Part shown: positions 1 through 64,000 of the stretch, one piece after another
Position numbering within the stretch: position 1 is the stretch's first letter
How the letters are laid out: each line of letters begins with the position of its first letter
Source: Demequina pelophila
GTDB lineage: Bacteria; Actinomycetota; Actinomycetes; Actinomycetales; Demequinaceae
DNA: 64,000 nt
Reading direction: 5' to 3'
Assembly (NCBI RefSeq): GCF_000971175.1
Contig: NZ_BBLY01000001.1
Location: 855,709-919,708 of the forward strand
Notes under the pieces: generated by a model
The model's database searches: none
The model's input: the letters and a program-made list of their open reading frames with translations, nothing else
What the model was told of the DNA's origin: nothing
Translations under genes and position numbers: made by a program

Positions 1-54
1 GTGGGTGTGTTCCTCCTGCTCGAGGGCTACAAGGCGCTGGCGCGCCGGCGCTGA
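1..54 (+). CDS. 3' end of an unidentified gene
   Basis: Only the last 17 codons and a TGA stop lie in the window. The frame open at base 1 reads VGVFLLLEGYKALARRR. The hydrophobic stretch followed by an arginine-rich end suits the last membrane helix and cytoplasmic tail of a membrane protein, but this is too short to name. The downstream hairpin at 128-174 could end its transcript. Confidence 0.4.
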   Translation: MGVFLLLEGYKALARRR

Positions 55-446
55 GTCGCTGAATCGGGGCCCGCTTGGCCCCCGGCCCCCCGTTGATCCG
101 GGCCCGCTTGGCCCCACCCACGCAGTCGCACGACGGGCGTGGACCTCGGTCCCCGAGGTCCACGCCCGTCGTGCATTTCCCCGCCCATTCCGGCGCCGGG
201 GAGTGCCTCGAGGCTCCGTGCCGCGACTCGAACGAGCCGGAGGAGCCTCTTTCCGTTCGTGGTTCTACTGCGAGGGCTGAATCAGCGCGGCGTGTCGCGG
301 CCGACACGCCGCTGCACCCCGCCCTGTTTCACTCCAGAGTGCAGAACGGGAAATGGAACGTGTCGCCCCCTCGGGATCACGGAGGGACCAGGAGGAACAC
401 GGAGAGGCCACGAGGACGCGCCAGCGCCGGGCCGACGCCGCCCCCT
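55..446. other. gene-free stretch with repeats
   Basis: I see no convincing gene in these 392 bases between the plus-strand gene end and the 3' end of the minus-strand RNase H gene. A 16-bp direct repeat (GGGCCCGCTTGGCCCC) occurs at 67-82 and 100-115, followed by the strong hairpin at 128-174. Several frames are open only because the DNA is GC-rich; none has a ribosome-binding site or recognisable protein. Confidence 0.6.
128..174. terminator. long perfect hairpin, probable bidirectional terminator
   Basis: Two perfectly complementary 22-base arms (128-149 and 153-174) enclose a 3-base loop. It sits between convergent genes, as a bidirectional terminator would. There is no clear T-run on either side, so termination is inferred from structure and place only. 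Confidence 0.6.
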
Positions 447-1892
447 CTACTCGACCGGAATCCCCAGCGCGAGCAGGTGCGTCTCCGCGATCGAGCCGTC
501 CTCGCGCGCGCGCACCTGCAGCACGGTGGTCGACGCGGGCGACGGCCAGATGGCGCCCCAGCCCGCGGGATCCATGTCCAGCGCCATGCCCACGATCGAC
601 TTGATCACCACGGCGTGCGCGACCAGCGCGACGCCGCGCGGCACGTCGCGACCGTCGACGCAGTGACGGGCGTGATCGGCGGCCACGTCGCCCACGAGCG
701 ACCAGCCCCGCTGCCCCACATCCTGAATGCGCTCGCCGCCGGGCGCCGCGATCTGGTTCGCGCGCCACCGGTGGATCGCGTCGCCGTCGCGCTCCGCGAT
801 CTCGGCGACGGTGAGCCCCTCCCACTCGCCGAACACGATCTCCCGCAGCCGCTCGTCCGTCTCGACGTGCGCGCCGAGGCGCCGCCCGATCGCGCCCGCG
901 GTCTCCTGCGTGCGCACGATCGGCGAGGCGAGCAGCCTCGTCACGTGCGGCAGGTGCTCCCACGTGCGCCGGCCCATGCGGTACAGCGCATCCGCCACCT
1001 TGGCGGCCTGGACCCGGCCCGCCGCGGACAGGCTCGGCCCCGGCACCCCTCCGCCGGACATCCGCTTCGCGGTGGTCATCTCCGTCACGCCGTGGCGCAC
1101 CAGCACCACGGTGAGCGGCGCGACCAGGTCCTCCTCGTTCGGGGAGAACGGGCTCTGCACCTTGGGATGGACCAGGGACGATGCCCCGGCCGGGTCGGTC
1201 GCGCCGTCCGGTGCGTCGTCGACGTCGGTCCCCTCCGGCAGGGGGTGGTCCTCGCGCTCGACGCGCGGCTCCACCTGCGTGTCGCTCGCGGGGGTCACGC
1301 CCTCGCCTCGCGCCGCGGCGAGTGCCGCGCGCACGCGGCTCGCGCCGGTGGGGTCGTGGCGCACGGGAGCCTCGTCGTCGCCCGCGCCGCCCGCCGCGCC
1401 GGCCGGCGTCTCACCGCCGGCGAGGCGCGAACCGCCCCCGGCCGCCGCATCGTCCCCGGGCAGGCGGTCGCGGCGGATGTCCTCCTCGCGCGTGTCCATC
1501 GCCTCGTTGGCGAGGCGGTCGGCGAGCTTGTTGCGCTCGCGCGGGATCCACGCGTACTCGACCTGCGCGCCGGCGACCAGCTGCTGGGCGCGGGCGGCGA
1601 GCGGCTTCATGTCGGGGTGCTTGACCTTCCAGCGGCCGGACATCTGCTCGACCACCAGCTTGGAGTCCATGCGCACGTCCAGGCGCGCGTCGGGGTCGAT
1701 CGCGCGCGCGGCCTCGAGCCCCGCGATGAGGCCGCGGTACTCGGCCACGTTGTTGGTGGCGTGGCCCACGTAGCCGGCCCGCTCCGCGAGCACCGCGCCC
1801 GTGGCGCCATCCTTCACGGCCGCGCCGAAGCCGGCCGGGCCGGGATTGCCGCGCGAACCGCCGTCCGCCTCGATGATGAGGGTCCGGGTCAC
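447..1892 (-). CDS. bifunctional RNase HI / histidine phosphatase (alpha-ribazole phosphatase-like)
   Basis: Two enzymes joined by a linker, 481 aa, as in M. tuberculosis Rv2228c. Residues 1-135 are RNase HI, which cuts the RNA strand of RNA-DNA hybrids; the four acidic catalytic residues appear to be D10, E51, D76 and D125. Residues about 140-255 are a low-complexity acidic/Gly/Ala linker. From about 260 there is a histidine phosphatase with LVRHG (phospho-His H267) and a downstream GEWEG segment; in relatives this half removes phosphate from alpha-ribazole phosphate or other small phosphoesters. The GTG start at 1892 overlaps the stop of the upstream gene (GTGA), which fixes it; an upstream ATG would intrude further. 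It is the last gene of a three-gene set with the zinc-ribbon and NIF3 genes. Confidence 0.9.
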   Translation of the reverse strand: MTRTLIIEADGGSRGNPGPAGFGAAVKDGATGAVLAERAGYVGHATNNVAEYRGLIAGLEAARAIDPDARLDVRMDSKLVVEQMSGRWKVKHPDMKPLAARAQQLVAGAQVEYAWIPRERNKLADRLANEAMDTREEDIRRDRLPGDDAAAGGGSRLAGGETPAGAAGGAGDDEAPVRHDPTGASRVRAALAAARGEGVTPASDTQVEPRVEREDHPLPEGTDVDDAPDGATDPAGASSLVHPKVQSPFSPNEEDLVAPLTVVLVRHGVTEMTTAKRMSGGGVPGPSLSAAGRVQAAKVADALYRMGRRTWEHLPHVTRLLASPIVRTQETAGAIGRRLGAHVETDERLREIVFGEWEGLTVAEIAERDGDAIHRWRANQIAAPGGERIQDVGQRGWSLVGDVAADHARHCVDGRDVPRGVALVAHAVVIKSIVGMALDMDPAGWGAIWPSPASTTVLQVRAREDGSIAETHLLALGIPVE

Positions 1893-2626
1893 GCCTTCGC
1901 CTCGCGGACGAGGATGCGGCCGCACTCCTCGCAGCGCACCACGTCGTCCGCGGGCCGCGACTGGATCGCCGCCAGGTCACCCGGGTTGAGAGGCATGTGG
2001 CAGCCCAGGCACTGGTTGCCCTGGAGGGCCGCGGCGCCCACGCCTCCGTTCTGGTCGCGCAGGCGCTCGTAGAGCGTCACCAGTGCGGCATCGAGGCCGT
2101 CGATCGCGCCCGCGCGCTCTCCCGTGATGTCCTCGAGCTCCCTGTCGATCTGCGCCCAGGCCGCGTCGCGCTCGGCGGACAGCTGGTCCACCTGCGCGCG
2201 GATCGCGTCGACCTGGCTCTGCGCGGACGCGAGGGCCGCCTCCGCGCCGTCGAGCGCCTCCATGGCCTCGAGCTCGATGGTCTCGAGGTCGCCCTGGCGG
2301 CGGGTGAGCACCTCGAGCTCCGCCTGGAGCGCCTGCAGGTCCTTCGCCGAGCCCTGGCCGGACTCGAGGCGCGCGGTGTCGCGGGCGGCGCGGGTGCGCA
2401 CGTTCTCCACGTCGTCCTCCGCCTTGGTCACGGCGCGGCGCAGGTCGGAGACCTCCGTGGCGCGCGCGACGCGCTCCTCGTCGAGGTCGGCCAGGCGCGC
2501 GGTGAGCTCCTCGATCTGCGCGAGCACCGGCATGTGGGTGCGGCGGTGCCGGGCCTGCTGGGCGCGCAGGTCCAGGTCCTGCACATCGAGAAGGCGGCGC
2601 TGATCGGCGGCGGGGGCAGTAGGCAT
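1889..2626 (-). CDS. zinc-ribbon coiled-coil protein (C4-type, Rv2229c-like)
   Basis: 245 aa. Residues about 15-180 are an almost unbroken charged heptad-like region expected to form a long antiparallel coiled coil. The C-terminal quarter carries two CxxC pairs (CLGC and CEEC) forming a zinc ribbon. The family is conserved in actinobacteria next to NIF3 and RNase H/phosphatase genes; its biochemical role is not established, though nucleic-acid or protein binding is usually assumed. The ATG at 2626 is close to the NIF3 gene upstream (16-bp gap), and its stop overlaps the next gene, so the three are probably one transcript. Confidence 0.88.
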   Translation of the reverse strand: MPTAPAADQRRLLDVQDLDLRAQQARHRRTHMPVLAQIEELTARLADLDEERVARATEVSDLRRAVTKAEDDVENVRTRAARDTARLESGQGSAKDLQALQAELEVLTRRQGDLETIELEAMEALDGAEAALASAQSQVDAIRAQVDQLSAERDAAWAQIDRELEDITGERAGAIDGLDAALVTLYERLRDQNGGVGAAALQGNQCLGCHMPLNPGDLAAIQSRPADDVVRCEECGRILVREAKA

Positions 2627-2642
2627 GAGGCTCCTTCCGCGC

Positions 2643-3455
2643 TCAGAAGCGCGCGTTCCAGGGGTCGGTCGTGAGGGTGGAGACGATGGTGTCGATGCCG
2701 GCGGCGTCGCCCACGTACTCGGCGGCCGCGGTGAGCCACGTCCATTCCGAGGCGTAGTGCGCGACGTCCACCAGGTAGGGCCGACCGTCGCGCAGCATCG
2801 CGGACTCGCGGGCCTCGGAGGCGGGGTGATGACGCAGATCCGCGGTGACGTAGACGTCGGCGCCGGCAGCGGCGGCCGCGTCGAGGAACGAGTCGCCCGC
2901 GCCGCCCACGACCGCGACGGTCCGCACGTCCCCGGTGAGGTCGCCCGCGACCCGGACCCCGTGCATCGTCTCCGGGAGCGCCTGGGAGGCGCGTCCCGCG
3001 AACTCGGCGAGCGTCATGGGCGCGTCGAGGCGGCCGATGCGCCCGGTCCCCTGCTCCGCGTCGCCCGGGAGCGGGACCAGGGGGATGCCCCCGGTGACCC
3101 CGAGCGCGACCGCGAGGGCGTCCGCAACCCCGGAACCCGCCGCATCGGCATTGGTATGGGCGTTGTACAGGGCGATGCCGTTCTCGATGAGGCGGTGCAC
3201 CACCGCGCCCTTCGCGGTGCCCGCGTGGACGGTGGTGACGCCGCGCAGCATGAGCGGATGGTGGGTGACGATCATGTCGCAGCCCTCCTCGATCGCCTCC
3301 TCGACCACCGCGAGCACGGGGTCGACGGCGAAGAGGATGCGCGTCACGGGGGCGTCGGGATGGCCCACGGAGAGCCCGTTGACGTCCCAGCTCTCGGCAA
3401 GGTCGAGGGGGAAGCGCCGCTCGAGCGCGTCCATCACGTCGGCCACTGTGGTCAT
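2643..3455 (-). CDS. NIF3-like dinuclear metal-centre protein
   Basis: 270 aa, the usual length for the short NIF3/GTP-cyclohydrolase-I-type-2 family. Metal ligands are visible as the VTHHP segment near residue 65, the NAHTNAD segment near residue 100, and a late histidine/glutamate pair (VAHYASEW). Members form toroidal hexamers with two metals per subunit; the physiological substrate is uncertain. It heads the minus-strand set with the zinc-ribbon protein and RNase H/phosphatase, the conserved actinobacterial order. The start ATG lies just before the K+ channel stop with only a 10-bp gap. Confidence 0.9.
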   Translation of the reverse strand: MTTVADVMDALERRFPLDLAESWDVNGLSVGHPDAPVTRILFAVDPVLAVVEEAIEEGCDMIVTHHPLMLRGVTTVHAGTAKGAVVHRLIENGIALYNAHTNADAAGSGVADALAVALGVTGGIPLVPLPGDAEQGTGRIGRLDAPMTLAEFAGRASQALPETMHGVRVAGDLTGDVRTVAVVGGAGDSFLDAAAAAGADVYVTADLRHHPASEARESAMLRDGRPYLVDVAHYASEWTWLTAAAEYVGDAAGIDTIVSTLTTDPWNARF

Positions 3456-3465
3456 GGCGCCCAGG

Positions 3466-4317
3466 CTACTCGCTGGAGGGCCTGGTCTCTCCGTCGGATG
3501 GGGGCGCCTGCGGGGTCTGGTGGGGCAGGCCGCTCGCGGGGCTCTCGGCGCGCTCGGGCGCCGTCGGCGTCGCGGGCATGCCCGCGTGGGCCGCGATCGC
3601 GTCGAGCTTGCCCTCGAGCTGCGCGATGCGGTCCAGCAGCTGGTTGCGGGTGACCTCCTCGCGCTCCTCGTCCTCGCCCTGCGTGAGCGAGACGAACCAC
3701 GCCGCGACGGTGGCCGTGATGACGCCGATGAGCGCGACGCCCACGAGCATGATGACCGTCGCGACCACGCGTCCCTCGGGCGTGACCGGCGCGTAGTCGC
3801 CGTAGCCCACCGTGGTCATGGTGACCAGCGACCACCAGATCGCGTCGCCGAAGTGGGTGATCTGCGCGTCCGGAGAGCCTCGCTCGGCCTCGAGGATGGC
3901 GACGGCGCCGATCCACATGAGCAGCACCACGGAGATGAGGATCGCCTGCGTCGACTTCACGGCGCCCTTGCGGCTCGCGAGCATGGTGCCGGAGGTGAAC
4001 ACCGCGAGGATCTTGAGCGGCCGCGCGGCGGGGATGACCACCGCGATGACGTCGATGGGGTGCTGGCGAATGAACCTCCACCGCTCCTCGCTGAGCACCA
4101 CGCGGATCACGATGTCGACCACGAACGCGAGCCAGATGGCTGCCTGCGCGGTGATGAGCACGCCCCGGATCGCACCGGGCACGACCCCCCAGAACGCCAC
4201 TCGCAGGGACCACACCACCAGGAAGGCGACGGCGAGCACGAGCATGAGGAAGTCCGCTCGCTTGGCGTACGCGCGCAGCCGCTCGCTGTCGCCCTTGATC
4301 ACGTCGGGCACCGCCAC
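3466..4317 (-). CDS. voltage-gated-type potassium channel
   Basis: 283 aa integral membrane protein. Several hydrophobic helices (roughly 22-45, 52-75, 88-105, 122-145, 180-205) surround a pore loop with the K+ selectivity filter TTVGYGD at residues 168-174. The C-terminal 75 residues are soluble: a short heptad stretch (about 220-245) that could tetramerise the channel, then a Pro/Ser/Glu-rich tail. The arginine-poor fourth helix suggests weak or no voltage sensing. GTG start at 4317. It lies directly upstream of the NIF3 gene on the same strand and divergent from the gene at 4445. Confidence 0.88.
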   Translation of the reverse strand: MAVPDVIKGDSERLRAYAKRADFLMLVLAVAFLVVWSLRVAFWGVVPGAIRGVLITAQAAIWLAFVVDIVIRVVLSEERWRFIRQHPIDVIAVVIPAARPLKILAVFTSGTMLASRKGAVKSTQAILISVVLLMWIGAVAILEAERGSPDAQITHFGDAIWWSLVTMTTVGYGDYAPVTPEGRVVATVIMLVGVALIGVITATVAAWFVSLTQGEDEEREEVTRNQLLDRIAQLEGKLDAIAAHAGMPATPTAPERAESPASGLPHQTPQAPPSDGETRPSSE

Positions 4318-4444
4318 CGGTCGTCTCCCCTCGCCTGCCGCGGGCGCGACGCCCCCGCTGTGTCGAGGCTAGCGCGCGCCGGGGCGCGGTCCCGGAACGA
4401 CTGTCAGAGGGTCGCGAGACAGTGGAGACGTCGAAAGGAGCGAC

Positions 4445-4963
4445 ATGACCACCATCACCACTGACGCCCCCGCGCCGGGCACGGGCACCGTCCCGGTCGA
4501 GGACCTCGACCTGGAGACGATGCTCGAGCTCGATGACGCCTTGTCCGGGGACGATGCCTCGGCCGGGTTGGGCGAGGAGGTCGAGCGATGGCTGCGAGCC
4601 AGGCCTCAGCGCGGCGCGCACATCCGCTGGAAGCGCAGCTCCGTGGCTCGGGACGCGGTGCGCACCCGCGCGCAGCTGCAGGCCAAGGTGGCCACCCTGT
4701 CCGTCAAGGGCCAGTTCGGCGTCGCCGACCTCGCCGCACTGCCCGAGGTGTGGTGCCAGACCATGCGGGTGGACGGCGGGTACATCGTCGAGGTAAACGG
4801 TGTGCCCGGACCCGAGTGCTTCGCGCGCCGCGTCCACCGTGACGGCGACAGCGAGGACGACATCTTCCCCACCGCCCAGGACGCCGGCACCGCCATGTGG
4901 AAGTGGCTGCATGGGACACTCCCGGCAGGCATGGTGCTACGCCAGCTGAGCGAGGAGGACTGA
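4445..4963 (+). CDS. conserved-looking protein of unknown function
   Basis: 172 aa, soluble, acidic N-terminus (residues 1-45 rich in Asp/Glu and probably disordered), then a basic patch (HIRWKRSS, about 58-66) and a mixed alpha/beta C-terminal half with two tryptophans (MWKW near 149). No signal peptide or membrane segment. I do not recognise the family. A clear ribosome-binding site (AAAGGAG, 5 bases before ATG) supports the start. The next gene, an HD hydrolase, begins one base after its stop, so the two are almost certainly co-translated and may work together. Confidence 0.75.
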   Translation: MTTITTDAPAPGTGTVPVEDLDLETMLELDDALSGDDASAGLGEEVERWLRARPQRGAHIRWKRSSVARDAVRTRAQLQAKVATLSVKGQFGVADLAALPEVWCQTMRVDGGYIVEVNGVPGPECFARRVHRDGDSEDDIFPTAQDAGTAMWKWLHGTLPAGMVLRQLSEED

Positions 4964-4964
4964 C

Positions 4965-5420
4965 ATGCACGTGGTGGAGATCGCCGCGGCGGCGCACGCC
5001 GGGCAGACGGACAAGGCCGGCCGGGCGTACATCGGCCACCCGATGCGCGTGGCCGAGCACGTGCGCCGGCTCTATCCGGAATGCGAGCGGGGCGTCGTCG
5101 ACGCCGCGTGGCTGCACGACGTGATCGAGGACACCGGCTGGGACGCCGACCGGCTCCTGGCGCACGGGGTGGACCCGCGCACCGTGGAGGCGGTCGTGGC
5201 GCTCACGCGCGTCGCGGGTGAGGAATCCCACGCGTACTACGCCCGGGTGGCGGCGAACCCGTGGGCGGTCATGGTCAAGCACGCCGACATCACCGACAAC
5301 ACCGATCCCTCGCGCGTCGCGCTGCTCGCGGCCGCGGAGCCGGAGCGCGCCGCCACGCTCTCGGAAAAGTACGCGACGGCGCGCACGACGCTCGGCCTCA
5401 CGGACGCGTGGGAGCGCTGA
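4965..5420 (+). CDS. HD-domain phosphohydrolase (RelA/SpoT- or MESH1-like fold)
   Basis: 151 aa, a single compact HD domain with no synthetase or regulatory domains. Visible metal/catalytic residues: H25 in YIGHPMRVA, the H51-D52 pair followed by E55-D56 (LHDVIEDTG), and D108 in KHADITDN. The layout matches small stand-alone hydrolases related to the (p)ppGpp hydrolase domain, but many actinobacterial members have no proven substrate, so alarmone hydrolysis is only a possibility. The start follows the preceding stop by one base with GAGGAG upstream. The stop codon sits inside a 16-bp tandem repeat. Confidence 0.85.
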   Translation: MHVVEIAAAAHAGQTDKAGRAYIGHPMRVAEHVRRLYPECERGVVDAAWLHDVIEDTGWDADRLLAHGVDPRTVEAVVALTRVAGEESHAYYARVAANPWAVMVKHADITDNTDPSRVALLAAAEPERAATLSEKYATARTTLGLTDAWER

Positions 5421-5482
5421 TGCGTGGGAGCACTGACGCGAGGGAGGGCTGACGGCTCGCAGCGCTGACGCGTCGGGATGCG
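5403..5482 (+). repeat. 16-bp tandem repeat over the end of the HD gene
   Basis: Five imperfect 16-base units (5403-5418, 5419-5434, 5435-5450, 5451-5466, 5467-5482); the first reads GACGCGTGGGAGCGCT. The first unit contains the last codons of the HD hydrolase and its stop lies at the junction, so the gene's end has been re-copied downstream. Similar stop-linked repeats are found at 9342-9421 and near 23196. Confidence 0.75.
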
Positions 5483-5496
5483 ACGGCGCTCGGGCG

Positions 5497-5733
5497 TCAC
5501 GACGACGGGATGAGCTCCTCGAGCCGCGCGACGGTCGGCACCTGACCGGCGATGACGAGCGTCCCGTCGACCACGAGCGCGGGCGTGCGCATCACGCCGG
5601 CCGCCGCGATCTCGACGTCGTCGGTGACGTGGGTGACCGTCGCCTGGGCGCCGCGCGCGGCCAGCACCTCGCGCGTGCGCGCCTCGAGGGTGTCGCAGTT
5701 CTTGCATCCGTGTCCCAGGATCGCGATGTCCAT
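5497..5733 (-). CDS. small thioredoxin-like redox-active disulfide protein
   Basis: 78 aa, thioredoxin/glutaredoxin fold reduced to one domain. The redox pair is C10-K-N-C13, and the cis-proline follows in RTPALVVDG. Such proteins accompany DUF318 permeases and ArsR regulators and are thought to deliver electrons or handle thiol-bound metalloid, though no reaction is proven for this subgroup. A strong AAGGAG precedes the ATG. It lies 37 bp downstream of the permease on the same strand, so both are likely under ArsR control. Confidence 0.88.
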   Translation of the reverse strand: MDIAILGHGCKNCDTLEARTREVLAARGAQATVTHVTDDVEIAAAGVMRTPALVVDGTLVIAGQVPTVARLEELIPSS

Positions 5734-5770
5734 GGCTCTCTCCTTCGGTGGGTCGGTGTCGGGCGGCCCG

Positions 5771-6859
5771 CTACAGGACCGCGTTGAACAGGTAGCCGGC
5801 GAGCACGATGCCCGCGGCGACGATGGCGACGAACAGCGCGATGAGGCGCGGGCGGATCACGCGGCGCAGGATCACCAGCTCGGGAACGGAGAGCGCGACG
5901 GTCGCCATCATGAAGGCGAGCAGCGTGCCCATGGGGACGCCCTTGGCGAACAGCGCGTCCACCAGCGGCAGGACCCCGGCGGCGCCCGAGTACAGCGGGA
6001 CGCCCAGCAGCACGGCGGCGAGCACGCCGAACGGGTTGTCGCCGCCCGCGATCCGGGCGACCAGATCCTCCGGCAGCCACCCGTGGATGGCCGCGCCGAG
6101 GCCGATGCCCACCACCAGGTACGGCCACACCTTGCGCAGCAGGGTCCGGGTCTCGGCGAGGCCCTCGGCCAGGCGGTCGTCCCAGGTGGGCCGCGTGCCG
6201 GCCGCCATCTGGAGGCCCCGCCCGCGCGGCTCGAGCACCCAGGGCTCCACCCAGCGCTCGGGACGCATGCGTCCGATCACCAGGCCCGCGATCACCGCGA
6301 TCGCGAAGCCGGTCACCGCGTAGAGCAGCGCGGGGCCCAGCCCGAACGTGCTGAGCAGGAGCACGACCGCTACCTCGTTGACCAGGGGCGATGCGATGAG
6401 GAAGCTCATGGTGACGCCGAGCGGCACGCCCGCGGAGACGAAGCCGATGAAGCCCGGCACCGCGCTGCACGAGCAGAACGGTGCGGCCACGCCCAGGCCC
6501 GCGGCGATGACGTTGCCCACGCCCTCGCGGCGGCCGCCCAAGAGGGCTCGCACGCGCTCGGGCGTGATGAAGGTGCGCAGCACGCTCACCGCGAGGATGA
6601 CGCCGGTGAGCAGCAGCAGGATCTTCACCGTGTCGAACAGGAAGAAGTGAATCGACTCCCCCGCGCGCGAGCCGGGCTCGAGCCCGACCACATCCCACAG
6701 CAGCCAGTCCCAGAACCGCTCGTTGAGCACGTAGACGGCGATGCCGACGGCGTAGGCCGCGAGCACCAGCGCGACCCTGCGCGACGGCCGGGGCATGCGA
6801 CGGGTGGATGCGCGGTCCGGTGCGGGTCCCGCGCTGCGCACCTCAGCCTGCTCGGCCAT
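5771..6859 (-). CDS. DUF318 / YraQ-family permease (ArsP-like)
   Basis: 362 aa polytopic membrane protein with about 8-10 hydrophobic helices. The family signature PFCSCSAVPG (Cys at about 129 and 131) is present; related ArsP proteins use cysteines to export trivalent organoarsenicals. A second glycine-rich signature (GVPLYSGAAGVLPL) occurs in the C-terminal half. I place the start at 6859 because AGGAGGTGG lies 4 bases upstream; an earlier ATG at 6883 lacks one and would fall inside the ArsR operator. It is divergent from arsR and followed by the thioredoxin-like gene. Arsenic export is inferred, and other thiophilic substrates are possible. Confidence 0.85.
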   Translation of the reverse strand: MAEQAEVRSAGPAPDRASTRRMPRPSRRVALVLAAYAVGIAVYVLNERFWDWLLWDVVGLEPGSRAGESIHFFLFDTVKILLLLTGVILAVSVLRTFITPERVRALLGGRREGVGNVIAAGLGVAAPFCSCSAVPGFIGFVSAGVPLGVTMSFLIASPLVNEVAVVLLLSTFGLGPALLYAVTGFAIAVIAGLVIGRMRPERWVEPWVLEPRGRGLQMAAGTRPTWDDRLAEGLAETRTLLRKVWPYLVVGIGLGAAIHGWLPEDLVARIAGGDNPFGVLAAVLLGVPLYSGAAGVLPLVDALFAKGVPMGTLLAFMMATVALSVPELVILRRVIRPRLIALFVAIVAAGIVLAGYLFNAVL

Positions 6860-6870
6860 CGTCCACCTCC

Positions 6871-6923
6871 TATTGACGTTCATCGATACGTCAAGCCTAG
6901 CAACGCATCGACATTCGTCAATA
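6871..6923. promoter_or_regulatory. paired ArsR-type operators between permease and arsR
   Basis: Two inverted copies of one 17-base element: TATTGACGTTCATCGAT at 6871-6887 and its relative (13/17 matches) on the other strand at 6907-6923. An extra half site, ATCGATACGTCAA, lies at 6882-6894. The ATTGA/TCGAT dyads resemble known ArsR/SmtB operators. The first copy is next to the permease ribosome-binding site and the second is 20 bases before arsR, so a bound regulator could shut off both directions. Confidence 0.7.
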
Positions 6924-6942
6924 CGAGCCGTAGGCTTGGCGC

Positions 6943-7308
6943 ATGATCGAGCTCGAGATCGCCGAGGCGCCCTGCTGCACCCCCGAGGGCCCCGCCCTGC
7001 TCGACGCCGACCGCGCCGAGAGGCTCGCGGAGGCCTTCAAAGCGCTGAGCGACCCCACCCGCGTGCGCCTGCTGCTCCACCTCGCCGAGTCCGCGGACGG
7101 CACCGCATGCGCGTGCCACCTGCCCGACGAACTGGGCATCAGCCAGCCGACCATGAGCCACCACATGAAGCGGCTGGTCGACGCGGGCCTGGTCGATCGC
7201 GAGCAGCGCGGCCGCTGGGCGCACTTCACGGTGCGCGCCGAGGCCCTCGAGCCGCTGCAGGACATCCTCACGGCCGCCGCAGGCTCCACCGCCCCTCGCC
7301 AGCGGTAG
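6943..7308 (+). CDS. arsR: ArsR-family metalloid-responsive repressor
   Basis: 121 aa winged-helix repressor. The DNA-reading helix is the SQPTMSHHMKRL segment (about 68-78). Candidate thiol ligands are C11-C12 at the N-terminus and C56/C58 (ACACHL) in the helix before it. This layout matches the C. glutamicum ArsR type, which binds As(III) through an N-terminal Cys pair and one Cys of the other subunit, rather than the E. coli CxC-in-helix type alone. It is divergent from the permease-thioredoxin pair with operator-like dyads between them, so it should repress both and release on arsenite or a similar soft metalloid. Confidence 0.9.
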   Translation: MIELEIAEAPCCTPEGPALLDADRAERLAEAFKALSDPTRVRLLLHLAESADGTACACHLPDELGISQPTMSHHMKRLVDAGLVDREQRGRWAHFTVRAEALEPLQDILTAAAGSTAPRQR

Positions 7309-7383
7309 ATCCGCGCACGTCTCTGCGGTGGTTCGTGCGCTGGGCTACCACCAGGAGCGCTGAGAGGCCCTGCTGGCCCGCGC

Positions 7384-7851
7384 TCAGCCCTCGACCGGGA
7401 TCACGAGCTGCGTCCTGAGGTCCGCCGGATCCATCCCCGGCACGGGCTCGTTGAGGTACACCTCCCAGAACGGTCCCGCCGGAGCCAGACCCTGATCCGC
7501 GGTCCACGCCATCAGGCGCCCCCAACTCTCCCCCACCGCGTCATAGGCGCCGGCGTGGATAGCCGTCACCGCGCGGCCCGCAGGCAGAGTGGATGGATGG
7601 ACGTCGCCATCGACCTCGATCGGGGTCGCGACGGCCATCCCGACGTCCAGGTCGCACACGTCGGCGGGCATGCCGCGGTACCGCGCGAACGGCGCCTCGG
7701 CGGGCTCGACACCCTGCTTCTGGGTCGCCGCCCACACCGCGGCGAAGGCCTTGCCGAAGAATCCCCCCAGCTCCGCCATCGGCACCACGCCGGACACCAC
7801 CGCGACGTGCTGCTCTGGCAGGTCGACCACCTGCGGATCCTGAAGCGTCAT
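7384..7851 (-). CDS. GyrI-like effector-binding domain protein
   Basis: 155 aa made of one SOUL/GyrI-type small-molecule-binding domain (as at the C-terminus of BmrR and Rob), without a DNA-binding domain. Visible family features: an N-terminal strand ending in an acidic/aromatic segment, the central FARYRGMP strand, the HAGAYDAVGESW loop and the late FWEVYLNEP strand. AGGAGG upstream of ATG at 7851 sets the start. Stand-alone members bind or hydrolyse hydrophobic cations in some species; no partner gene is evident here. Confidence 0.82.
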   Translation of the reverse strand: MTLQDPQVVDLPEQHVAVVSGVVPMAELGGFFGKAFAAVWAATQKQGVEPAEAPFARYRGMPADVCDLDVGMAVATPIEVDGDVHPSTLPAGRAVTAIHAGAYDAVGESWGRLMAWTADQGLAPAGPFWEVYLNEPVPGMDPADLRTQLVIPVEG

Positions 7852-8105
7852 GGCCGATCCTCCTCGACAGCGAGCCCCGTCTTCGAGCCTAGGCGTCGGC
7901 CGCGGAGGCCGCGCGCCGGCAACTCGTCCATGTCCGCCGCCGATTCCGATAGCGACCATCGAGAGTCTGGCATTGGCCGGCGAGCACTAACTCGCCTGCA
8001 ATGGCATCGACAGACCGGCGCGTCCAAGAACAGGGATGACGATGACGTCAGTGACCCCGGAGGGGCTCGAACGCACCGACACAGAGCCGCCCTCGCCGTG
8101 CGCCC

Positions 8106-8330
8106 CTGCCTCGTCTGAGCCGGCTACTGCCCCTGCTCGCGACGCTCACCGCGCTCGCGCCGCTGTCGATCGACATCTACACGCCGTCGCTACCTGGTAC
8201 GCAGGAGGAGCTCGGGGGCGCCGACTGGCTCGCCCAGCCGTCCATCACCACGTTCCTGCTGGGGATCGGCGTCGGGCACCTGCTGCGGGGACCGTTGAGC
8301 GACCGGCACGGACGCCGCCCGTTCCGGTCG
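8106..8330 (+). pseudogene. remnant of a Bcr/CflA-type MFS drug transporter
   Basis: One frame encodes about 70 residues matching the N-terminus of Bcr/CflA transporters: a first helix ending in LAPLSIDIYTPSLP, a second hydrophobic segment TTFLLGIGVGHLL, and the loop motif GPLSDRHGRRPF. There is no credible start codon or ribosome-binding site, and similarity stops after RRPF, where the rest of the ~400-residue protein should continue. This is a 5' fragment of a lost gene beside two unknown genes and tRNA-Val. Confidence 0.75.
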
Positions 8331-8340
8331 AAACCGCCGC

Positions 8341-8544
8341 TCAATTCCCCGAACGCTTGTTCGCGCGGGCGCCGGCGGGCGAGGCGTGCCGAGCGTTGTA
8401 CCTCTCGGCCGAGGTCTGTTGGCGCGAGAGTTCGACGATCCACGGATCGGGATCAATGCCCAGCTTTCGCGCATTGCTGATGTTGAGTCGCGCGGCCTTG
8501 ATACGCACATCCATCCGCCGCACGGCCTCAGTCCGCTCCTCCAC
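8341..8544 (-). CDS. small hypothetical protein
   Basis: About 67 aa, helical and basic with a run of Arg/Lys/Glu (residues 1-30), no membrane segment. GTG at 8544 or TTG at 8547 is preceded by AGGGGG. It follows the unknown membrane protein on the same strand (33-bp gap). Short basic proteins of this kind accompany such membrane proteins in actinobacterial accessory DNA; I cannot give a function. Its existence rests on codon pattern and position, so it is moderately uncertain. Confidence 0.45.
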   Translation of the reverse strand: MEERTEAVRRMDVRIKAARLNISNARKLGIDPDPWIVELSRQQTSAERYNARHASPAGARANKRSGN

Positions 8545-8577
8545 CAAAGCCCCCTTTCACCACCGTCAGTATCGTGC

Positions 8578-8988
8578 TCAGCGGCGCGACGCGTCCACCG
8601 CTCCGGCACCGCTCAACGCGTCAAAGTAGAGCCGTTCGCGGGAACCGGTGCGGTTGTCGTCGCGTTCGAGGGCGGCGAGCAGGCCCACCGCGATCTCGAG
8701 CCGGTCGACGTCGCCACTGACGATGTACTCGCCGCACCGCTCGGCACGGCGCCACCATTCGGCACGTTGATCCGCCTCGGTTCGCTGCCGGAGCGTGCGC
8801 ACACCGCCATATGCGCCGCCCAACGCCGCGATCGCCACCGCTGTCGAGTTCAACGACGCGGCCGCCGCGAGTGGATCGACGTCCACGAGCGCGGCTACCG
8901 CTGCCAAGGCGAGCGACGCGCCGATGAAGGCGCCGCCCAACGCCGCAATCGCCACGACCATGGCCTTGCGGGGCAGGCTCCTCCGCAT
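8578..8988 (-). CDS. hypothetical membrane protein
   Basis: About 136 aa. Two Ala/Gly-rich transmembrane helices (about 8-30 and 40-63) are followed by a charged helix with an EWWRRAE motif and a soluble tail. I choose the ATG at 8988 because it puts the positive residues (MRRSLPRK) directly before helix 1; the longer frame to 9057 adds an unlikely basic leader. The EWWRRAE region is typical of proteins scattered in actinobacterial accessory regions, but no function is known. It sits between tRNA-Val and a transporter remnant. Confidence 0.55.
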   Translation of the reverse strand: MRRSLPRKAMVVAIAALGGAFIGASLALAAVAALVDVDPLAAAASLNSTAVAIAALGGAYGGVRTLRQRTEADQRAEWWRRAERCGEYIVSGDVDRLEIAVGLLAALERDDNRTGSRERLYFDALSGAGAVDASRR

Positions 8989-9248
8989 GCAATGCCTCCG
9001 ACCGCCCGCCGCCCGCATTCGTCGATGTGCCACGCGGCCGACGCTACGTGGCGGCACACGTCACCATCGAGTTGTCCACAATCGTGGGGGCGGCCGGGAT
9101 GCACAGCGCGCCACAGGCGCTCAAGCGGCCCTGTACACGCAACATCGCGCCGGACTCCACGCCGCCGTCCCCGAATGGGTAGCTGGTTGTCGATTCTGCG
9201 GGATCCGTGCGCGCCACAGGTAGAACATGGTCGCCAACGCGCCGGGAG

Positions 9249-9322
9249 TGGGCCCTACCGGACTCGAACCGATGACACCTGCGGTGTAAACGCAGTGCTC
9301 TAACCAACTGAGCTAAGGGCCC
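9249..9322 (-). tRNA. tRNA-Val (anticodon TAC)
   Basis: Folds as a full cloverleaf on the minus strand: a 7-bp acceptor stem (GGGCCCT with AGGGCCC), D-arm, anticodon stem CTGCG/CGCAG with loop TTTACAC, and T-loop GGTTCGAGTCC. The anticodon TAC reads valine codons. No CCA is encoded. Its 3' end faces the decayed region at 8.0-9.2 kb, as expected for a tRNA used as an integration site. Confidence 0.96.
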
Positions 9323-9341
9323 GGGCGACCATTGTGCCAGG

Positions 9342-9421
9342 CGGCGCGGGTTCTCCGCCGCGCGGATTCTCAGCGGCGCGGGTTCTCAGCGGCACAGAGT
9401 CACAGCGACACGGGTTCGCAG
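9342..9421. repeat. five-copy 16-bp tandem repeat beyond the DUF3307 gene
   Basis: Five adjoining 16-base units starting at 9342, 9358, 9374, 9390 and 9406; the middle unit is CGGCGCGGGTTCTCAG and the others differ at 2-6 positions. It lies 38 bp past the stop of the minus-strand DUF3307 gene and before tRNA-Val. On the minus strand most units contain TGA. Unit length matches the repeat at 5403-5482, though the sequences differ. Confidence 0.75.
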
Positions 9422-9458
9422 CGGCGCCGGCGCTTCGGGCGCCCGAGAAGGCGGCAAC

Positions 9459-10172
9459 TCAGCCGCGAAGCACCGCGAGCGCCGCGGCCGCGAGCCCCGC
9501 GAGCGCCCAGCTGACCAGGCTGCCCACCAGGAACTCCTCCGCGGCCGCGCCGCGACGGCGGTCACCGGAGATCTCCGGGAAGCGCCCGATGCCCTTGGCC
9601 GCCATGAGGCCCACGATCACCGCCTGCGCACCCACGAGCGCGAGCGCGGCGATGAGCCAGCGCTCGAGCGGCCCGATGAACCGGCCGCCCTTGAGATGGG
9701 TGACCGGGGTCGATGCCTCGGCGGGGTCGTCCTGCACCGCGCCGGCTCCCACCACGCCGGCTCCCGCCGCACCGGCTTCCACCTCACCGCCGGCCACCGC
9801 CCCGGCCCTCACGAGCACGTCGCGGCAGACGTCGTTGGCGGCATGCGTGAGCAGCACGGCAAGAGCCGCCCCGGCGACCACGAGCGGGGCCTGACCCCGA
9901 GCATCGTCCACCAGGAGCAGCGCGCCCGTCGCGACGACGAGCACCACGGCGGCCACGTCCGCGCCGAATGCCCGGCGCACCAGGATCCATGCGGCGGTCA
10001 CGCAGGCGGCCACGCCGGCCCAGAACCACGCCACGTCGCCGAGCGCCACCGCCGCGACGAGGACGGCCGCGACCCACCCGCCGACCGCGAGCCCCGCACG
10101 GATCGACGTCCCGAGCCGCCACGTCACCAGGTCCGCGCCGGCGACCAGCGCGAGCAGCACCGCGGCGGTCAT
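9459..10172 (-). CDS. DUF3307 membrane protein
   Basis: 237 aa with about six transmembrane helices. The C-terminal third carries the family pattern: GRFIGPLERWLI, then AAKGIGRFPEI and a final helix after AEEFLVGSLVSW. A flexible Gly/Ala/Glu-rich segment (about 125-160) separates the two helical halves. The ATG at 10172 overlaps the stop of satD (ATGA), which fixes the start and shows translational coupling. DUF3307 proteins regularly accompany SatD proteins; their joint role is unknown. Confidence 0.8.
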   Translation of the reverse strand: MTAAVLLALVAGADLVTWRLGTSIRAGLAVGGWVAAVLVAAVALGDVAWFWAGVAACVTAAWILVRRAFGADVAAVVLVVATGALLLVDDARGQAPLVVAGAALAVLLTHAANDVCRDVLVRAGAVAGGEVEAGAAGAGVVGAGAVQDDPAEASTPVTHLKGGRFIGPLERWLIAALALVGAQAVIVGLMAAKGIGRFPEISGDRRRGAAAEEFLVGSLVSWALAGLAAAALAVLRG

Positions 10173-10810
10173 GCGGAATCCTCCGAACGCAGCACACCGG
10201 CCACCTGCTCCAGCGCCGCTCTCAGCGCGGCAGCCCCGGACCGGTGCGCGGCCTGCGACACGGCGCCCTGCGTGATCGACTCGTCGGCGGCGAGCTCCTG
10301 CTGGGACACGCCGCGCAGCAGCCCGGCAGCGATGCGGCGCTCGCGGGCCTTCATCCGCCCGACCACATGATCGCGGAGCAGCAGGAACGAGGAGGCCATG
10401 CCCGCATCGTCCCCCTCCCCTCCGACACACCACGACAGGACCGACCGCTCCCCCGCATCCTCGCGGCGATGCGCCTCCTGGATGGCCTCGCGGGCGCGCC
10501 ACCAGCCGGAGCCGTCCGAGATGTCGCCGTCGACCTCGACCACCTCGCCCAGGCCGATGCCGGAGCGGACCCGGATCTCCTCGGGCAGCAGCAGCGGCGC
10601 GAGGGTGGTGACGGCAAGCGCGTCGGCCAGCGAGGCGTAGACACCCTGGAACTCGTCGCCCACGGTGCCCGCGAGGGGGCGCGCCGGCGCATCGTCCAGG
10701 GTGGCCTCGGCGTCGGCGAAGGCGGCGAGGACCGCCCGCTGGGCGCCTGCACGGTCGGCGAGCGTGCGGGAGCCGACGATGTCGACGATGACGGCGGCGA
10801 CGTGCTCCAT
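10169..10810 (-). CDS. SatD-family protein
   Basis: 213 aa. The N-terminal ~125 residues look like a degenerate nucleotidyl-cyclase-type fold (AAVIVDIVGSRTLADR, then GDEFQGVYASLADAL and the segment RSGIGLGEV). The last 60 residues resemble a helix-turn-helix (QQELAADESITQGAVSQA), so the protein may bind DNA and control itself through the inverted repeat just upstream (10825-10847). Named after the Streptococcus satCDE genes; the molecular function is not established. Overlaps the DUF3307 gene by 4 bp. Confidence 0.8.
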   Translation of the reverse strand: MEHVAAVIVDIVGSRTLADRAGAQRAVLAAFADAEATLDDAPARPLAGTVGDEFQGVYASLADALAVTTLAPLLLPEEIRVRSGIGLGEVVEVDGDISDGSGWWRAREAIQEAHRREDAGERSVLSWCVGGEGDDAGMASSFLLLRDHVVGRMKARERRIAAGLLRGVSQQELAADESITQGAVSQAAHRSGAAALRAALEQVAGVLRSEDSA

Positions 10811-10824
10811 GCCGCCACAATAAC

Positions 10825-10847
10825 GCTTATACCGTCAAGATATAAGC
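10825..10847. promoter_or_regulatory. perfect inverted repeat upstream of satD
   Basis: GCTTATA (10825-10831) and TATAAGC (10841-10847) form a perfect 7-base dyad with a 9-base spacer containing CGTCAA. It starts 15 bases upstream of the satD ATG in an AT-rich island within very GC-rich DNA. Place and shape suit an operator, plausibly read by the helix-turn-helix of SatD itself; that link is inference. Confidence 0.6.
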
Positions 10848-10991
10848 ATTTTTGCGGACGATGTGGGGGCGGACGATGTGGGGCGGAGAGTGTGGAGACG
10901 AGAGAGGTGGGGGGCGGACGATGCGACGGGACCTTCGTGGGTCCGGGCACCGGCCCCGGGACCGCCGAACGGCCCCGCCCCGGCCCTCGCC

Positions 10992-11456
10992 TCAGCCCAG
11001 CAGGTGCTGGACGGCGGTCCGGTAGTCGTCGAGGTCGCGCGCCTCGCCCTCGGGGTTGATGATCGCCCAGCGCACCACGCCCTCGGCGTCGATGAGGACC
11101 GAGCCCCGCGAGGCGAGCCCCTTGCGCGGGTTGAACACGCCGTACGCGCGGGCGGCCTCGCCGTGCGGCCAGAAGTCGGACAGCAGGTCCGCCTTGTAGC
11201 CGTGCGTGTCGGCCCACGCCTTGAGCGTGTACACCGAGTCGCAGCTGATCACCACGATGCGCAGGTCGTCGCGGCCCTGCAGGTCCGCGGCATCGCGCAG
11301 GTCGATCAGCTCGTTGGTGCACGTGTCGGAGAACGCGAACGGCACGAAGACCAGCAGCACGGCCGTGCCGCGGAGGTCCTCGAGCGCGACGGCTCGTCCA
11401 TGGGTGTCGGTCAAAGAGAACGCGGGGGCCGGGCGGCCCACCATGCGATGCGTCAC
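10992..11456 (-). CDS. ahpE: 1-Cys peroxiredoxin, AhpE type
   Basis: 154 aa, the typical AhpE length. The peroxidatic cysteine lies in PFAFSDTCTNEL (about C46), with the Pro, Ser/Thr and later Arg needed to activate peroxide; no clear resolving cysteine is seen. It reduces hydroperoxides in the cytosol, reloaded by mycothiol/mycoredoxin in relatives. The GTG start overlaps the stop of the DUF3052 gene (GTGA). The ahpE-DUF3052 pair next to aceE is also the M. tuberculosis order (Rv2238c-Rv2239c-Rv2241). Confidence 0.88.
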   Translation of the reverse strand: MTHRMVGRPAPAFSLTDTHGRAVALEDLRGTAVLLVFVPFAFSDTCTNELIDLRDAADLQGRDDLRIVVISCDSVYTLKAWADTHGYKADLLSDFWPHGEAARAYGVFNPRKGLASRGSVLIDAEGVVRWAIINPEGEARDLDDYRTAVQHLLG

Positions 11457-11881
11457 TTGGAGCGGCCCTTCTCGACCAGATGGGTGGCGGACCACGAGCC
11501 GCCGACCACGAACGTGGACGTGGCGTGGAGCCCCGCGAGCGACGCGGACTCCTGGATGTCTCGGGGCAGCACGTGTCCGGCCGTGCCGGCCTTGGGGGTG
11601 CACAGCCACACGGGCGCGCCGTCGTCGAGCAGCGTCTGAGCGTCGACCAGCAGGTCGGTCAGGTCGTCGTCGCCGTCGCGGAACCAGACGATCACCGCGT
11701 CGGTGACGTCGCCGTAGTCCTCGTCGACAAGGTCCTCGCCGGTCGCCGCCTCGACCGCGGCGCGGAAGTCCGCGTCCGTGTCGTCGTCGTAGCCGTACTC
11801 CTGGATGATGTGCCCGGATTGGAGTCCGAGCCGCGCGACAACCCCCTCCATAGCGGTCTTCGCGTCCTCCTGCGTCGCCAC
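11453..11881 (-). CDS. DUF3052 family protein
   Basis: 142 aa soluble acidic protein. The pattern RLGLQSGHIIQEYGYDDDTD near the N-terminus, an acidic DVTDAVIVWFRDGDDDLTD segment and a C-terminal strand with GGSWSATHLV are typical of this actinobacterial family (Rv2239c-like). Function unknown. I use GTG at 11881 with AAAGGGG upstream. Co-translated with ahpE, so a link to peroxide defence or to the neighbouring aceE is plausible but unproven. Confidence 0.85.
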   Translation of the reverse strand: MATQEDAKTAMEGVVARLGLQSGHIIQEYGYDDDTDADFRAAVEAATGEDLVDEDYGDVTDAVIVWFRDGDDDLTDLLVDAQTLLDDGAPVWLCTPKAGTAGHVLPRDIQESASLAGLHATSTFVVGGSWSATHLVEKGRSK

Positions 11882-12162
11882 GGCGGCGGCACCCCTTTCG
11901 TCGCTGAAGGCGCACCATTGAGCGCCTGGCGACAACAGTAGGGCCACGGCCCGCCGGGGTGCAATGCGCCGCCCTGCGCGGGGTCGAATCGGACACCCGG
12001 GCGGGGTGAGAAGAGTCACGCCGACGGGGCCGGATGCGCCGCCCGGAGGCTGGCGTGACATTCCCCCAAGTTGTGGCAAGAATGTGTCCGAAGGCGGCTT
12101 CGACCAGGCCGCGGATCCCCATTCACGCGCGCTACCCGCGCGCACCTTCAGGAAGGTCACCA

Positions 12163-14877
<2,715 letters not shown>

Positions 14878-14895
14878 CGGGTCCGGCGCTCCACG

Positions 14896-14939
14896 CGCGA
14901 GAAGGGGGATCGGCCCGCGGGCCGATCCCCCTTCTCGCG
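14896..14939. terminator. 44-bp perfect palindrome, bidirectional terminator
   Basis: Two 22-base arms meet at 14917/14918 with no mismatch. It lies 18 bp after the aceE stop and 7 bp before the 3' end of the convergent membrane-protein gene, the place expected for a terminator serving both strands. No T-run follows it, as is common in high-GC actinobacteria. Confidence 0.85.
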
Positions 14940-14946
14940 TCTCAGG

Positions 14947-16140
14947 TCACGCGCGCGGCGCGTCCTCCTCGGTGGACGATGCATCGGTCGCCTCGGGCTC
15001 GTCTGTTGCCTCGGCATCGTCGGTGGACGATGCGTCGGTTGCCTCGGGCTCGTCGGTTGCCTCGGCATCGTCGGTGGACGATGCGTCGGCTGCCTCGGTC
15101 TCCGGGGCCGCCTCGGCCTCGTCGGCGACCTCGACCTCGGCCTCGTCATCCGCCGCGCCCTCCTCGCGCACGGTGCGCACGTCGACCTCGCGGGTGTCGT
15201 CGTCCAGGTCTCCCGACGCGGGCTCGACGACCGCATCGGCCGGCGGAACCGTCGCATCGTCCCAGGACGTGGTGGACGAGGCCTCGACGTCCGCGGCGAC
15301 GTGGCCGCGCGTGACGCCGGCCGCGACCGCGGCGGTGGAGATGGTGCCGGTGTGGAAGCGCGAGGCCTCCTCGGCGGCGCGACGCGCCTTGACGAACGAC
15401 GAGCGGACGGCGAACGCGCCCCACGCGGTGAGCAGGAGCAGGACGCCGAGCGCGATCCACAGGCCGATCAGCGTGTTAGTGGCCCAGGGCGACTCCGGCA
15501 TGAGCACGGCGTAGCCCTCGAACGCGCACGCGCCCTCGTCGCCGGTGACCGAGCCGAACAGGTGGTAGACGCCCGAGACCTCGAGCGACGTGCGGTCCTC
15601 GATCCACGTGAGAGCTCCCGCGACGTCGAGCGAGCCGGACAGCGCCTCGACGGGCTCCGCGCCCGTGACGGTGACCGTGCGGACCGGCACGTCGAAGCCC
15701 GCGAGGGTGAGCCCGGCCTGGCGCTCGGTCACGGCGATCGGGGTGGCGGCGGTGGCGCTCCACTGGACCGCCTCGTCCGCCGTGACGGTGAAGCGCGACA
15801 CGATCGACGTGTCCGCAGGCGTGGCGACCAGGCCGCCGGCGGTGGCCTGGAGGGTGCAGCCCTCGGAGACGGCACCGGTGCGGAACGTCTCCGGGATGCC
15901 CGTGAGGCCCACGCCGGTCAGGATGCCGGCGATCACGGCGACCGTGACGAAGCGCGCGCGGGCCGCGGACACCGAGCGGGTCAGCAGGCCGGCGGTCGCG
16001 AGGATGGTCGCGGCGAGGATGAGGAACACGGGGAGGCGGTCGGGCGGGACCATGCCTCCCTGCCACAGCAGGCCGAGCACCACGATCCCGAGGAGGAGTC
16101 CGAGCAGGGCTCCGGTGATCGGACGGGGTCGGGGTGTCAT
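14947..16140 (-). CDS. membrane protein with extracellular-type domain and acidic repeat tail
   Basis: 397 aa; family not recognised. Three helices at the N-terminus (about 8-28, 36-55, 64-84) are followed by a soluble domain of ~135 residues with two cysteines far apart (near 95 and 205) that could pair outside the cell. A fourth helix lies at about 222-245, then a basic stretch and a ~115-residue tail dominated by Asp, Glu, Ala, Ser and Thr. The tail ends in a 17-residue tandem repeat. GAGGAG before ATG at 16140 sets the start. The layout resembles actinobacterial sensor or stress membrane proteins, but I assign no function. Confidence 0.75.
   Translation of the reverse strand: MTPRPRPITGALLGLLLGIVVLGLLWQGGMVPPDRLPVFLILAATILATAGLLTRSVSAARARFVTVAVIAGILTGVGLTGIPETFRTGAVSEGCTLQATAGGLVATPADTSIVSRFTVTADEAVQWSATAATPIAVTERQAGLTLAGFDVPVRTVTVTGAEPVEALSGSLDVAGALTWIEDRTSLEVSGVYHLFGSVTGDEGACAFEGYAVLMPESPWATNTLIGLWIALGVLLLLTAWGAFAVRSSFVKARRAAEEASRFHTGTISTAAVAAGVTRGHVAADVEASSTTSWDDATVPPADAVVEPASGDLDDDTREVDVRTVREEGAADDEAEVEVADEAEAAPETEAADASSTDDAEATDEPEATDASSTDDAEATDEPEATDASSTEEDAPRA
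14969..15095 (-). repeat. 51-bp coding tandem repeat (about 2.5 copies)
   Basis: Copies at 14969-15019, 15020-15070 and a partial one from 15071. Each encodes 17 residues of the pattern DASSTDDAEATDEPEAT in the acidic tail of the gene at 14947-16140. The copies are nearly identical at the DNA level, so duplication is recent or kept uniform. Every copy contains GGACGATGC. Confidence 0.85.
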
Positions 16141-16297
16141 GGCGTCTCCTCGCAACAGGGAAGGGTGGGACAGGGTGATGCACGTCACGCTATCCCGGCC
16201 GTCCCGACAAATGCGGCAGGTCGCGCCACGCCTCGCGAGCGTGTCGCGGGACCGGAGGCTTGTCCGGTTCCCACAAACGCCCATTACCCTGAGGCCC

Positions 16298-17467
16298 ATG
16301 GTCACCCCCGAGATGCGGGTCGAGACCCTGCGCCGCCTGCGCGGCGGCACGGGCCGGCTCGCCACCGCGGCGCTGAAGTCGCTCGACGCCGAGTTCCCCT
16401 GGTTCCGCCAGCTGCCCGCGCAGGAGCGCTCCTGGGTCGGGTCGGTCGCGCAGGCCGGCATCACGTCCTTCGTCGCGTGGTTCTCGGACCCGCACGCCCA
16501 CCACCGCGGCGCCCTCGAGGTGTTCGCGGCCGCCCCGCCCGAGCTCACCCGTGCGATCTCCCTCCAGCACACGCTCAGCATCGTCCGCACGGTTGTCACC
16601 GTGGTCGAGGACCACTCCGACGAGTTCGCCGCCCCCGGCTCGGAGGCCCACCTGCGCGAGGCGGTGCTGCGCTACTCCCGCGAGATCGCGTTCTCCGCGG
16701 CGGAGGTCTACGCGCGGGCCGCCGAATCCCGCGGCGCCTGGGACGCGCGGCTCGAGGCGCTCGTGGTGGACTCCCTGGTACGCGGCGAGGTGGGCGACGA
16801 TCTCCCCTCGCGCGCGGCGGCCCTGGGCTGGAAGCCCGGCCCCACGCTCGTCATGGTGGGCCGCACCGACGGTCCGCTGGGCGAGGTCCAGTCCGCGGAG
16901 CTGCGCCGCACCGTCCGCCGCGCCGCGCCGGGATCGCTCGTGGGCATCCATGGCGAGGATCTGGTCGTCATCGCCCGCTCGGATGCGGACCACGACCAGC
17001 TCGCGACGACGCTTCTGCCCTGCTTCGGCCCCGGTCCCGTGGTCACCGGGCCGCCGGCGGTCACGCTCGTCGAGGTCGCCCGCGCCACCCGCGCCGCCAT
17101 GGCCGGCGCCTCCGCGGCCCCCGCCTGGGCGCTCGCCCCCCGCCCCGTGAGCGCGGACGAGCTGCTGCCCGAGCGCGTCCTGGTGGGCGATGCGAGCGCC
17201 GCCGAGCGCCTGGTCGCCGTCGCCTACGACCCCATCGCGGCCGCGGGCGGCTCGCTCCAGGAGACCGTCGCGACGTTCCTCGACTCGGGGCGGTCGCTCG
17301 AACTGGCGGCCCGCACCATGTTCGTCCATGCCAACACGGTGCGCTACCGGCTCAAGAAGGTGGCGGAGATGACCGGGTGGGACGTGCTCAGCACCCGCGA
17401 CGCGCACGTGCTGCAGTTCGCCTTCGCGCTCGGTCGCCTGCGCGACGCCGACCACTCCCCTTTGTAG
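16298..17467 (+). CDS. fasR: PucR-type regulator of fatty-acid synthesis (FasR)
   Basis: 389 aa. A long ligand-sensing region is followed by the C-terminal PucR helix-turn-helix (ARTMFVHANTVRYRLKKVAE, about 340-360), which reads DNA. Its place directly before fabD-fabH-acpP-fabF matches S. coelicolor FasR (SCO2386) and M. tuberculosis Rv2242; the Streptomyces protein activates that operon. The target site probably lies in the 78 bp between its stop and fabD, but I cannot point to a sure box. ATG at 16298 is chosen by family length; the ribosome-binding site is weak. Confidence 0.87.
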   Translation: MVTPEMRVETLRRLRGGTGRLATAALKSLDAEFPWFRQLPAQERSWVGSVAQAGITSFVAWFSDPHAHHRGALEVFAAAPPELTRAISLQHTLSIVRTVVTVVEDHSDEFAAPGSEAHLREAVLRYSREIAFSAAEVYARAAESRGAWDARLEALVVDSLVRGEVGDDLPSRAAALGWKPGPTLVMVGRTDGPLGEVQSAELRRTVRRAAPGSLVGIHGEDLVVIARSDADHDQLATTLLPCFGPGPVVTGPPAVTLVEVARATRAAMAGASAAPAWALAPRPVSADELLPERVLVGDASAAERLVAVAYDPIAAAGGSLQETVATFLDSGRSLELAARTMFVHANTVRYRLKKVAEMTGWDVLSTRDAHVLQFAFALGRLRDADHSPL

Positions 17468-17545
17468 AGACCCCACAACAACACGGGCCGGACTCCGTAA
17501 GCACGCGCGGTCGCGGCCCCCGATCCGTGAGGCAGGCTTGAACCC

Positions 17546-18460
17546 ATGATCGCTCTCCTTTGTCCCGGCCAGGGTGCCCAGGCGCCCGGGATGCTCGAGC
17601 CCTGGCTCGAGATCCCGAGCGTCGCCGCGCGCCTCGCCGCGCTCTCCGAGGCCGCCGGCGTCGACGTGGTCGCGCACGGCACCGTCTCGGATGCCGACAC
17701 GATCCGCGACACCGCCGTGGCCCAGCCGCTCCTGGTCGCCACCGCGATCGCGACGGGCCGCGAGCTGCTCGGGGACACGGCGCCGGCGCTCGCCGCGGGC
17801 CACTCCGTGGGCGAGTTCGGCGCCGCCGCGCTCGCCGGCGTCGTCACCGACGCCGAGGCCATGCGCCTGGTCGCCGTCCGCGCGACCGCGATGGCCCGCG
17901 CCGCCGCTCAGGGAGGCCCCACCTCGATGGCAGCCGTCCTGGGCGGGCAGCCCGACGAGGTCGAGGCGGCGCTCGCGCGCCACGGCCTCACGGCCGCGAA
18001 TGTCAACGGCGGCGGCCAGGTGGTCGCCGCGGGTGCCAAGGACGCGATCGCCGCGCTCGTGGCCGAGCCCCCCACCCGCGCCCGCGTGATCGAGCTCCAG
18101 GTCGCCGGCGCGTTCCACACGGACGTCATGCTCCCCGCGGTCGCGGACCTCCACGCCGCCGCGGCCACCGCGGTCCCCGCGGACCCCGCGCACGTGCTCC
18201 TGTCGAACGCCGACGGCCGCGAGGTCGCGGACGGGGCCGATGCGCTGGCCCGGATGGTCAACCAGGTCGCCAACCCGGTGCGCTGGGACCTGTGCATGGA
18301 GCGCATGCTCGCGCTGGGCGTCACCGGCATCGTCGAGGTCGCGCCGGGCGGCGTCCTCACGGGCCTCGCCAAGCGCGCGATGAAGGGGATCCCGAGCGTC
18401 GCGCTCAAGACCCCGGCAGACCTGGACGCCGCCCGCGAGCTGATCGAGGCCCACGCATGA
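17546..18460 (+). CDS. fabD: malonyl-CoA:ACP transacylase
   Basis: 304 aa. It moves malonyl from CoA to ACP, supplying extender units for fatty-acid synthesis in the cytosol. Visible residues: the N-terminal PGQGAQ, the nucleophile S87 in GHSVG, and the catalytic H191 in AGAFHTDVM. Shorter cap regions than E. coli FabD are usual in actinobacteria. First gene of the fab operon; its stop overlaps the fabH start (ATGA). Confidence 0.96.
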   Translation: MIALLCPGQGAQAPGMLEPWLEIPSVAARLAALSEAAGVDVVAHGTVSDADTIRDTAVAQPLLVATAIATGRELLGDTAPALAAGHSVGEFGAAALAGVVTDAEAMRLVAVRATAMARAAAQGGPTSMAAVLGGQPDEVEAALARHGLTAANVNGGGQVVAAGAKDAIAALVAEPPTRARVIELQVAGAFHTDVMLPAVADLHAAAATAVPADPAHVLLSNADGREVADGADALARMVNQVANPVRWDLCMERMLALGVTGIVEVAPGGVLTGLAKRAMKGIPSVALKTPADLDAARELIEAHA

Positions 18461-19458
18461 CCACCATGACCGTCCGCCGGGGACCCGAGTTCACCCGCAT
18501 CCTGGGCCTGGGCGCCGCCCGCGGCGAGAACGCCGTGCCCAACGCGGACCTCATCAAGCCGATCGACTCCTCCGACGAGTGGATCCGCAAGATGACGGGC
18601 ATCGTCACCCGCGTGCGCGCCAACCCCGAGACGTCCGTGATCGACCTGTCGGAGCGCGCCGCGCGCGACGCGATCGCCCATGCCGGCATCGACGCGAGCG
18701 AGATCGACGCGGTCCTGCTGTCGACCATCACGTACCCCCACATGACCCCGGGCGGGGCACCCGTCCTGGCCGACCGCATCGGCGCCACTCCCGCGGCCGC
18801 CTACGACATCTCCGCGGCCTGCGCGGGCTACTGCTACGGCATTGGCCAGGCCGATGCGCTGGTCCGCTCGGGCGCGGCCCGCAACGTCCTGGTCGTGGGC
18901 GCGGAGAAGCTCTCCGACATCGTCGACCCGGCCGACCGCTCCATCTCCTACCTGCTGGGCGACGCCGCCGGCGCGGTGGTCATCGGCGCCTCGGACGAGC
19001 CGGGCATCGGCCCCACGGTGTGGGGCTCGGACGGGTCCGGCGCGCAGCTGATCCGCCAGACCGCCTCGTGGCTCGAGTACGGCGCGGACCGCGACCTGCC
19101 CTACCCCACGCTGCGCCAGGAGGGCCCCAGCGTGTTCAAGTGGGCGTCCTTCAAGATGGCGCCCGTCGCCCGCGAGGCGATCGAGGCCGCGGGCCTCACG
19201 CCGGCGGACATCAAGGCCTTCATCCCCCACCAGGCGAACATCCGCATCATCGACCAGATGGTGAAGCAGATCGGCCTGCCCAAGCACGTCGCTGTCGCCA
19301 AGGACATCGTCGACTCGGGCAACACCTCCGCCGCGTCGATCCCGCTCGCCACCGAGCGGCTGCTGCGCGACGGGGCCGCCAAGTCCGGCGACCTGGCGCT
19401 GCAGATCGGCTTCGGCGCGGGACTCGTCTACGCCGCCCAGGTGGTGGTCCTGCCCTGA
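18457..19458 (+). CDS. fabH: beta-ketoacyl-ACP synthase III
   Basis: 333 aa. Condenses a short (often branched) acyl-CoA with malonyl-ACP to start fatty-acid chains. The catalytic triad is complete: C122 in SAACAGY, H258 in IPHQAN and N289 in SGNTSAAS. The ATG overlaps the fabD stop, so the two are translationally coupled. The actinobacterial position in this operon suggests the iso/anteiso-primer type, which cannot be proven from sequence here. Confidence 0.96.
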   Translation: MTTMTVRRGPEFTRILGLGAARGENAVPNADLIKPIDSSDEWIRKMTGIVTRVRANPETSVIDLSERAARDAIAHAGIDASEIDAVLLSTITYPHMTPGGAPVLADRIGATPAAAYDISAACAGYCYGIGQADALVRSGAARNVLVVGAEKLSDIVDPADRSISYLLGDAAGAVVIGASDEPGIGPTVWGSDGSGAQLIRQTASWLEYGADRDLPYPTLRQEGPSVFKWASFKMAPVAREAIEAAGLTPADIKAFIPHQANIRIIDQMVKQIGLPKHVAVAKDIVDSGNTSAASIPLATERLLRDGAAKSGDLALQIGFGAGLVYAAQVVVLP

Positions 19459-19541
19459 CGCGCGGCCCGCGCGTAGAGTTCACAACCGTTCGACCCGAAC
19501 ACGGCGCCGCCGGCGCCACCTACCCATCAAAGGAGCACCCC

Positions 19542-19790
19542 ATGGCACTGTCCCAGGACGAGGTCCTCGCCGGTCTTGCCGAGATCGTCAACGAGGAGAC
19601 CGACATCGACACCGCCGAGGTCACCCTCGAGAAGTCCTTCACGGACGACCTCGACATCGACTCGCTGTCGATGATGACCATCGTCACCCTCGCGGAGGAG
19701 AAGTTCGACGTCCGCATCCCCGACGAGAAGGTCAAGGACCTCGTCACCGTCGGCGACGCGGTCTCGTTCATCACCGACGCCCAGGCCTGA
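19542..19790 (+). CDS. acpP: acyl carrier protein
   Basis: 82 aa, strongly acidic four-helix protein. The phosphopantetheine attachment site is S41 in DIDSLSM. It carries growing acyl chains to FabD, FabH and FabF encoded around it. AAAGGAG lies 8 bases before ATG. The 83-bp gap after fabH, larger than others in the operon, may hold an extra promoter or processing site, as ACP is needed in excess. Confidence 0.97.
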   Translation: MALSQDEVLAGLAEIVNEETDIDTAEVTLEKSFTDDLDIDSLSMMTIVTLAEEKFDVRIPDEKVKDLVTVGDAVSFITDAQA

Positions 19791-19818
19791 TCCCCCGCAC
19801 CCCCTCCTAAGGAGCCCC

Positions 19819-21051
19819 ATGAACGTCGTCGTCACCGGACTCGGCACCACCTCCCCGCTCGGCGGGGACGTGCCCTCCACGTGGGAGGCCGCGCTCGCCG
19901 GCCGCTCGGGCGTGCGCACGCTCGACAACGACTGGGGCGAGACGTACGGCGTGCCCGTGACCTTCGCGGGTCAGCTCGCCGTGCCCACCTCGGAGGTGCT
20001 GCGCAAGCCCGAGATGCGCCGCATGGACCCGTCCGCGCAGATGGCGATCGTCGCCGCGCGCGAGGCATGGGCCGATGCAGGGGCCCCGGAGGTCGACCCC
20101 GACCGCCTGGGCAGCGTGGTCTCGTCGGGCATCGGCGGCGTGTGGACGCTGCTCACGGCATGGGACACGGTGAAGGAGCGGGGCGCCGACCGCGTCCTGC
20201 CCCTCACCGTGCCCATGCTGATGCCCAACTCCCCCACCGCGTACGTGTCCCTCGAGTTCACGGCGCGCGCGGGATCGCACTCGCCCGTGTCCGCCTGCGC
20301 CTCGGGCGCCGAGGCGATCGGCATGGGCTTCGAGATGATCCAGTCGGGCCGCGCGGACATGGTGATCTGCGGCGGCACGGAGGCGGCGATCCACCCGCTG
20401 CCCATCAGCGCCTTCGCCTCGATGCAGGCGCTGTCCAAGAACAACGACGACCCGGCGGGCGCCTCGCGCCCCTACGACGTCAAGCGCGACGGCTTCGTCA
20501 TGGGCGAGGGCTCCGGCGTGGTCGTCCTCGAGTCCGAGGAGCACGCCCGCGCCCGCGGCGCCCGCATCCGGGCCCGCGTACTGGGCCTGGGCATGACGGC
20601 GGACGCCCACCACATCGCGGCCCCCGAGCCCAACGGCGTGGGCCAGACCCGGGCCATGCAGTTCGCGCTCGAGCGCGCCGGCCTCACCCCGGCGGACGTC
20701 GCGCACGTCAACGCGCACGCCACCTCCACCCCGGTGGGCGACATGATCGAGGCCCGCGGCATCCGCTCCCTGCTGGGCGCCCACGCGGACCAGGTGCTGC
20801 TGTCCGCCACCAAGTCGATGACCGGCCACCTGCTGGGCGGCGCGGGCGCCCTCGAGTCCGTCTTCACCATCAAGGCCCTCGAGGAGCGCACCGCTCCCCC
20901 GACCATCAACGTGGACGAGCCGGACCCCGAGCTCCAGGTGGACCTGGTGCGCGACACCCCGCGCGCGCTGCCCGAGGGTCAGATCGCCGCGATCAACAAC
21001 TCGTTCGGCTTCGGCGGCCACAACGTGGCGCTGGTGTTCGGCACCGTCTGA
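19819..21051 (+). CDS. fabF: beta-ketoacyl-ACP synthase II
   Basis: 410 aa, full length. Elongates acyl-ACP by condensation with malonyl-ACP. The nucleophile is C160 in VSACASGAEA, and the two histidines lie in VNAHATSTPVGD and FGFGGHN. TAAGGAG precedes the ATG. It is the last gene of the fab operon; the downstream TetR gene is convergent. Confidence 0.96.
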   Translation: MNVVVTGLGTTSPLGGDVPSTWEAALAGRSGVRTLDNDWGETYGVPVTFAGQLAVPTSEVLRKPEMRRMDPSAQMAIVAAREAWADAGAPEVDPDRLGSVVSSGIGGVWTLLTAWDTVKERGADRVLPLTVPMLMPNSPTAYVSLEFTARAGSHSPVSACASGAEAIGMGFEMIQSGRADMVICGGTEAAIHPLPISAFASMQALSKNNDDPAGASRPYDVKRDGFVMGEGSGVVVLESEEHARARGARIRARVLGLGMTADAHHIAAPEPNGVGQTRAMQFALERAGLTPADVAHVNAHATSTPVGDMIEARGIRSLLGAHADQVLLSATKSMTGHLLGGAGALESVFTIKALEERTAPPTINVDEPDPELQVDLVRDTPRALPEGQIAAINNSFGFGGHNVALVFGTV

Positions 21052-21070
21052 CGCGCGCGGGGCGCGCTGC

Positions 21071-21129
21071 GCGGTCCTCAGTGTCCCGCAACGCGCTCAG
21101 CTCCCCCGGGGGCGGTCCTCACTGTCCCG
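21071..21129 (+). repeat. 18-bp direct repeat after fabF
   Basis: GCGGTCCTCAGTGTCCCG at 21071-21088 recurs at 21112-21129 with one change, 41 bp apart. Between them lies a CTCCCCCGGGGG palindrome that may act as a weak terminator. The origin is unclear. Confidence 0.6.
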
Positions 21130-21177
21130 GACTTGGGTGGGTGGGTGGCCGGGTGAGGGTGCGGGCGTCCGCGCCTG

Positions 21178-21744
21178 TCAGCCCAGGCCGTCGCGCAGCC
21201 GCACCAGCGCGGCGTCGGTGGCGTCGGCGAGCGACACCTCGTCCTGGTTCGCCCACCACACGGCCGCGACGACCATGCAGCTCACGGCGGCCGACGACGC
21301 GACCTCGGCCTCGAGCGCGCCCAAGGTCTTGCGGAAGTGCTCGGCCATCGCCTTGCGCAGCACCTCCATGGCCTCGGCGCCCGCGCCGAAGACGTCCGGG
21401 TTCGCGCCGATGATCTGCATGCGCGTGCGCAGCAGGCGCTCCTCCTCCGCGTCCATGGGGGGACCGCCGGCCGCCGACTCGCGGATGCCGTCGATCCCGT
21501 CGGCCACGCCCGAGTAGTCCGGCGCGCCCGCCTCGATGAAGCGCGAGCGGAAGTCGCGCCACACCAGGTCCTGCTTGTGCTCGAAGTAGCGGAACAGGGT
21601 CCGGCGCGAGATGTCCGACGCGGCCGCCACATCGTCCATGGTCACGGCGTCGTAGCCGCGTTCCGCGAACAGGTGGACGGCCTCAAGGGCGATCCGGTCG
21701 GGGTCGGCGATCTGCGGGCGTCCGGGGCGGCGAGGCTGATCCAT
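21178..21744 (-). CDS. TetR-family transcriptional regulator
   Basis: 188 aa. Residues 15-62 form the TetR DNA-binding domain, with recognition segment SDISRRTLFRYFEHKQDLVW. The C-terminal ligand domain is too diverged to predict a ligand. ATG at 21744. It is convergent with fabF and followed on the same strand side by DUF3145. A role in lipid metabolism is possible from context only. Confidence 0.88.
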   Translation of the reverse strand: MDQPRRPGRPQIADPDRIALEAVHLFAERGYDAVTMDDVAAASDISRRTLFRYFEHKQDLVWRDFRSRFIEAGAPDYSGVADGIDGIRESAAGGPPMDAEEERLLRTRMQIIGANPDVFGAGAEAMEVLRKAMAEHFRKTLGALEAEVASSAAVSCMVVAAVWWANQDEVSLADATDAALVRLRDGLG

Positions 21745-21851
21745 GAACTCACCGTAGCGGCACGGCGTGCCGACGCAAGGGGACGCGCGGCGCGTGCCCC
21801 CAGGTAGGCGTGCGGCGGCGCCCGGACGCTCTTGGGTCAGGGGCGGCGGCC

Positions 21852-22349
21852 TCAGCCGACGCGGTGCAGCCAGCGCACGGGGGCGCCGTGCCCGGCGTAG
21901 CGGAAGGGCTCGAGCTCCTCGTCCCACGCGGTGCCGAGCGCGAGGTCCATGGCGCGGCGCACGTCGACCGCCGAGCCGGCGTTCTCGATCGCGGAGCGGA
22001 TGCGGTCCTCCGGCACCACGATGTTGCCGTGCACGTCCGTGACGGCGTGGAAGATTCCCAGCGAGGGGGTGTGCGACCAGCGGCCGCCGTCGCAACCGAA
22101 CGACGGGTCCTCGGTCACCTCGTAGCGCACGTGCTCCCAGCCGCGCAGCGCGGAGGCGAGCCGCGCGCCGGTGCCCTGCTGGCCCTGCCAGGCCACCTCG
22201 GCGCGGAGCAGTCCCGAGCCGGCGGGCTGGTCCGTCCAGTCAAAAGAGGCGCGCGAGCCCAGCACTCCCTGCGCGGCCCATTCGATGTGCGGGCACATCG
22301 CTCGGGTGGCCGAGTGCACGAAAAGGACACCACGGGAGATTGCAGCCAT
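21852..22349 (-). CDS. DUF3145 family protein
   Basis: 165 aa soluble protein of an actinobacteria-specific family commonly found beside the fab genes. Conserved-looking elements include an N-terminal strand RGVLFVHSA, the CPHIEWA segment and tryptophan-rich WTDQPAG and GRWSHTPSLG loops. Function unknown. An AAAGGG box lies right before ATG at 22349. Proximity to fab genes is the only clue to its role. Confidence 0.88.
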   Translation of the reverse strand: MAAISRGVLFVHSATRAMCPHIEWAAQGVLGSRASFDWTDQPAGSGLLRAEVAWQGQQGTGARLASALRGWEHVRYEVTEDPSFGCDGGRWSHTPSLGIFHAVTDVHGNIVVPEDRIRSAIENAGSAVDVRRAMDLALGTAWDEELEPFRYAGHGAPVRWLHRVG

Positions 22350-22490
22350 GACCCTTTTCCTTCCTGTGAGGTGCGTCTTCCCCTACGACCTCGAAGGAAA
22401 CAACCATGACACCGGGTGTGCCTCCTATCCTGCACCATCCCCCGGCGGTTCGCCACAACCGTCGCGGGCGCGTCGTGCCAGGCTGGGGGC

Positions 22491-23195
22491 ATGGCCATCA
22501 CCGACGAGGTCCTGACGGTCGCGCAGATCCGTGCCGCGGAGGAGGCGACCATGCGCGCGGTGCCCGAGGAGGAGCTCATGCGCCGCGCGTCGCTCGCGGT
22601 CGCCGATGCGACGGCCGCCCTGGGCGCCGAGCACGGCATCGCCCTGCCGGGGCTGCACGTGTGCGTGGTCGCCGGGTCCGGCCACAACGGCGGCGACGCG
22701 CTGCTCGCGGGCGCCGAGCTCGCGCGCCGCGGCGCCGCACAGGTGGTCGCGGTGGTCCTGGGCGAGCGAGCCTACGAGCCGGGGGTGGCCGCGGTGACGG
22801 CCGTGTCCGGGGACGACGCGGTGGTCCGGGGCAACTCCCGCCTCGCCCGGGAGTACGTGGCCGGGGCGGACGTGGTGATCGACGGCTTCGCCGGGATCGG
22901 GGGCCGGCCGGGCCTGCCGGACGACGCCTGGAACCTGCTGGGGCGCGCGTCGTGCTGGTCGCTGCCCATCGTCGCCGTGGACATCCCGTCGGGGCTCGCC
23001 GCGGACTCGTCCGAGGTGCCGCCGCGCGGGCCGGGCGACTGCGCCGAGTCGCCGCCGCGCCACGTGCGCGCCGCCGTCACGGTCACGTTCACCGCGCGCA
23101 AGCGCTGCCTGGTCGAGCAGCCGGCGGCCCAGGCCGCGGGCCGGGTGATCGTCGCGGACGCGGGGATCGAGCTCCCGGCTCAGGCAGTCGTCTGA
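22491..23195 (+). CDS. nnrE: NAD(P)H-hydrate epimerase (YjeF N-terminal domain)
   Basis: 234 aa single-domain protein with a Rossmann-like fold. It interconverts the R and S forms of hydrated NAD(P)H so that the dehydratase can repair them. Signature segments: GSGHNGGDALLAG (near 60-72), VVIDGFAGIGGRPGL and VDIPSGLAAD. In many bacteria this domain is fused to the dehydratase; here the dehydratase is a separate gene 1.2 kb downstream (24388), with def and a GNAT gene between. Start ATG at 22491 matches the family N-terminus. Confidence 0.9.
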   Translation: MAITDEVLTVAQIRAAEEATMRAVPEEELMRRASLAVADATAALGAEHGIALPGLHVCVVAGSGHNGGDALLAGAELARRGAAQVVAVVLGERAYEPGVAAVTAVSGDDAVVRGNSRLAREYVAGADVVIDGFAGIGGRPGLPDDAWNLLGRASCWSLPIVAVDIPSGLAADSSEVPPRGPGDCAESPPRHVRAAVTVTFTARKRCLVEQPAAQAAGRVIVADAGIELPAQAVV

Positions 23196-23251
23196 CTCAG
23201 TCGGTCGATCGGCTCAGCCGGTCGTCCGACCGACCTGGGCGATCGAGCGGC

Positions 23252-23752
23252 TCAGCCGCGCTCCTCGAGGGACTCGCGCAGCTCGCGCATGGCGCGGCGC
23301 CGCACGTCCTTCTTGAGCCGGTCGAGGTAGAGCTTGCCGTCCAGGTGGTCGCACTCGTGGTTGATGAGGCGCGCCCAGATCTCCTCGCCCTCGATGACCA
23401 CCTCGCCGCCGTCGAGGTCGGTGCCGATCGCCTTGGCGTAGGCGGGGCGCTCGCAGGGGTACCAGAGGCCGGGCACGGAGAGGCAGCCCTCCTCGCCCAG
23501 GTCCTGAAGTTCGTCGCTGACCTCGACGATGCTCGGGTTGAGGATGTAGCCGATCTCGCCGTCGATGTTCCAGGAGAACGCCTTGAGCGAGACGCCGATC
23601 TGATTGGCGGCGAGTCCGGCGCGGCCGTCGTGGTCGACCGTCTCGAGCAGGTCCTCGACCAGCTGGCGCACCCGGTCGTCGACCTCGGTGATGGGCTCGC
23701 AGGGGGTGCGGAGGACGGGGTCGCCGATCGTACGGATGTCTCGCATAGCCAT
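23252..23752 (-). CDS. def: peptide deformylase
   Basis: 166 aa. Removes the formyl group from nascent protein N-termini. All three motifs are intact: [16 protein letters not shown] (metal-binding Cys) and HECDH (two His ligands and catalytic Glu). Two start codons are possible, ATG at 23752 or 23746; both give a normal N-terminus. It faces nnrE with a short repeat-bearing gap between their stops. Confidence 0.96.
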
Positions 23753-23799
23753 GCGCGTATCATTCCACGCCGCCGCGCGCGCCCGGGTATCGTCGACAC

Positions 23800-24357
23800 A
23801 TGACGGTCGAGACCGCGAGACTCCTGCTACGCGCCTTCACCCCGGACGACGCGGACGACGTCCACGTCTACGCCTCCGATCCGTCGGTGTGCCGCTTCAC
23901 CGACTGGGGCCCCAACACCTTCGAGATGACGCAGTCCTGGCTCGCCCAGGCGGTCGAGGCGGGCCTGCCCGCCCACTGGGCGATCACCACGCGGGCCGAT
24001 GCGGTGGGCGCCGGCGGCCGCATCGCCGCCGGCACGGTGGTGGGCGGCATCGGCGTCTACGGCGAGGACCGCGGCCCGCTCGAGTCGACGCCCCACCTGC
24101 GCGAGCTCGGCTGGGTGGTCCGCCGCGACCTGTGGGGCCGCGGCATCGCCACCGAGGCCGTGCAGGCCGTCATCGACGCGCTGGCCGAGGACGAGGCGGT
24201 CACGGAGATCCACGCGCGCTGCCGGCCCGAGCACAAGGCCTCGGCCCGCGTCATGGGGCACCTGGGCATGGCGCGCACGCGGCGCATCGAGCGCGACCTC
24301 GAGCGCGACGGCCGATGGATGGACTCGGACCTCTACAGCCTCATCGTCCACCGATGA
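23800..24357 (+). CDS. GNAT acetyltransferase, RimJ/RimL type
   Basis: 185 aa. Begins with the RimJ/RimL pattern [15 protein letters not shown]. The acetyl-CoA loop is [15 protein letters not shown] (about 106-120), and the late segment [13 protein letters not shown] completes the fold. N-terminal or small-molecule acetylation is expected; the substrate is unknown. Divergent from def with 47 bp between starts. The dehydratase gene follows after 30 bp. Confidence 0.85.
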
Positions 24358-24387
24358 CCGGACCGTGCCCGTGACAGGCGTGCGCCC

Positions 24388-25245
24388 GTGACCGCCGTCC
24401 GGCGCTGGGAGCGGGCCGACGTCGCCGCCGCCTGGCCCGTGCCGGGCGCGGCGGACGACAAGTACTCGCGCGGCGTCGTCGGCGTGGTCGCCGGCTCGGA
24501 GGCCTACCCGGGCGCCGCGGCGCTCGTGGTCTCGGGCGCGATCCGGGCCGGCGCGGGCATGGTGCGCTACGTGGGGCCGGAGCGTGCGCAGGATCTGGTG
24601 CTCGCGCATCGTCCCGAGGCGGTGGTCCACCATCCCGTCGACGCCGCGGAGCGGCTGCCCCGCGCGCAGGCCTGGGTGGTCGGCTCCGGGGTGGCCGACT
24701 ACCCCGAGCAGGACGCGGCGATCGGCGCGGTCATCGCGGAGTCCGCGCCCATGGTGGCCGATGCGGGGGCCCTGGAGACCGTCACCCGTGCCCGGGCGGC
24801 GGGGGCCCGGGCGATCGGGCCGGACCGGGTGCTGCTGACGCCGCACGCCGGCGAGCTCCTGCGCACGCTCGAGGCGCTGCGCCACGATGTGACCGCGGCG
24901 GACCTCGAGCGCGACCGCGTGGGCCACGCGCGGCTGCTCGCGGAGACCGCGCGGGCGACGGTGCTGCTCAAGGGCGCGGTGACGCTGATCGTCTCCCCCG
25001 GCGGCGGCGTGATCGAATTGCCGCTCGCGCCCGCCTGGCTCGCGACCGCCGGGGCCGGCGACGTGCTCGCCGGCATCGCGGGAGCCCTGCTCGCGGCGGG
25101 CCTGCCCGCGGCGGAGGCGGGCGCATGCGCGGCGTGGATGCATGCGAGGGCCGCGGAGAGCGCGTCCGCGGGCGGCCCGATCGCCGCCCTGGACGTCGCC
25201 TCCGCGCTGCCGGCCGTGGTCGCGGAACTGCTCAGTTCGTCGTAG
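24388..25245 (+). CDS. nnrD: ADP-dependent NAD(P)H-hydrate dehydratase (YjeF C-terminal domain)
   Basis: 285 aa ribokinase-fold enzyme that uses ADP to dehydrate S-NAD(P)HX. Signatures: GVVGVVAGSEAYPGAA near the N-terminus, TPHAGELLRT in the middle, and the nucleotide-binding/catalytic loop WLATAGAGDVLAGIAGALL (about 212-230). GTG start at 24388. Works with NnrE encoded at 22491; the split and separated arrangement is unusual compared with the fused protein. Confidence 0.92.
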   Translation: MTAVRRWERADVAAAWPVPGAADDKYSRGVVGVVAGSEAYPGAAALVVSGAIRAGAGMVRYVGPERAQDLVLAHRPEAVVHHPVDAAERLPRAQAWVVGSGVADYPEQDAAIGAVIAESAPMVADAGALETVTRARAAGARAIGPDRVLLTPHAGELLRTLEALRHDVTAADLERDRVGHARLLAETARATVLLKGAVTLIVSPGGGVIELPLAPAWLATAGAGDVLAGIAGALLAAGLPAAEAGACAAWMHARAAESASAGGPIAALDVASALPAVVAELLSSS

Positions 25246-25295
25246 CCGGGCGAAGGACGCCGTCTGCCGGGCCGGAGACCCGAGGCCGGACTCTG

Positions 25296-25862
25296 TTAGC
25301 GTCCGACGCCGAACACCGCCACCGCGGTCCAGGCGATCACCACGAGGTAGCCGAGCGCCCCGGTCCACAGGGCGAGCCTGGCGGCGCCCGCGGCGAGCAC
25401 TCCGGGCAGCACCGCGCGGGTCAGTCCGGCGGTGAGCCCGCACGGGAGGCCGACCGCGAGCGCGGCGTACAGACCGCCCACCAGCGGCAGCGACTGTCCC
25501 GTCGCAACGATCACGACCGGGATGATCGCGAGCACCGATCCCAGAACCGCGAACGCTGCGCCTGCCGCCGCCGGCGACCGCTCGCGCGTGCTGGCGAAGA
25601 GCGCCCGCCCCAGCGTGTGGGAGACGAGCGCGATACCGAACAACGCGATCACCGCGTTGGTGATCGCGACGGCGGAGAAGATCCACCCGCGCTCCTCGGC
25701 GTGCGCGTCCGGGGCGAGCGCGCCCACGAGGGGCGCGGCGGCGTAGGCCAGGATCAGCGCGCAGGCACCGAACACGGGGATGCCGATCGCGGTGGCGAGC
25801 CACGCGGCGCGGGTGGCGTCCACGGTGGCGACGGTCTCGGTGGCGGGCGGGGTGTCTGACAC
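25296..25862 (-). CDS. membrane protein of unknown function
   Basis: 188 aa with about five hydrophobic helices (roughly 20-45, 62-84, 100-122, 125-150, 163-187) and a Thr/Ala-rich N-terminus. Helix spacing and small-residue content resemble a transporter ring subunit (the proteolipid-like pattern of Ala/Gly/Leu), but I do not recognise a family. GTG start at 25862 follows AGGAGG. It may form a unit with the membrane gene upstream at 25969-26562 (gap 106 bp). Confidence 0.65.
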   Translation of the reverse strand: MSDTPPATETVATVDATRAAWLATAIGIPVFGACALILAYAAAPLVGALAPDAHAEERGWIFSAVAITNAVIALFGIALVSHTLGRALFASTRERSPAAAGAAFAVLGSVLAIIPVVIVATGQSLPLVGGLYAALAVGLPCGLTAGLTRAVLPGVLAAGAARLALWTGALGYLVVIAWTAVAVFGVGR

Positions 25863-25968
25863 GTGATCCTCCTGGTGGCGCCGTCGGGGGGGCGCCTGCG
25901 CGCCCAGTCTGTCAGCGCTCCGGCGTCCGGCGACGAGGCGCGGCGCGTGCCACGAATCCCGGAGCCGC

Positions 25969-26562
25969 TCAACTCAGGAAGGCCCCGGTGGCCTCGAGCA
26001 CGATGCCGAGGGCGAGCGCCGCGACCACGATGACGACCGCGATGCGCAGGGCGCGCGGATGCGTCACGGCGGGGCGCACGAGCGCGCCGGCCAGCGCCGC
26101 ACCGGCGATCGCCGGGCCCGCGAACGCGAGCACCACGAACAGGTCGGAGGCCGGGATCGCCTCCCCGTTCTGGACGGCGGTCATCGCGACGAGCACGACG
26201 GGCAGCGGCAGTGCAATCGCGGCGGCGATGCCCGCGTGCACGAGTGCGGCGCGCCAGGCCGGGCGCGTGACCCCGCGCGCGGCGAGCCGGCGTCGCAACG
26301 CCACCGCCGTCACCGGCAGCCCGATCGCCAGGCCCAGCAGCGAGTAGACCGCGCCCACGACGAGCGTGACGCCCGCGACCTCGCCCGCGGAGCCGTCCGG
26401 GTAGGTCGCACCCGCCGCCCACGCGAACAGCGGCACCAGCACGACGGCAGAGCCCAGGTAGCTGACGATGCCCAGGGGCAGGGCGACGGACTCGATCTGC
26501 GCCGGCGTCACCCCGGCATCATCGGCATCGCGGGCTTCGTCTCCCTGCGCTTCCGCGTTCAT
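25969..26562 (-). CDS. membrane protein of unknown function
   Basis: 197 aa. An acidic N-terminus (1-20) is followed by about five helices (25-55, 63-88, 105-128, 140-165, 175-195). Start ATG at 26562 has GGGAGGCGG just upstream; the longer frame to 26616 has none. No known domain seen. Next to another small membrane protein on the same strand. Confidence 0.65.
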   Translation of the reverse strand: MNAEAQGDEARDADDAGVTPAQIESVALPLGIVSYLGSAVVLVPLFAWAAGATYPDGSAGEVAGVTLVVGAVYSLLGLAIGLPVTAVALRRRLAARGVTRPAWRAALVHAGIAAAIALPLPVVLVAMTAVQNGEAIPASDLFVVLAFAGPAIAGAALAGALVRPAVTHPRALRIAVVIVVAALALGIVLEATGAFLS

Positions 26563-26692
26563 GTCCGCCTCCCTCGCGACAGCCGGCGCGACGTCGTCCC
26601 GTGCCGTCGTCGCCACGCGACCGCCGCGCCGTCACCTCCATCCTGGCCCGGCAGCGACCCGGGCGCCACTCGAAGACGCGATCTGCCTGCGG

Positions 26693-26995
26693 CTATGGCG
26701 CGATGAGCTCGATCCTCAGCAGCGGCGCATCGCCGATCGCGAGGCCCTCCGCCTTGCGCACGGACTTCTTGATGGGGATCACCAGGGTGCCGCGCTCCTT
26801 CGAGGGGAACGCGGAGGTGTCCCAGGTCGACCCGCCCACGGTGACGCGCACCTTGACGGCCCCGAACCCGCGGCGGGGCCCGGTCTGCATGTCCTCGACC
26901 TCGTCGGCCACATCCTCGGGGACGGTGACGAAGGCCCACGAGTCGGAGCGCTCGTCCCACGGGAACAGCACGGACGTGAACTCGTAGGCGGTCAT
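26693..26995 (-). CDS. DUF1905 family protein
   Basis: 100 aa single-domain protein. The family core is clear: an N-terminal DSWAFVTVPED strand, the loop RRGFGAVKVRVTVGGSTW and the end segment VIPIKKSVRKAEGL. The domain is a small beta-barrel of unknown function, often found alone or fused to a YdeI-like helical domain. ATG at 26995; it is divergent from the oxidoreductase operon at 27274. Confidence 0.88.
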   Translation of the reverse strand: MTAYEFTSVLFPWDERSDSWAFVTVPEDVADEVEDMQTGPRRGFGAVKVRVTVGGSTWDTSAFPSKERGTLVIPIKKSVRKAEGLAIGDAPLLRIELIAP

Positions 26996-27049
26996 GGCTT
27001 CACGCTAGCCCGACCGCCGGCACGAGGCATCCGTTGCGCGCACGCTCAG

Positions 27050-27105
27050 CGAATTCATGCACGATGCACGGGCCCCGCGTGCGCCGTGCATCGTGCATGA
27101 ATTCG
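27050..27105. repeat. 22-bp perfect inverted repeat in a divergent intergenic region
   Basis: Arms 27050-27071 and 27084-27105 are perfectly complementary with a 12-base loop. Each arm contains ATGCACG twice in tandem. It lies between the starts of the DUF1905 gene (minus) and the 2-oxoacid oxidoreductase operon (plus), so it is not a simple end-of-gene terminator. It could be an operator/cruciform or a small mobile repeat. Confidence 0.75.
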
Positions 27106-27273
27106 CGGAGGAAGTCAGCACTCACACCCTTGGTCTCGCGGGCCGGCAGCGCCGGGACCTTCGTCCTGCGCGCCCTACCCCTCCCGGCATAGCGTGGAAG
27201 GAGCGGGCGTCGCCGACGACGTCTCCGCGCGACCCACGCGCGAGCCGCCGACGGCGCCCCGGGAGGCGCACGC

Positions 27274-27918
27274 ATGACCCAGGTACGCATCCACGGCCGC
27301 GGCGGGCAGGGCGTGGTCACCGCCGCGGAGATGCTGGCCCGCGCGGGCTTCCTCGCCGGCCACGAGGTCCAGGCCATCCCCAGCTTCGGCTCCGAGCGCA
27401 CCGGCGCCCCCGTGGTCGCCTACTGCCGCTTCTCCGACGCCCGCCTGCGCACCCGGGAACCGGTGCTCGAGCCCGACGTGGTGCTGGTGCAGGACCCCAC
27501 GCTCCTAGGCCCCGCGCGACCGTTCGCGGGGCTCGCGCCGGGCGGCATCGTCATCGTCGACACCACCGCGGACGCGCCATGGGTGCGGGAGCACGCGGGC
27601 GCGCAGGACGCCGACGCCCGCGTGGTGACCGTCCCCGCCACCCGGATCGCCATGGACCTGCTCGGCCGACCCAAGCCGGCCGCGGCGATGCTCGGCGCGT
27701 ACGCGGGCTGCGCGGACCACATCACGCTCGACGCGGTCCAGCAGGTGTTCCGCGCGCGCTTCCCCGGCGCCGTCGGCGAGGCCAACGCGGAGGTCGCCAC
27801 CACGGCGTTCGCCCACGTCAGGGGCGACCTCTACACGCGCGACGACTCGCCCGAGAAGGGCGACGCCGCCGCCCCAGCCGGCCCCCGCATCGTCCCCCAG
27901 GAGGTGTCCCGTGCGTGA
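27274..27918 (+). CDS. porC: 2-oxoacid:acceptor oxidoreductase, gamma subunit
   Basis: 214 aa. The N-terminus RIHGRGGQGVVTAAEMLA is the family signature, followed by the FGSERTGAPV segment; this domain helps bind CoA and closes the active site in pyruvate:ferredoxin-type enzymes. The last ~25 residues are a flexible Pro/Ala tail. GGGAGG precedes ATG. First gene of a four-gene operon (gamma, alpha, beta, flavin/Fe-S partner) with overlaps. The complex oxidatively decarboxylates a 2-oxoacid to acyl-CoA in the cytosol; which acid is unknown. Confidence 0.9.
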   Translation: MTQVRIHGRGGQGVVTAAEMLARAGFLAGHEVQAIPSFGSERTGAPVVAYCRFSDARLRTREPVLEPDVVLVQDPTLLGPARPFAGLAPGGIVIVDTTADAPWVREHAGAQDADARVVTVPATRIAMDLLGRPKPAAAMLGAYAGCADHITLDAVQQVFRARFPGAVGEANAEVATTAFAHVRGDLYTRDDSPEKGDAAAPAGPRIVPQEVSRA

Positions 27919-29140
27919 GGTGCTCGAGGGCTCGCAGGCCGTCGCCCGGACGGTGGCGCGGTGCCGGCCGGGCGTGGTGTGCGCCTACCCGATCTCCCCA
28001 CAGACGCACATCGTCGAGGCGCTGTCCGTCATGGCGCGCACGGGCGAGCTGAGCGCGTGCGAGTACGTCAACGTCGAGTCGGAGTTCTCCGCGATGTCGG
28101 TGTCGATCGGCGCCTCCGCGGCAGGCTCGCGCGCCTACACCGCGACCGCCTCGCAGGGGCTGCTCTACATGGCCGAGGCCGTCTACAACGCGGCCGGCAT
28201 GGGCCTGCCCATCGTCATGACGGTCGCGAACCGGGCGGTGGGTGCGCCCATCAACATCTGGAACGACCACTCGGACGCGATGGCCATGCGCGACGCCGGA
28301 TGGCTGCAGCTCTACGCCGCGGACAACCAGGAGGCGGCCGACCTCCACGTCATCGCCTTCGCCGCCGCGGAGGAGCTGGGGATCCCCGCGATGGTGTGCA
28401 TGGACGGGTTCGTGCTCACGCACGCGACGGACGTGCTCGAGCTCGCCACCCAGGAGCAGATCGACGCATTCCTGCCGCCCTACTCCCCCGCGCAGGCGCT
28501 CGACATCGAGAATCCGTCGACCATCGGCACGATGGCCGGACCCGAGTCCTTCACGGAGACCAAGTACCTCCAGCACCTGCGCTTCCTCGACGCGGCGGGC
28601 GTCATCGAGGCGTGGTCGGAGCGCTTCCGCAAGGCGTTCGGGCGCGAGGCCGGCGGGCTGGTCGCCCGCTACGACCCCGACACCCTCGACCGCGACGGCG
28701 ACGCCCCGCCCGCGAGCGCGGAGGACCTGGCCGTGGTCGCGATGGGGTCCGTCGTGGGCACCCTGCAGGCGACGCTGGCGCCGATGCGCGCGGAGGGCCT
28801 GCCGGTGCGGCTCGTCGGGATCGGCGCGTACCGCCCGTTCCCGCGCGAGGCGCTCAAGGCCGCGCTGGGCGACTCGCGCCACATCGTGGTGGTCGACCGG
28901 GCGCTCGAGCTGGGCGCGGGCGGCGTGCTCACCGGGGACGTGGGGCGGGCGCTCGCGCACACGGGGTCGCGGATTCACTCCGTGGTCGCGGGGCTGGGTG
29001 GGCGGCCCATCCTCGAGGCCTCGCTGCGCGACGCGGTGCGCCGGGCCCTCGCGGACGAGCTGCCCGCGCTCGACTTCCTCGACCTCAAGGCCGGCGGCGT
29101 CCCCGAGCCGCCCGTGGGCGCGACGGAGGTGGCGCGATGA
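27911..29140 (+). CDS. porA: 2-oxoacid:acceptor oxidoreductase, alpha subunit
   Basis: 409 aa. N-terminal pyrimidine-binding domain (about 1-235) with PISPQTHIVEAL, YVNVESEFSAMS and ATASQGLLYMAE. This is followed by a transketolase C-terminal-type domain. The NRAVGAPINIWNDHSDAM loop is typical of pyruvate and phenylglyoxylate enzymes. The GTG start overlaps porC by 8 bp and the stop overlaps porB by 4 bp. Subunit sequence resembles PadG-type as much as PorA-type, so substrate naming is tentative. Confidence 0.9.
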   Translation: MREVLEGSQAVARTVARCRPGVVCAYPISPQTHIVEALSVMARTGELSACEYVNVESEFSAMSVSIGASAAGSRAYTATASQGLLYMAEAVYNAAGMGLPIVMTVANRAVGAPINIWNDHSDAMAMRDAGWLQLYAADNQEAADLHVIAFAAAEELGIPAMVCMDGFVLTHATDVLELATQEQIDAFLPPYSPAQALDIENPSTIGTMAGPESFTETKYLQHLRFLDAAGVIEAWSERFRKAFGREAGGLVARYDPDTLDRDGDAPPASAEDLAVVAMGSVVGTLQATLAPMRAEGLPVRLVGIGAYRPFPREALKAALGDSRHIVVVDRALELGAGGVLTGDVGRALAHTGSRIHSVVAGLGGRPILEASLRDAVRRALADELPALDFLDLKAGGVPEPPVGATEVAR

Positions 29141-30132
29141 GCACCGTCCACATCCCCTTCCTGCAGACCGGCACCCTCGCGGTGGGCGGGCGCCTGCTGG
29201 ACGATGCGGAGCGCTCGGTCCAGTCGCACGCGGACCGGCCGTCGTCCCTCACCAAGGGCCACCGCGCCTGCCAGGGCTGCGCCGAGGCGCTCGCCGCGCG
29301 CTGGGTGATGGACACCGCGGTCGAGGCCACCGACGGGAGGCTCGTGGTGGCCAACGCGACCGGCTGCCTCGAGGTGTTCTCGACGCTCTACCCCGAGTCC
29401 GCGTGGAAGCCACCGTGGATCCATTCGCTGTTCGCCAACGCGGCGGCGGTGGCGACGGGCATCGCCTCGTCCCTGCACGCGCAGGGCCGCGACGACGTGC
29501 GCGTGCTCGCCCAGGGCGGCGACGGCGGGACGGTGGACATCGGGCTCGCGGCCGTGTCGGGCATGTTCGAGCGCAACGACGACGTCCTGTACGTCTGCTA
29601 CGACAACCAGGGCTACATGAACACGGGGGTGCAGCGCTCGTCGGCGACCCCCGCATCGGCCCGCACCGCGACCACCCCGGCGGTGGGCCGCCACCCGGGC
29701 GCCCCGCAGGGCACCGGCAAGTCGATGGTGAAGATCGCGATGGCGCACGAGATCCCGTACGTCGCCTCCGCGACGGTCGCGGACCTGCGCGACCTCGAGC
29801 ACAAGGTGCGCACCGCGATGGCGATCCGCGGCGCGCGCTACCTCCATGTGCTGGTGCCGTGCCCGCTGGGGTGGGGCTCGCAGTCGTCGGAGTCCATCTC
29901 GCTGTCCCGGGCGGCGGTGCAGTCGGGGATCTTCCCCGTGGTGGAGGCGCGCGCGGGCGAGCTGACGGACGTCCAGCGCATCCGCGAGCGCGCGGACGTC
30001 GAGGAGTATCTGCGTCCCCAGGCCCGCTTCGCGCACCTGTTCAAGCCCGGCGGCGAGGACGGGCTGCAGCGGTGGCGCGCGCTCGCCGAGGCGAACATCC
30101 GGCACTACGACCTGCTGGGAGGGCGGCCATGA
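29137..30132 (+). CDS. porB: 2-oxoacid:acceptor oxidoreductase, beta subunit (ThDP and 4Fe-4S)
   Basis: 331 aa. Binds thiamine diphosphate via GGDGGTVDIG and the Asn-containing YDNQGYMNTG. Four cysteines fit the internal 4Fe-4S cluster of this family: C45 and C48 (ACQGC), C77 (ATGCLEV) and one in VPCPLGW. Electrons leave through this cluster to the partner encoded next. ATG start within the porA stop; the stop overlaps the next start. All cofactor residues look intact. Confidence 0.92.
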   Translation: MSTVHIPFLQTGTLAVGGRLLDDAERSVQSHADRPSSLTKGHRACQGCAEALAARWVMDTAVEATDGRLVVANATGCLEVFSTLYPESAWKPPWIHSLFANAAAVATGIASSLHAQGRDDVRVLAQGGDGGTVDIGLAAVSGMFERNDDVLYVCYDNQGYMNTGVQRSSATPASARTATTPAVGRHPGAPQGTGKSMVKIAMAHEIPYVASATVADLRDLEHKVRTAMAIRGARYLHVLVPCPLGWGSQSSESISLSRAAVQSGIFPVVEARAGELTDVQRIRERADVEEYLRPQARFAHLFKPGGEDGLQRWRALAEANIRHYDLLGGRP

Positions 30133-31772
30133 GCGACCACGACGCACCCCCGACCCTGGGGCTCAGCACCGGGCCCGCCACCTCGCTCGCCTATCACACG
30201 GGTGCGTGGCGCACCGAACGGCCCGTCTACGTGGACCTCGCTCCCCCGTGCTCGCTGGCGTGCCCGTCGGGCGAGGACATCCGCGCGTGGCTGGGCTCGA
30301 CCCAGGAGGGCGAGGCCGGCTTCGAGGCGGCGTGGCGGCAGATCGTCGCGGCCAATCCGCTGCCGGCCGTCATGGGGCGCATCTGCTATCACCCCTGCCA
30401 GGCTGCGTGCAACCGCGGCGAGGTGGACGAGGAGGTGGGCATCAACGCCGTCGAGCGCTTCCTGGGCGACACGGCGATCGCGCGCGGCTGGGCGCTGCCG
30501 GAGCCCGGCGCATCGTCCGGGCGGCGCGTCCTGGTGGTCGGGTCCGGACCCGCGGGACTGTCCGCCGCGTACCACCTGCGCCGGCGCGGGCACGAGGTGG
30601 TGGTGCGCGAGGCCGCCGCCCAGCCCGGCGGCATGATGCGCTACGGGATCCCCGCCTACCGGCTGCCGCGCGACGTGCTCGCGGCGGAGATCCGCCGCAT
30701 CGAGGCGACCGGGGTGCGGATCGAGTGCGGGGCGCGCGTCGAGTCGTTGGACGAGGCGCAGGCCGAGTTCGACGCCGTGGTCCTGACCGTGGGGGCCGGG
30801 GTGGCGCACCACGTCGACATCCCGGCGGGGGCGGCGGCGAAGATCGTCGACGCGATCGACGTGCTGCGCGACGTCGCGTCCGGCCATGCGCCGCTGCTGG
30901 GGCGGCGCGTCGCCGTGTACGGCGGCGGCAACACCGCGATGGATGCGGCGAGGACCGCGCGGCGGCTGGGGGCGCAGGACGCGGTGGTGGTCTACCGGCG
31001 CACGCGCGAGCAGATGCCGGCGCACCCCACGGAGCTGGAGGACGCCGTGGGCGAGGGCGTGCGCGTCCAGTGGCTGTCGACCATCTCCGAGGTCTCCGGG
31101 CCCACCGTCACCATCGAGCGCATGGAGCTGGACGAGGACGGGCGGCCGCGCGGCACCGGGGAGTTCGAGGAGCTCGACGCGGACACGGTGATGCTGGCCG
31201 TGGGCCAGGAGGCGGACCTGTCGCTGCTCGCGGGCGTGACGGACGTCGAGGTCCGCGACGGGGTCATCGCGGTGGATCCGGGGACGCTGATGACCGGGCG
31301 CGACGGGGTGTTCGCGGCGGGCGACGCCTCCCCCGGCTCGCGGACGGCGACGTTCGCGATCGGGCGGGGTGCGCGGGCGGCGGCGGCCGTGGACGCGTGG
31401 CTCGCGTCGCGGGTCCTGCCCGCCGAGCCCGTCCTCCGCGAGGCCACCGCCGACCGGCTCACCCCCTGGTACTACTCGGACGCCCCCCAGCAGCACCGCG
31501 CGGAGCTGGAGGCCGCACGGCGCGTCACGGGGTTCGAGGAGGTGCTGACGGGCCTCGACGCCGAGCATGCGGTGTTCGAGGCACGGCGATGCATGTCCTG
31601 CGGGTCGTGCTTCGAGTGCGACAACTGCTTCGGCATGTGCCCCGACGACGCGATCCGGAAGCTGGGCCCGGGGATGCGGTACGAGATCGACTACGACTAC
31701 TGCAAGGGGTGCGGCATCTGCGCGGCGGAGTGCCCGTGCGGCGCGATCGACATGATCCCCGAAGTGAGGTAG
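30129..31772 (+). CDS. PadH-like NAD(P)-dependent flavoprotein with Fe-S clusters, electron partner of the oxidoreductase
   Basis: 547 aa. N-terminal GltD-type Fe-S domain with Cys 41, 45, 86, 90 and 94. It is followed by FAD binding (VVGSGPAGLSAA, about 136-147), an NAD(P) loop (YGGGNTAMDAA, near 262), and a C-terminal ferredoxin region with one Cys-rich segment (CMSCGSCFECDNCFGMCP) and a standard CKGCGICAAECP. The same order is known in PadH of phenylglyoxylate dehydrogenase and related proteins, which pass electrons to NAD+. So this operon probably makes NAD(P)H directly instead of reducing free ferredoxin. Overlaps porB by 4 bp. Confidence 0.88.
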   Translation: MSDHDAPPTLGLSTGPATSLAYHTGAWRTERPVYVDLAPPCSLACPSGEDIRAWLGSTQEGEAGFEAAWRQIVAANPLPAVMGRICYHPCQAACNRGEVDEEVGINAVERFLGDTAIARGWALPEPGASSGRRVLVVGSGPAGLSAAYHLRRRGHEVVVREAAAQPGGMMRYGIPAYRLPRDVLAAEIRRIEATGVRIECGARVESLDEAQAEFDAVVLTVGAGVAHHVDIPAGAAAKIVDAIDVLRDVASGHAPLLGRRVAVYGGGNTAMDAARTARRLGAQDAVVVYRRTREQMPAHPTELEDAVGEGVRVQWLSTISEVSGPTVTIERMELDEDGRPRGTGEFEELDADTVMLAVGQEADLSLLAGVTDVEVRDGVIAVDPGTLMTGRDGVFAAGDASPGSRTATFAIGRGARAAAAVDAWLASRVLPAEPVLREATADRLTPWYYSDAPQQHRAELEAARRVTGFEEVLTGLDAEHAVFEARRCMSCGSCFECDNCFGMCPDDAIRKLGPGMRYEIDYDYCKGCGICAAECPCGAIDMIPEVR

Positions 31773-31795
31773 TCGGCTCGCTCAGTCCGTCGACG

Positions 31796-32164
31796 TCAGG
31801 CAGTCCTGAGTAGGCCGAGCGCGGCCGCGAGCTCCGGCATTCGCAGGTTGCCCGTCGCGACGGCGATCACCAGGTCGTAGGAGTTGTCCTCGTCGGTGTC
31901 GATATCCACTCCGTTGAGATCGTAGAACACCGCCGCGGCGAGCCAGCCGAGCCGCTTGTTGCCGTCGACCAGCGCGTGGTTGATGACGATCGACTCGAGC
32001 AACGCGGCCGCCTTGTCGTCGAGTGTGCGATAGGCCTCCTGCCCGTACAGCGTCGTCGCGGGACGCTCGACCGCCGCCGAGAGCAGCCCGAGGTCGCGCA
32101 CGGGGCCCACGCCGAGGTCGGCGGTGAGACCCAGGAGGTCTTCGAGCGAGAGGAACTCCGTCAC
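31796..32164 (-). CDS. Doc-type toxin (death-on-curing, Fic fold)
   Basis: 122 aa. The Doc active-site motif is INHALVDGNKRLG (H63 to R71). The phage P1 relative phosphorylates EF-Tu with ATP and stops translation; here the histidine, Asp, Asn, Lys and Arg are all present, so it looks active. The GTG start overlaps the antitoxin stop (GTGA). Antitoxin-first order is typical. It is the first accessory gene past the oxidoreductase operon, with its 3' end facing it. Confidence 0.9.
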   Translation of the reverse strand: MTEFLSLEDLLGLTADLGVGPVRDLGLLSAAVERPATTLYGQEAYRTLDDKAAALLESIVINHALVDGNKRLGWLAAAVFYDLNGVDIDTDEDNSYDLVIAVATGNLRMPELAAALGLLRTA

Positions 32165-32364
32165 TGGCCCAGCCGGTCCAGCAGCCCTGCGTAGCGCGCC
32201 CGCATCTTGGCCGACGACGCGTTCACGCGGTCACCGTGGAGGTGCCGCGCGGCCGTCTCTTCGATCGCCCGTGTCACGGCTTCCTGCTTGCTGACGCCCT
32301 GGCTCTCGGCCAGCGCGGTCAGAGTCTGGTCCTGAGCCTCGGTAAGTCGCAGTGTCATCGCCAT
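32161..32364 (-). CDS. antitoxin of the Doc module (ribbon-helix-helix type)
   Basis: 67 aa. An N-terminal strand plus two helices (MTLRLTEAQDQTLTALAESQ) suggests a ribbon-helix-helix DNA-binding domain. The C-terminal ~25 residues (from about 43) would be the flexible part that covers the toxin active site. Starts at ATG 32364, or three residues later. Expected to neutralise Doc and repress its own promoter. Family assignment is by pattern and by partner. Confidence 0.82.
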   Translation of the reverse strand: MAMTLRLTEAQDQTLTALAESQGVSKQEAVTRAIEETAARHLHGDRVNASSAKMRARYAGLLDRLGQ

Positions 32365-32412
32365 CGTTTGATGGTAGCAAAGCGGTATCGCGGCGGAGGA
32401 GCCGAGTTCGCG

Positions 32413-32473
32413 GCGGGCAAGACTCGGAGTTGATAGACCAGGGGGCGTGCTCTGCTTCGAGAGCCCCAGTCCA
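32413..32473 (+). repeat. left copy of a direct repeat flanking dinB-fic
   Basis: A 38-base core (32413-32450) matches 35525-35562 at 31 of 38 positions, including ACTCGGA and GACCAGGGGGC. Similarity continues weakly into GAGAG-CCCC-GTCCA. It lies between the antitoxin start and the dinB 3' end. Confidence 0.6.
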
Positions 32474-32491
32474 CGGCCTGCCTGCGCGTGT

Positions 32492-33700
32492 CTATTCGTG
32501 TTCCGGCAGCCGCGGCGCCGAAAGACCAGGGTCACGGCCGATGAGCGCGGCGCGCGTGACGGCGGCGGAGCCGAATCGATCGCGGACCGCATCGAGGGCG
32601 GTGTCGAGTGCGCTGTCGATGCGCGCCCCGTCGTTCCAGTCGATCGGAAGCTCGGGCTGCACCGTGCCGGCGCTAGTCAGTTGCGCGAGCGAGACGCCGA
32701 TGAGGGTGACACCCCGACCGGAGAGGTCTGGACCCGCCGCAGCGAGCAGCTGCTGGGCGACGCCGAGCAGTGTCTCGGTGCGATCGGTAGGCGTGGCGAG
32801 CGTGCGCGATCGAGTCGCCTTCGTGAAGTCGCCGTAGCGAAGCCTCAGGACCACGGTGGCGCACGCCGATCCGCGATCGCGCAGGCGCTTGGCGAGTCCG
32901 TCGACGATCTGGGTGAGGATCAGCCCGAGCTCACCACTGGTGTAGGACCGATTGCCGAGCGCACGCTGCGAGCCGATGGATCCGTGGCGCGTGGTCGTCT
33001 CGACCGGCCGCGGGTCCCGGAGCCGGGCCAGCGCGTGCAGATGCGCACCGGCCGCCTTGCCGAGCCACTGCTCGGCGGTCGCCGCTTCGAGTGCGGCCAA
33101 CTGCCCGACCGTGGAGATCCCATGGCTGTGCAACTTCTCCGCGGTCTTCGCGCCCACGCCCCAGAGCCGTTCTACCGGGAGCGGATGGAGGAACGCCTCC
33201 TCACGGTCCGGCTCCACCACGAGAAGCCCGTCGGGCTTGCTGACCGCGCTCGCGACCTTCGCGAGGAACTTCGTCCTTGCCACGCCCACCGAGATCGGGA
33301 GCCCGACCTCGGCACGCACGCGCTCCCGCAGGCGCACGGCGATCTCCTCGGGAGTCCCGGCAAGGCGGCGAAGTCCGCCCACCTCAAGGAAGGCCTCGTC
33401 GATCGAGACGCCCTCCACGTACGGCGTGGTGTCATGGAAGACCGCGAACACGGCACGACTCGCCGCGGAGTAGGCCTCCATACGGGCAGGGACGACGATG
33501 GCGTCGGGACACAGCGCGCGCGCCCGCTGCACCCCCATCGCGGTGCGCACGCCCCGGGCCTTCGCCTCATAGCTCGCGGCCACGACGACGCCGCCGCCCA
33601 CGATCACCGGCCGTCCGCGCAGTGCGGGCTCGTCGCGCTGCTCGACCGAGGCGTAGAACGCATCGAGGTCGGCGTGGAGCACCGTCGCCTCGCCGCGCAT
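32492..33700 (-). CDS. dinB: DNA polymerase IV (Y-family)
   Basis: 402 aa error-prone polymerase for bypass of DNA damage. Catalytic acids: D11 (HADLDAFYASVE) and D101-E102 (SIDEAF). The fingers segment SYEAKARGVRTAM and the later little-finger domain are complete. The segment QPELPI near the C-terminus may be a weak clamp-binding motif. AGGAGG lies before ATG at 33700. No LexA box of the standard actinobacterial type is obvious in the 260 bp upstream, which instead hold three GGTTGACG words. Lies next to fic within direct repeats. Confidence 0.93.
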   Translation of the reverse strand: MRGEATVLHADLDAFYASVEQRDEPALRGRPVIVGGGVVVAASYEAKARGVRTAMGVQRARALCPDAIVVPARMEAYSAASRAVFAVFHDTTPYVEGVSIDEAFLEVGGLRRLAGTPEEIAVRLRERVRAEVGLPISVGVARTKFLAKVASAVSKPDGLLVVEPDREEAFLHPLPVERLWGVGAKTAEKLHSHGISTVGQLAALEAATAEQWLGKAAGAHLHALARLRDPRPVETTTRHGSIGSQRALGNRSYTSGELGLILTQIVDGLAKRLRDRGSACATVVLRLRYGDFTKATRSRTLATPTDRTETLLGVAQQLLAAAGPDLSGRGVTLIGVSLAQLTSAGTVQPELPIDWNDGARIDSALDTALDAVRDRFGSAAVTRAALIGRDPGLSAPRLPEHE

Positions 33701-33960
33701 CTCACACCTCCTGCCACCACACGGTCCTCAGGCCATGGTCTCACCGGCACCCGACACCGCATCGATGCGCCCCGGTGTTGGTTGACGTCGATCAACACGG
33801 AGGCAGACCCGACGCCCGAACGCCACGCGCTGGCCCGGACCGCACCCGCCAGTCCCGTCACGGTTGACGGCCGGCACGCCGACCCGTGCGCCGACGCTGA
33901 CGCCGGTTGACGGCAACGACCCCGCGGCCGCCCCGCGACCTGCGCGGCGCAGACGCCGTC

Positions 33961-35376
33961 CTACCTCCTGATGTGGCGGTGGCCCTTGTCCGGCCAGCCG
34001 ACGTGACCCTCGCGCATGGTGCAGTGCTGGCGCGAGCGCGGCATCCAGACACCGCACACCTTCGCGGGGTTGGCCCGCTTCGCACCTCTCGGCGCGCGCG
34101 AGGTATCGAGTCCTGGCAACACCAGTCCCCGAGCTTGGACCGCACGGCTCTCGCCTGCGGGTGCAGAGGCGACCGCGACATCCTTCTGCGAGCGGGAGAC
34201 GACGTCCGCGACGTCTTCGGCGACGTAGACGAGCACTCCGTTGTCGAGCCGTGATGCGGTGACCGCGCCGATCTTCTCCAGGCGCGTCAACGCCGTGCGA
34301 GCGGTGTCTTCACCCGTTCCGAACTGCGCGGCGAGGTCGCGGGTCGTGGTAGCCATGGTGCCGGCGATGTAGGACACCGCCCGGCGCGCAGTGGCGCCTG
34401 AGCGGACTCCGATGTTGGTGAGACGGTCCATCCATTCGCGGCTGATGTCGGCGATCGCGGACGCTACCTCTGCGGCGTTGGCGGCTGAGGAGTAGGCGCA
34501 GTCGGCGAACATCTCCAGCCACCGGTTCAGCGCTTCCTGATGGGGAGCGTCACCGCCAAAGCGCACCGAGTTCAGCCCCTCGACGTAGCGCTCGGTGTTC
34601 ATTGCCAGGTAGGGCGACAGAGGGAGCACGACGTGCACCACCACGCCGTCGCGACGCAGCATCCCCTGGATGAGTGCGCGACCGGTCCGGCCGTTGCCGT
34701 CAGGGAACGGGTGAATGGTCTCGAACTGGGCATGGGCGAGGGCTGCTCGCACGAGCGCGGGCGCCTTCACTGGGCCGGCGTTGATGTAGTCCATGAGGTC
34801 GGCCATGCCGGCTCCAACCTTGGAAGCTGGCGGCGGCACATGCGCAGCGCTGTCGATCGAGGCAGTCTCACCCCTGACCGCGCCCGGCGGAATCAGGACC
34901 GCCTGCGTGGTGCGCAGGCCCACGTACGGCGATCGCGCTCCCCCGCGGGGGTGCGTCTCCATCAGGTCGGACTGGATGCGGATGACATCCTCGATGGTGA
35001 CGTCCCTGGTGTGGTCGCCCAGGGATCGGACCGCGCGCTGGGTGGCAGCGATGTTGCCGAGCACTGCGCGCACGTCAGCTGACGCGCCTCGGACGTCGCT
35101 CGACCCCCGAGCGAGGTCTCGCACCGAGATCTGGTGACCCTCGATATAGGACGAGGCGATCGACTCAGACTTCACGAGCGACTCGAGGGCAGGCAGGGAC
35201 GGCGACTGACCTAGGTGCTTGTCAATCTCTGCAATCCTGCGGGACGACCGATCGATGCGTGCTTGCACCGCAGGGGTGATGGCGAGCTCGATGTCCTGCA
35301 GACGTCCGGGGATGTACGCGCGGTAAGGCTGACCGTCGTTGACCTGCTCGTCGACGATGCGCTCGAAGTGCCCCAT
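33961..35376 (-). CDS. Fic-domain AMPylase-like protein with winged-helix and Cys/His tail
   Basis: 471 aa. Order: N-terminal Fic_N region with the inhibitory motif SSYIEG (S75, E79, G80); Fic core with HPFPDGNGRTGR (H222-R233), complete for AMP transfer; winged-helix region at about 345-400 (the TTRDLAAQFGTGEDTA segment looks like the reading helix); and a ~75-residue tail ending in a Cys/His-rich piece with two Cys and at least three His. The inhibitory helix in the same chain is class II, so no antitoxin gene is needed. The DNA-binding part suggests self-regulation through the inverted repeat at 35429-35472. Confidence 0.88.
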   Translation of the reverse strand: MGHFERIVDEQVNDGQPYRAYIPGRLQDIELAITPAVQARIDRSSRRIAEIDKHLGQSPSLPALESLVKSESIASSYIEGHQISVRDLARGSSDVRGASADVRAVLGNIAATQRAVRSLGDHTRDVTIEDVIRIQSDLMETHPRGGARSPYVGLRTTQAVLIPPGAVRGETASIDSAAHVPPPASKVGAGMADLMDYINAGPVKAPALVRAALAHAQFETIHPFPDGNGRTGRALIQGMLRRDGVVVHVVLPLSPYLAMNTERYVEGLNSVRFGGDAPHQEALNRWLEMFADCAYSSAANAAEVASAIADISREWMDRLTNIGVRSGATARRAVSYIAGTMATTTRDLAAQFGTGEDTARTALTRLEKIGAVTASRLDNGVLVYVAEDVADVVSRSQKDVAVASAPAGESRAVQARGLVLPGLDTSRAPRGAKRANPAKVCGVWMPRSRQHCTMREGHVGWPDKGHRHIRR

Positions 35377-35428
35377 TGCCCGCCCCCTCGTCCGTACTGC
35401 ACGCGCTCAAGGTTCCTCACCATCGAAT

Positions 35429-35472
35429 GTGCGCTAACATGAAACTGTTGAAGTAGTTTCATGTTAGCGCAC
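35429..35472. promoter_or_regulatory. 18-bp perfect inverted repeat upstream of fic
   Basis: Arms 35429-35446 and 35455-35472 pair perfectly around an 8-base loop (GTTGAAGT). The centre is unusually AT-rich for this genome (AACATGAAACT). It is 53 bp upstream of the fic start, a good operator position for the Fic protein's own winged helix. Confidence 0.7.
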
Positions 35473-35524
35473 GTTGACGCGGGGGATCCCTCTACGACTC
35501 GGCAGATTCGTGCCTGCGTCAACG

Positions 35525-35587
35525 GTGGGCACGACTCGGAACTCATGGACCAGGGGGCATGCCGCGCCCAGGAGAGGCCCCGTCCAT
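35525..35587 (+). repeat. right copy of the direct repeat flanking dinB-fic
   Basis: Same orientation as the copy at 32413-32473; 31 of 38 core bases match (35525-35562). Together the copies bracket dinB, fic and the fic operator. Confidence 0.6.
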
Positions 35588-35897
35588 GACCATCCGGCGC
35601 ACAGTCCAATCTGCCTGACCCCACTCCTCAGCATGAGGCATCTACCGGCCGCGATGAGCATGGTGGAGGCGCCGCGCGGCCCGCCCCACGCGGATCATCG
35701 CACGAGACTTCGGCACAGACCATCGGCGCGGAAGCCCGCCCGATCTCGATCTGCCAGCGCGTCGCGGGCATTGCCGCGAGTTTCCGTGTCACGGGCCATG
35801 CCCCGTTCACGACCTGCGTCCTGGCCGAATCCATGACACCCGACCGCACCCAGCCCGCCGCGCCCTGACAGGCCTTCGCGCTCGCCCTCCCGAGCGG

Positions 35898-35934
35898 CGC
35901 CGGGGCCCTCAGCGGACGGCTGAAGGCCCCGGCG
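35898..35934 (-). terminator. hairpin ending the sugar operon
   Basis: Arms 35898-35913 and 35919-35934 pair at 15 of 16 positions around a 5-base loop. Located 23 bp past the stop of the GH3 remnant, as expected for the end of the minus-strand transcript. No U-run. Confidence 0.7.
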
Positions 35935-35956
35935 ATGCGGGTGACAACACGATGCG

Positions 35957-38175
35957 TCAGGCAGCGCCCATGGCGGTGGACGTCGTGATCGTGTGCAGGA
36001 TCGTGTGGACGCGATCGCGCAGGCCCGCGCCGACGCCGGCCGGGTCGGCCTGCGCGGCTTCCCTGATCGCCGACACGGTCACGGCCGGGAACGCGGAGAG
36101 CATCCAGTCGTTTCCGTGCAGCGCCGCCTGCGCGGGGTCCATCCAGCCGCCGAGCACCGCGTCCGTCGTGACGAAGCCGTCGAAGCCCCACTCGCCCCGC
36201 AGCACGTCCTGCAGCAGCTCCGGGTTTCCCCCGGCCCAGGTGCCGCCCAGGTTGATGAACGAGGTCATGGCGCCCGCCGCATCGGCCTCCTTGACCGCGA
36301 TCTCGAAGGGGCGCAGATACAGTTCGCGCAGCGCCTGCTCCGAGGCGAACACGTTGACGCCGGTGCGGGCGTTGATCTCCTGGTCGTTGAGCACGAAGTG
36401 CTTGACGGTGGTGAGCACGCCCTGATCCTGCGAGCCCGAAATCGCCGCGGCGGCCATCTTGCCGGTCAGCAGCGGGTCCTCCGAGAAGTACTCGAAGCCG
36501 CGGCCTCCCATCGCCGTCCGATGCAGGTTCATGCCGGGGGCGTACCAGACGTCGATGCCGTACGCGATCGCCTCCGTCGCGACCGACTCGCCCCAGGCAT
36601 AGGCCAACTCGTCATTCCACGTCGCGGCGATGACCACCTCGGTCGGGTACGCCGCGGAGTTCAGAGGCGAGAACAGCGAGTTGAGTCCGGCCGGGCTGTC
36701 GAGCATGGTGATCGACGGGATTCCCAGGCGGTCGATCGCCACGGACCTGTAGGCGCCGTGGGAGAACAGGTCCACCTGCTCGTCGAGCGTGAGCTGGTCG
36801 AGGAAGTCGCTCCAGACCGGGTCCGCGAAGCCGGCGCCGAGCAGGTCCTCCAGCACCAGCCCGTTGTCGGCGCCGTACGTGGGCGCCTCGCCCTCGGCGG
36901 GCTCGATCCGGGGTTCCATCCGCGCGAGCAGCTCGTCCGACGCGGTCTCGGTGCCGTCCGGGGCGGACGGGTAGGTGGAGTCCCAGTTCGCGCGCGAGAG
37001 GTAGGTGAGGTCGCCCTCGACGTAGTCGAAGCGGCTCGCGTACGCCACCCCCGTGTCGGCATCGGTGTCGTAGACCACGTCTGCCGTGACCGGCACCGCG
37101 AACGATGCGACCGGCGTGTGCACGTCCGTGCGCACGGGGACGTCGTACTCGCCAGCCTCGAGCAGGTGGTGGCCCGCCCCGGTATCCCAGGAGGCGAGAT
37201 CCCTCACTGCGAACGCGACCGTGAGCGTCTGGGACTCGCCCGGTGCGAGTTCGTCGGTCTTCGCACAGCCGGCCAGCTCGATGGCCGACTTCTCGATCGC
37301 ACCGGTGTACGGAGCCGAGAAGTAGACCTGGACCACGTCCTTGCCGGGAACCTCGCCGACGTTGGTGACCGTGACGTCGAGCGCGACCGTGCCGTCCGCG
37401 ACGACCGGCTCGGTCGATTCCCACGCGAAGTCCGTGTAGCTGAGTCCGTATCCGAAGGGGAACTGCACCGCCGCGTCGTATCCGGTCTCGTCGCCGAACC
37501 ACCGAGTCTCGTAGTACCGGTAGCCCACGTAGATGCCCTCCTCGTAGTCGAGGAACGAACGTCCGACGTTGGCGTAGTCGGAACGCCGATGTTCTGGGCC
37601 GCGGGGGCAGACGTCGCGTCGTAGGCGTGCGTCGACGGCAGATGGCCGGACGGGTTGACCGCACCGGTGACTGTCCGGACCAGGGCTGTCGCGCCATGCG
37701 GCCCCGGCGTGCCCATCCAGATCGCGCCGGTGATCTCCGGATAGTCGTCGAGGAATCCGAGCTCCATCTGGTTGCCCGCGTTCACCACCACGATCACGTC
37801 GCCCTGAATCGCGGCGACCTTGTCGAGCAGCTCATGCTGGTGCTCGTCGAGCTGCAACTGCTCCTGGGTCAGGTCGCCACCTTCGGAACCGTCGTTGCCG
37901 ATCACCTAGATCGCAGTGCCGGAGAAGTCCCGCGCCTGCGCGAGCACCTCCTCGGTCAGATAGCCGGGGGCGGGCTCGCGTTCGCCGCCCAGCATCGAGC
38001 TCGCGATCTGGACGAGGAAGCTGCTCGAGCGTTCGGAGTGCTCGGCGCCCGCATCCTGCATCGCGGCATAGAGCTCCCGGTTGTACTCGACGCCCCCGGC
38101 CTCGAGCGCGTCGTACAGCGTCTCCGCGCCGGCGGTGTTCGAGCCTCCCGATCCGCCGCCTGCGAACACCTTTCC
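35957..38175 (-). pseudogene. broken GH3 beta-glucosidase-type gene with permuted domain order
   Basis: Three pieces in two frames together encode most of a GH3 enzyme. From the 5' end: a (beta/alpha) sandwich domain segment (KVFAGGGSGGS), an in-frame TAG at 37906-37908 (between SGTAI and VIGNDGSEGGD), the rest of that domain, then a one-base loss near 37580 that shifts the frame before NVGRSFLDYEEG. After that come a fibronectin-like domain and finally the TIM barrel with KHFVLNDQE and the likely nucleophile Asp in FVTTDAVLG. The barrel at the C-terminus is the reverse of normal GH3 order. The N-terminus also seems shortened. Last gene of the GH127 operon; damage probably abolishes activity. 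Confidence 0.85.
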
Positions 38176-38238
38176 GTGTCGGTGAGGCCGGCGCCCCACC
38201 GCCGGCCGGCCCTGCCTCCCTTCCTGCGGCCGAGAGTC

Positions 38239-40170
38239 CTACGTACCAGGCGCGGTCGGCGCCAGCGGGATCATCACCCGCATCTGCGCCGGCCCCCTTG
38301 CACCCCACCGGTGATACGGCACCAGGGGGAGCTCGAAAGCCCGAAGTTCCGCGGCGGCAGGCGCCTCTGCGGTGAAGGGCAGCACACCGGCATCGTCCGG
38401 GGCCGATGCGGGGGCCAGCCCCGCAGCGATCGCGCCGTCGCCGTGGGCGCGCAAGGGCGCGGCCGCGTCGAGCAGCACGTCCTCGAACGCGACTCCGTCG
38501 GGCAGGTCGGTCGACTCGACGCACAACACCAGCGGTCCGCGCGTCACGGCGACCGTGCCGCGCTGCGCGTCGATCCTGGAGTCCGGCCATGCGAGGCGCG
38601 GCGACAGGTCGAGGTCGAGCACCACGCGGTCACCCGGGGCGAACGCTCGCGTCACCTCCCACCAGCCGGGCGCGAGCGCAACCTCACCGGCGGGAGACGT
38701 GCCGCGCGCATCGGCCGCCCATCCGGGCACCCTGAGCCGGAGCGCGACCTCTCGCGCGGGGGCCCGCTCGACGGTCACCTCGACGCGCCCCTCCACCGGA
38801 TAGGCGGTGTCGACCCGGACCTCAAACGTCTCGCCGCCCAGGTCCGCCGCGATCCGGCCGGCGCCGTACAGCGACAGCGTCAACGCATCGGCGTCTACGA
38901 AGGCCGCGTACGCCTGCGTGGAGGCGAAGGTGCGGGACACGTTCGTGGGACAGCACGACACATCAAACCAGGGCGCGCGCACGCCGCCCTCCGCGCGCAT
39001 GTTGACGCCCTCGCCCGCGTACTCGTGGCCGGCGACGCGCACGTGCAGGGGGTTCGCGTAGAAGAACGCCCGCCCGTCCTCGCTGGGGCCGGTCGCCACC
39101 ACGTTGTGCAGCGTGCGCTCGATGAGGTCCGCGTACTTCGCCTCGCCGGTGGCCAGCAGGAGTCGCCACGAGAACATCACGGAGGCGATGCCGGCGCAGG
39201 TCTCGCAGTACGCCCGGTCCGGCGGCAACTCCCAGTCCTCGCCGAAGCCCTCGTCCTGGTGCCGCGACCCCATGCCACCGGTGACAAACGTGCGGCGCGC
39301 GACCGTGCGGTCCCACTGGCGGCGCAACGCGCCCAACAGGTCGTCGTCGCCGGTGTCCACGGCCACGTCGACGGCACCCGCGGACAGGTACAGCGCGCGT
39401 ACGGCGTGGCCGCGCAGTACGTCAGCCTCGCGGATGGGGGTGTCGTCCTGGAAGTACTCGGCGGACAGCAGCACGCGCACGGGCAGCGTGCCGCGGCCGC
39501 GCCGCTCGAGGAAGATGCGCGCCTGCTCGCGGTAGCGCTCCTCCCCCGTGGCCCGCGCGAACTCGGCGAGCGCCACCTCGATCTCGGGATGCCCGCACAG
39601 CGTCGCGCGGGCGCCCTCGCCGAACTCGCGGCACACGTGGTCGGCGGCGCGACGCGCCACCTGGACCAGCGCATCGTCGCCGTAAGTGCGCAGCCGCGCA
39701 ACGGCAGCCTGGATGAGGTGGCCCATGTTGTAGAGCTCGTGACCCTCCGACATGTTCGAGTAGCGCGGAGGCAGCCCCGGGTGGCCGAAGGCCGTGCCCT
39801 GGTAGCCGTCCGGGGCCTGCGCGGCGCCGATGCGGGCCACCAGGGAGTCGTACAGCGCCTGCAGGCGCGGGTTCGCGCGGCGCCCGAGTTCCCACGCAAG
39901 CCCCTCGAGCAGCTTGTAGACCTCGGAGTCCGCGAACTCCCATCCGGCGCGCTCGACGGTGGACTCGCCGCGCGCCACGCGGTCGAAGTTCTCCAGCCAG
40001 CCCAGGCGCTCCATCCACGAGGCGCAGTGCTCGAACGTGTGAGCGGCGTTGGTCTCCTGACGACGCCCCCAGAAGCCCTCGGGGTCCCAGGCGGCCTCAC
40101 CGATCTGCAGGCCTCGGCGGGGCCCGGGGGCGTCGACGGGGACGCGCGGGTGCTTGGTCTCGGTGCTCAC
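38239..40170 (-). CDS. GH127 beta-L-arabinofuranosidase
   Basis: 643 aa cytosolic enzyme releasing L-arabinofuranose from beta-linked arabino-oligosaccharides. Residues match the Bifidobacterium HypBA1 active site: acid/base E307, zinc ligands E323, C325, C406 and C407 (in CETCAG and SCCPTN), with C406 the probable nucleophile. An (alpha/alpha)6 barrel is followed by beta-sandwich domains. GTG start 2 bp after the permease stop, with AAGGA upstream. Its place after a LacI-controlled sugar ABC importer points to intracellular breakdown of imported arabinan or hydroxyproline-rich glycan pieces. Confidence 0.93.
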   Translation of the reverse strand: MSTETKHPRVPVDAPGPRRGLQIGEAAWDPEGFWGRRQETNAAHTFEHCASWMERLGWLENFDRVARGESTVERAGWEFADSEVYKLLEGLAWELGRRANPRLQALYDSLVARIGAAQAPDGYQGTAFGHPGLPPRYSNMSEGHELYNMGHLIQAAVARLRTYGDDALVQVARRAADHVCREFGEGARATLCGHPEIEVALAEFARATGEERYREQARIFLERRGRGTLPVRVLLSAEYFQDDTPIREADVLRGHAVRALYLSAGAVDVAVDTGDDDLLGALRRQWDRTVARRTFVTGGMGSRHQDEGFGEDWELPPDRAYCETCAGIASVMFSWRLLLATGEAKYADLIERTLHNVVATGPSEDGRAFFYANPLHVRVAGHEYAGEGVNMRAEGGVRAPWFDVSCCPTNVSRTFASTQAYAAFVDADALTLSLYGAGRIAADLGGETFEVRVDTAYPVEGRVEVTVERAPAREVALRLRVPGWAADARGTSPAGEVALAPGWWEVTRAFAPGDRVVLDLDLSPRLAWPDSRIDAQRGTVAVTRGPLVLCVESTDLPDGVAFEDVLLDAAAPLRAHGDGAIAAGLAPASAPDDAGVLPFTAEAPAAAELRAFELPLVPYHRWGARGPAQMRVMIPLAPTAPGT

Positions 40171-40171
40171 A

Positions 40172-41062
40172 TCAGTCCTTCACTGCGCCGGCGGTCACGC
40201 CCGCGGCGACGTACTTCTGGGCGAACACCAGGAGGATCGCGGCGGGGATCGAGGCGACCATCGCGGTGGCCATGATCGCGTTCCACTGAGTGGTGTTGTT
40301 GCCGATGTAGTTGTAGATAGACAGCGTGATGGGGATCATGTCGCCGTTGCGGTTGAGCGTTGAGGCGAACACGAAGTCCGACCACGCCCACAGGAACGCG
40401 AACAGCGACACGGTCAGCGCGGAGTTGCGGCTGATGGGCATCACGACGGAGATGAAAGTGCGCCACGCGCTCGCGCCGTCCATCTTGGCGGCCTGGATCA
40501 GTTCGCGCGGGATGCCGCTCATGAACGCCGCGAACAGCAGCACGCCGAACGGCACCGCGATGGTCGAGTCCGCGAGGATGAGGCCCCAGATGGAGTTGAG
40601 CAGGCCCAGCCGCACGTAGATGGCGTAGAAGCCCATCGCCATGACGACGGCGGGGATCATCTGGGCGACCAGCAGGATGAAGTTGAGGGTCTTGCCGCCC
40701 TTCATTCGCAGCAGCGAGATGGCGTACGCGGCGGGCGCGGCGATCACGACGGTGAGCACCACGCAGCCGAGCCCCACCAGGAGACTGGTCCCCAGCGCGG
40801 GCAACTGCTGGTCGAACACGGCCTCGTACCCCTCGAACGTGGGGTCCACGGGGAAGATGTTCGGCGGGTTCTTGCGCAGGTCGCTGCGCTGGGTCAGCGA
40901 GACGTTGAAGATCCAGTAGACGGGGAAGAGCATGAGCGCGGTGAAAAACACGCCCAGCGCGGTCTTCCACCAGGTGCTGCGCTTCTTCACGGGCTTGTCG
41001 CGGCCCTTGCCGCGGCCCTTGGGGGGCCGGCGCGTGCCCGCGGGCTCGGCGAACGTCGCCAT
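40172..41062 (-). CDS. sugar ABC transporter permease, MalG type
   Basis: 296 aa, six membrane helices. The ATPase-contact loop is QAAKMDGASAWRTFISVVMP, the EAA motif of the MalG group. A basic N-terminal stretch (residues 8-32) precedes helix 1. It starts 1 bp after the stop of the MalF-type permease. No ATPase gene is in the operon, so a shared MsiK-like ATPase elsewhere in the genome is expected, as in other actinobacteria. Confidence 0.92.
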   Translation of the reverse strand: MATFAEPAGTRRPPKGRGKGRDKPVKKRSTWWKTALGVFFTALMLFPVYWIFNVSLTQRSDLRKNPPNIFPVDPTFEGYEAVFDQQLPALGTSLLVGLGCVVLTVVIAAPAAYAISLLRMKGGKTLNFILLVAQMIPAVVMAMGFYAIYVRLGLLNSIWGLILADSTIAVPFGVLLFAAFMSGIPRELIQAAKMDGASAWRTFISVVMPISRNSALTVSLFAFLWAWSDFVFASTLNRNGDMIPITLSIYNYIGNNTTQWNAIMATAMVASIPAAILLVFAQKYVAAGVTAGAVKD

Positions 41063-41063
41063 G

Positions 41064-42020
41064 TCAGTGCTCCTCTCGGCGCTGCAGGCGGACGTAGAAG
41101 AGTCCGAACACGAGCGCGATGATAATCAGCAGGTTTCCGATGGCCGCGGCCGGCGAGAACGCGGGCTGCCCGGTACCGAACGCCTCCCGGTAGGACCAGA
41201 CGGCGAGCGTCAGCGAGCTGTTCGCCGGCCCGCCCTTGGTCATGATCCAGACGATGTCGACGACCTTCAGCGTGTACACGAGGCCCAGCAGGATGGTGAT
41301 GGCGGAGACGGGCCTCAACAGCGGAAAGGTCACCCTCCAGAAGGTGGTCCAACCGTTCGCCCCGTCGAGGGAGGCGGCCTCGTAGACCTCGCCGGGGATG
41401 TTCTGCAGCCCCGAGTACAGGATGACCAGGTTGAACGGGATGCCCAGCCAGATGTTGGCGATGATGACGGCCGTCAGCGCCGTGTCGGGCGACGTGATCC
41501 AGTTGATCTGACCTATTCCGAACGCGCCCAGGAACGAGTTGATGATGCCGGAGTCCGAGTTCATCATCCACGACCAAGTCGAGGCGGAGACGATGAGCGG
41601 GAGTAGCCACGGCACGAGGAACAGCGCGCGCAGGATCCCCGACAGGCGGAACGTGTTGCGGAAGAACACTGCCAGCGCCAGGCCGATCGCGTACTGGAAG
41701 ATGATCGAGATGCCCACGAACAGCACGGTGTTCCACAGCGCCTTGGGGAACAGCGGCGAGGTGAGGACGTCGATGTACTTCTCGAGTCCCACGAACTCGG
41801 CGTTGCCTTGGACGAAGGCGCGCACGTTGTAGTCGTGGATGGAGAGGTCGATGCTACGGATCAGCGGGTAGACGTAGAACGCCAGCAGGTAGGCGACGAG
41901 CGGGGCGGCGAAGCCGAAGGCTATCCAGGGCGATCCGTTGGGGTGGCGGACCTGCTTGACCCGAGAGGGCTTGGGCTGCGTGCCGTTCGGGGCGGGCGCG
42001 GCGGCAGACGCGACGGTCAT
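41064..42020 (-). CDS. sugar ABC transporter permease, MalF/UgpA type
   Basis: 318 aa with six helices. The EAA-type loop is YEAASLDGANGWTTFWRVTFP. AAGGA upstream of ATG at 42020 supports this start; a longer frame exists but adds no hydrophobic or family sequence. It pairs with the MalG-type permease to form the channel for the sugar bound by the lipoprotein encoded upstream. Confidence 0.92.
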   Translation of the reverse strand: MTVASAAAPAPNGTQPKPSRVKQVRHPNGSPWIAFGFAAPLVAYLLAFYVYPLIRSIDLSIHDYNVRAFVQGNAEFVGLEKYIDVLTSPLFPKALWNTVLFVGISIIFQYAIGLALAVFFRNTFRLSGILRALFLVPWLLPLIVSASTWSWMMNSDSGIINSFLGAFGIGQINWITSPDTALTAVIIANIWLGIPFNLVILYSGLQNIPGEVYEAASLDGANGWTTFWRVTFPLLRPVSAITILLGLVYTLKVVDIVWIMTKGGPANSSLTLAVWSYREAFGTGQPAFSPAAAIGNLLIIIALVFGLFYVRLQRREEH

Positions 42021-42117
42021 GGTGAGTCCTTGCGTGCGGGGTAGGAGCGGGTCCACGGGGGTGGGAGGGGCGGCGAGCCCGCCCCACCCCCGTGGCTTCA
42101 GGGAATGCGGGGAGCGG

Positions 42118-43419
42118 TCAGTTGCCGGTAGCGGCGGCCGCGGCCTCCTGGGCCGCGTCCATCGCGTCCTGCGCGCTCATCGCGCCGGACATCGCCGCCT
42201 GGACGGCCGTCCACAGCTGCTCGGAGATCAGCGGGTAGTCGGTGCCCAGGTTGTCCGAGGTGCGGCCCTTGGCGGCGCGGACGGCGTCCACCCACACGGT
42301 GAGCTCCGGGTGCGCCTCGATGAACTGCTCCTGCCCCTCGGCGGTCGGCGGGATGTAGTACGCGAAGGTCTCCGCGGTCTCGACGAAGCCCTCGGGGGTG
42401 GTCATGCACTCGATGATCTGGCGCGTGACGTCGTACCGGGCCTCGTCCGACTGGGCGGGAGCCATGATGAACTCGCCGCCGGTCGGGGCCGGGGCCGCGC
42501 CGCCGTCCTTCGCCGGGAGGGTGATGTAGTCGGCCTCGAACCCCGCCTCGGCCGCCGAGTTCACCTGCCAGGTGCCGTTCTCGACGAAGCCGGTCTGCCC
42601 GTCCAGGAACTCCTCCCACGCGGTGTTCTGCGAGTTCTGGATCGCCGACTGCGGCGCCCAGCCCTTGTCCAGCCAGTCCACCCAGAGCTGCACGGCCTCG
42701 ACCGCGGCGGCCGAGTTCAGCTCGGTGAGGTCCGCGCCGGCGCCCCAGAACCACGGCAGGAACTGGAACGAGCCCTCCTCGGTGCCGATGCCCGCGAAGG
42801 TGATCGCGCGCTTGCCGGACGCGTCGATCGCCTCGAGCGCAGTGTTGAGGGTGGCCCAGTCCGTGATGGACGCCGGGTCCACGCCGGCCTCGTCGAGGAT
42901 CTCCGCGTTGTAGTACAGCGCGAGGGTGTTGGCGCCGATCGGAATGCCGAAGGCGGTGCCGTCGACCACGCCGGCCGCGAGCAGGTTCTCGTCGATGGCG
43001 CTGGTGTCGAAGCCCAGCTCGTCCATCGAGATGATGGCGCCCGTGTCCGCGAGCGTGGAGACCGCCGGGTTGTCGAGCAGCACCACGTCGGGCGAGGTGC
43101 CCTCCTGCGCCGAGAGCAGCAGCTGGTTGGTCAGTGCCGTCGTGTCGTAGGGCGTGCGCTGGATGGTGACGCCGGCCTCGTCGCCGCAGGCCTGGACGCG
43201 GTTGCCCCAGTCCGAGCCGTCGGTGTGCTGCGGGTACGGGTCCCACCAGGTGTAGGTGCCGCCGGCCGCAGTACCGCCGTCGTCGGCGCTGCCGCCGTCG
43301 GCGGCGCCAGTGGTGGCCTCGTCCGTCGTGTCGTCCGACGACGAGCAGCCGGCCAACGCCCCGACGGCGATGGCGGCCGCAGCGAAGGCTGCGTACCTGC
43401 GAGAGTGCTTCCGAATCAT
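42118..43419 (-). CDS. sugar-binding lipoprotein of the ABC transporter
   Basis: 433 aa. A lipoprotein signal peptide with lipobox LAGC (C25) is followed by a Ser/Asp/Thr/Ala-rich linker and a type-1 extracellular solute-binding domain (TYTWWDPYPQ start; aromatic-rich cleft segments such as WFWGAGAD). AAGGAGG before ATG. The highest-expressed component is usually first in such operons, and here it follows lacI directly. Substrate presumed to be an arabinose-containing oligosaccharide from the GH127 neighbour. Confidence 0.92.
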   Translation of the reverse strand: MIRKHSRRYAAFAAAAIAVGALAGCSSSDDTTDEATTGAADGGSADDGGTAAGGTYTWWDPYPQHTDGSDWGNRVQACGDEAGVTIQRTPYDTTALTNQLLLSAQEGTSPDVVLLDNPAVSTLADTGAIISMDELGFDTSAIDENLLAAGVVDGTAFGIPIGANTLALYYNAEILDEAGVDPASITDWATLNTALEAIDASGKRAITFAGIGTEEGSFQFLPWFWGAGADLTELNSAAAVEAVQLWVDWLDKGWAPQSAIQNSQNTAWEEFLDGQTGFVENGTWQVNSAAEAGFEADYITLPAKDGGAAPAPTGGEFIMAPAQSDEARYDVTRQIIECMTTPEGFVETAETFAYYIPPTAEGQEQFIEAHPELTVWVDAVRAAKGRTSDNLGTDYPLISEQLWTAVQAAMSGAMSAQDAMDAAQEAAAAATGN

Positions 43420-43456
43420 GCGTTCCTCCTTGAACGACGACCCGCTGGGGAGCGGA

Positions 43457-44497
43457 TCAGTGGGTTGCGCCCATGCGGGCAGGTGATGGTGCGGCGATCG
43501 AGCCGCGGTCGTCGATCCGGGGCTGGATCAACTCGACAGTGTGCGGTTTAGCCGCATCGGGATCCCCCTCGATCCGGGAGACGAGCTGCTGCACGGCCCT
43601 CGCCCCCAGCTCGTCCGCGGCGCTGTCGATCGCCGAGAAGGGAAGTGAGAACGTCCGCGCGAACGCGTCCGAGTATCGCCCGATCACCGAGATGTCCTCG
43701 GGCGCGGACATTCCGCGGGCGGCGAGCACCGACGGCAGCGCGGCCGCCGCGGCCTCATTGTTGAGCAGCAGTCCCGTGGCCCGGGGGTGACGATCCAGGT
43801 AGTCGGCCAGGTCGCGGCCGATGCCCGGCTGACTCGAGTGGGCGTGGTACCGGTGTAGCGTGACGCCAAGTTCGTCCGCCCGGTCCCGCGCCCCGTTCGC
43901 GAGGCGCCACACGTACGCGCCGCCGCGGGCGACCACGTGCTCGGGCTGCGAGACCAGGACGAGCTCGCGGTGCCCCGCGTCGTACAACGCGTCGACCATC
44001 GCGCGGCCGGAAGCGACGAAGTCCAGGTCGAACACGTCGACCCCGTCGGGGTCCCCGGGCAGTCCCACGAGCGCGCCGGGCTGGCGAATGTCGCGCAGCA
44101 GCGGGAGCCTGTCGTCCCGCTCAGCGACGTTGAGCAGCACGAAGCCGTCGACCATGCGGGACGAGGACAGCCGCTTGAGCGCGGCCACGCCGTTCTCGTC
44201 GGACACCAGGAGCGTGTCGTAGCCCTTCTTCCGGGCGGTCTCCGACACCCCGAGGATGTACTGGAGCATCGCAGGAGCGAACTCGTCATCGAGGAACCGA
44301 CCCAGAAGCGCGATGGTCTTGGTGCGAGAGGTAGCGAGGGCGCGGGCGCCCGCGTTGGGCGTGTAGCCGAGCTCCTCGACCGCGGCGAGGACGCGCAGAC
44401 GCACCGCCTCCGAGATCGAGCGGTTGCCGCTGAGCGCGTACGAAGCCGTGCTGCGCGACACCCCCGCCGCCTTCGCTACGTCACCGATGGTGGCCAA
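43457..44497 (-). CDS. LacI-family repressor of the sugar operon
   Basis: 346 aa. Helix-turn-helix at the very start (TIGDVAKAAGVSRSTASYAL) with the hinge helix ARALATSRTKTIALL, then a periplasmic-binding-like sugar domain. Translation starts at TTG (44497), with AGGACGG upstream. The gene heads the transcript lacI-binding protein-permeases-GH127-GH3, and two operator-like palindromes sit 57-85 bp upstream, so it should repress itself and the whole operon until the sugar is present. Confidence 0.92.
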   Translation of the reverse strand: MATIGDVAKAAGVSRSTASYALSGNRSISEAVRLRVLAAVEELGYTPNAGARALATSRTKTIALLGRFLDDEFAPAMLQYILGVSETARKKGYDTLLVSDENGVAALKRLSSSRMVDGFVLLNVAERDDRLPLLRDIRQPGALVGLPGDPDGVDVFDLDFVASGRAMVDALYDAGHRELVLVSQPEHVVARGGAYVWRLANGARDRADELGVTLHRYHAHSSQPGIGRDLADYLDRHPRATGLLLNNEAAAAALPSVLAARGMSAPEDISVIGRYSDAFARTFSLPFSAIDSAADELGARAVQQLVSRIEGDPDAAKPHTVELIQPRIDDRGSIAAPSPARMGATH

Positions 44498-44553
44498 CCT
44501 GTCACCGTCCTATGAGGTCCTCGTCACTGAGAATCCTGGGAGTCGGCTCTACA

Positions 44554-44582
44554 TCGAACCGATTCGAATCGAACTGGTTCGA
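44554..44582. promoter_or_regulatory. two tandem LacI-type operators
   Basis: TCGAACCGATTCGA (44554-44567) and TCGAACTGGTTCGA (44569-44582) each match the palindrome TCGAACCGGTTCGA with one change; centres are 15 bp apart. They lie upstream of the lacI TTG start. Binding by the encoded LacI protein is inferred from position and palindrome type. Confidence 0.75.
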
Positions 44583-44992
44583 CAGTAGAGGAACTCGAGG
44601 GCCGGAAGCAAGCCGGCGATAGCGCCGTAATCGAATCGCAATACGACGCCGGCGCCTCGTGACCCCTGTCGTAGTGGATCCGCGCGCGCCTCCCATCCGG
44701 GCCGATCCTTCGCAAGTCACAACTCGGCGCCACGCGGATCCCGGCGCCCGCTGGCTCCAGCAGCACCCGTCCAAAGCCCGACGCCTGGATCGAGGCCTAG
44801 GCCGCCCCCTTGTCCGCCTACGGCCACGCCTGGCGCGCCGACAACGACCCGAACCACCAGTCCCACCGCATCACCGGTCGCCCCATGGCCACCCCCGATG
44901 AGCCCCCGGACGAGGCCCCGAAGGCCACAACGCCATCGTCACACCGAGTACCGAGTTCACGAACGCCCCAGATACCGAGTGCACGCCCGGAG
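44583..44992. other. gene-free region between lacI and the tRNA pair
   Basis: About 410 bases with no gene I can support. One plus-strand frame runs into the antisense of the following tRNA and is spurious. The region should hold the lacI promoter at its left end; no other signals are clear. Confidence 0.5.
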
Positions 44993-45066
44993 TGGGCCAG
45001 GCGGGGCTCGAACCCGCGACCGATGGATTATGAGTCCACTGCTCTGACCGTCTGAGCTACTGGCCC
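44993..45066 (-). tRNA. tRNA with CAT anticodon (elongator Met or Ile2)
   Basis: Minus-strand cloverleaf: acceptor GGGCCAG/CTGGCCC, D-arm, anticodon stem GTGGA/TCCAT with loop CTCATAA, and T-loop GGGTTCGAGCC. Anticodon CAT. It lacks initiator features, so it is elongator tRNA-Met, or tRNA-Ile2 if the C is lysidine-modified; sequence alone does not settle which. No encoded CCA. Divergent from tRNA-Asn. Confidence 0.93.
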
Positions 45067-45181
45067 GCGACCCCTCGCGAGGTCGGCGGCCATTCTAGCG
45101 GGGACAATCGCATCGTCCCCCGACCGGGACCTCCGGGTGGTCATCGGGACCGCGATCGTCCTGTAGAGTATTCCAGCGCGA

Positions 45182-45257
45182 TCCCCTGTAGCTCAATTGG
45201 CAGAGCAGCCGACTGTTAATCGGCAGGTTGTTGGTTCGAGTCCAACCGGGGGAGCCA
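45182..45257 (+). tRNA. tRNA-Asn (anticodon GTT)
   Basis: Plus-strand cloverleaf: acceptor TCCCCTG with CGGGGGA, anticodon loop CTGTTAA, T-loop GGTTCGAGTCC, and an encoded CCA at 45255-45257. A hairpin with a T-rich tail follows within 4 bp. Confidence 0.97.
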
Positions 45258-45260
45258 CCC

Positions 45261-45297
45261 AGGGCCGGTCCTCACTGAGGACCGGCCCTTCTTCTTG
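45261..45297 (+). terminator. Rho-independent terminator of tRNA-Asn
   Basis: Perfect 13-bp stem (45261-45273 with 45277-45289), 3-base loop, followed by TTCTTCTT. The clearest classical terminator in the window. Confidence 0.92.
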
Positions 45298-45336
45298 CCC
45301 CCACCGAGCCCCTCGCCTGGGGACCGCGATGCACGC

Positions 45337-45777
45337 TCAGTCGCTCGCGCCGAACCCCGCGGCCCCGGCGGCCCCGCGGTACCGGCGATCGCCGAGCGTG
45401 TAGAGCGCCTCCGCCGCCGCGTACCGGTAGGCGTGAAGCAGCCGCTCGTACTCGCGCCGCTCCGCGCGGTTGAGCCGCGGCTCGGCCGCCACTCCCCACG
45501 CGAGCGCCCCGGCGCCGACGAGGAGCAGCGGCGGGCTCATGAACACCCAGGCCAGGGCGAGCGTCAGCGGCGCGACGAGCATCAGGACGGGCGTCCGGTC
45601 CCACCAGGGGCGCAGCAGGCCCGCCTCGCGCATCACACCGCGCACGAAGCGCGGCGCTCGGCGGGTAAGCGCCTCGACCTTGAAGTCCTGCAGCGCCCTC
45701 ACCGTGGACATGGCGGTGCGCCCGAGCGCGGCCACGTCGGCGCGCGCACGCTCCTCCACCACGGCCGCGGCGTCCAT
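45337..45777 (-). CDS. hypothetical membrane protein
   Basis: 146 aa. A charged N-terminal helix (1-45) precedes two close transmembrane helices (about 66-82 and 84-98). The C-terminal part is Arg/Tyr/Glu-rich and helical (EYERLLHAYRYAAAEALY). Start ATG 45777. I do not recognise the family. It stands alone between tRNA-Asn and the VOC gene. Confidence 0.6.
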   Translation of the reverse strand: MDAAAVVEERARADVAALGRTAMSTVRALQDFKVEALTRRAPRFVRGVMREAGLLRPWWDRTPVLMLVAPLTLALAWVFMSPPLLLVGAGALAWGVAAEPRLNRAERREYERLLHAYRYAAAEALYTLGDRRYRGAAGAAGFGASD

Positions 45778-45824
45778 CGATTCGACTGTACCGAGCGGGG
45801 CGGCGCGCGGCTCGCGCACCGCCC

Positions 45825-46265
45825 TCAGCCCTCTGCGTCCGCCCCAGGCAGCACCACGGAGCCGTCCGGCCCCGGCGGCGAGAACGGATTCATGGCGAGC
45901 TCCCACACGTGGCCGTCGGGGTCCGCCACGTACCCGGAGTACCCGCCCCAGAACACCTTCTCGGGCGCCTTGAGCGAGGTCGCGCCGGCCGCGAGCGCCG
46001 CGGCGTACACCTCGTCGACCTGGGCCTCGGTCAGGTAGTTCTGCGCGAGCGTCATCGCCCCGGTGCCCAGCGACGCGCCGGGGCGGCCCTGGTCGTCCGC
46101 GAGCGCGGCGAGACCGAACAAGGAGATCACCATGCCGTTGGCCTGGAAGAACACGACGTCCTGGGACGCCTCGGCGGGCTCCCACCCCCACGCCTCGTAG
46201 AACCGGCGGGCGCGGTCCAGGTCCGCGACCCCGAGAGTGATGAACGAGACGCGCGGCTGCGGCAT
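45825..46265 (-). CDS. VOC-superfamily (glyoxalase-like) protein
   Basis: 146 aa with two beta-alpha-beta-beta-beta units. The N-terminal unit reads ISFITLGVADLDRARRFYE-like and the C-terminal unit ends with the typical YVADPDGHVWELAMNPF. GGAGG before ATG at 46265. Members are metal-dependent lyases/dioxygenases or antibiotic-binding proteins; this one cannot be assigned a substrate. Confidence 0.88.
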   Translation of the reverse strand: MPQPRVSFITLGVADLDRARRFYEAWGWEPAEASQDVVFFQANGMVISLFGLAALADDQGRPGASLGTGAMTLAQNYLTEAQVDEVYAAALAAGATSLKAPEKVFWGGYSGYVADPDGHVWELAMNPFSPPGPDGSVVLPGADAEG

Positions 46266-46434
46266 GGCGGAACCTCCGTTCCCCTCGCACGCTAGCAGCG
46301 CGGTGGCAAGGCCGCGCCGCCGGCACCGGACGGGGCGGACAGAACGCCAGACGGGAGACACCGGACGGGCCGGGGACGCCACACGGGAGACGCCGGACGG
46401 GGGCGGCGCACGCCGCGCCCCGTCCGGCCCGCAG

Positions 46435-47319
46435 CTACAGGGCGACCTCCGCCTTGTCCTGCTCCCTCTCCCCCGCGTCCTTGCGGACGGCGCCGCCGGA
46501 GATGATGCGATGGCGGATCGACCCGGAGATCCAGTCGACCACGAGCGTCACCGCGATGATGACCAGGAGCGTGATGCCGATCTGATCCCACGCGCGCTTG
46601 GAGAACAGCTGGCTGAGCAGGGTGCCCACGCCGCCCGCGCCGATGATGCCCAGCACCGCCGAGGCACGGATGTTGATCTCGAAGCGGTAGAGCCAGAACG
46701 CGAGCACCTCGGGCAGCACCTGCGTCCAGTAGGCCCAGCGCAGGATCGCCGAGCGGGGCGCGCCGGACGCCTGCGCGGCCTCGACGGGCCCCGGGTCGAT
46801 GCCCTCGAGCGCCTCGGCGGTGAGCTTGCCGAGCGTGCCCACCGCGCCCACGCCGAGCGCGATGGTGCCCGCGATGGGCCCGAAGCCGAAGATGGGCAGC
46901 ATGATGACGATCGCGAACACGAGCTCCGGCACCGCTCGGATCAGGTTGAGCACGACGCGGGTGACCTGCACAGCCCACTGCGGGGCCACGTTGCGCGCGG
47001 CGAGGAAGCCGAACGGGATCGACAGCACGGCGCCCACGAGCGTTCCCACCCACGCCATGTAGACGGACTCCATCATGGCGTCGAACGCGCGCGTCCAGTA
47101 CCCGCTCCACGGCTCGGTGAACGGGTTCTGGAGCACGCCCTCGGACATGAGCTGGAAGTACTTCCAGCCCTGGGTGAGCAGACCGGGGAGCTTGTCCCAG
47201 CGGGCGTCGGCGAGCCACACGGCGCCGCCCAGGAGGACGGCGAGCCCGATCCACACGAGCGTCGCGCGGGCCTTCGAGGGCTCCTGGGGGCGCGCGGTGC
47301 GCGCGGCGGGGGCGGTCAC
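46435..47319 (-). CDS. phnE: phosphonate-type ABC transporter permease 2
   Basis: 294 aa, six helices, with the inner-membrane binding-protein-dependent domain at about 90-275. The ATPase contact is EAAQASGAPRSAILRWAYW. The GTG start overlaps the first permease's stop (GTGA). Two phnE-like permeases in one operon form a heterodimer with PhnC as ATPase. The last gene of the phnD-phnC-phnE-phnE operon. Confidence 0.9.
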   Translation of the reverse strand: MTAPAARTARPQEPSKARATLVWIGLAVLLGGAVWLADARWDKLPGLLTQGWKYFQLMSEGVLQNPFTEPWSGYWTRAFDAMMESVYMAWVGTLVGAVLSIPFGFLAARNVAPQWAVQVTRVVLNLIRAVPELVFAIVIMLPIFGFGPIAGTIALGVGAVGTLGKLTAEALEGIDPGPVEAAQASGAPRSAILRWAYWTQVLPEVLAFWLYRFEINIRASAVLGIIGAGGVGTLLSQLFSKRAWDQIGITLLVIIAVTLVVDWISGSIRHRIISGGAVRKDAGEREQDKAEVAL

Positions 47320-48125
47320 ACGAACCTCCGGCGTAGGTACTGGGAGAGCTGGTCGATGGCGAGCACCACGATGAACATCGCGATGACGATCGCGGACACG
47401 TTCTCGTAGTTGAAGCGGGAGAACTGCACGTTGATGACCTGGCCGATGCCGCCGCCGCCCGCGAGTCCGATGACCACGGACGCGCGGATGTTGAGCTCGA
47501 AGATGTACAGGCAGTAGGAGAGGTAGTTGGGCAGGATCTGCGGGAGCACCGCCCAGCGGGCGCGCGCGAGCGTGCCGGCGCCGCCCGCATCGGCCGCCTC
47601 GAGGGGTCCCGCGTCGACGGCGTCGATGGTCTCGGAGGTGAGCTTGGCCGCGATGCCGATGTTGAACATGATCAGCGCGAGGATTCCCGCGAGCGACCCG
47701 ATGCTCACCAGGGCCACGAAGATGAGCACGTACGCCACGTCCGGCAGCGAGCGGATGACGGAGAGCACGATCTTGACCGCGCGGTACAGCCACGGCGACC
47801 GGTTGGTGACCCGCGACGCCATGAACGCGAACACCAGGCCCACGACCACGCCGACCGCGCTTGCGACCACCGCGATCGCGACGGTCTCGACCCATGCGTC
47901 CCACACCCGGAAGATGTAGCCCCAGTTGGGCTGGAGGAACCGCTCGATGATCTGCCAGCCGTTCGCGAAGTTGGTGAACAGCGGCGCCAGGGTGAAGCTG
48001 ATCTGATGGCCCGCCCACAGCGTGAACGCGAGCGCGGCCAGGAGGCCGCCCACCAGGGTGGGCGACGGACGCGGCTTGCGCGGGCGCGCGGGCGCCACGG
48101 CGGTGGACGATGCGGTGGTCGTCAT
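47316..48125 (-). CDS. phnE: phosphonate-type ABC transporter permease 1
   Basis: 269 aa, six helices; contact loop EAADAGGAGTLARARWAVLP. The ATG overlaps the phnC stop (ATGA), and its own stop overlaps the second permease. The N-terminal Ser/Thr/Ala stretch contains one copy of the dispersed word GGACGATGC (48105-48113, opposite strand). Confidence 0.9.
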   Translation of the reverse strand: MTTTASSTAVAPARPRKPRPSPTLVGGLLAALAFTLWAGHQISFTLAPLFTNFANGWQIIERFLQPNWGYIFRVWDAWVETVAIAVVASAVGVVVGLVFAFMASRVTNRSPWLYRAVKIVLSVIRSLPDVAYVLIFVALVSIGSLAGILALIMFNIGIAAKLTSETIDAVDAGPLEAADAGGAGTLARARWAVLPQILPNYLSYCLYIFELNIRASVVIGLAGGGGIGQVINVQFSRFNYENVSAIVIAMFIVVLAIDQLSQYLRRRFV

Positions 48126-48889
48126 GCGCCGGGAAGGACGTCGTCCGCGGTGAGCGAGCGGCCGTAGATCTGCTCGAACACCGCATCGTCCGCCTCGGCG
48201 CCCGTGCCGTCGAAGACGACCTGTCCGGCGCGCATGCCGATGACGCGCTGGCCGAACTGGCGGGCGAGGTCGAGGAAGTGCAGGTTGACGAGCGTGGTGA
48301 TGGACAGCTCGCGGTTGATGCGCTGCAGGTCCTTCATCACCATCTGGGCGGTCGGCGGGTCGAGGGACGCGACGGGCTCGTCCGCGAGCATGACCGTGGG
48401 GTCCTGCGCGAGGGCGCGAGCGATCGCGACGCGCTGCTGCTGGCCGCCGGAGAGGTGCGAGGCGCGGGTCCAGGCCTTCTCCACGATGCCCACCCGCTCG
48501 AGCGACCGGTAGGCGATCTCCTTCTCCTCCTTGGTCCAGGCGCCCACGAGCGAGCGGTACGCAGGGACGTCGTGGAGCTGGCCCATGATGACGTTGTTCA
48601 TCACGGAGGTGCGCTTGACCAGGTTGAATGACTGGAAGATCATCCCGATGCCCGAGCGCAGCCGGCGGAGCTCCCGCTTCGACGCGCCGGAGACCTCCTG
48701 ACCGTCGACGGTCAGCGATCCGGACGTGATGGGCACCAGCCCGTTGATGGCCCGGATCAGGGTGGACTTGCCTGCACCCGACAGGCCCACGACCACGACG
48801 AACTGGCCGTCGGGGATGGTGAGGTTCACGCCGTCGAGGCCCACGACCCCGTTGGGGTAGCGGACGGTGACGTCCTTCAGTTCGATCAT
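48122..48889 (-). CDS. phnC: phosphonate-type ABC transporter ATP-binding protein
   Basis: 255 aa ATPase. Walker A GLSGAGKST (about 36-44), signature LSGGQQQRVAIARA, Walker B VMLADEP. GAGGTGG upstream selects ATG at 48889 over an upstream start at 48910. Energises uptake of the ligand caught by the PhnD protein encoded upstream, beyond a hairpin. Confidence 0.93.
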   Translation of the reverse strand: MIELKDVTVRYPNGVVGLDGVNLTIPDGQFVVVVGLSGAGKSTLIRAINGLVPITSGSLTVDGQEVSGASKRELRRLRSGIGMIFQSFNLVKRTSVMNNVIMGQLHDVPAYRSLVGAWTKEEKEIAYRSLERVGIVEKAWTRASHLSGGQQQRVAIARALAQDPTVMLADEPVASLDPPTAQMVMKDLQRINRELSITTLVNLHFLDLARQFGQRVIGMRAGQVVFDGTGAEADDAVFEQIYGRSLTADDVLPGA

Positions 48890-48913
48890 TCTTTCCACCT
48901 CGCTAGACACGGA

Positions 48914-48945
48914 CCGGCGGCCACCCCCTCAGGGGTGGCCGCCGG
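48914..48945 (-). terminator. intra-operon hairpin between phnD and phnC
   Basis: 14-bp perfect arms (48914-48927 and 48932-48945), 4-base loop. Lies 13 bp past the phnD stop. In ABC operons such hairpins lower expression of downstream subunits or protect the binding-protein mRNA. Confidence 0.75.
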
Positions 48946-48958
48946 GAACCGCTGGGGC

Positions 48959-50002
48959 TTACTCGCCGAAGTTCTCCTCGACGGGGCGGACGACGGTGTC
49001 GAACGCGTCCTGGTTCGCGACCTCGAGGCCGTCGATCGAGTAGACCGCGGACAGCGCCGCGGCGCCCTCCTCGGTCTCCGCGAGAGCGAGCAGCGCGTCG
49101 GTGATCGCCTGCGTCGCGTCGGCGTCCAGGTCGCCCGAGACCACGACGCCGTCGTTGGGGATGTTGCCGGTGTAGGCGAAGACGACGACCTTCTCGCCCA
49201 CGTCCGAGAACTCGTCCGCGAGGCTCGAGCGCGCGTCGTTGAAGGAGATGCCCACGACCGCGTCGCCGTCGTAGACCGCCTGGACCGACTGCGGGTGGCC
49301 GCCGGCGAACAGCGCGTTCGGGATGTCGTTGATCGGGTCGATGCCGAGCAGGCCCGAGAGCTGGGTCGCCGGGAAGTAGTAGCCGGACGCCGAGCTCGGG
49401 TCCACGAAGGAGATCACCGAGTCCGCGCCGACCAGGGCGAGCGCGTCCTCGCCGGCCGGGCCGGAGCCGCCGGTGGCACCGTTGCAGAACGCGAAGCCGT
49501 CCTCGTCCATCTGGACCTCGTCGAGGCAGAAGGTGTCGGTGTCGGTGGTGAACCACTGGCCCACGTACTCCGACGAGCCGTAGCGCACGGACTGGAGGAC
49601 GATCTGCGCGTTCGCCTCGTTCTCGGCCTGCACCATCGCGATGGGGCCGAGGAAGCCGATGTCGGCCTGGCCGGTCTGGAGCGCGACGACCACGGCGGAG
49701 TAGGACTCCGGCACGAAGACCTCGACGTCGATGCCCAGCTGGTCGGACAGCGCGGCGGCCAGCGCCTCGCCGTCGGTGGTGATCTGCTCGACCTCGTCCG
49801 AGGGGACGAGCGCGAGGGTCAGGGTCTCGGGCAGCTCGAGGCCGCCCTCGGCCGGGGCGTCCGTCGACTCGGGGGCGGTCGACTCGGCGGCCTCGGTGGC
49901 GTCGGTGGTCGACTCGACCTCGTCGGCCTCGGCCGAGCAGCCGGTCGCGAGCAGGGCGATGCCCGCGGCGAGCGCCATGGGCGCGAAGAAGCGGTTCTTC
50001 AC
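48959..50002 (-). CDS. phnD: phosphonate/phosphite-type binding lipoprotein
   Basis: 347 aa. Signal peptide with lipobox ATGC (C22), then an acidic Ser/Thr/Glu linker (about 25-60) and a PhnD-type bilobal domain (LALVPSDEVEQ, the QTGQADIGFLGP segment, and SFVDPSSASGYYFP). The last segment corresponds to the helix that holds the phosphonate/phosphite oxyanion. The domain has two cysteines within ~13 residues of each other (near 168 and 180) that could form a disulfide. GTG start at 50002 follows GGAAGG. The ligand could be phosphonate, phosphite or phosphate ester. Confidence 0.9.
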   Translation of the reverse strand: MKNRFFAPMALAAGIALLATGCSAEADEVESTTDATEAAESTAPESTDAPAEGGLELPETLTLALVPSDEVEQITTDGEALAAALSDQLGIDVEVFVPESYSAVVVALQTGQADIGFLGPIAMVQAENEANAQIVLQSVRYGSSEYVGQWFTTDTDTFCLDEVQMDEDGFAFCNGATGGSGPAGEDALALVGADSVISFVDPSSASGYYFPATQLSGLLGIDPINDIPNALFAGGHPQSVQAVYDGDAVVGISFNDARSSLADEFSDVGEKVVVFAYTGNIPNDGVVVSGDLDADATQAITDALLALAETEEGAAALSAVYSIDGLEVANQDAFDTVVRPVEENFGE

Positions 50003-50139
50003 TGTGTACCTTCCAAAGATTTCGGGTGGGGCGGCCGCGATGCGCGGCCTGACCTCCGCAGTTGCGCGGTGGCCACAGCCCGGAAACCTAGCGGCCGGCG
50101 TGCGACATATGTCCAGTTCAGCGGCCATATTCTCCGCCT

Positions 50140-50157
50140 CGTCACCCGCTGTTCACC
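50140..50157 (+). promoter_or_regulatory. PHO-box-like direct repeat upstream of phnD
   Basis: CGTCACC (50140-50146) and GTTCACC (50151-50157), separated by 4 bases, match the actinobacterial PhoP box (two GTTCACC units 11 bp apart) at 12 of 14 positions. It is 138 bp upstream of the phnD start but reads on the opposite strand, which is less usual for an activating site. Confidence 0.5.
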
Positions 50158-50215
50158 CAACCGATGCGGGCCTGTGACACTCAGGCGCATAAACGTGGTG
50201 TAGGTCACACCGGCT

Positions 50216-52288
50216 TTACTGCTCCTTGAGCTCCCGCCGGCGGTTCTCCAGGCGGATCATCTCCGCGAACGCCTCCTGCGCCTCCGGCGTCCCCTGCCCG
50301 GCCCGCTGCATGCGGCCGCGCAGGTCCGCCGCCCGGCGGGTGAGGTCCAGGTCGAGCAGCTTGACCAGGATCGATCGCGCGTACACGCCCAGCTCCGTCG
50401 GCTTGTCGTGCGGCAGCGGCGTGACCGCGAGCTGGGACACGAGCGCCCTGAGGTCCGGTCCGGCCTGGTCGACCACGGCGCCCACCCAGTCGTCGTGCGC
50501 GCCCTGCGGGCCGCCGGCCGCGAGCATGGCGTCGAAGACCTGGGCGTAGGCGGGGGCGGTGAACGATGCACGGGTCAGCTCGCCGCAGACGGCCAGGGCC
50601 GTCGGGTCGGCCAGGATCTGGTCGCGCGCCTGCAGCAGCACGCCCAGTCCGAGCGCCTCCGCGCGCACCACCGGGTCGCGCGGGTTGGGACGCGAGACCG
50701 CGGCCGTCGCGATCTGCCCGGTCTCGGGGTCCATGGGCGGCGGACCGTCGTCGTAGGGCTCCTCCGGGGGCGGGGGCTCGTCGCCGCCCGGATGACCACC
50801 GTGATGACCGCCGGGTCCCGCCGAGCGCCCCGCGGGGCCGCCGCGACCGGCGGGCGCCCCCCCGGGCCTTCCGGGCCCGCCCGCTCCCCCGGGCCCGCGC
50901 CCCTGCGCTGCCGGCCGGGACGCGCCGCCCCGTCCTTCGGACCGGGTGCCGGCCGCGGAGACGGCGCGCAGCGCATCGGCCACCTCCATGCCCAGCCACC
51001 CGGCCAGGCGACGGCCGTACTCGGGCCGCAGCGCGCGGTCGCGGATCTGCGCCACCACGGGCGCGGCGGCGCGCAGGGCGGCGATGCGCCCCTCGGGCGT
51101 CTCCAGGTCGTGCGCGGCCAGTGTGGCCCTGATGACGAACTCGAACAGGGGGATGCGCCGCTCCATGAGGGCGCGCACCGCCTCGTCCCCGTCGCGCTGG
51201 CGGATGTCGCACGGATCGAGACCCTCGGGGTCGACGGCCACGAACGTCTGCGCGAGGAACTGCTGGTCGAGCGCGAAGGACTTGAGCGCGGCGTTCTGCC
51301 CGGCCTCGTCCCCGTCGAAGGTGAAGATCACCTTGGCGCCGGTCGAGCCCACCTTGAGCTGGGCGGTGCCTGTGTCGCCCATGAGGCGGCGCACCACCTT
51401 GACGTGGTCCTCGCCGAAGGCGGTGCCGCAGGTCGCGACCGCGTTGGTCACCCCCGCGAGGTGGCAGGCCATCACGTCGGTGTAGCCCTCGACCACGACG
51501 GTGGTGCGCTCGGAGCGGATCGCGCCCTTGGCCAGGTCGATGCCGTAGAGGACGTTCGCCTTCTTGTAGAGCGCGGTCTCCGGGGTGTTGAGGTACTTGG
51601 GCCCCTGGTCGTCGTCGTGGAGGCGGCGGGCGCCGAAGCCGATGACGTCGCCGGTGACGTCGCGGATGGGCCAGATGAGGCGGCCGCGGAAGCGGTCGTA
51701 GACGCCGCGCTGACCCTCGGAGACCAGGCCGGACTGCTTGAGCTCGGGCTCGGTGAAGCCCTTGGCGCGCAAGTGGTCGGTGAGCGCCTGCCAGCCCTGG
51801 GGCGCATACCCGCACCCGAAGTGCTGGGCGGCCTCGCGCCCGAAGCCGCGGCCCAGCAGGAAGTCGCGGGCGATGCGCGCCTCGGGGGTGACCAGCTGGG
51901 CGACGTAGAACTCGGCGGCGACGCGGTTGGCCTCGAGCAGGCGGCGGCGCATGTTGACGCTCGACTCCGAGCGCCGCCCGCCGGACTCGTAGCGCAGCGT
52001 CACGCCGGCGCGGTCGGCGAGGTACTCCACGGCCTCCGCGAACGGCAGCCCGTCCATGCGCATCACGAACTCGATGACGTCGCCGCCCTCGCCGCACCCG
52101 AAGCAGTGCCAGCGGCCCGCCGCGGGCCGCACGTGGAAGGACGGGGAGCGCTCGTCGTGGAACGGGCACAGACCCTTGAGGGAGCCCACGCCCGCGGACT
52201 TGAGGGTGACGTGCTGACCCACGATCTCCTCGAGGGGCGCACGCTCGCGGACCGTCGCGATGTCCTCCCGATTGATCGTGCCCGCCAT
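50216..52288 (-). CDS. dnaG: DNA primase
   Basis: 690 aa. Makes RNA primers for replication. The N-terminal CHC2 zinc finger shows as CPFHDE and CFGCGEGGD (about 40-65). The TOPRIM core has VVVEGYTDVMA and FDGDEAGQNA. The C-terminal DnaB-binding region (about 560-690) is reached through a Gly/Pro/Arg-rich linker (about 455-530). I choose the ATG at 52288 (MAGTINREDI), as this is the family N-terminus; the frame stays open upstream to 52435 without similarity. Confidence 0.95.
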   Translation of the reverse strand: MAGTINREDIATVRERAPLEEIVGQHVTLKSAGVGSLKGLCPFHDERSPSFHVRPAAGRWHCFGCGEGGDVIEFVMRMDGLPFAEAVEYLADRAGVTLRYESGGRRSESSVNMRRRLLEANRVAAEFYVAQLVTPEARIARDFLLGRGFGREAAQHFGCGYAPQGWQALTDHLRAKGFTEPELKQSGLVSEGQRGVYDRFRGRLIWPIRDVTGDVIGFGARRLHDDDQGPKYLNTPETALYKKANVLYGIDLAKGAIRSERTTVVVEGYTDVMACHLAGVTNAVATCGTAFGEDHVKVVRRLMGDTGTAQLKVGSTGAKVIFTFDGDEAGQNAALKSFALDQQFLAQTFVAVDPEGLDPCDIRQRDGDEAVRALMERRIPLFEFVIRATLAAHDLETPEGRIAALRAAAPVVAQIRDRALRPEYGRRLAGWLGMEVADALRAVSAAGTRSEGRGGASRPAAQGRGPGGAGGPGRPGGAPAGRGGPAGRSAGPGGHHGGHPGGDEPPPPEEPYDDGPPPMDPETGQIATAAVSRPNPRDPVVRAEALGLGVLLQARDQILADPTALAVCGELTRASFTAPAYAQVFDAMLAAGGPQGAHDDWVGAVVDQAGPDLRALVSQLAVTPLPHDKPTELGVYARSILVKLLDLDLTRRAADLRGRMQRAGQGTPEAQEAFAEMIRLENRRRELKEQ

Positions 52289-52385
52289 GAGCGACAAGAT
52301 TACCGGCGCGACGGGGTGCCGGAACCGCGGGTCCCGCGGCGATGACGCTAGGCTGGCCGCGGACCCCAGGAAAGGACTGGTTGTT

Positions 52386-52853
52386 GTGAGAGTTGACGCA
52401 TTCCTCGCCGATTCGGCCGAGGTCGTCCAGAACAAGATCTACGCGCTCGGCGCGGGCTGGAACATCATCTTCGTGCGGCAGTTCCCCGCCGTGCACCGAC
52501 GCCTCGCCGTCGGCGCGGTGGTGCACGTGCCGTTCACGCAGACGAACATGGCGCACCAGTTCGAGCTCAAGCTCCTCACCGAGGACGGCGTGGAGTACCC
52601 GATCGGCATCCGCCCCGACGCCGAGGGCAAGCCGGCCCCCGTGCGCGCCATGGGCGGCGAGTTCACCGTGGGCCGCCCGCCGCACCTGGTGGACGGCGAC
52701 GAGCAGGTCGCGTCCTTCGCCTTCACCATCGACGGGCTGCGCTTCGACCAGCCGCGCCTGTTCTCGTGGGTGATCAGCGTCGATGGCGAGGAGATGACCC
52801 GCCTCCCCATGCGCGTGCAGCAGGCAGCGCAGCAGGCGGCCCCGCAGGGCTGA
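52386..52853 (+). CDS. conserved protein of unknown function (DUF6941-like)
   Basis: 155 aa soluble beta-rich protein. Recognisable features: an N-terminal VDAFLADSAEVVQNKIYALG segment, WNIIFVRQFPAVH, and a beta-sandwich-like rest with no catalytic pattern. Proteins of this type are common in actinobacteria. GTG start at 52386, with AGGAAAGG about 12 bases upstream. Divergent from dnaG. Confidence 0.75.
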   Translation: MRVDAFLADSAEVVQNKIYALGAGWNIIFVRQFPAVHRRLAVGAVVHVPFTQTNMAHQFELKLLTEDGVEYPIGIRPDAEGKPAPVRAMGGEFTVGRPPHLVDGDEQVASFAFTIDGLRFDQPRLFSWVISVDGEEMTRLPMRVQQAAQQAAPQG

Positions 52854-52854
52854 T

Positions 52855-53277
52855 TTGGGCGTCTACTCGGGGGTCATCCTCCCCCTGGTGCTCGTCGTCT
52901 CCGGAGTGCTCGCACTCGTCGGGCTGATGACGCTCTTCCTGCCACGGCTTCACCGTGTGCTCGGTATCGCGACCGCCGCAACCTATGCGGCGGTCGCGGT
53001 CCATCTGGTGGCGGTGATCGTGGTGCTCGCGACCGGCAACGCGGCCGGGCTCGTGCTCACGCTCGGGTACCTGCTCGCGTCCGTCGCGCTCCTGCCCCTG
53101 CTGGGAATCGGCCGCCTGGGCACGCCCGAGGCCGCCGCCGGCGACGCGGACCCCGACCGCCCCGTGCTCGCTCCCGACCAGATCGCGCGGGTCGACGGCG
53201 GCGCGGCCGTCGTCATCGCCATCACCCTCGCGGTGCTCGCCTGGCGCGTCCTGGAGATCCTGGAGGCCGGCGCATGA
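52855..53277 (+). CDS. small membrane protein
   Basis: 140 aa with four helices (about 5-28, 35-58, 63-83, 113-135). TTG is the first possible start, one base after the preceding stop, so translation is likely coupled. Its stop overlaps the next ATG. No family recognised; with the next gene it forms a pair of small membrane proteins. Confidence 0.65.
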   Translation: MGVYSGVILPLVLVVSGVLALVGLMTLFLPRLHRVLGIATAATYAAVAVHLVAVIVVLATGNAAGLVLTLGYLLASVALLPLLGIGRLGTPEAAAGDADPDRPVLAPDQIARVDGGAAVVIAITLAVLAWRVLEILEAGA

Positions 53278-53705
53278 ACCCCATCGTCCGCATCGTCATC
53301 GTAGTGCTCTACGCGGTGCTCGGCCTCGCCGCGACCGGACGCTCGGTGTACCAGGTGCTCACCAAGTTCTCCGAGGCTCCGTTGCCGTACACGCTCTCCG
53401 CCGTGTCGGCCGTGCTCTACGTGGCCATCGCGATCGCGCTGTGGCGCGGCCGGCGCACGTTCGCGCTGTGGGGCACCGCGATCGAGCTCGTCGGCGTGCT
53501 CACCGTGGGCACGCTCGGCTACCTCGCGCCCGCGCTGTGGCCCGACCACACCGTCTGGACGGGCTACGGGTCCGCGTACGGCTGGGTGCCGCTCGCGCTG
53601 CCGGTGGCGGCGCTCGTCATGCTCGTGCGCGACCGGCGCGACCGCCGCGCGCGTGCGGCCCGGGCGGCGGTGGAGCCGGCGGCCCCGTCCGGGACCCTCT
53701 CCTGA
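53274..53705 (+). CDS. small membrane protein
   Basis: 143 aa with four helices (about 5-25, 40-60, 66-88, 103-123), ending in a basic Arg/Ala-rich cytoplasmic tail. The ATG overlaps the upstream stop (ATGA). The aromatic-rich loop (ALWPDHTVWTGYGSAYGWVP) between helices 3 and 4 is distinctive. Function unknown. Confidence 0.68.
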   Translation: MNPIVRIVIVVLYAVLGLAATGRSVYQVLTKFSEAPLPYTLSAVSAVLYVAIAIALWRGRRTFALWGTAIELVGVLTVGTLGYLAPALWPDHTVWTGYGSAYGWVPLALPVAALVMLVRDRRDRRARAARAAVEPAAPSGTLS

Positions 53706-53717
53706 GAGACTGCCGCC

Positions 53718-54713
53718 ATGACCGAGACCCCCGCCGCAGCATCGTCCCCCGCCAAGGACCGCACCCCGGGCCGCCTGATCCTCAACGCGATCCGCGGCGG
53801 CCTCATCGGCACCGCCGAGACCGTCCCGGGCGTCTCCGGCGGCACGGTCGCGCTCATGACGGGCGTCTACGAGACCATCCTCACCTCCGCGGGCCACCTC
53901 ATCGGCGGCATCCGCATCGCGGTGACGGACGGCGTGCGCGGGCGCGGCCTGGACCGGGCGCGGCCGGACCTGGCGCGCGTGCGCTGGGGCGTGCTGCTCC
54001 CCCTGGGCGTGGGCATGGTCGCGGCGCTGCTGGTCATGGCCCACTTCATGGAGGGTCTGGTCGAGGACCACCCGGAGACGATGCGCGGCCTGTTCCTGGG
54101 CCTGGTGCTCGCCTCGCTCGCGGTGCCGTTCCGCCTGGCCGCGCACTCCCCCGCCGCCGGGCGCCCGCGCGGGCGCTGGGGCGGCCTCGACGTGCTGGTC
54201 GCGGCGGTCGCCGCGGCCGCCACCGCGACCGTCCTGAGCCTCTCGGGCGCCTCGCTCGAGCCCACGCCCGCCGTGCTGGTGCCGGCGGCCGCGATCGCGG
54301 TGAGCGCCCTGGTGCTGCCGGGCCTGTCGGGTTCGTTCCTGCTGCTCACCATGGGCCTGTACGCGCCCACGCTCGCCGCGGTCAACGACCGCGACCTGGG
54401 CTATCTCGCCTGGTTCGCCCTGGGCGCGGCCATCGGCCTGGTCACCATCGTCAAGCTTCTCCAGTGGCTGCTCGAGCACCACCGCCGCCTCACCCTGGTG
54501 ATTCTCACCGGCGTGATGGCGGGCTCGCTGCGCGCGCTGTGGCCCTGGCAGGACGAGTCGCGCGCGCTGCTCGCGCCGCACGACCCGGTGATCTGGCCCG
54601 TCGTCGCCTTCGTGATCGGCGTCCTCGTCGTGGTCGCGGTGCTGGTGCTCGAGCGCCGCTTCGTGCCCGCCGAGCCGACCGCCCCCGCTCAGTCGGAGGA
54701 CGCCACTGCCTGA
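53718..54713 (+). CDS. DUF368 protein, undecaprenyl-phosphate translocase type (PopT-like)
   Basis: 331 aa with about eight helices. The family signature is GLIGTAETVPGVSGGTVALMTG near residues 24-45, mirrored by a second glycine/proline-rich re-entrant segment SALVLPGLSGSFLLLTMG (about 197-214). DUF368 proteins return undecaprenyl phosphate across the membrane for cell-wall synthesis. Its last 25 bp overlap the convergent dgt gene. Confidence 0.88.
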   Translation: MTETPAAASSPAKDRTPGRLILNAIRGGLIGTAETVPGVSGGTVALMTGVYETILTSAGHLIGGIRIAVTDGVRGRGLDRARPDLARVRWGVLLPLGVGMVAALLVMAHFMEGLVEDHPETMRGLFLGLVLASLAVPFRLAAHSPAAGRPRGRWGGLDVLVAAVAAAATATVLSLSGASLEPTPAVLVPAAAIAVSALVLPGLSGSFLLLTMGLYAPTLAAVNDRDLGYLAWFALGAAIGLVTIVKLLQWLLEHHRRLTLVILTGVMAGSLRALWPWQDESRALLAPHDPVIWPVVAFVIGVLVVVAVLVLERRFVPAEPTAPAQSEDATA

Positions 54714-55978
54714 TCGCGGCGGCGCACCACGTAGCGGTGGTGCCAGTCGTACGCCGACTTGTCGGTGAGCGACGCGATCTGGTCGATCACCACCCGGGTG
54801 CGCGCAGCATCGTCCCCCGCCTCCCGGTGCATGGCCGCGAAGTGCGGCTCGAGCGCTTCGTCCCCCAGCTCCACCAGGGCCCCGACCAGCTCGGTCAGGC
54901 GCTCGCGCTGCTGGCGGTACGCGGGCTTGCGCTCGCGCGGCGCCATGAGGAAGTGCACGGCGATGCCCTTGAGCATGAGGATCTCCTGGGCCGTGGCCTC
55001 GGGGATCACCAGGCGCGCGTGGTGGCGGGTGAGGGGGCCGTCGCCGAACTCCGCGCGCGTGGCCGTCGCGACGTCCCCCACGAAGCGGCCGATGCACTGG
55101 CTGGTCATGTCCTTGAGCGCCGCGAGCGCGCGGTGCGAGCCGTCGTAGTCGTCCATCCAGGTGGGCTCGCGCTGGAGCCGGCGCAGCGCCTCGACCAGCG
55201 CGTCCTCGTCCCCGCGGCCGTACCACTGGCGCGCGTGGGCGGCGATCTCGCGGGCGCGGCCCTCGTCGCGCAACACCCCCAGCGACACGGTGTTGTGGAC
55301 CACGGAGTCCTCCATGTCGTGCACCGAGTACGCGATGTCGTCCGCCAGGTCCATCACCTGCGCCTCGAAGCTCTGGGCGCGCTCCTGCGCCCCCTCGCGG
55401 AGCCACCGGAACACCGGGAGGTCGTCCTCGTAGACGCCGAACTTCCGGGTGGGGCTGCCGTCGGGGCGGGTGGGCGTCGCGTCCTCCGTCCACGGGTACT
55501 TGCACGCCGCGTCGAGGACCGCGCGCGTGAGGTTGAGGCCCACGCTCTCCCCCGTCTCGGGGTGGACGGACTTGGGCTCGAGCCGGGAGACGATGCGCAG
55601 GGTCTGGGCGTTGCCCTCGAACCCGCCGATGTCCCGGGCCGCCGCGTCGAGGGCCTTCTCCCCGTTGTGGCCGAAGGGCGGGTGGCCCAGGTCGTGCGCC
55701 AGGCACGCCGCGTCCACCACGTCCGGGTCGCAGCCCAGCGTCTTGCCCAGCGCGCGGCCCACCTGCGCGACCTCGAGCGTGTGCGTGAGCCGCGTGCGCA
55801 CGAAGTCGCCGGTGCCGGCGCCCAGGATCTGGGTCTTGGCGCCCAGCCGGCGCAGCGCGCTCGAGTGGACGATGCGCGCGCGGTCCCGCTCGAAGGGCGT
55901 GCGGTGCTGCTGCTTGGGCGGCTCCTGGACGAAGCGCTCCCGGTCCACCTGCTCGTATCCGCGGGGTGTGGTGTCCAC
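54689..55978 (-). CDS. dgt: deoxyguanosine triphosphate triphosphohydrolase-like protein
   Basis: 429 aa HD-domain enzyme cutting dNTPs to deoxynucleoside and triphosphate. Metal residues: H in RLTHTLEV, the HD pair in CLAHDLGHPPFGHNG, and D in DLADDIAYSVHD. GTG start at 55978. Type-2 (non-E. coli) subgroup by length. Often placed just before dnaG in actinobacteria; here small membrane genes and a DUF368 gene lie between. Tail overlaps the DUF368 gene. Confidence 0.93.
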   Translation of the reverse strand: MDTTPRGYEQVDRERFVQEPPKQQHRTPFERDRARIVHSSALRRLGAKTQILGAGTGDFVRTRLTHTLEVAQVGRALGKTLGCDPDVVDAACLAHDLGHPPFGHNGEKALDAAARDIGGFEGNAQTLRIVSRLEPKSVHPETGESVGLNLTRAVLDAACKYPWTEDATPTRPDGSPTRKFGVYEDDLPVFRWLREGAQERAQSFEAQVMDLADDIAYSVHDMEDSVVHNTVSLGVLRDEGRAREIAAHARQWYGRGDEDALVEALRRLQREPTWMDDYDGSHRALAALKDMTSQCIGRFVGDVATATRAEFGDGPLTRHHARLVIPEATAQEILMLKGIAVHFLMAPRERKPAYRQQRERLTELVGALVELGDEALEPHFAAMHREAGDDAARTRVVIDQIASLTDKSAYDWHHRYVVRRRDQAVASSD

Positions 55979-56088
55979 TCCTCGACTCTACCTGGGCCGA
56001 CGCACCCGACCCGGGACCTCGTCGCGGCCGCGCCCCGGGGGACGATGCGGCGGTCGCCCCGGCCTGCCCGCCCCGCTACGGTGGGGCG

Positions 56089-56661
56089 ATGGGACTGGTG
56101 CGCGCGTACCTGGCGATGTCGCTCGACGGGTTCGTCGCCGGCGAGGACGACGACCTGGGCTGGCTCGAGCCGCGCGCGTCAGGGACTCCCATCGCGGGCG
56201 GCGCCTGGGCGGGCGCCCTGCCCGACGGGCTCCACTTCGAGGACTTTCTCGACGACGTGGGCGCGATCCTCATGGGGCGGCGCACCTGGGACATCGTCGC
56301 CGGCTTCGACGAGTGGCCGTACCGCGACGTCCCGCTCGTGGTGGCGTCGCACCGCCCGGTGACGTCCTCGCGGCCCTCGGTGCGCGGCGACTCCGGCCCC
56401 CTCGAGGCGCTGGTGGCACGGTGCCGGGCGCTGGCCGGCGAGCGCGACGTGTACGTCGACGGCGCGACCCTGGTGCGCGAGGCGCTCGCGGCCGGGCTGC
56501 TCGACCACCTGGTGGTGACCATGATGCCCACCGCGCTGGGCCGGGGCGTGCCGCTGTTCGCCGGGCTCGACGGGCCCCGGGAGCTCACCGTCGAGCGCGT
56601 GGAGAGCTACGGCGAGGGGCTGGTGCAGATCCACCTGGCGGTGCCGGGGGCGCGGGCGTAG
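56089..56661 (+). CDS. dihydrofolate-reductase-family (RibD C-terminal-like) reductase
   Basis: 190 aa. NADPH-binding DHFR-like fold: N-terminal RAYLAMSLDGFVAGEDDDLGW, middle LMGRRTWDIVAGF, and the late YVDGATLVREALAAGL. Such stand-alone proteins reduce unknown pterin- or riboflavin-related substrates. No strong ribosome-binding site; GTGGGGCG lies before ATG. Stands between dgt and dusB on the opposite strand. Confidence 0.86.
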   Translation: MGLVRAYLAMSLDGFVAGEDDDLGWLEPRASGTPIAGGAWAGALPDGLHFEDFLDDVGAILMGRRTWDIVAGFDEWPYRDVPLVVASHRPVTSSRPSVRGDSGPLEALVARCRALAGERDVYVDGATLVREALAAGLLDHLVVTMMPTALGRGVPLFAGLDGPRELTVERVESYGEGLVQIHLAVPGARA

Positions 56662-56698
56662 GAGTCCGGTCCGTGGGGGCCGGTTCCGGGGTGGGCCG

Positions 56699-57871
56699 TC
56701 AGCCTCCGGAGACGCTGAGCTCCGCCTCGCGCAGGCGCAGCTCGAGGTCCGGGGTGATGTCCTGGGTGGACAGCCAGCCGTCCGGGCAGGAGGGCACGCG
56801 CGGGGAGCCCTGACGGCCGCGCGGCCCCTCGGCCTCCTCCCCCGGGTACGGCGAGTCGAGGTCGAGCGAGTCGAGCAGCTCACGCAGCTGCGCGAGCGTG
56901 TCCACGAGCCCGAGCGCCCGGCGAATCTCCCCGCCCACCGGGTAGCCCTTGAGATACCAGGACATGTGCTTGCGCAGCTCGCGCATGCCCTTGCCCTCGT
57001 CGTCGCCGAAGTGGGTGATCATCAGCTCGCCGTGGCGGTAGATGGTGTCCGCGACGAGGCTCAGGCCGGGCCGCACGCGCTCGGGACGGCCCTCGAAGGC
57101 GGCCTGCAGGTCCGCGAACAGCCAGGGACGGCCCATGCACCCACGGCCGACCACCACGCCGTCGCAGCCGGTCTCCTCAACCATGCGCACCGCGTCCTCG
57201 GCGCGCCAGATGTCGCCGTTGCCCAGCACCGGGATCGAGCGCACCGTCTCCTTGAGCCGCGCGATCGCGGACCAGTCGGCGGTGCCGGAGTAGTACTCGG
57301 CGGCGGTGCGGGCGTGGAGCGCCACGGCGGCGGCGCCCTCGCGCTCCGCGGTGAGGCCCGCGTCGAGGTAGGTGAGGTGGTCGTCGTCGACGCCCTTGCG
57401 CATCTTCACGGTGACGGGGATGCCGAACGGCTCTGCCTCGCGCACCGCGGCGCGCACGATGTCGCGGAACAGGTCCTTCTTCCAGGGCAGCACGGCTCCC
57501 CCGCCCTTGCGCGTCACCTTGGGCACCGGGCAGCCGAAGTTCATGTCGATGTGGTCCGCGCGGTCCTCCGCGCAGATCAACTTCACGGCCGCGCCGATGG
57601 TCGCGGGGTCCACCCCGTACACCTGCACCGAGCGGGGCTTCTCGTCGGGGTCGTGGGCGATGATGCGCAGCGACTCGGGGCGGCGCTCGACGAGCGCGCG
57701 CGACGTCACCATCTCCGCGACGAAGAGACCGCGGCCGTGCTCGCGGCACAGGCGGCGGAAGGCGGCGTTGGTGACGCCGGCCATGGGGGCGAGGACCACG
57801 GGCGTGTCGACCTCGAGCGAGCCGAGGCGCAGCGGCGGGAGGAGTCGGGCGGCCGAAGACATGAGAGCCAT
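56699..57871 (-). CDS. dusB: tRNA-dihydrouridine synthase (DusB type)
   Basis: 390 aa FMN enzyme reducing uridines in tRNA. TIM barrel with VLAPMAGVTNAAFRRL near the start, the catalytic Cys in MNFGCPVPKV, FMN-phosphate contacts GNGDIW and VVVGRGCMGRP, and a helical C-terminal RNA-binding domain. The last ~50 residues are an actinobacterial extension. Two close ATGs (57871 or 57862) are possible. Confidence 0.93.
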   Translation of the reverse strand: MALMSSAARLLPPLRLGSLEVDTPVVLAPMAGVTNAAFRRLCREHGRGLFVAEMVTSRALVERRPESLRIIAHDPDEKPRSVQVYGVDPATIGAAVKLICAEDRADHIDMNFGCPVPKVTRKGGGAVLPWKKDLFRDIVRAAVREAEPFGIPVTVKMRKGVDDDHLTYLDAGLTAEREGAAAVALHARTAAEYYSGTADWSAIARLKETVRSIPVLGNGDIWRAEDAVRMVEETGCDGVVVGRGCMGRPWLFADLQAAFEGRPERVRPGLSLVADTIYRHGELMITHFGDDEGKGMRELRKHMSWYLKGYPVGGEIRRALGLVDTLAQLRELLDSLDLDSPYPGEEAEGPRGRQGSPRVPSCPDGWLSTQDITPDLELRLREAELSVSGG

Positions 57872-58192
57872 TGTCTCAGGGGGTGGTCCGGGCCCGTGCC
57901 CGGGTCCGGACACACTCACGCCCGGGCCGCTGAGGGAAAGCCCGGGCGTGAGGCGTCGCGGCGCAGCGAACCAGGCGCGCAGCCGCAACGATTGTGAAAC
58001 CGATCTGGCCGGCGACACGGCGCCGACCACGAAGACGAGACCCTCCCCTGGGCCCCCGAGCACGCTCCCCCCGGTGCCTACCGGCCGCCTCCCCCGAGTC
58101 GGCCCGCTCTCGTATGTCAGTACGCTAGGTCCGCCCGGGGGGACAAAGCAAGCAATTCGGACAGATTGTCGAAAACTCGCGGGAGGGCGCCC
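57872..58192. other. gene-free region with a 13-bp hairpin
   Basis: About 320 bases between dusB start and yibE/F stop, both on the minus strand. A perfect 13-bp stem (57915-57927 with 57940-57952, 12-base loop) and AT-richer DNA near 58110-58170 are seen. The dusB promoter must lie here. No gene supported. Confidence 0.55.
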
Positions 58193-59437
58193 TCAGCGCG
58201 GCCCGTCGACGGACCCGTCCGTGGGGTCCGCGTCCGCGCCCGCCTCGGCCGCCAAGGCGGGCGCCCCGCCCGGGGCGACCCCCGCATCGTCCCTGGTCGC
58301 GATCGTGGAACCGGCGACGGCGTCGTGCCGCCAGCCCACGATCATCGCGCCGATGGCCGTGGTGAGCGGCACCGCGAGCACCAGACCGATCGACCCGACC
58401 AGCGTGCGCACCACCTCGCCGGCGATCTCCGATGAGGTCAGGGCCGCCCCGATCGGGTTGTCGTAGACCGCGATGAGCATGATGAGCGGTAGCGAGGCGC
58501 CCACGTACGCGAACGCGATCGTGTACACGGTCGACGCGATGTGGTCGCGGCCGATGCGCATGCCGCGGGTGAACAGCTGCCACGGGCCCAGGTCGGGGCG
58601 CACGGTGCCCAGCTCCCACACGGCCGAGGCCTGGGTGATGGTGACGTCGTTGAGGACGCCCAGGCCCGCGATCATGAGCCCGCACAGCGCGAGGCCCTGC
58701 AGCGACAGGCGGCCCTCGACGAAGGCGAGGTTGATCTCCGCCTCGTCGGGCACGCCGGGGATGCGCGCGGCGGCCACGGCCCAGGTGCCCAGCGCCGCGG
58801 TGAGCACGAGTCCCGCGATGGTGCCCAGGTACGCCGTGGTGGTGCGCGCGTTGGGCCCGTGCGCGATGTAGAGCAGCACGAAGAGCGCGCCGGCGCTGGT
58901 GACCATGCCGACGATGGGCGGGCTCGCGCCCTCGAGCAGCGCGGGCACGGTGTAGAACGCGACGATGCCGAAGGCGAGCAGGAGCCCCAGCAGCGCGCCC
59001 AGGCCGCGCCACCAGGCGACGGCGAGGACGAGCACCACGTAGACGATCAGCAGCGCGAGCAGGGGGAAGGCGCGGTCGAGGTCCGCGAACACGACCGTGC
59101 CGTCCTCGAGCGCCACCGCGTTGACGTGGTCGCCCACGCGCAGCTCGAAGGCGGGGATGCCGATGGGCTGCATGGGCTGCTCGCCCTCGTAACCCGCGGT
59201 CGAGACGTCGATGACCGAGGCGCCGGTCTCCGCGTCGACCTCGACGACGACGCCGTCGAGGTGGACGGCGTCCTCGTAGAGGTACGACTCGGAGCCCAGC
59301 CGGTCGAGGCTGCTGGGCCACGTGACGATCGCGCCCGCGACCACGGCCGCGAGCACGCCGACCACCAGCGCCCACAGGAGCCGGGTGGTGCCGGCGGAGG
59401 CGCGGGGCCGGACGTCGTGCGAGTGGCCCGCACCCAT
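58193..59437 (-). CDS. YibE/F family membrane protein
   Basis: 414 aa with one N-terminal helix, an extracytoplasmic beta-rich domain (about 45-125), then about seven helices. Family pieces: FPLLALLIVYVVLVLAVAW, the LAHGPNARTTTAYLGT-like loop (YIAHGPNARTTTAYLG), and GLGVLNDVTITQASAVWEL. Function unknown, though transport has been suggested. Begins 3 bp after the glyS stop and is likely co-transcribed with it. Confidence 0.9.
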   Translation of the reverse strand: MGAGHSHDVRPRASAGTTRLLWALVVGVLAAVVAGAIVTWPSSLDRLGSESYLYEDAVHLDGVVVEVDAETGASVIDVSTAGYEGEQPMQPIGIPAFELRVGDHVNAVALEDGTVVFADLDRAFPLLALLIVYVVLVLAVAWWRGLGALLGLLLAFGIVAFYTVPALLEGASPPIVGMVTSAGALFVLLYIAHGPNARTTTAYLGTIAGLVLTAALGTWAVAAARIPGVPDEAEINLAFVEGRLSLQGLALCGLMIAGLGVLNDVTITQASAVWELGTVRPDLGPWQLFTRGMRIGRDHIASTVYTIAFAYVGASLPLIMLIAVYDNPIGAALTSSEIAGEVVRTLVGSIGLVLAVPLTTAIGAMIVGWRHDAVAGSTIATRDDAGVAPGGAPALAAEAGADADPTDGSVDGPR

Positions 59438-59440
59438 GCG

Positions 59441-60826
59441 CTACGCGCCGATGAGGCGCTGGGCCAGGTAGCCGGTGACCTGCGACAGGGCCACGCGCTC
59501 CTGCTGCATGGTGTCGCGGTCGCGGATGGTGACCGCCTGGTCGTCGAGCGTGTCGAAGTCGACGGTCACGCAGAACGGCGTGCCCACCTCGTCCTGGCGG
59601 CGGTAGCGCTTGCCGATGGACTGGGTGACGTCCACGTCGATGTTCCACGCGCCGCGCAGTTCCTTGGCGAGCGCCTGGGTGGCGGGCGCGAGGTCCGCGG
59701 ACTTCGACAGCGGGAGCACGGCGGCCTTGACCGGCGCGAGGCGCGGGTCCAGGCGCAGGACGGTGCGGGTCTCGGTGCCGCCCTTCGCGGTGGGCACCTC
59801 CTCCTCCGTGTACGCCTCGACCAGGAACGCCATGAGCGAGCGGGACAGGCCGGCCGCGGGCTCGATCACGTAGGGCACGAAGCGCTCGTTGGTGGCCGGG
59901 TCCAGGTAGCTGAGGTCCTTGCCGGAGTGCTTGGCGTGGGTGCTCAGGTCGAAGTCGGTGCGGTTCGCGATGCCCTCGAGCTCGCCCCACTCGGAGCCCT
60001 GGAAGCCGAAGCGGTACTCGATGTCCGTGGTGCCCTTGGAGTAGTGCGAGAGCTTCTCCTGCGGGTGCTCGTACAGGCGCAGGTTGTCCGCGGAGATGCC
60101 CAGGTCCTCGTACCAGGCCTTGCGGGTGTCGATCCAGTGCTGGTGCCACTCCTCGTCGGTGCCGGGCACCACGAAGAACTCCATCTCCATCTGCTCGAAC
60201 TCGCGGGTGCGGAAGATGAAGTTGCCGGGCGTGATCTCGTTGCGGAAGGACTTGCCCACCTGCGCGATGCCGAACGGGGGCTTCTGGCGCGCGGTGCGCA
60301 TGACGTTCTCGAAGTTGATGAAGATGCCCTGCGCGGTCTCGGGGCGCAGGTAGTGCAGCCCGGACTCGTCGGAGGCCGCGCCCAGGTAGGTGCGCAGCAG
60401 GCCGTTGAACATCTTGGGCTCGGTCCACTGGCCGCGGGTGCCGCAGGCGGCGCAGGCGATCTCGGCGAGGCCGCCCTCGGGAGCGCGGCCCTTCTTCTCC
60501 TCGAACTCCTCGAGCAGGTGGTCCTCGCGGTAGCGCTTGTGGCAGGACAGGCACTCGACCAGCGGGTCCACGAAGGCCTTGAGGTGGCCCGAGGCCTCCC
60601 ACACCTGCGGGGGCAGGATCACGGACGAGTCGAGGCCCACGATGTCGTCGCGCGAGGTGACCATCGCGCGCCACCACTGGCGCTTGATGTTCTCCTTGAG
60701 CTCGACGCCCAGCGGCCCGTAGTCCCACGCGGAGCGCGTGCCGCCGTAGATCTCGCCGCACGGGAAGACGAACCCGCGACGCTTCGCGAGGGAGATGGCG
60801 TTGTCGAGACGGCTGGGTGCGGCCAC
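59441..60826 (-). CDS. glyS: glycyl-tRNA synthetase (alpha2 type)
   Basis: 461 aa class II synthetase. Segments: [17 protein letters not shown] at the N-terminus, a zinc-like CLSCHKRY...CAACG insertion, motif 2 [10 protein letters not shown], motif 3 [10 protein letters not shown], and a C-terminal anticodon-binding domain. GTG at 60826 with AAGGAG upstream. No T-box leader seen. Divergent from the zinc-uptake operon; 187 bp separate them. Confidence 0.96.
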
Positions 60827-60978
60827 GTGGTGCTCCTTGGGCGAGGTGTGCTTCGAAACGAGGGGTCCGGGGTGCTCGGGCAAGTCTAGCCGCGCGCCGC
60901 CCGCGCGCTCCGCCGCGATCCCGGTGTGCGTGCGAGCGCCACGGACCACCGGGAACAGCCGCGGGACCTTCGTCGTTC

Positions 60979-60993
60979 TGCGAATGATTATCA
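60979..60993 (+). promoter_or_regulatory. Zur box upstream of znuA
   Basis: TGCGAATGATTATCA matches the actinobacterial Zur pattern TGANAATGATTNTCA at all but one fixed position. It lies 20 bp upstream of the znuA start, where a bound Zur would block transcription when zinc is sufficient. Confidence 0.85.
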
Positions 60994-61013
60994 CTAGGCG
61001 TAAGGTTGACCCC

Positions 61014-62012
61014 ATGAAGATCCACCAGTTCGCCGCCGGCGCCGCGTTCGCCGGCGCCGCCGCACTCGCACTTGCCGCCTGCACCCCCGAGGAGGGCTCG
61101 CTCGCCTCGGCCGTCGAGAGCGCCGCCTCGTCGGACGATGCGGGCCTCACCATCGCCGCAGCGTTCTACCCCCTCGAGTACGTCGCGAACGCCGTGGCCG
61201 GCGACGCCGCCGCGGTCGTGGGTCTCACCCAGCCCGGCGTCGAGCCGCACGACGCGGAACTCTCCCCCGCCGCGGTGCGCGAGCTCGGCTCGGCCGACCT
61301 GGTCCTGTACCTGAGCGAGTTCTCCGCGGCGATCGACGATGCGATCGTCACCACCGGCGCACCCTCGCTGGACGTGGCCGACGTCGTGGCCCTGCACCCG
61401 TACGGCCACGACCACGGCGACGAGGAGGACCACGCCGACGAGGACCACGCCGACGAGGACGCGCACGACGAGGACGCGCACGACGACCACGACCACGGCG
61501 ACACCGACCCGCACTTCTGGCTCGACCCGGACCTGTTCGCGGAGTACGCGCACGCCGTCGCGGAGCAGCTCGGCGAGCTCGACCCCGACAACGCCGCCGC
61601 CTACGAGACCAACGCGCAGGCCTTCGAGGCCCAGCTGACCGCGCTCGACGAGGAGTACGCGACCGGACTCGCCCAGTGCGAGCGCGACACGATCGTGGTC
61701 GCGCACGAGGCCTTCGGCTACCTCACCGAGCGCTACGGCCTCCAGCAGGAGGGCTTCGCCGGAGTGAGCCCGGACCAGGAGCCCTCGCCGGCCCGCCTCC
61801 TCCAGATCAAGGAGATCATCACCGAGACCGGCGCCACCGTGATCTTCACCGAGGACAAGGTGTCCTCGCGCGTCGCCGAGGCGATCGCCGAGGACGTGGG
61901 CGTCGAGACCCGGGTGCTCAACCCGGCCGAGACCGTCACGGACGGCGAGGATTACGCTTCCGTCATGGCCACGAACCTCGCAGAACTCAGGATCGCGCTG
62001 GGCTGTGCCTGA
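61014..62012 (+). CDS. znuA: zinc-binding lipoprotein of the ZnuABC importer
   Basis: 332 aa. Lipobox LAAC (C23), an acidic linker, then a cluster A-I metal-binding domain. Zinc ligands by pattern: H79 (EPHDAELSP), H167 (DPHFWL) and the His of [10 protein letters not shown] His/Asp/Glu-rich loop (about 128-163) with repeats of HADED and DAHDE would collect zinc, the hallmark of zinc rather than manganese importers. Preceded by a Zur box and followed by znuC with an 8-bp overlap. Confidence 0.94.
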
Positions 62013-62802
62013 GCCGACGACGCCCGCCACGCAGCCGGTCCTGCATGCGACCGGCGTCCGCGTCGTGCTCGGCGACCAGGAGATCCTCCACGGCGTCGAC
62101 ATCGACGCCCACCCCGGCGAGGTGGTCGCCCTCATGGGCGGCAACGGCTCCGGCAAGTCGACGCTGGTGCGCGCGCTCGTGGGCGCGATCCCGCTCAGCG
62201 GCGGCTCGGTCAAGGTCTTCGGCGGTGACCGCGACCGGGCCGCCCATCGGCGCATCGGATACGTCCCCCAGCGCGTCACCGCCGCCGCCGGCGTGGCCGC
62301 GACGGCGCTCGAGGTGGTCGTCTCCGGGCTGCTCGCCGGCGGGCAGCTGTTCGCCCCGCGCCGCGCCACCGAGCGCGCCACGGCCGCCCTGGCGGAGATG
62401 GGCGTCGGCTGGCTCGCGCACCGCAACGTCGCCACCCTCTCGGGCGGCCAGCAGCAGCGCGTGCTCATCGCACGCGCCCTGGTCCGCGACCCCAAGCTGA
62501 TCTTCCTCGACGAGCCCATGGCCGGCGTCGACGTCCCCACGCAGGACGCCCTCGCGCACACGCTCGAGGAGCACAAGAAGGCCGGCGCCGCCATCGTGAT
62601 CGTCCTGCATGAGCTGGGCGCCCTCGCCTCCGTGGTCGACCGCGCGGTGGTGCTCGAGGGCGGCTACGTCACGCACGTGGGAGAACCCCCGACGGCGCTG
62701 GGCATGCACGCCCTGCCCGGCCATGAGCACGTCCACGCGCACGAGGGCCCGCAGCCGCCGGAGCGCGCGTTCCTGGAACTGGATCTGGAGGAGGGCGCAT
62801 GA
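62005..62802 (+). CDS. znuC: zinc ABC transporter ATP-binding protein
   Basis: 265 aa. Walker A GGNGSGKST (about 47-55), signature LSGGQQQRVLIARA, Walker B LIFLDEP. GTG start within the znuA stop region. The C-terminal tail is His-rich (PGHEHVHAHEG), consistent with zinc. The stop overlaps znuB (ATGA). Confidence 0.94.
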   Translation: MPEPTTPATQPVLHATGVRVVLGDQEILHGVDIDAHPGEVVALMGGNGSGKSTLVRALVGAIPLSGGSVKVFGGDRDRAAHRRIGYVPQRVTAAAGVAATALEVVVSGLLAGGQLFAPRRATERATAALAEMGVGWLAHRNVATLSGGQQQRVLIARALVRDPKLIFLDEPMAGVDVPTQDALAHTLEEHKKAGAAIVIVLHELGALASVVDRAVVLEGGYVTHVGEPPTALGMHALPGHEHVHAHEGPQPPERAFLELDLEEGA

Positions 62803-63644
62803 TCGCGCTGCTGGGCGACCCGCTGGTGCAGCGGATGCTCCTGGTCGGAGTGCTCGTGGGCGCCGTGGCGCCCATCGTCGGCACGTACCTGGTGCATCGT
62901 CGCATGGCCCTCATGGGCGACGGCGTGGGCCACGTGGCCCTGGCGGGCGTCGCGGCCGGCTGGCTCGCCGGCTCCGCCGCGGGCCTGGCGCAACGGGACG
63001 CGCTCGCGCTCCCGGGCGCGGTGATCTTCGCGATCGCCGGCGCGATCTTCATCGAGCGCATGCGCTCCCAGGGCGGCGCCGCGGACGTCGCGATGGCGAT
63101 CCTCTTCTACGGCGGCATCGCCACGGGCGTGCTGCTCATCGGCATCGCGGGCGGCTCCAACGCGAACCTGCTGGGCTACCTCTTCGGATCGATCTCGACC
63201 GTGAGGTGGCTGGACGTCTGGGTGACCGTGGGCCTCGCCGTGCTCATCCTGGTGGTCGGGCTCGGCCTGCGCCGCGCGCTCTTCGCCGTGACCCACGACC
63301 AGGACTTCGCCCGGTCCACCGGCCTGCCGGTCAGCGTGCTCAACATGATCGTCGCGGTGCTCGCCGCGATCACGATCACCGCCGCGATGCGGGTGGTGGG
63401 TGTGCTGCTCGTCAGCGCGCTGATGATCCTCCCCGTGGCCATCGCCCAGCAGCTCACCCATTCCTTCAACCGGACCATGGTGATCGCCATGGTGATCGGC
63501 ACCGTCCTCACCGTCACGGGCATCTGGATCACGCTGTATCACAACCTGCAGCCGGGCGCGCTGATCGTCGTGCTCGGCGTGATCGCCTATGCTGTCTCCG
63601 CCGTCGGAGCGATGCTGCTGCGACGCAGGAAGGCCAATCGATGA
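62799..63644 (+). CDS. znuB: zinc ABC transporter permease
   Basis: 281 aa, about eight helices, ABC-3 family. Typical segments: VHRRMALMGDGVGHVALAG near residue 30 and RVVGVLLVSALMILPVAIAQQ near 205. Overlaps znuC and zur by 4 bp each, giving tight coupling of the importer with its repressor. Confidence 0.94.
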   Translation: MIALLGDPLVQRMLLVGVLVGAVAPIVGTYLVHRRMALMGDGVGHVALAGVAAGWLAGSAAGLAQRDALALPGAVIFAIAGAIFIERMRSQGGAADVAMAILFYGGIATGVLLIGIAGGSNANLLGYLFGSISTVRWLDVWVTVGLAVLILVVGLGLRRALFAVTHDQDFARSTGLPVSVLNMIVAVLAAITITAAMRVVGVLLVSALMILPVAIAQQLTHSFNRTMVIAMVIGTVLTVTGIWITLYHNLQPGALIVVLGVIAYAVSAVGAMLLRRRKANR

Positions 63645-64000
63645 CAGCGACCCGCATGACCCGCCAGCGCGCGGCCCTGCTCGACGCGCTCCGCGACGGC
63701 GGGTTCCGCTCCGCACAGGGGTGGCACGAGCGACTGCGCGCGGACGGCTCCACGGTGGGCCTCGCCACCGTCTACCGGGGCCTGCAGGCCCTGTCCGAGT
63801 CGGGCGAGGTGGACACCGTGGTGACCGATTCGGGCGAGACCCTGTACCGCCACTGCGGCCCGGGCGAGGACGAGCACGGCCACCACCACCACCTGCGCTG
63901 CCGCGAGTGCGGCCGCGCGGTCGACATCGACGTGCCCGGCTTCGAGACCATCGTCGCGGAGCTCGCCTCGCACCACGGCTACCGCGACATCTCGCACACC
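63641..64000 (+). CDS. zur: zinc uptake regulator, Fur family (3' end outside window)
   Basis: First 120 codons only. N-terminal winged helix with TRQRAALLDALRDG and the reading helix region STVGLATVYRGLQAL. Metal residues appear as a His run (HGHHHHLRC) and CREC. The gene overlaps znuB, so Zur is made with the system it controls, giving negative feedback through the box at 60979-60993. Zur rather than Fur is chosen from the operon. Confidence 0.92.
   Translation, partial: MTATRMTRQRAALLDALRDGGFRSAQGWHERLRADGSTVGLATVYRGLQALSESGEVDTVVTDSGETLYRHCGPGEDEHGHHHHLRCRECGRAVDIDVPGFETIVAELASHHGYRDISHT

Follow-up and report, generated by a model that had tools for sequence, protein, structure and literature searches.

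A dispersed 9-base word as the probable core of a DNA uptake sequence in Demequina

What maintains 26 exact copies of a single 9-bp word, GGACGATGC, in one 64-kb stretch of Demequina pelophila DNA (contig NZ_BBLY01000001.1; hereafter the window)? The copies lie between 1176 and 61141, 11 on the plus and 15 on the minus strand, and our recount agrees exactly with that of a first-pass annotation of the same DNA. The excess over chance claimed there is equally clear, as dinucleotide shuffles of the window contained a mean of 1.76 copies (about 1.8 expected) and at most 7, and GGACGATGC has the highest z among the 9-mers of the window under a third-order Markov model. According to gene calls from a simple codon-score caller written for this analysis, 3 of the 26 copies are intergenic, and coding copies are read as DDA in sense and as ASS, IV, or HR in antisense orientation, as had been described. 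Two further details of that description also hold: a 51-bp tandem repeat (14969-15125) contains three copies, and in znuA (61014-62012, PF01297) 2 of the 3 GAT codons fall within GACGATGC. The copies of GGACGATGC are:

1176..1184, plus strand, coding, antisense frame (ASS)
1447..1455, minus strand, coding, sense (DDA)
4549..4557, plus strand, coding, sense
9901..9909, minus strand, coding, sense
10404..10412, minus strand, coding, sense
10689..10697, minus strand, coding, sense
10916..10924, plus strand, intergenic
14974..14982, plus strand, coding, antisense; within 51-bp tandem repeat
15025..15033, plus strand, coding, antisense; within 51-bp tandem repeat
15076..15084, plus strand, coding, antisense; within 51-bp tandem repeat
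15254..15262, minus strand, coding, sense
16578..16586, minus strand, coding, antisense (IV)
24606..24614, minus strand, coding, antisense (HR)
27887..27895, minus strand, coding, antisense
29199..29207, plus strand, coding, sense
30510..30518, minus strand, coding, antisense
38390..38398, minus strand, coding, sense
45110..45118, minus strand, intergenic, between tRNA-Met and tRNA-Asn
48105..48113, plus strand, coding, antisense; convergent with 48183..48191
48183..48191, minus strand, coding, sense; convergent with 48105..48113
53739..53747, minus strand, coding, antisense
54807..54815, minus strand, coding, sense
55867..55875, plus strand, coding, antisense
56040..56048, plus strand, intergenic
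58284..58292, minus strand, coding, sense
61133..61141, plus strand, coding, sense, in znuA

Enrichment at the DNA level

The whole genome (2.68 Mb), whose assignment to Demequina is in line with an 88% identical aceE, contains 1,294 copies of GGACGATGC, compared to 13 (4 + 9) of the reversed word. This count lies in the range of DNA uptake sequences of the DUS/USS type, whose 9-12 base words recur hundreds to thousands of times. A strand bias, which the first-pass annotation had raised as a point to check, is not seen (641/653). It had also held that the word would not be special if codon-pair-preserving shuffles gave a similar count or many other 9-mers were equally enriched. Both comparisons were run on 492 kb of the genome, with 60 randomizations each (synonymous codons shuffled gene by gene, or sequences drawn from a codon-pair Markov model), and the word survives them: 170 coding copies were observed, compared to 24.3 (sd 3.9) and 30.5 (sd 5.8), respectively, and under both nulls GGACGATGC ranks first by z over all 9-mers. 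The density is threefold higher in intergenic DNA (1.19/kb, 69 sites) than in genes (0.39/kb, 170 sites), and genic copies are oriented evenly (83 sense, 87 antisense). The enrichment therefore acts on DNA, without dependence on codon use or strand, as is the case for DUS/USS words.

The sequence of GGACGATGC is not self-complementary. Its flanks are conserved around intergenic copies, around sense copies, and around the two main classes of antisense copies, with weaker conserved positions extending approximately ten bases beyond the core; intergenic copies have approximately 20 weakly conserved bases in common, with an extended consensus close to CCgGGGACGATGCGcGGGCCGGG. Only 5 of the 27 one-mismatch neighbors reach at least 1.4-fold over expectation; Haemophilus reportedly has more enriched neighbors of this kind. 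Spacing is near random (CV 1.06). As a side observation, site counts drop only slightly in 5-kb windows of lower GC content.

Word dialects across the genus

Whole-genome counts place GGACGATGC at 929-1,864 copies in 16 of 44 Demequina genomes and at 49-275 copies in each of the remaining 28, most of which enrich a related word: GGCCGATGC, which reaches 2,018 copies, GCCCGACGCT, or, more weakly, GCCGACGC. In one genome (G009), AGCGTCGGS is found at 1,424 copies. The pattern [GC][AC]CGA[TC]GC fits all dialect words, with CGAYGC as the common core, and the G seen at +12/+13/+16 next to GGACGATGC is partly repeated in the flanks of the other words. Flank subgroups among the GGCCGATGC users were named from samples of 7.6-100 kb. 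No clear word was found for G001 and G027 (2/44) in 140 and 70 kb, despite the presence of ComEC and pilB/pilT.

The dialects follow phylogeny and retain a constant inner core. On a LeuS tree, dialect labels cluster (11 changes, compared to 20.1 when shuffled), and GGACGATGC alone requires 3 changes. This tree comprises 36 of 41 stretches (G007, G019, G020, and G023 lacked a match in the stretch, and G060 was too short), while G005, G028, and G030 had no stretch; its labels give G029 as 'none' and leave G065 unlabelled, and later whole-genome counts put both with GGCCGATGC (1,237 and 925 copies). A comparison of related genomes, also proposed in the first-pass annotation, revealed that sites are kept among genomes using the same word and lost between dialects: at 80-90% identity, sites were identical in 326/601 same-word but only 31/319 between-dialect comparisons. 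At 75-80% identity, same-word sites were no better kept than random 9-mers (32/137 vs 1,482/6,812).

Uptake genes and competing explanations

The genes by which DUS/USS systems are recognized, for a type IV pilus together with ComEC/ComEA, are present. ComEC was identified in 43 of 44 genomes and ComEA matches in all 41 ComEC stretches, which bears out the earlier suggestion to look for competence genes. T2SSE-family ATPases are encoded in 44/44 genomes, and pilB, pilT, pilC, and pilA occur together in a type IV pilus operon in 20/20 genomes examined. The minor-pilin cassette, considered as a possible dialect determinant, varies across dialects and not with them; source-like cassettes, with PilV, PilW, and PilX all matched, occur in 6/20 loci over three words. 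A candidate receptor, on mixed evidence, is a stand-alone pilin (copy of the source genome, L225:10562-10984), which lies between fixed neighbors, an acetyltransferase-like and a metE-like gene. On its tree, which covers 23 of 30 loci (7 were lost to the extraction rule), dialects cluster only partly, with 7 changes compared to a shuffled mean of 11.8, and users of both GGACGATGC and GGCCGATGC are split. The names aroE, aroC, pilC, pilN, pilO, pilW, pilX, metE, and acetyltransferase were assigned by eye or synteny and not by family search.

We consider it probable (about 0.82) that GGACGATGC is the core of a Demequina DNA uptake sequence of the DUS/USS type, with a pilus receptor, ComEA/ComEC, recombination, and dialects as its components. 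Demequina cells would then be competent, with an uptake preference for GGACGATGC that may be conferred by the stand-alone pilin. A receptor on the type IV pilus would prefer DNA bearing the word, ComEA and ComEC would then move one strand inwards, and recombination would return word-bearing self DNA to chromosomes, so that copies would accumulate and be kept wherever coding permits. Sister species would have shifted the word into dialects around the common core.

Of the alternatives, a Chi-like or otherwise recombination-directing word, read intracellularly by a helicase-nuclease, survives best, yet it is improbable. Like Chi, GGACGATGC is short, non-palindromic, and over-represented, and it is conserved among same-word relatives. 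However, strand-directing words (Chi, KOPS) were rejected for lack of any replication-strand or gene-sense preference: in 20 stretches of the single-contig genome G026, 72 copies lie on the G-rich strand and 91 on the other (p 0.16), and the near equality of sense and antisense copies in genes agrees with this. Neither the intergenic excess nor several words per genus resembles Chi.

Marginally less probable than this is a DNA methyltransferase target or other HIP1-like mark, kept by repair or modification. In its favor, GGACGATGC is enriched on either strand and both within and between genes; cyanobacterial HIP1, a palindromic octamer, is likewise very abundant in coding and intergenic DNA. 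GGACGATGC, however, is non-palindromic, and conserved positions some ten bases past the core are unusual for methylase sites. The first-pass annotation had likened the word to uptake sequences or HIP1; the second likeness fails on the palindrome, while the first gains support from how dense and how evenly split between strands the copies are, from their independence of codon preference, from phylogeny-following words in sister species, and from the pilus and ComEA/ComEC genes.

We regard as very improbable a small dispersed repeat or a site for an abundant chromosome-organizing protein, which the conserved bases around intergenic copies and some convergent pairs would suit, but 170 of 240 sampled copies are genic and have mainly 9 fixed bases in common, and other words replace GGACGATGC within the genus. 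An origin from a tandem or mobile repeat was rejected as well, since the contexts of the copies have only the core and weak flanks in common. Finally, a by-product of codon or codon-pair preference (GAT before GC-starting codons), which had been proposed as a partial source of the excess, is refuted at the strength tested: while copies do occupy frames that avoid rare codons, it explains approximately 24-30 of the 170 coding copies and not the rest, nor the denser intergenic ones or the balance of orientations.

Relation to known uptake systems

As an uptake sequence, GGACGATGC would resemble the DUS of Neisseriaceae in copy number, in dialects with a constant core, and in the accompanying type IV pili and ComEC; these DUS are 9-12 base words in hundreds to thousands of copies, with phylogeny-following dialects around a constant inner core (PMC3630211, PMC12616744). 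The Demequina word is unrelated, however, its host is an actinobacterium, and its receptor is only a candidate. With the USS of Pasteurellaceae, described as a 9-base core with weaker downstream positions and as occurring in two types in the family (PMC12616744), it shares this architecture, whereas its core is unrelated to AAGTGCGGT, its flank is G+C-rich instead of A+T-rich, and lineage and envelope differ.

Convergent close pairs are frequent in Neisseria and Pasteurellaceae, where such inverted pairs act as terminators, but not general in Demequina. Pairs under 100 bp were convergent in 10/24 cases in the source genome, in 0/8 in 13 other GGACGATGC genomes, and, for other words, in 4/5 (G018), 2/9 (four genomes), and 1/2 (G009).

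Among actinobacteria, transformation of Micrococcus luteus requires comEA, comEC, and a pilus, as in the Demequina gene set, although the pili are of the Flp/Tad type; no uptake word is mentioned in the available part of this source (PMC6370729). Literature on uptake sequences in Actinobacteria, Actinomyces, Demequina, Actinomycetota, Micrococcus luteus, and Micrococcales, with most subscription papers and all preprints outside its scope, contained no actinobacterial word in the available parts of PMC6370729 or PMC8339730. A search for GGACGATGC gave no bacterial-uptake title among the matches listed, and no report of transformation in Demequina was found, the sole Demequina match being irrelevant as far as its available part goes.

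A comparable word was also sought in 79 named non-Demequina aceE loci (4.8-22.8 kb each), which gave two dispersed candidates: ACGCCGAGA, at 171 copies in the 3.5 Mb of Oceanitalea stevensii (control 27) and thus far below DUS density, and CACCGGCAC, at 14 copies in a 22.7-kb Micromonospora locus. For other families of the order, 20 kb each of two genomes were examined: no word was found in the 20 kb of G046, while G037 yielded GGACGCCGT as a candidate (839 copies, compared to 173 of the control).

Tentatively, and at less than even odds, self-DNA recognition may have evolved in the Gram-positive Demequina independently of Neisseriaceae and Pasteurellaceae, with the word read by the stand-alone pilin, which would diverge with dialect changes; other actinobacterial families may have other words. 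According to a 2025 source, those two families are the only ones known to have DUS/USS-type systems. If true, a Gram-positive lineage would join them as the third, independently evolved case, implying that self-recognition evolves repeatedly and that an outer membrane is unnecessary. Several dialects within one genus would allow tests of joint change in receptor and word, and Demequina would be opened to genetics, because transformation protocols could be built on DNA that carries the word.

Enrichment and anatomy of the word

The 26 copies of GGACGATGC, the 9-bp word under study, which the first-pass annotation had counted in the window, lie far above the 1.76 expected from dinucleotide shuffles, and its description of their strands, reading frames, tandem repeat, and znuA codons was reproduced throughout. 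The source genome, G000 (2.68 Mb in 11 contigs), harbors 641 forward and 653 reverse copies, or 1 per 2.1 kb, compared to 13 copies of the word read backward as a control. Spacing is approximately random, except for an excess of distances below 100 bp (24 vs about 12). Two features of the window are listed here:

14969-15125: 51-bp tandem repeat, 3.1 copies with GGACGATGC in three, held by a 397-aa protein without a Pfam match at E 1e-5
62978-63065: tRNA call by ARAGORN (four-base anticodon cccg) within an ABC-3 permease gene, probably a false call

That codon preference could account for part of the excess had been considered in the first-pass annotation. We analyzed 484 kb of G000 stretches, including the window, together with 8 kb of the pil region, for which a simple codon-score caller predicted 459 genes. 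This sample contains 170 coding, 69 intergenic, and 1 straddling copy (0.39 and 1.19 per kb for coding and intergenic DNA, respectively). Synonymous-codon shuffles within genes (n = 60) yielded a mean of 24.3 copies and never more than 37, and a codon-pair Markov model gave 30.5, with a maximum of 43, vs the 170 observed; under both nulls GGACGATGC ranks first among all 9-mers in over-representation by z. Reading frames that call for rare codons are seldom used.

Across 231 contexts, the core is accompanied by weaker partner positions (numbering starts at its first base): G is favored at -2, -1, +9, +12, +13, and +16, and C at -4; the consensus of intergenic sites is about CCgGGGACGATGCGcGGGCCGGG. 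G at +12 or +13 is kept in the sense class as well as in both main antisense classes. A second form, GGCCGATGC, is enriched fourfold in G000 with a largely similar flank, and 5 of the 27 one-mismatch words reach at least 1.4-fold of expectation.

Dialects and site conservation across the genus

Among named sequences, the best match to aceE of the window is from an uncultured Demequina MAG (88%), which points to Demequina as the genus. Counts of GGACGATGC are bimodal over the 44 genomes of the genus (929-1,864 copies in 16 genomes, 49-275 in 28), and related words were found in most of the latter; the enrichment seen in a single window is confirmed and extended to the genus level. GGCCGATGC exceeds 900 copies in 12 genomes (G015, 2,018; G060, 1,807; G064, 1,732; G023, 1,687), with consistent counts of GCCGATGCC in the strongest users, while AGCGTCGGS (the complement of SCCGACGCT) occurs 1,424 times in G009, 713 in G003, 530 in G012, and 410 in G032 vs 105-203 for its reversed control. 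Aligned in register, the words share the pattern [GC][AC]CGA[TC]GC. Some downstream G positions recur at GGACGATGC sites, in the strong users of GGCCGATGC, and in G009, without a clear counterpart at sites of G003 and G018. No clear word was found in 140 kb of G001 and 70 kb of G027, in which some genus words show a mild excess.

The seven word labels, placed on a LeuS tree covering 36 genomes, cost 11 changes vs 20.1 when shuffled. The GGACGATGC label requires three, so this word has a history of repeated gain, loss, or switching; its users G004 and G063 group with G012, which has another word, and with the two wordless genomes. For Neisseriaceae, eight dialects of the DNA uptake sequence (DUS) are described as congruent with the core-genome tree (PMC3630211).

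Between GGACGATGC genomes, sites were conserved more often than random 9-mers at 85-90% identity (188/283 vs 1,839/4,507) and 80-85% (138/318 vs 2,328/7,509), with no extra conservation at 75-80% (32/137 vs 1,482/6,812). Against other-word genomes, they were less conserved than random 9-mers (12/33 vs 229/558 at 85-90%; 19/286 vs 2,081/8,018 at 80-85%). Pooled over 80-90% identity, an identical GGACGATGC was seen in 326 of the 601 comparisons with same-word genomes and in 31 of the 319 with other-word genomes; these comparisons are non-independent because related genomes recur. None of eleven control words, several with too few cases, showed a contrast of like size (e.g., GGTCGATGC, 49/191 and 36/131), and two lean in the same direction (GGACCATGC, 26/70 vs 16/67; GCGATGACG, 28/98 vs 0/19). 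In other-word genomes, GGCCGATGC occupies the orthologous position of a GGACGATGC site 46 times.

Repeated words were also observed outside the genus. G037, from another family of the order, contains 839 copies of GGACGCCGT vs 173 reversed (161 copies in G000), possibly another lineage's word or a product of codon use. Copies of ACGCCGAGA are scattered over both strands in Oceanitalea stevensii, and their number, 171 in 3.5 Mb (control, 27), is too low for an uptake sequence. A 22.7-kb stretch of Micromonospora sp. holds 14 dispersed copies of CACCGGCAC (1.8 expected).

Putative uptake machinery and a candidate receptor

Competence genes, which the first-pass annotation had proposed to look for, are present: ComEC in 43 of 44 genus genomes (the sole miss being 85% complete) and ComEA matches in 41/41 ComEC stretches. 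T2SSE-family ATPases occur in 44/44 genomes. In G000, the ComEA gene (SLBB and HHH_3 domains) precedes that of ComEC, and a pil operon between aroE and aroC comprises pilB-pilT-pilC-pilA, three minor-pilin-like genes, and pilD-pilM-pilN-pilO; pilB, pilT, pilC, and pilA matches are clustered in 20/20 genomes checked. The pilA-pilD pilin cassettes are divergent, strongly so between species, and their kind does not track the word. The cassette end in G000 (L013:15001-20000) has a GC content of 0.646 vs a mean of 0.722 and lacks GGACGATGC, as if block-exchanged.

Prepilin leaders were searched for in 13 genomes; in 11 of these, a single gene of this kind lies outside the pil operon, flanked alike by acetyltransferase-like and metE-like genes (names assigned by eye). 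The gene of ComP, the Neisseria receptor, is also located away from the main pilus cluster. A C-terminal domain is common to the eleven stand-alone pilins and includes an invariant Cys, HP.G, and a final Cys; against solved structures, the pilin N-terminus alone aligns at E below 0.1. ComP is described as a minor pilin (PMC6370729). The stand-alone pilin is a lead as candidate receptor, a candidacy weakened by its tree, which follows the words in part only, and by four GGACGATGC genomes (G011, G020, G026, G061) in which the operon's PilA is the best profile match among the matches listed. PilA of G010, G012, G015, G023, and G036 matches the stand-alone profile over nearly its full length, which suggests exchange or duplication between the two genes.

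Uptake sequence or intracellular word

The main rivals are words acting within the cell, that is, a methylase target site, the site of a binding protein, or a Chi-like word. The last, like a KOPS-like word, would be expected to be oriented, whereas the strand comparison suggested in the first-pass annotation revealed no orientation in G026 stretches (72 on the G-rich strand vs 91 on the other). Gene sense shows none either (83 sense vs 87 antisense in the G000 sample).

We consider GGACGATGC to be part of an uptake-sequence system, with a probability of roughly 0.8. Convergent close pairs, a DUS feature, make up 10 of the 24 pairs below 100 bp in G000 (in 4, less than 30 bp separates the copies, which could fold into a hairpin); with 0/8 in 13 other GGACGATGC genomes and mixed results for other words (G018, 4/5; four GGCCGATGC genomes, 2/9; G009, 1/2), the feature is not general in Demequina. 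In the parts of the literature covered by our search, no report of such an uptake word in Actinobacteria was found. By its mode of working, the Demequina word would resemble the DUS and the uptake signal sequence of Pasteurellaceae, and it would fit among them by putative function.
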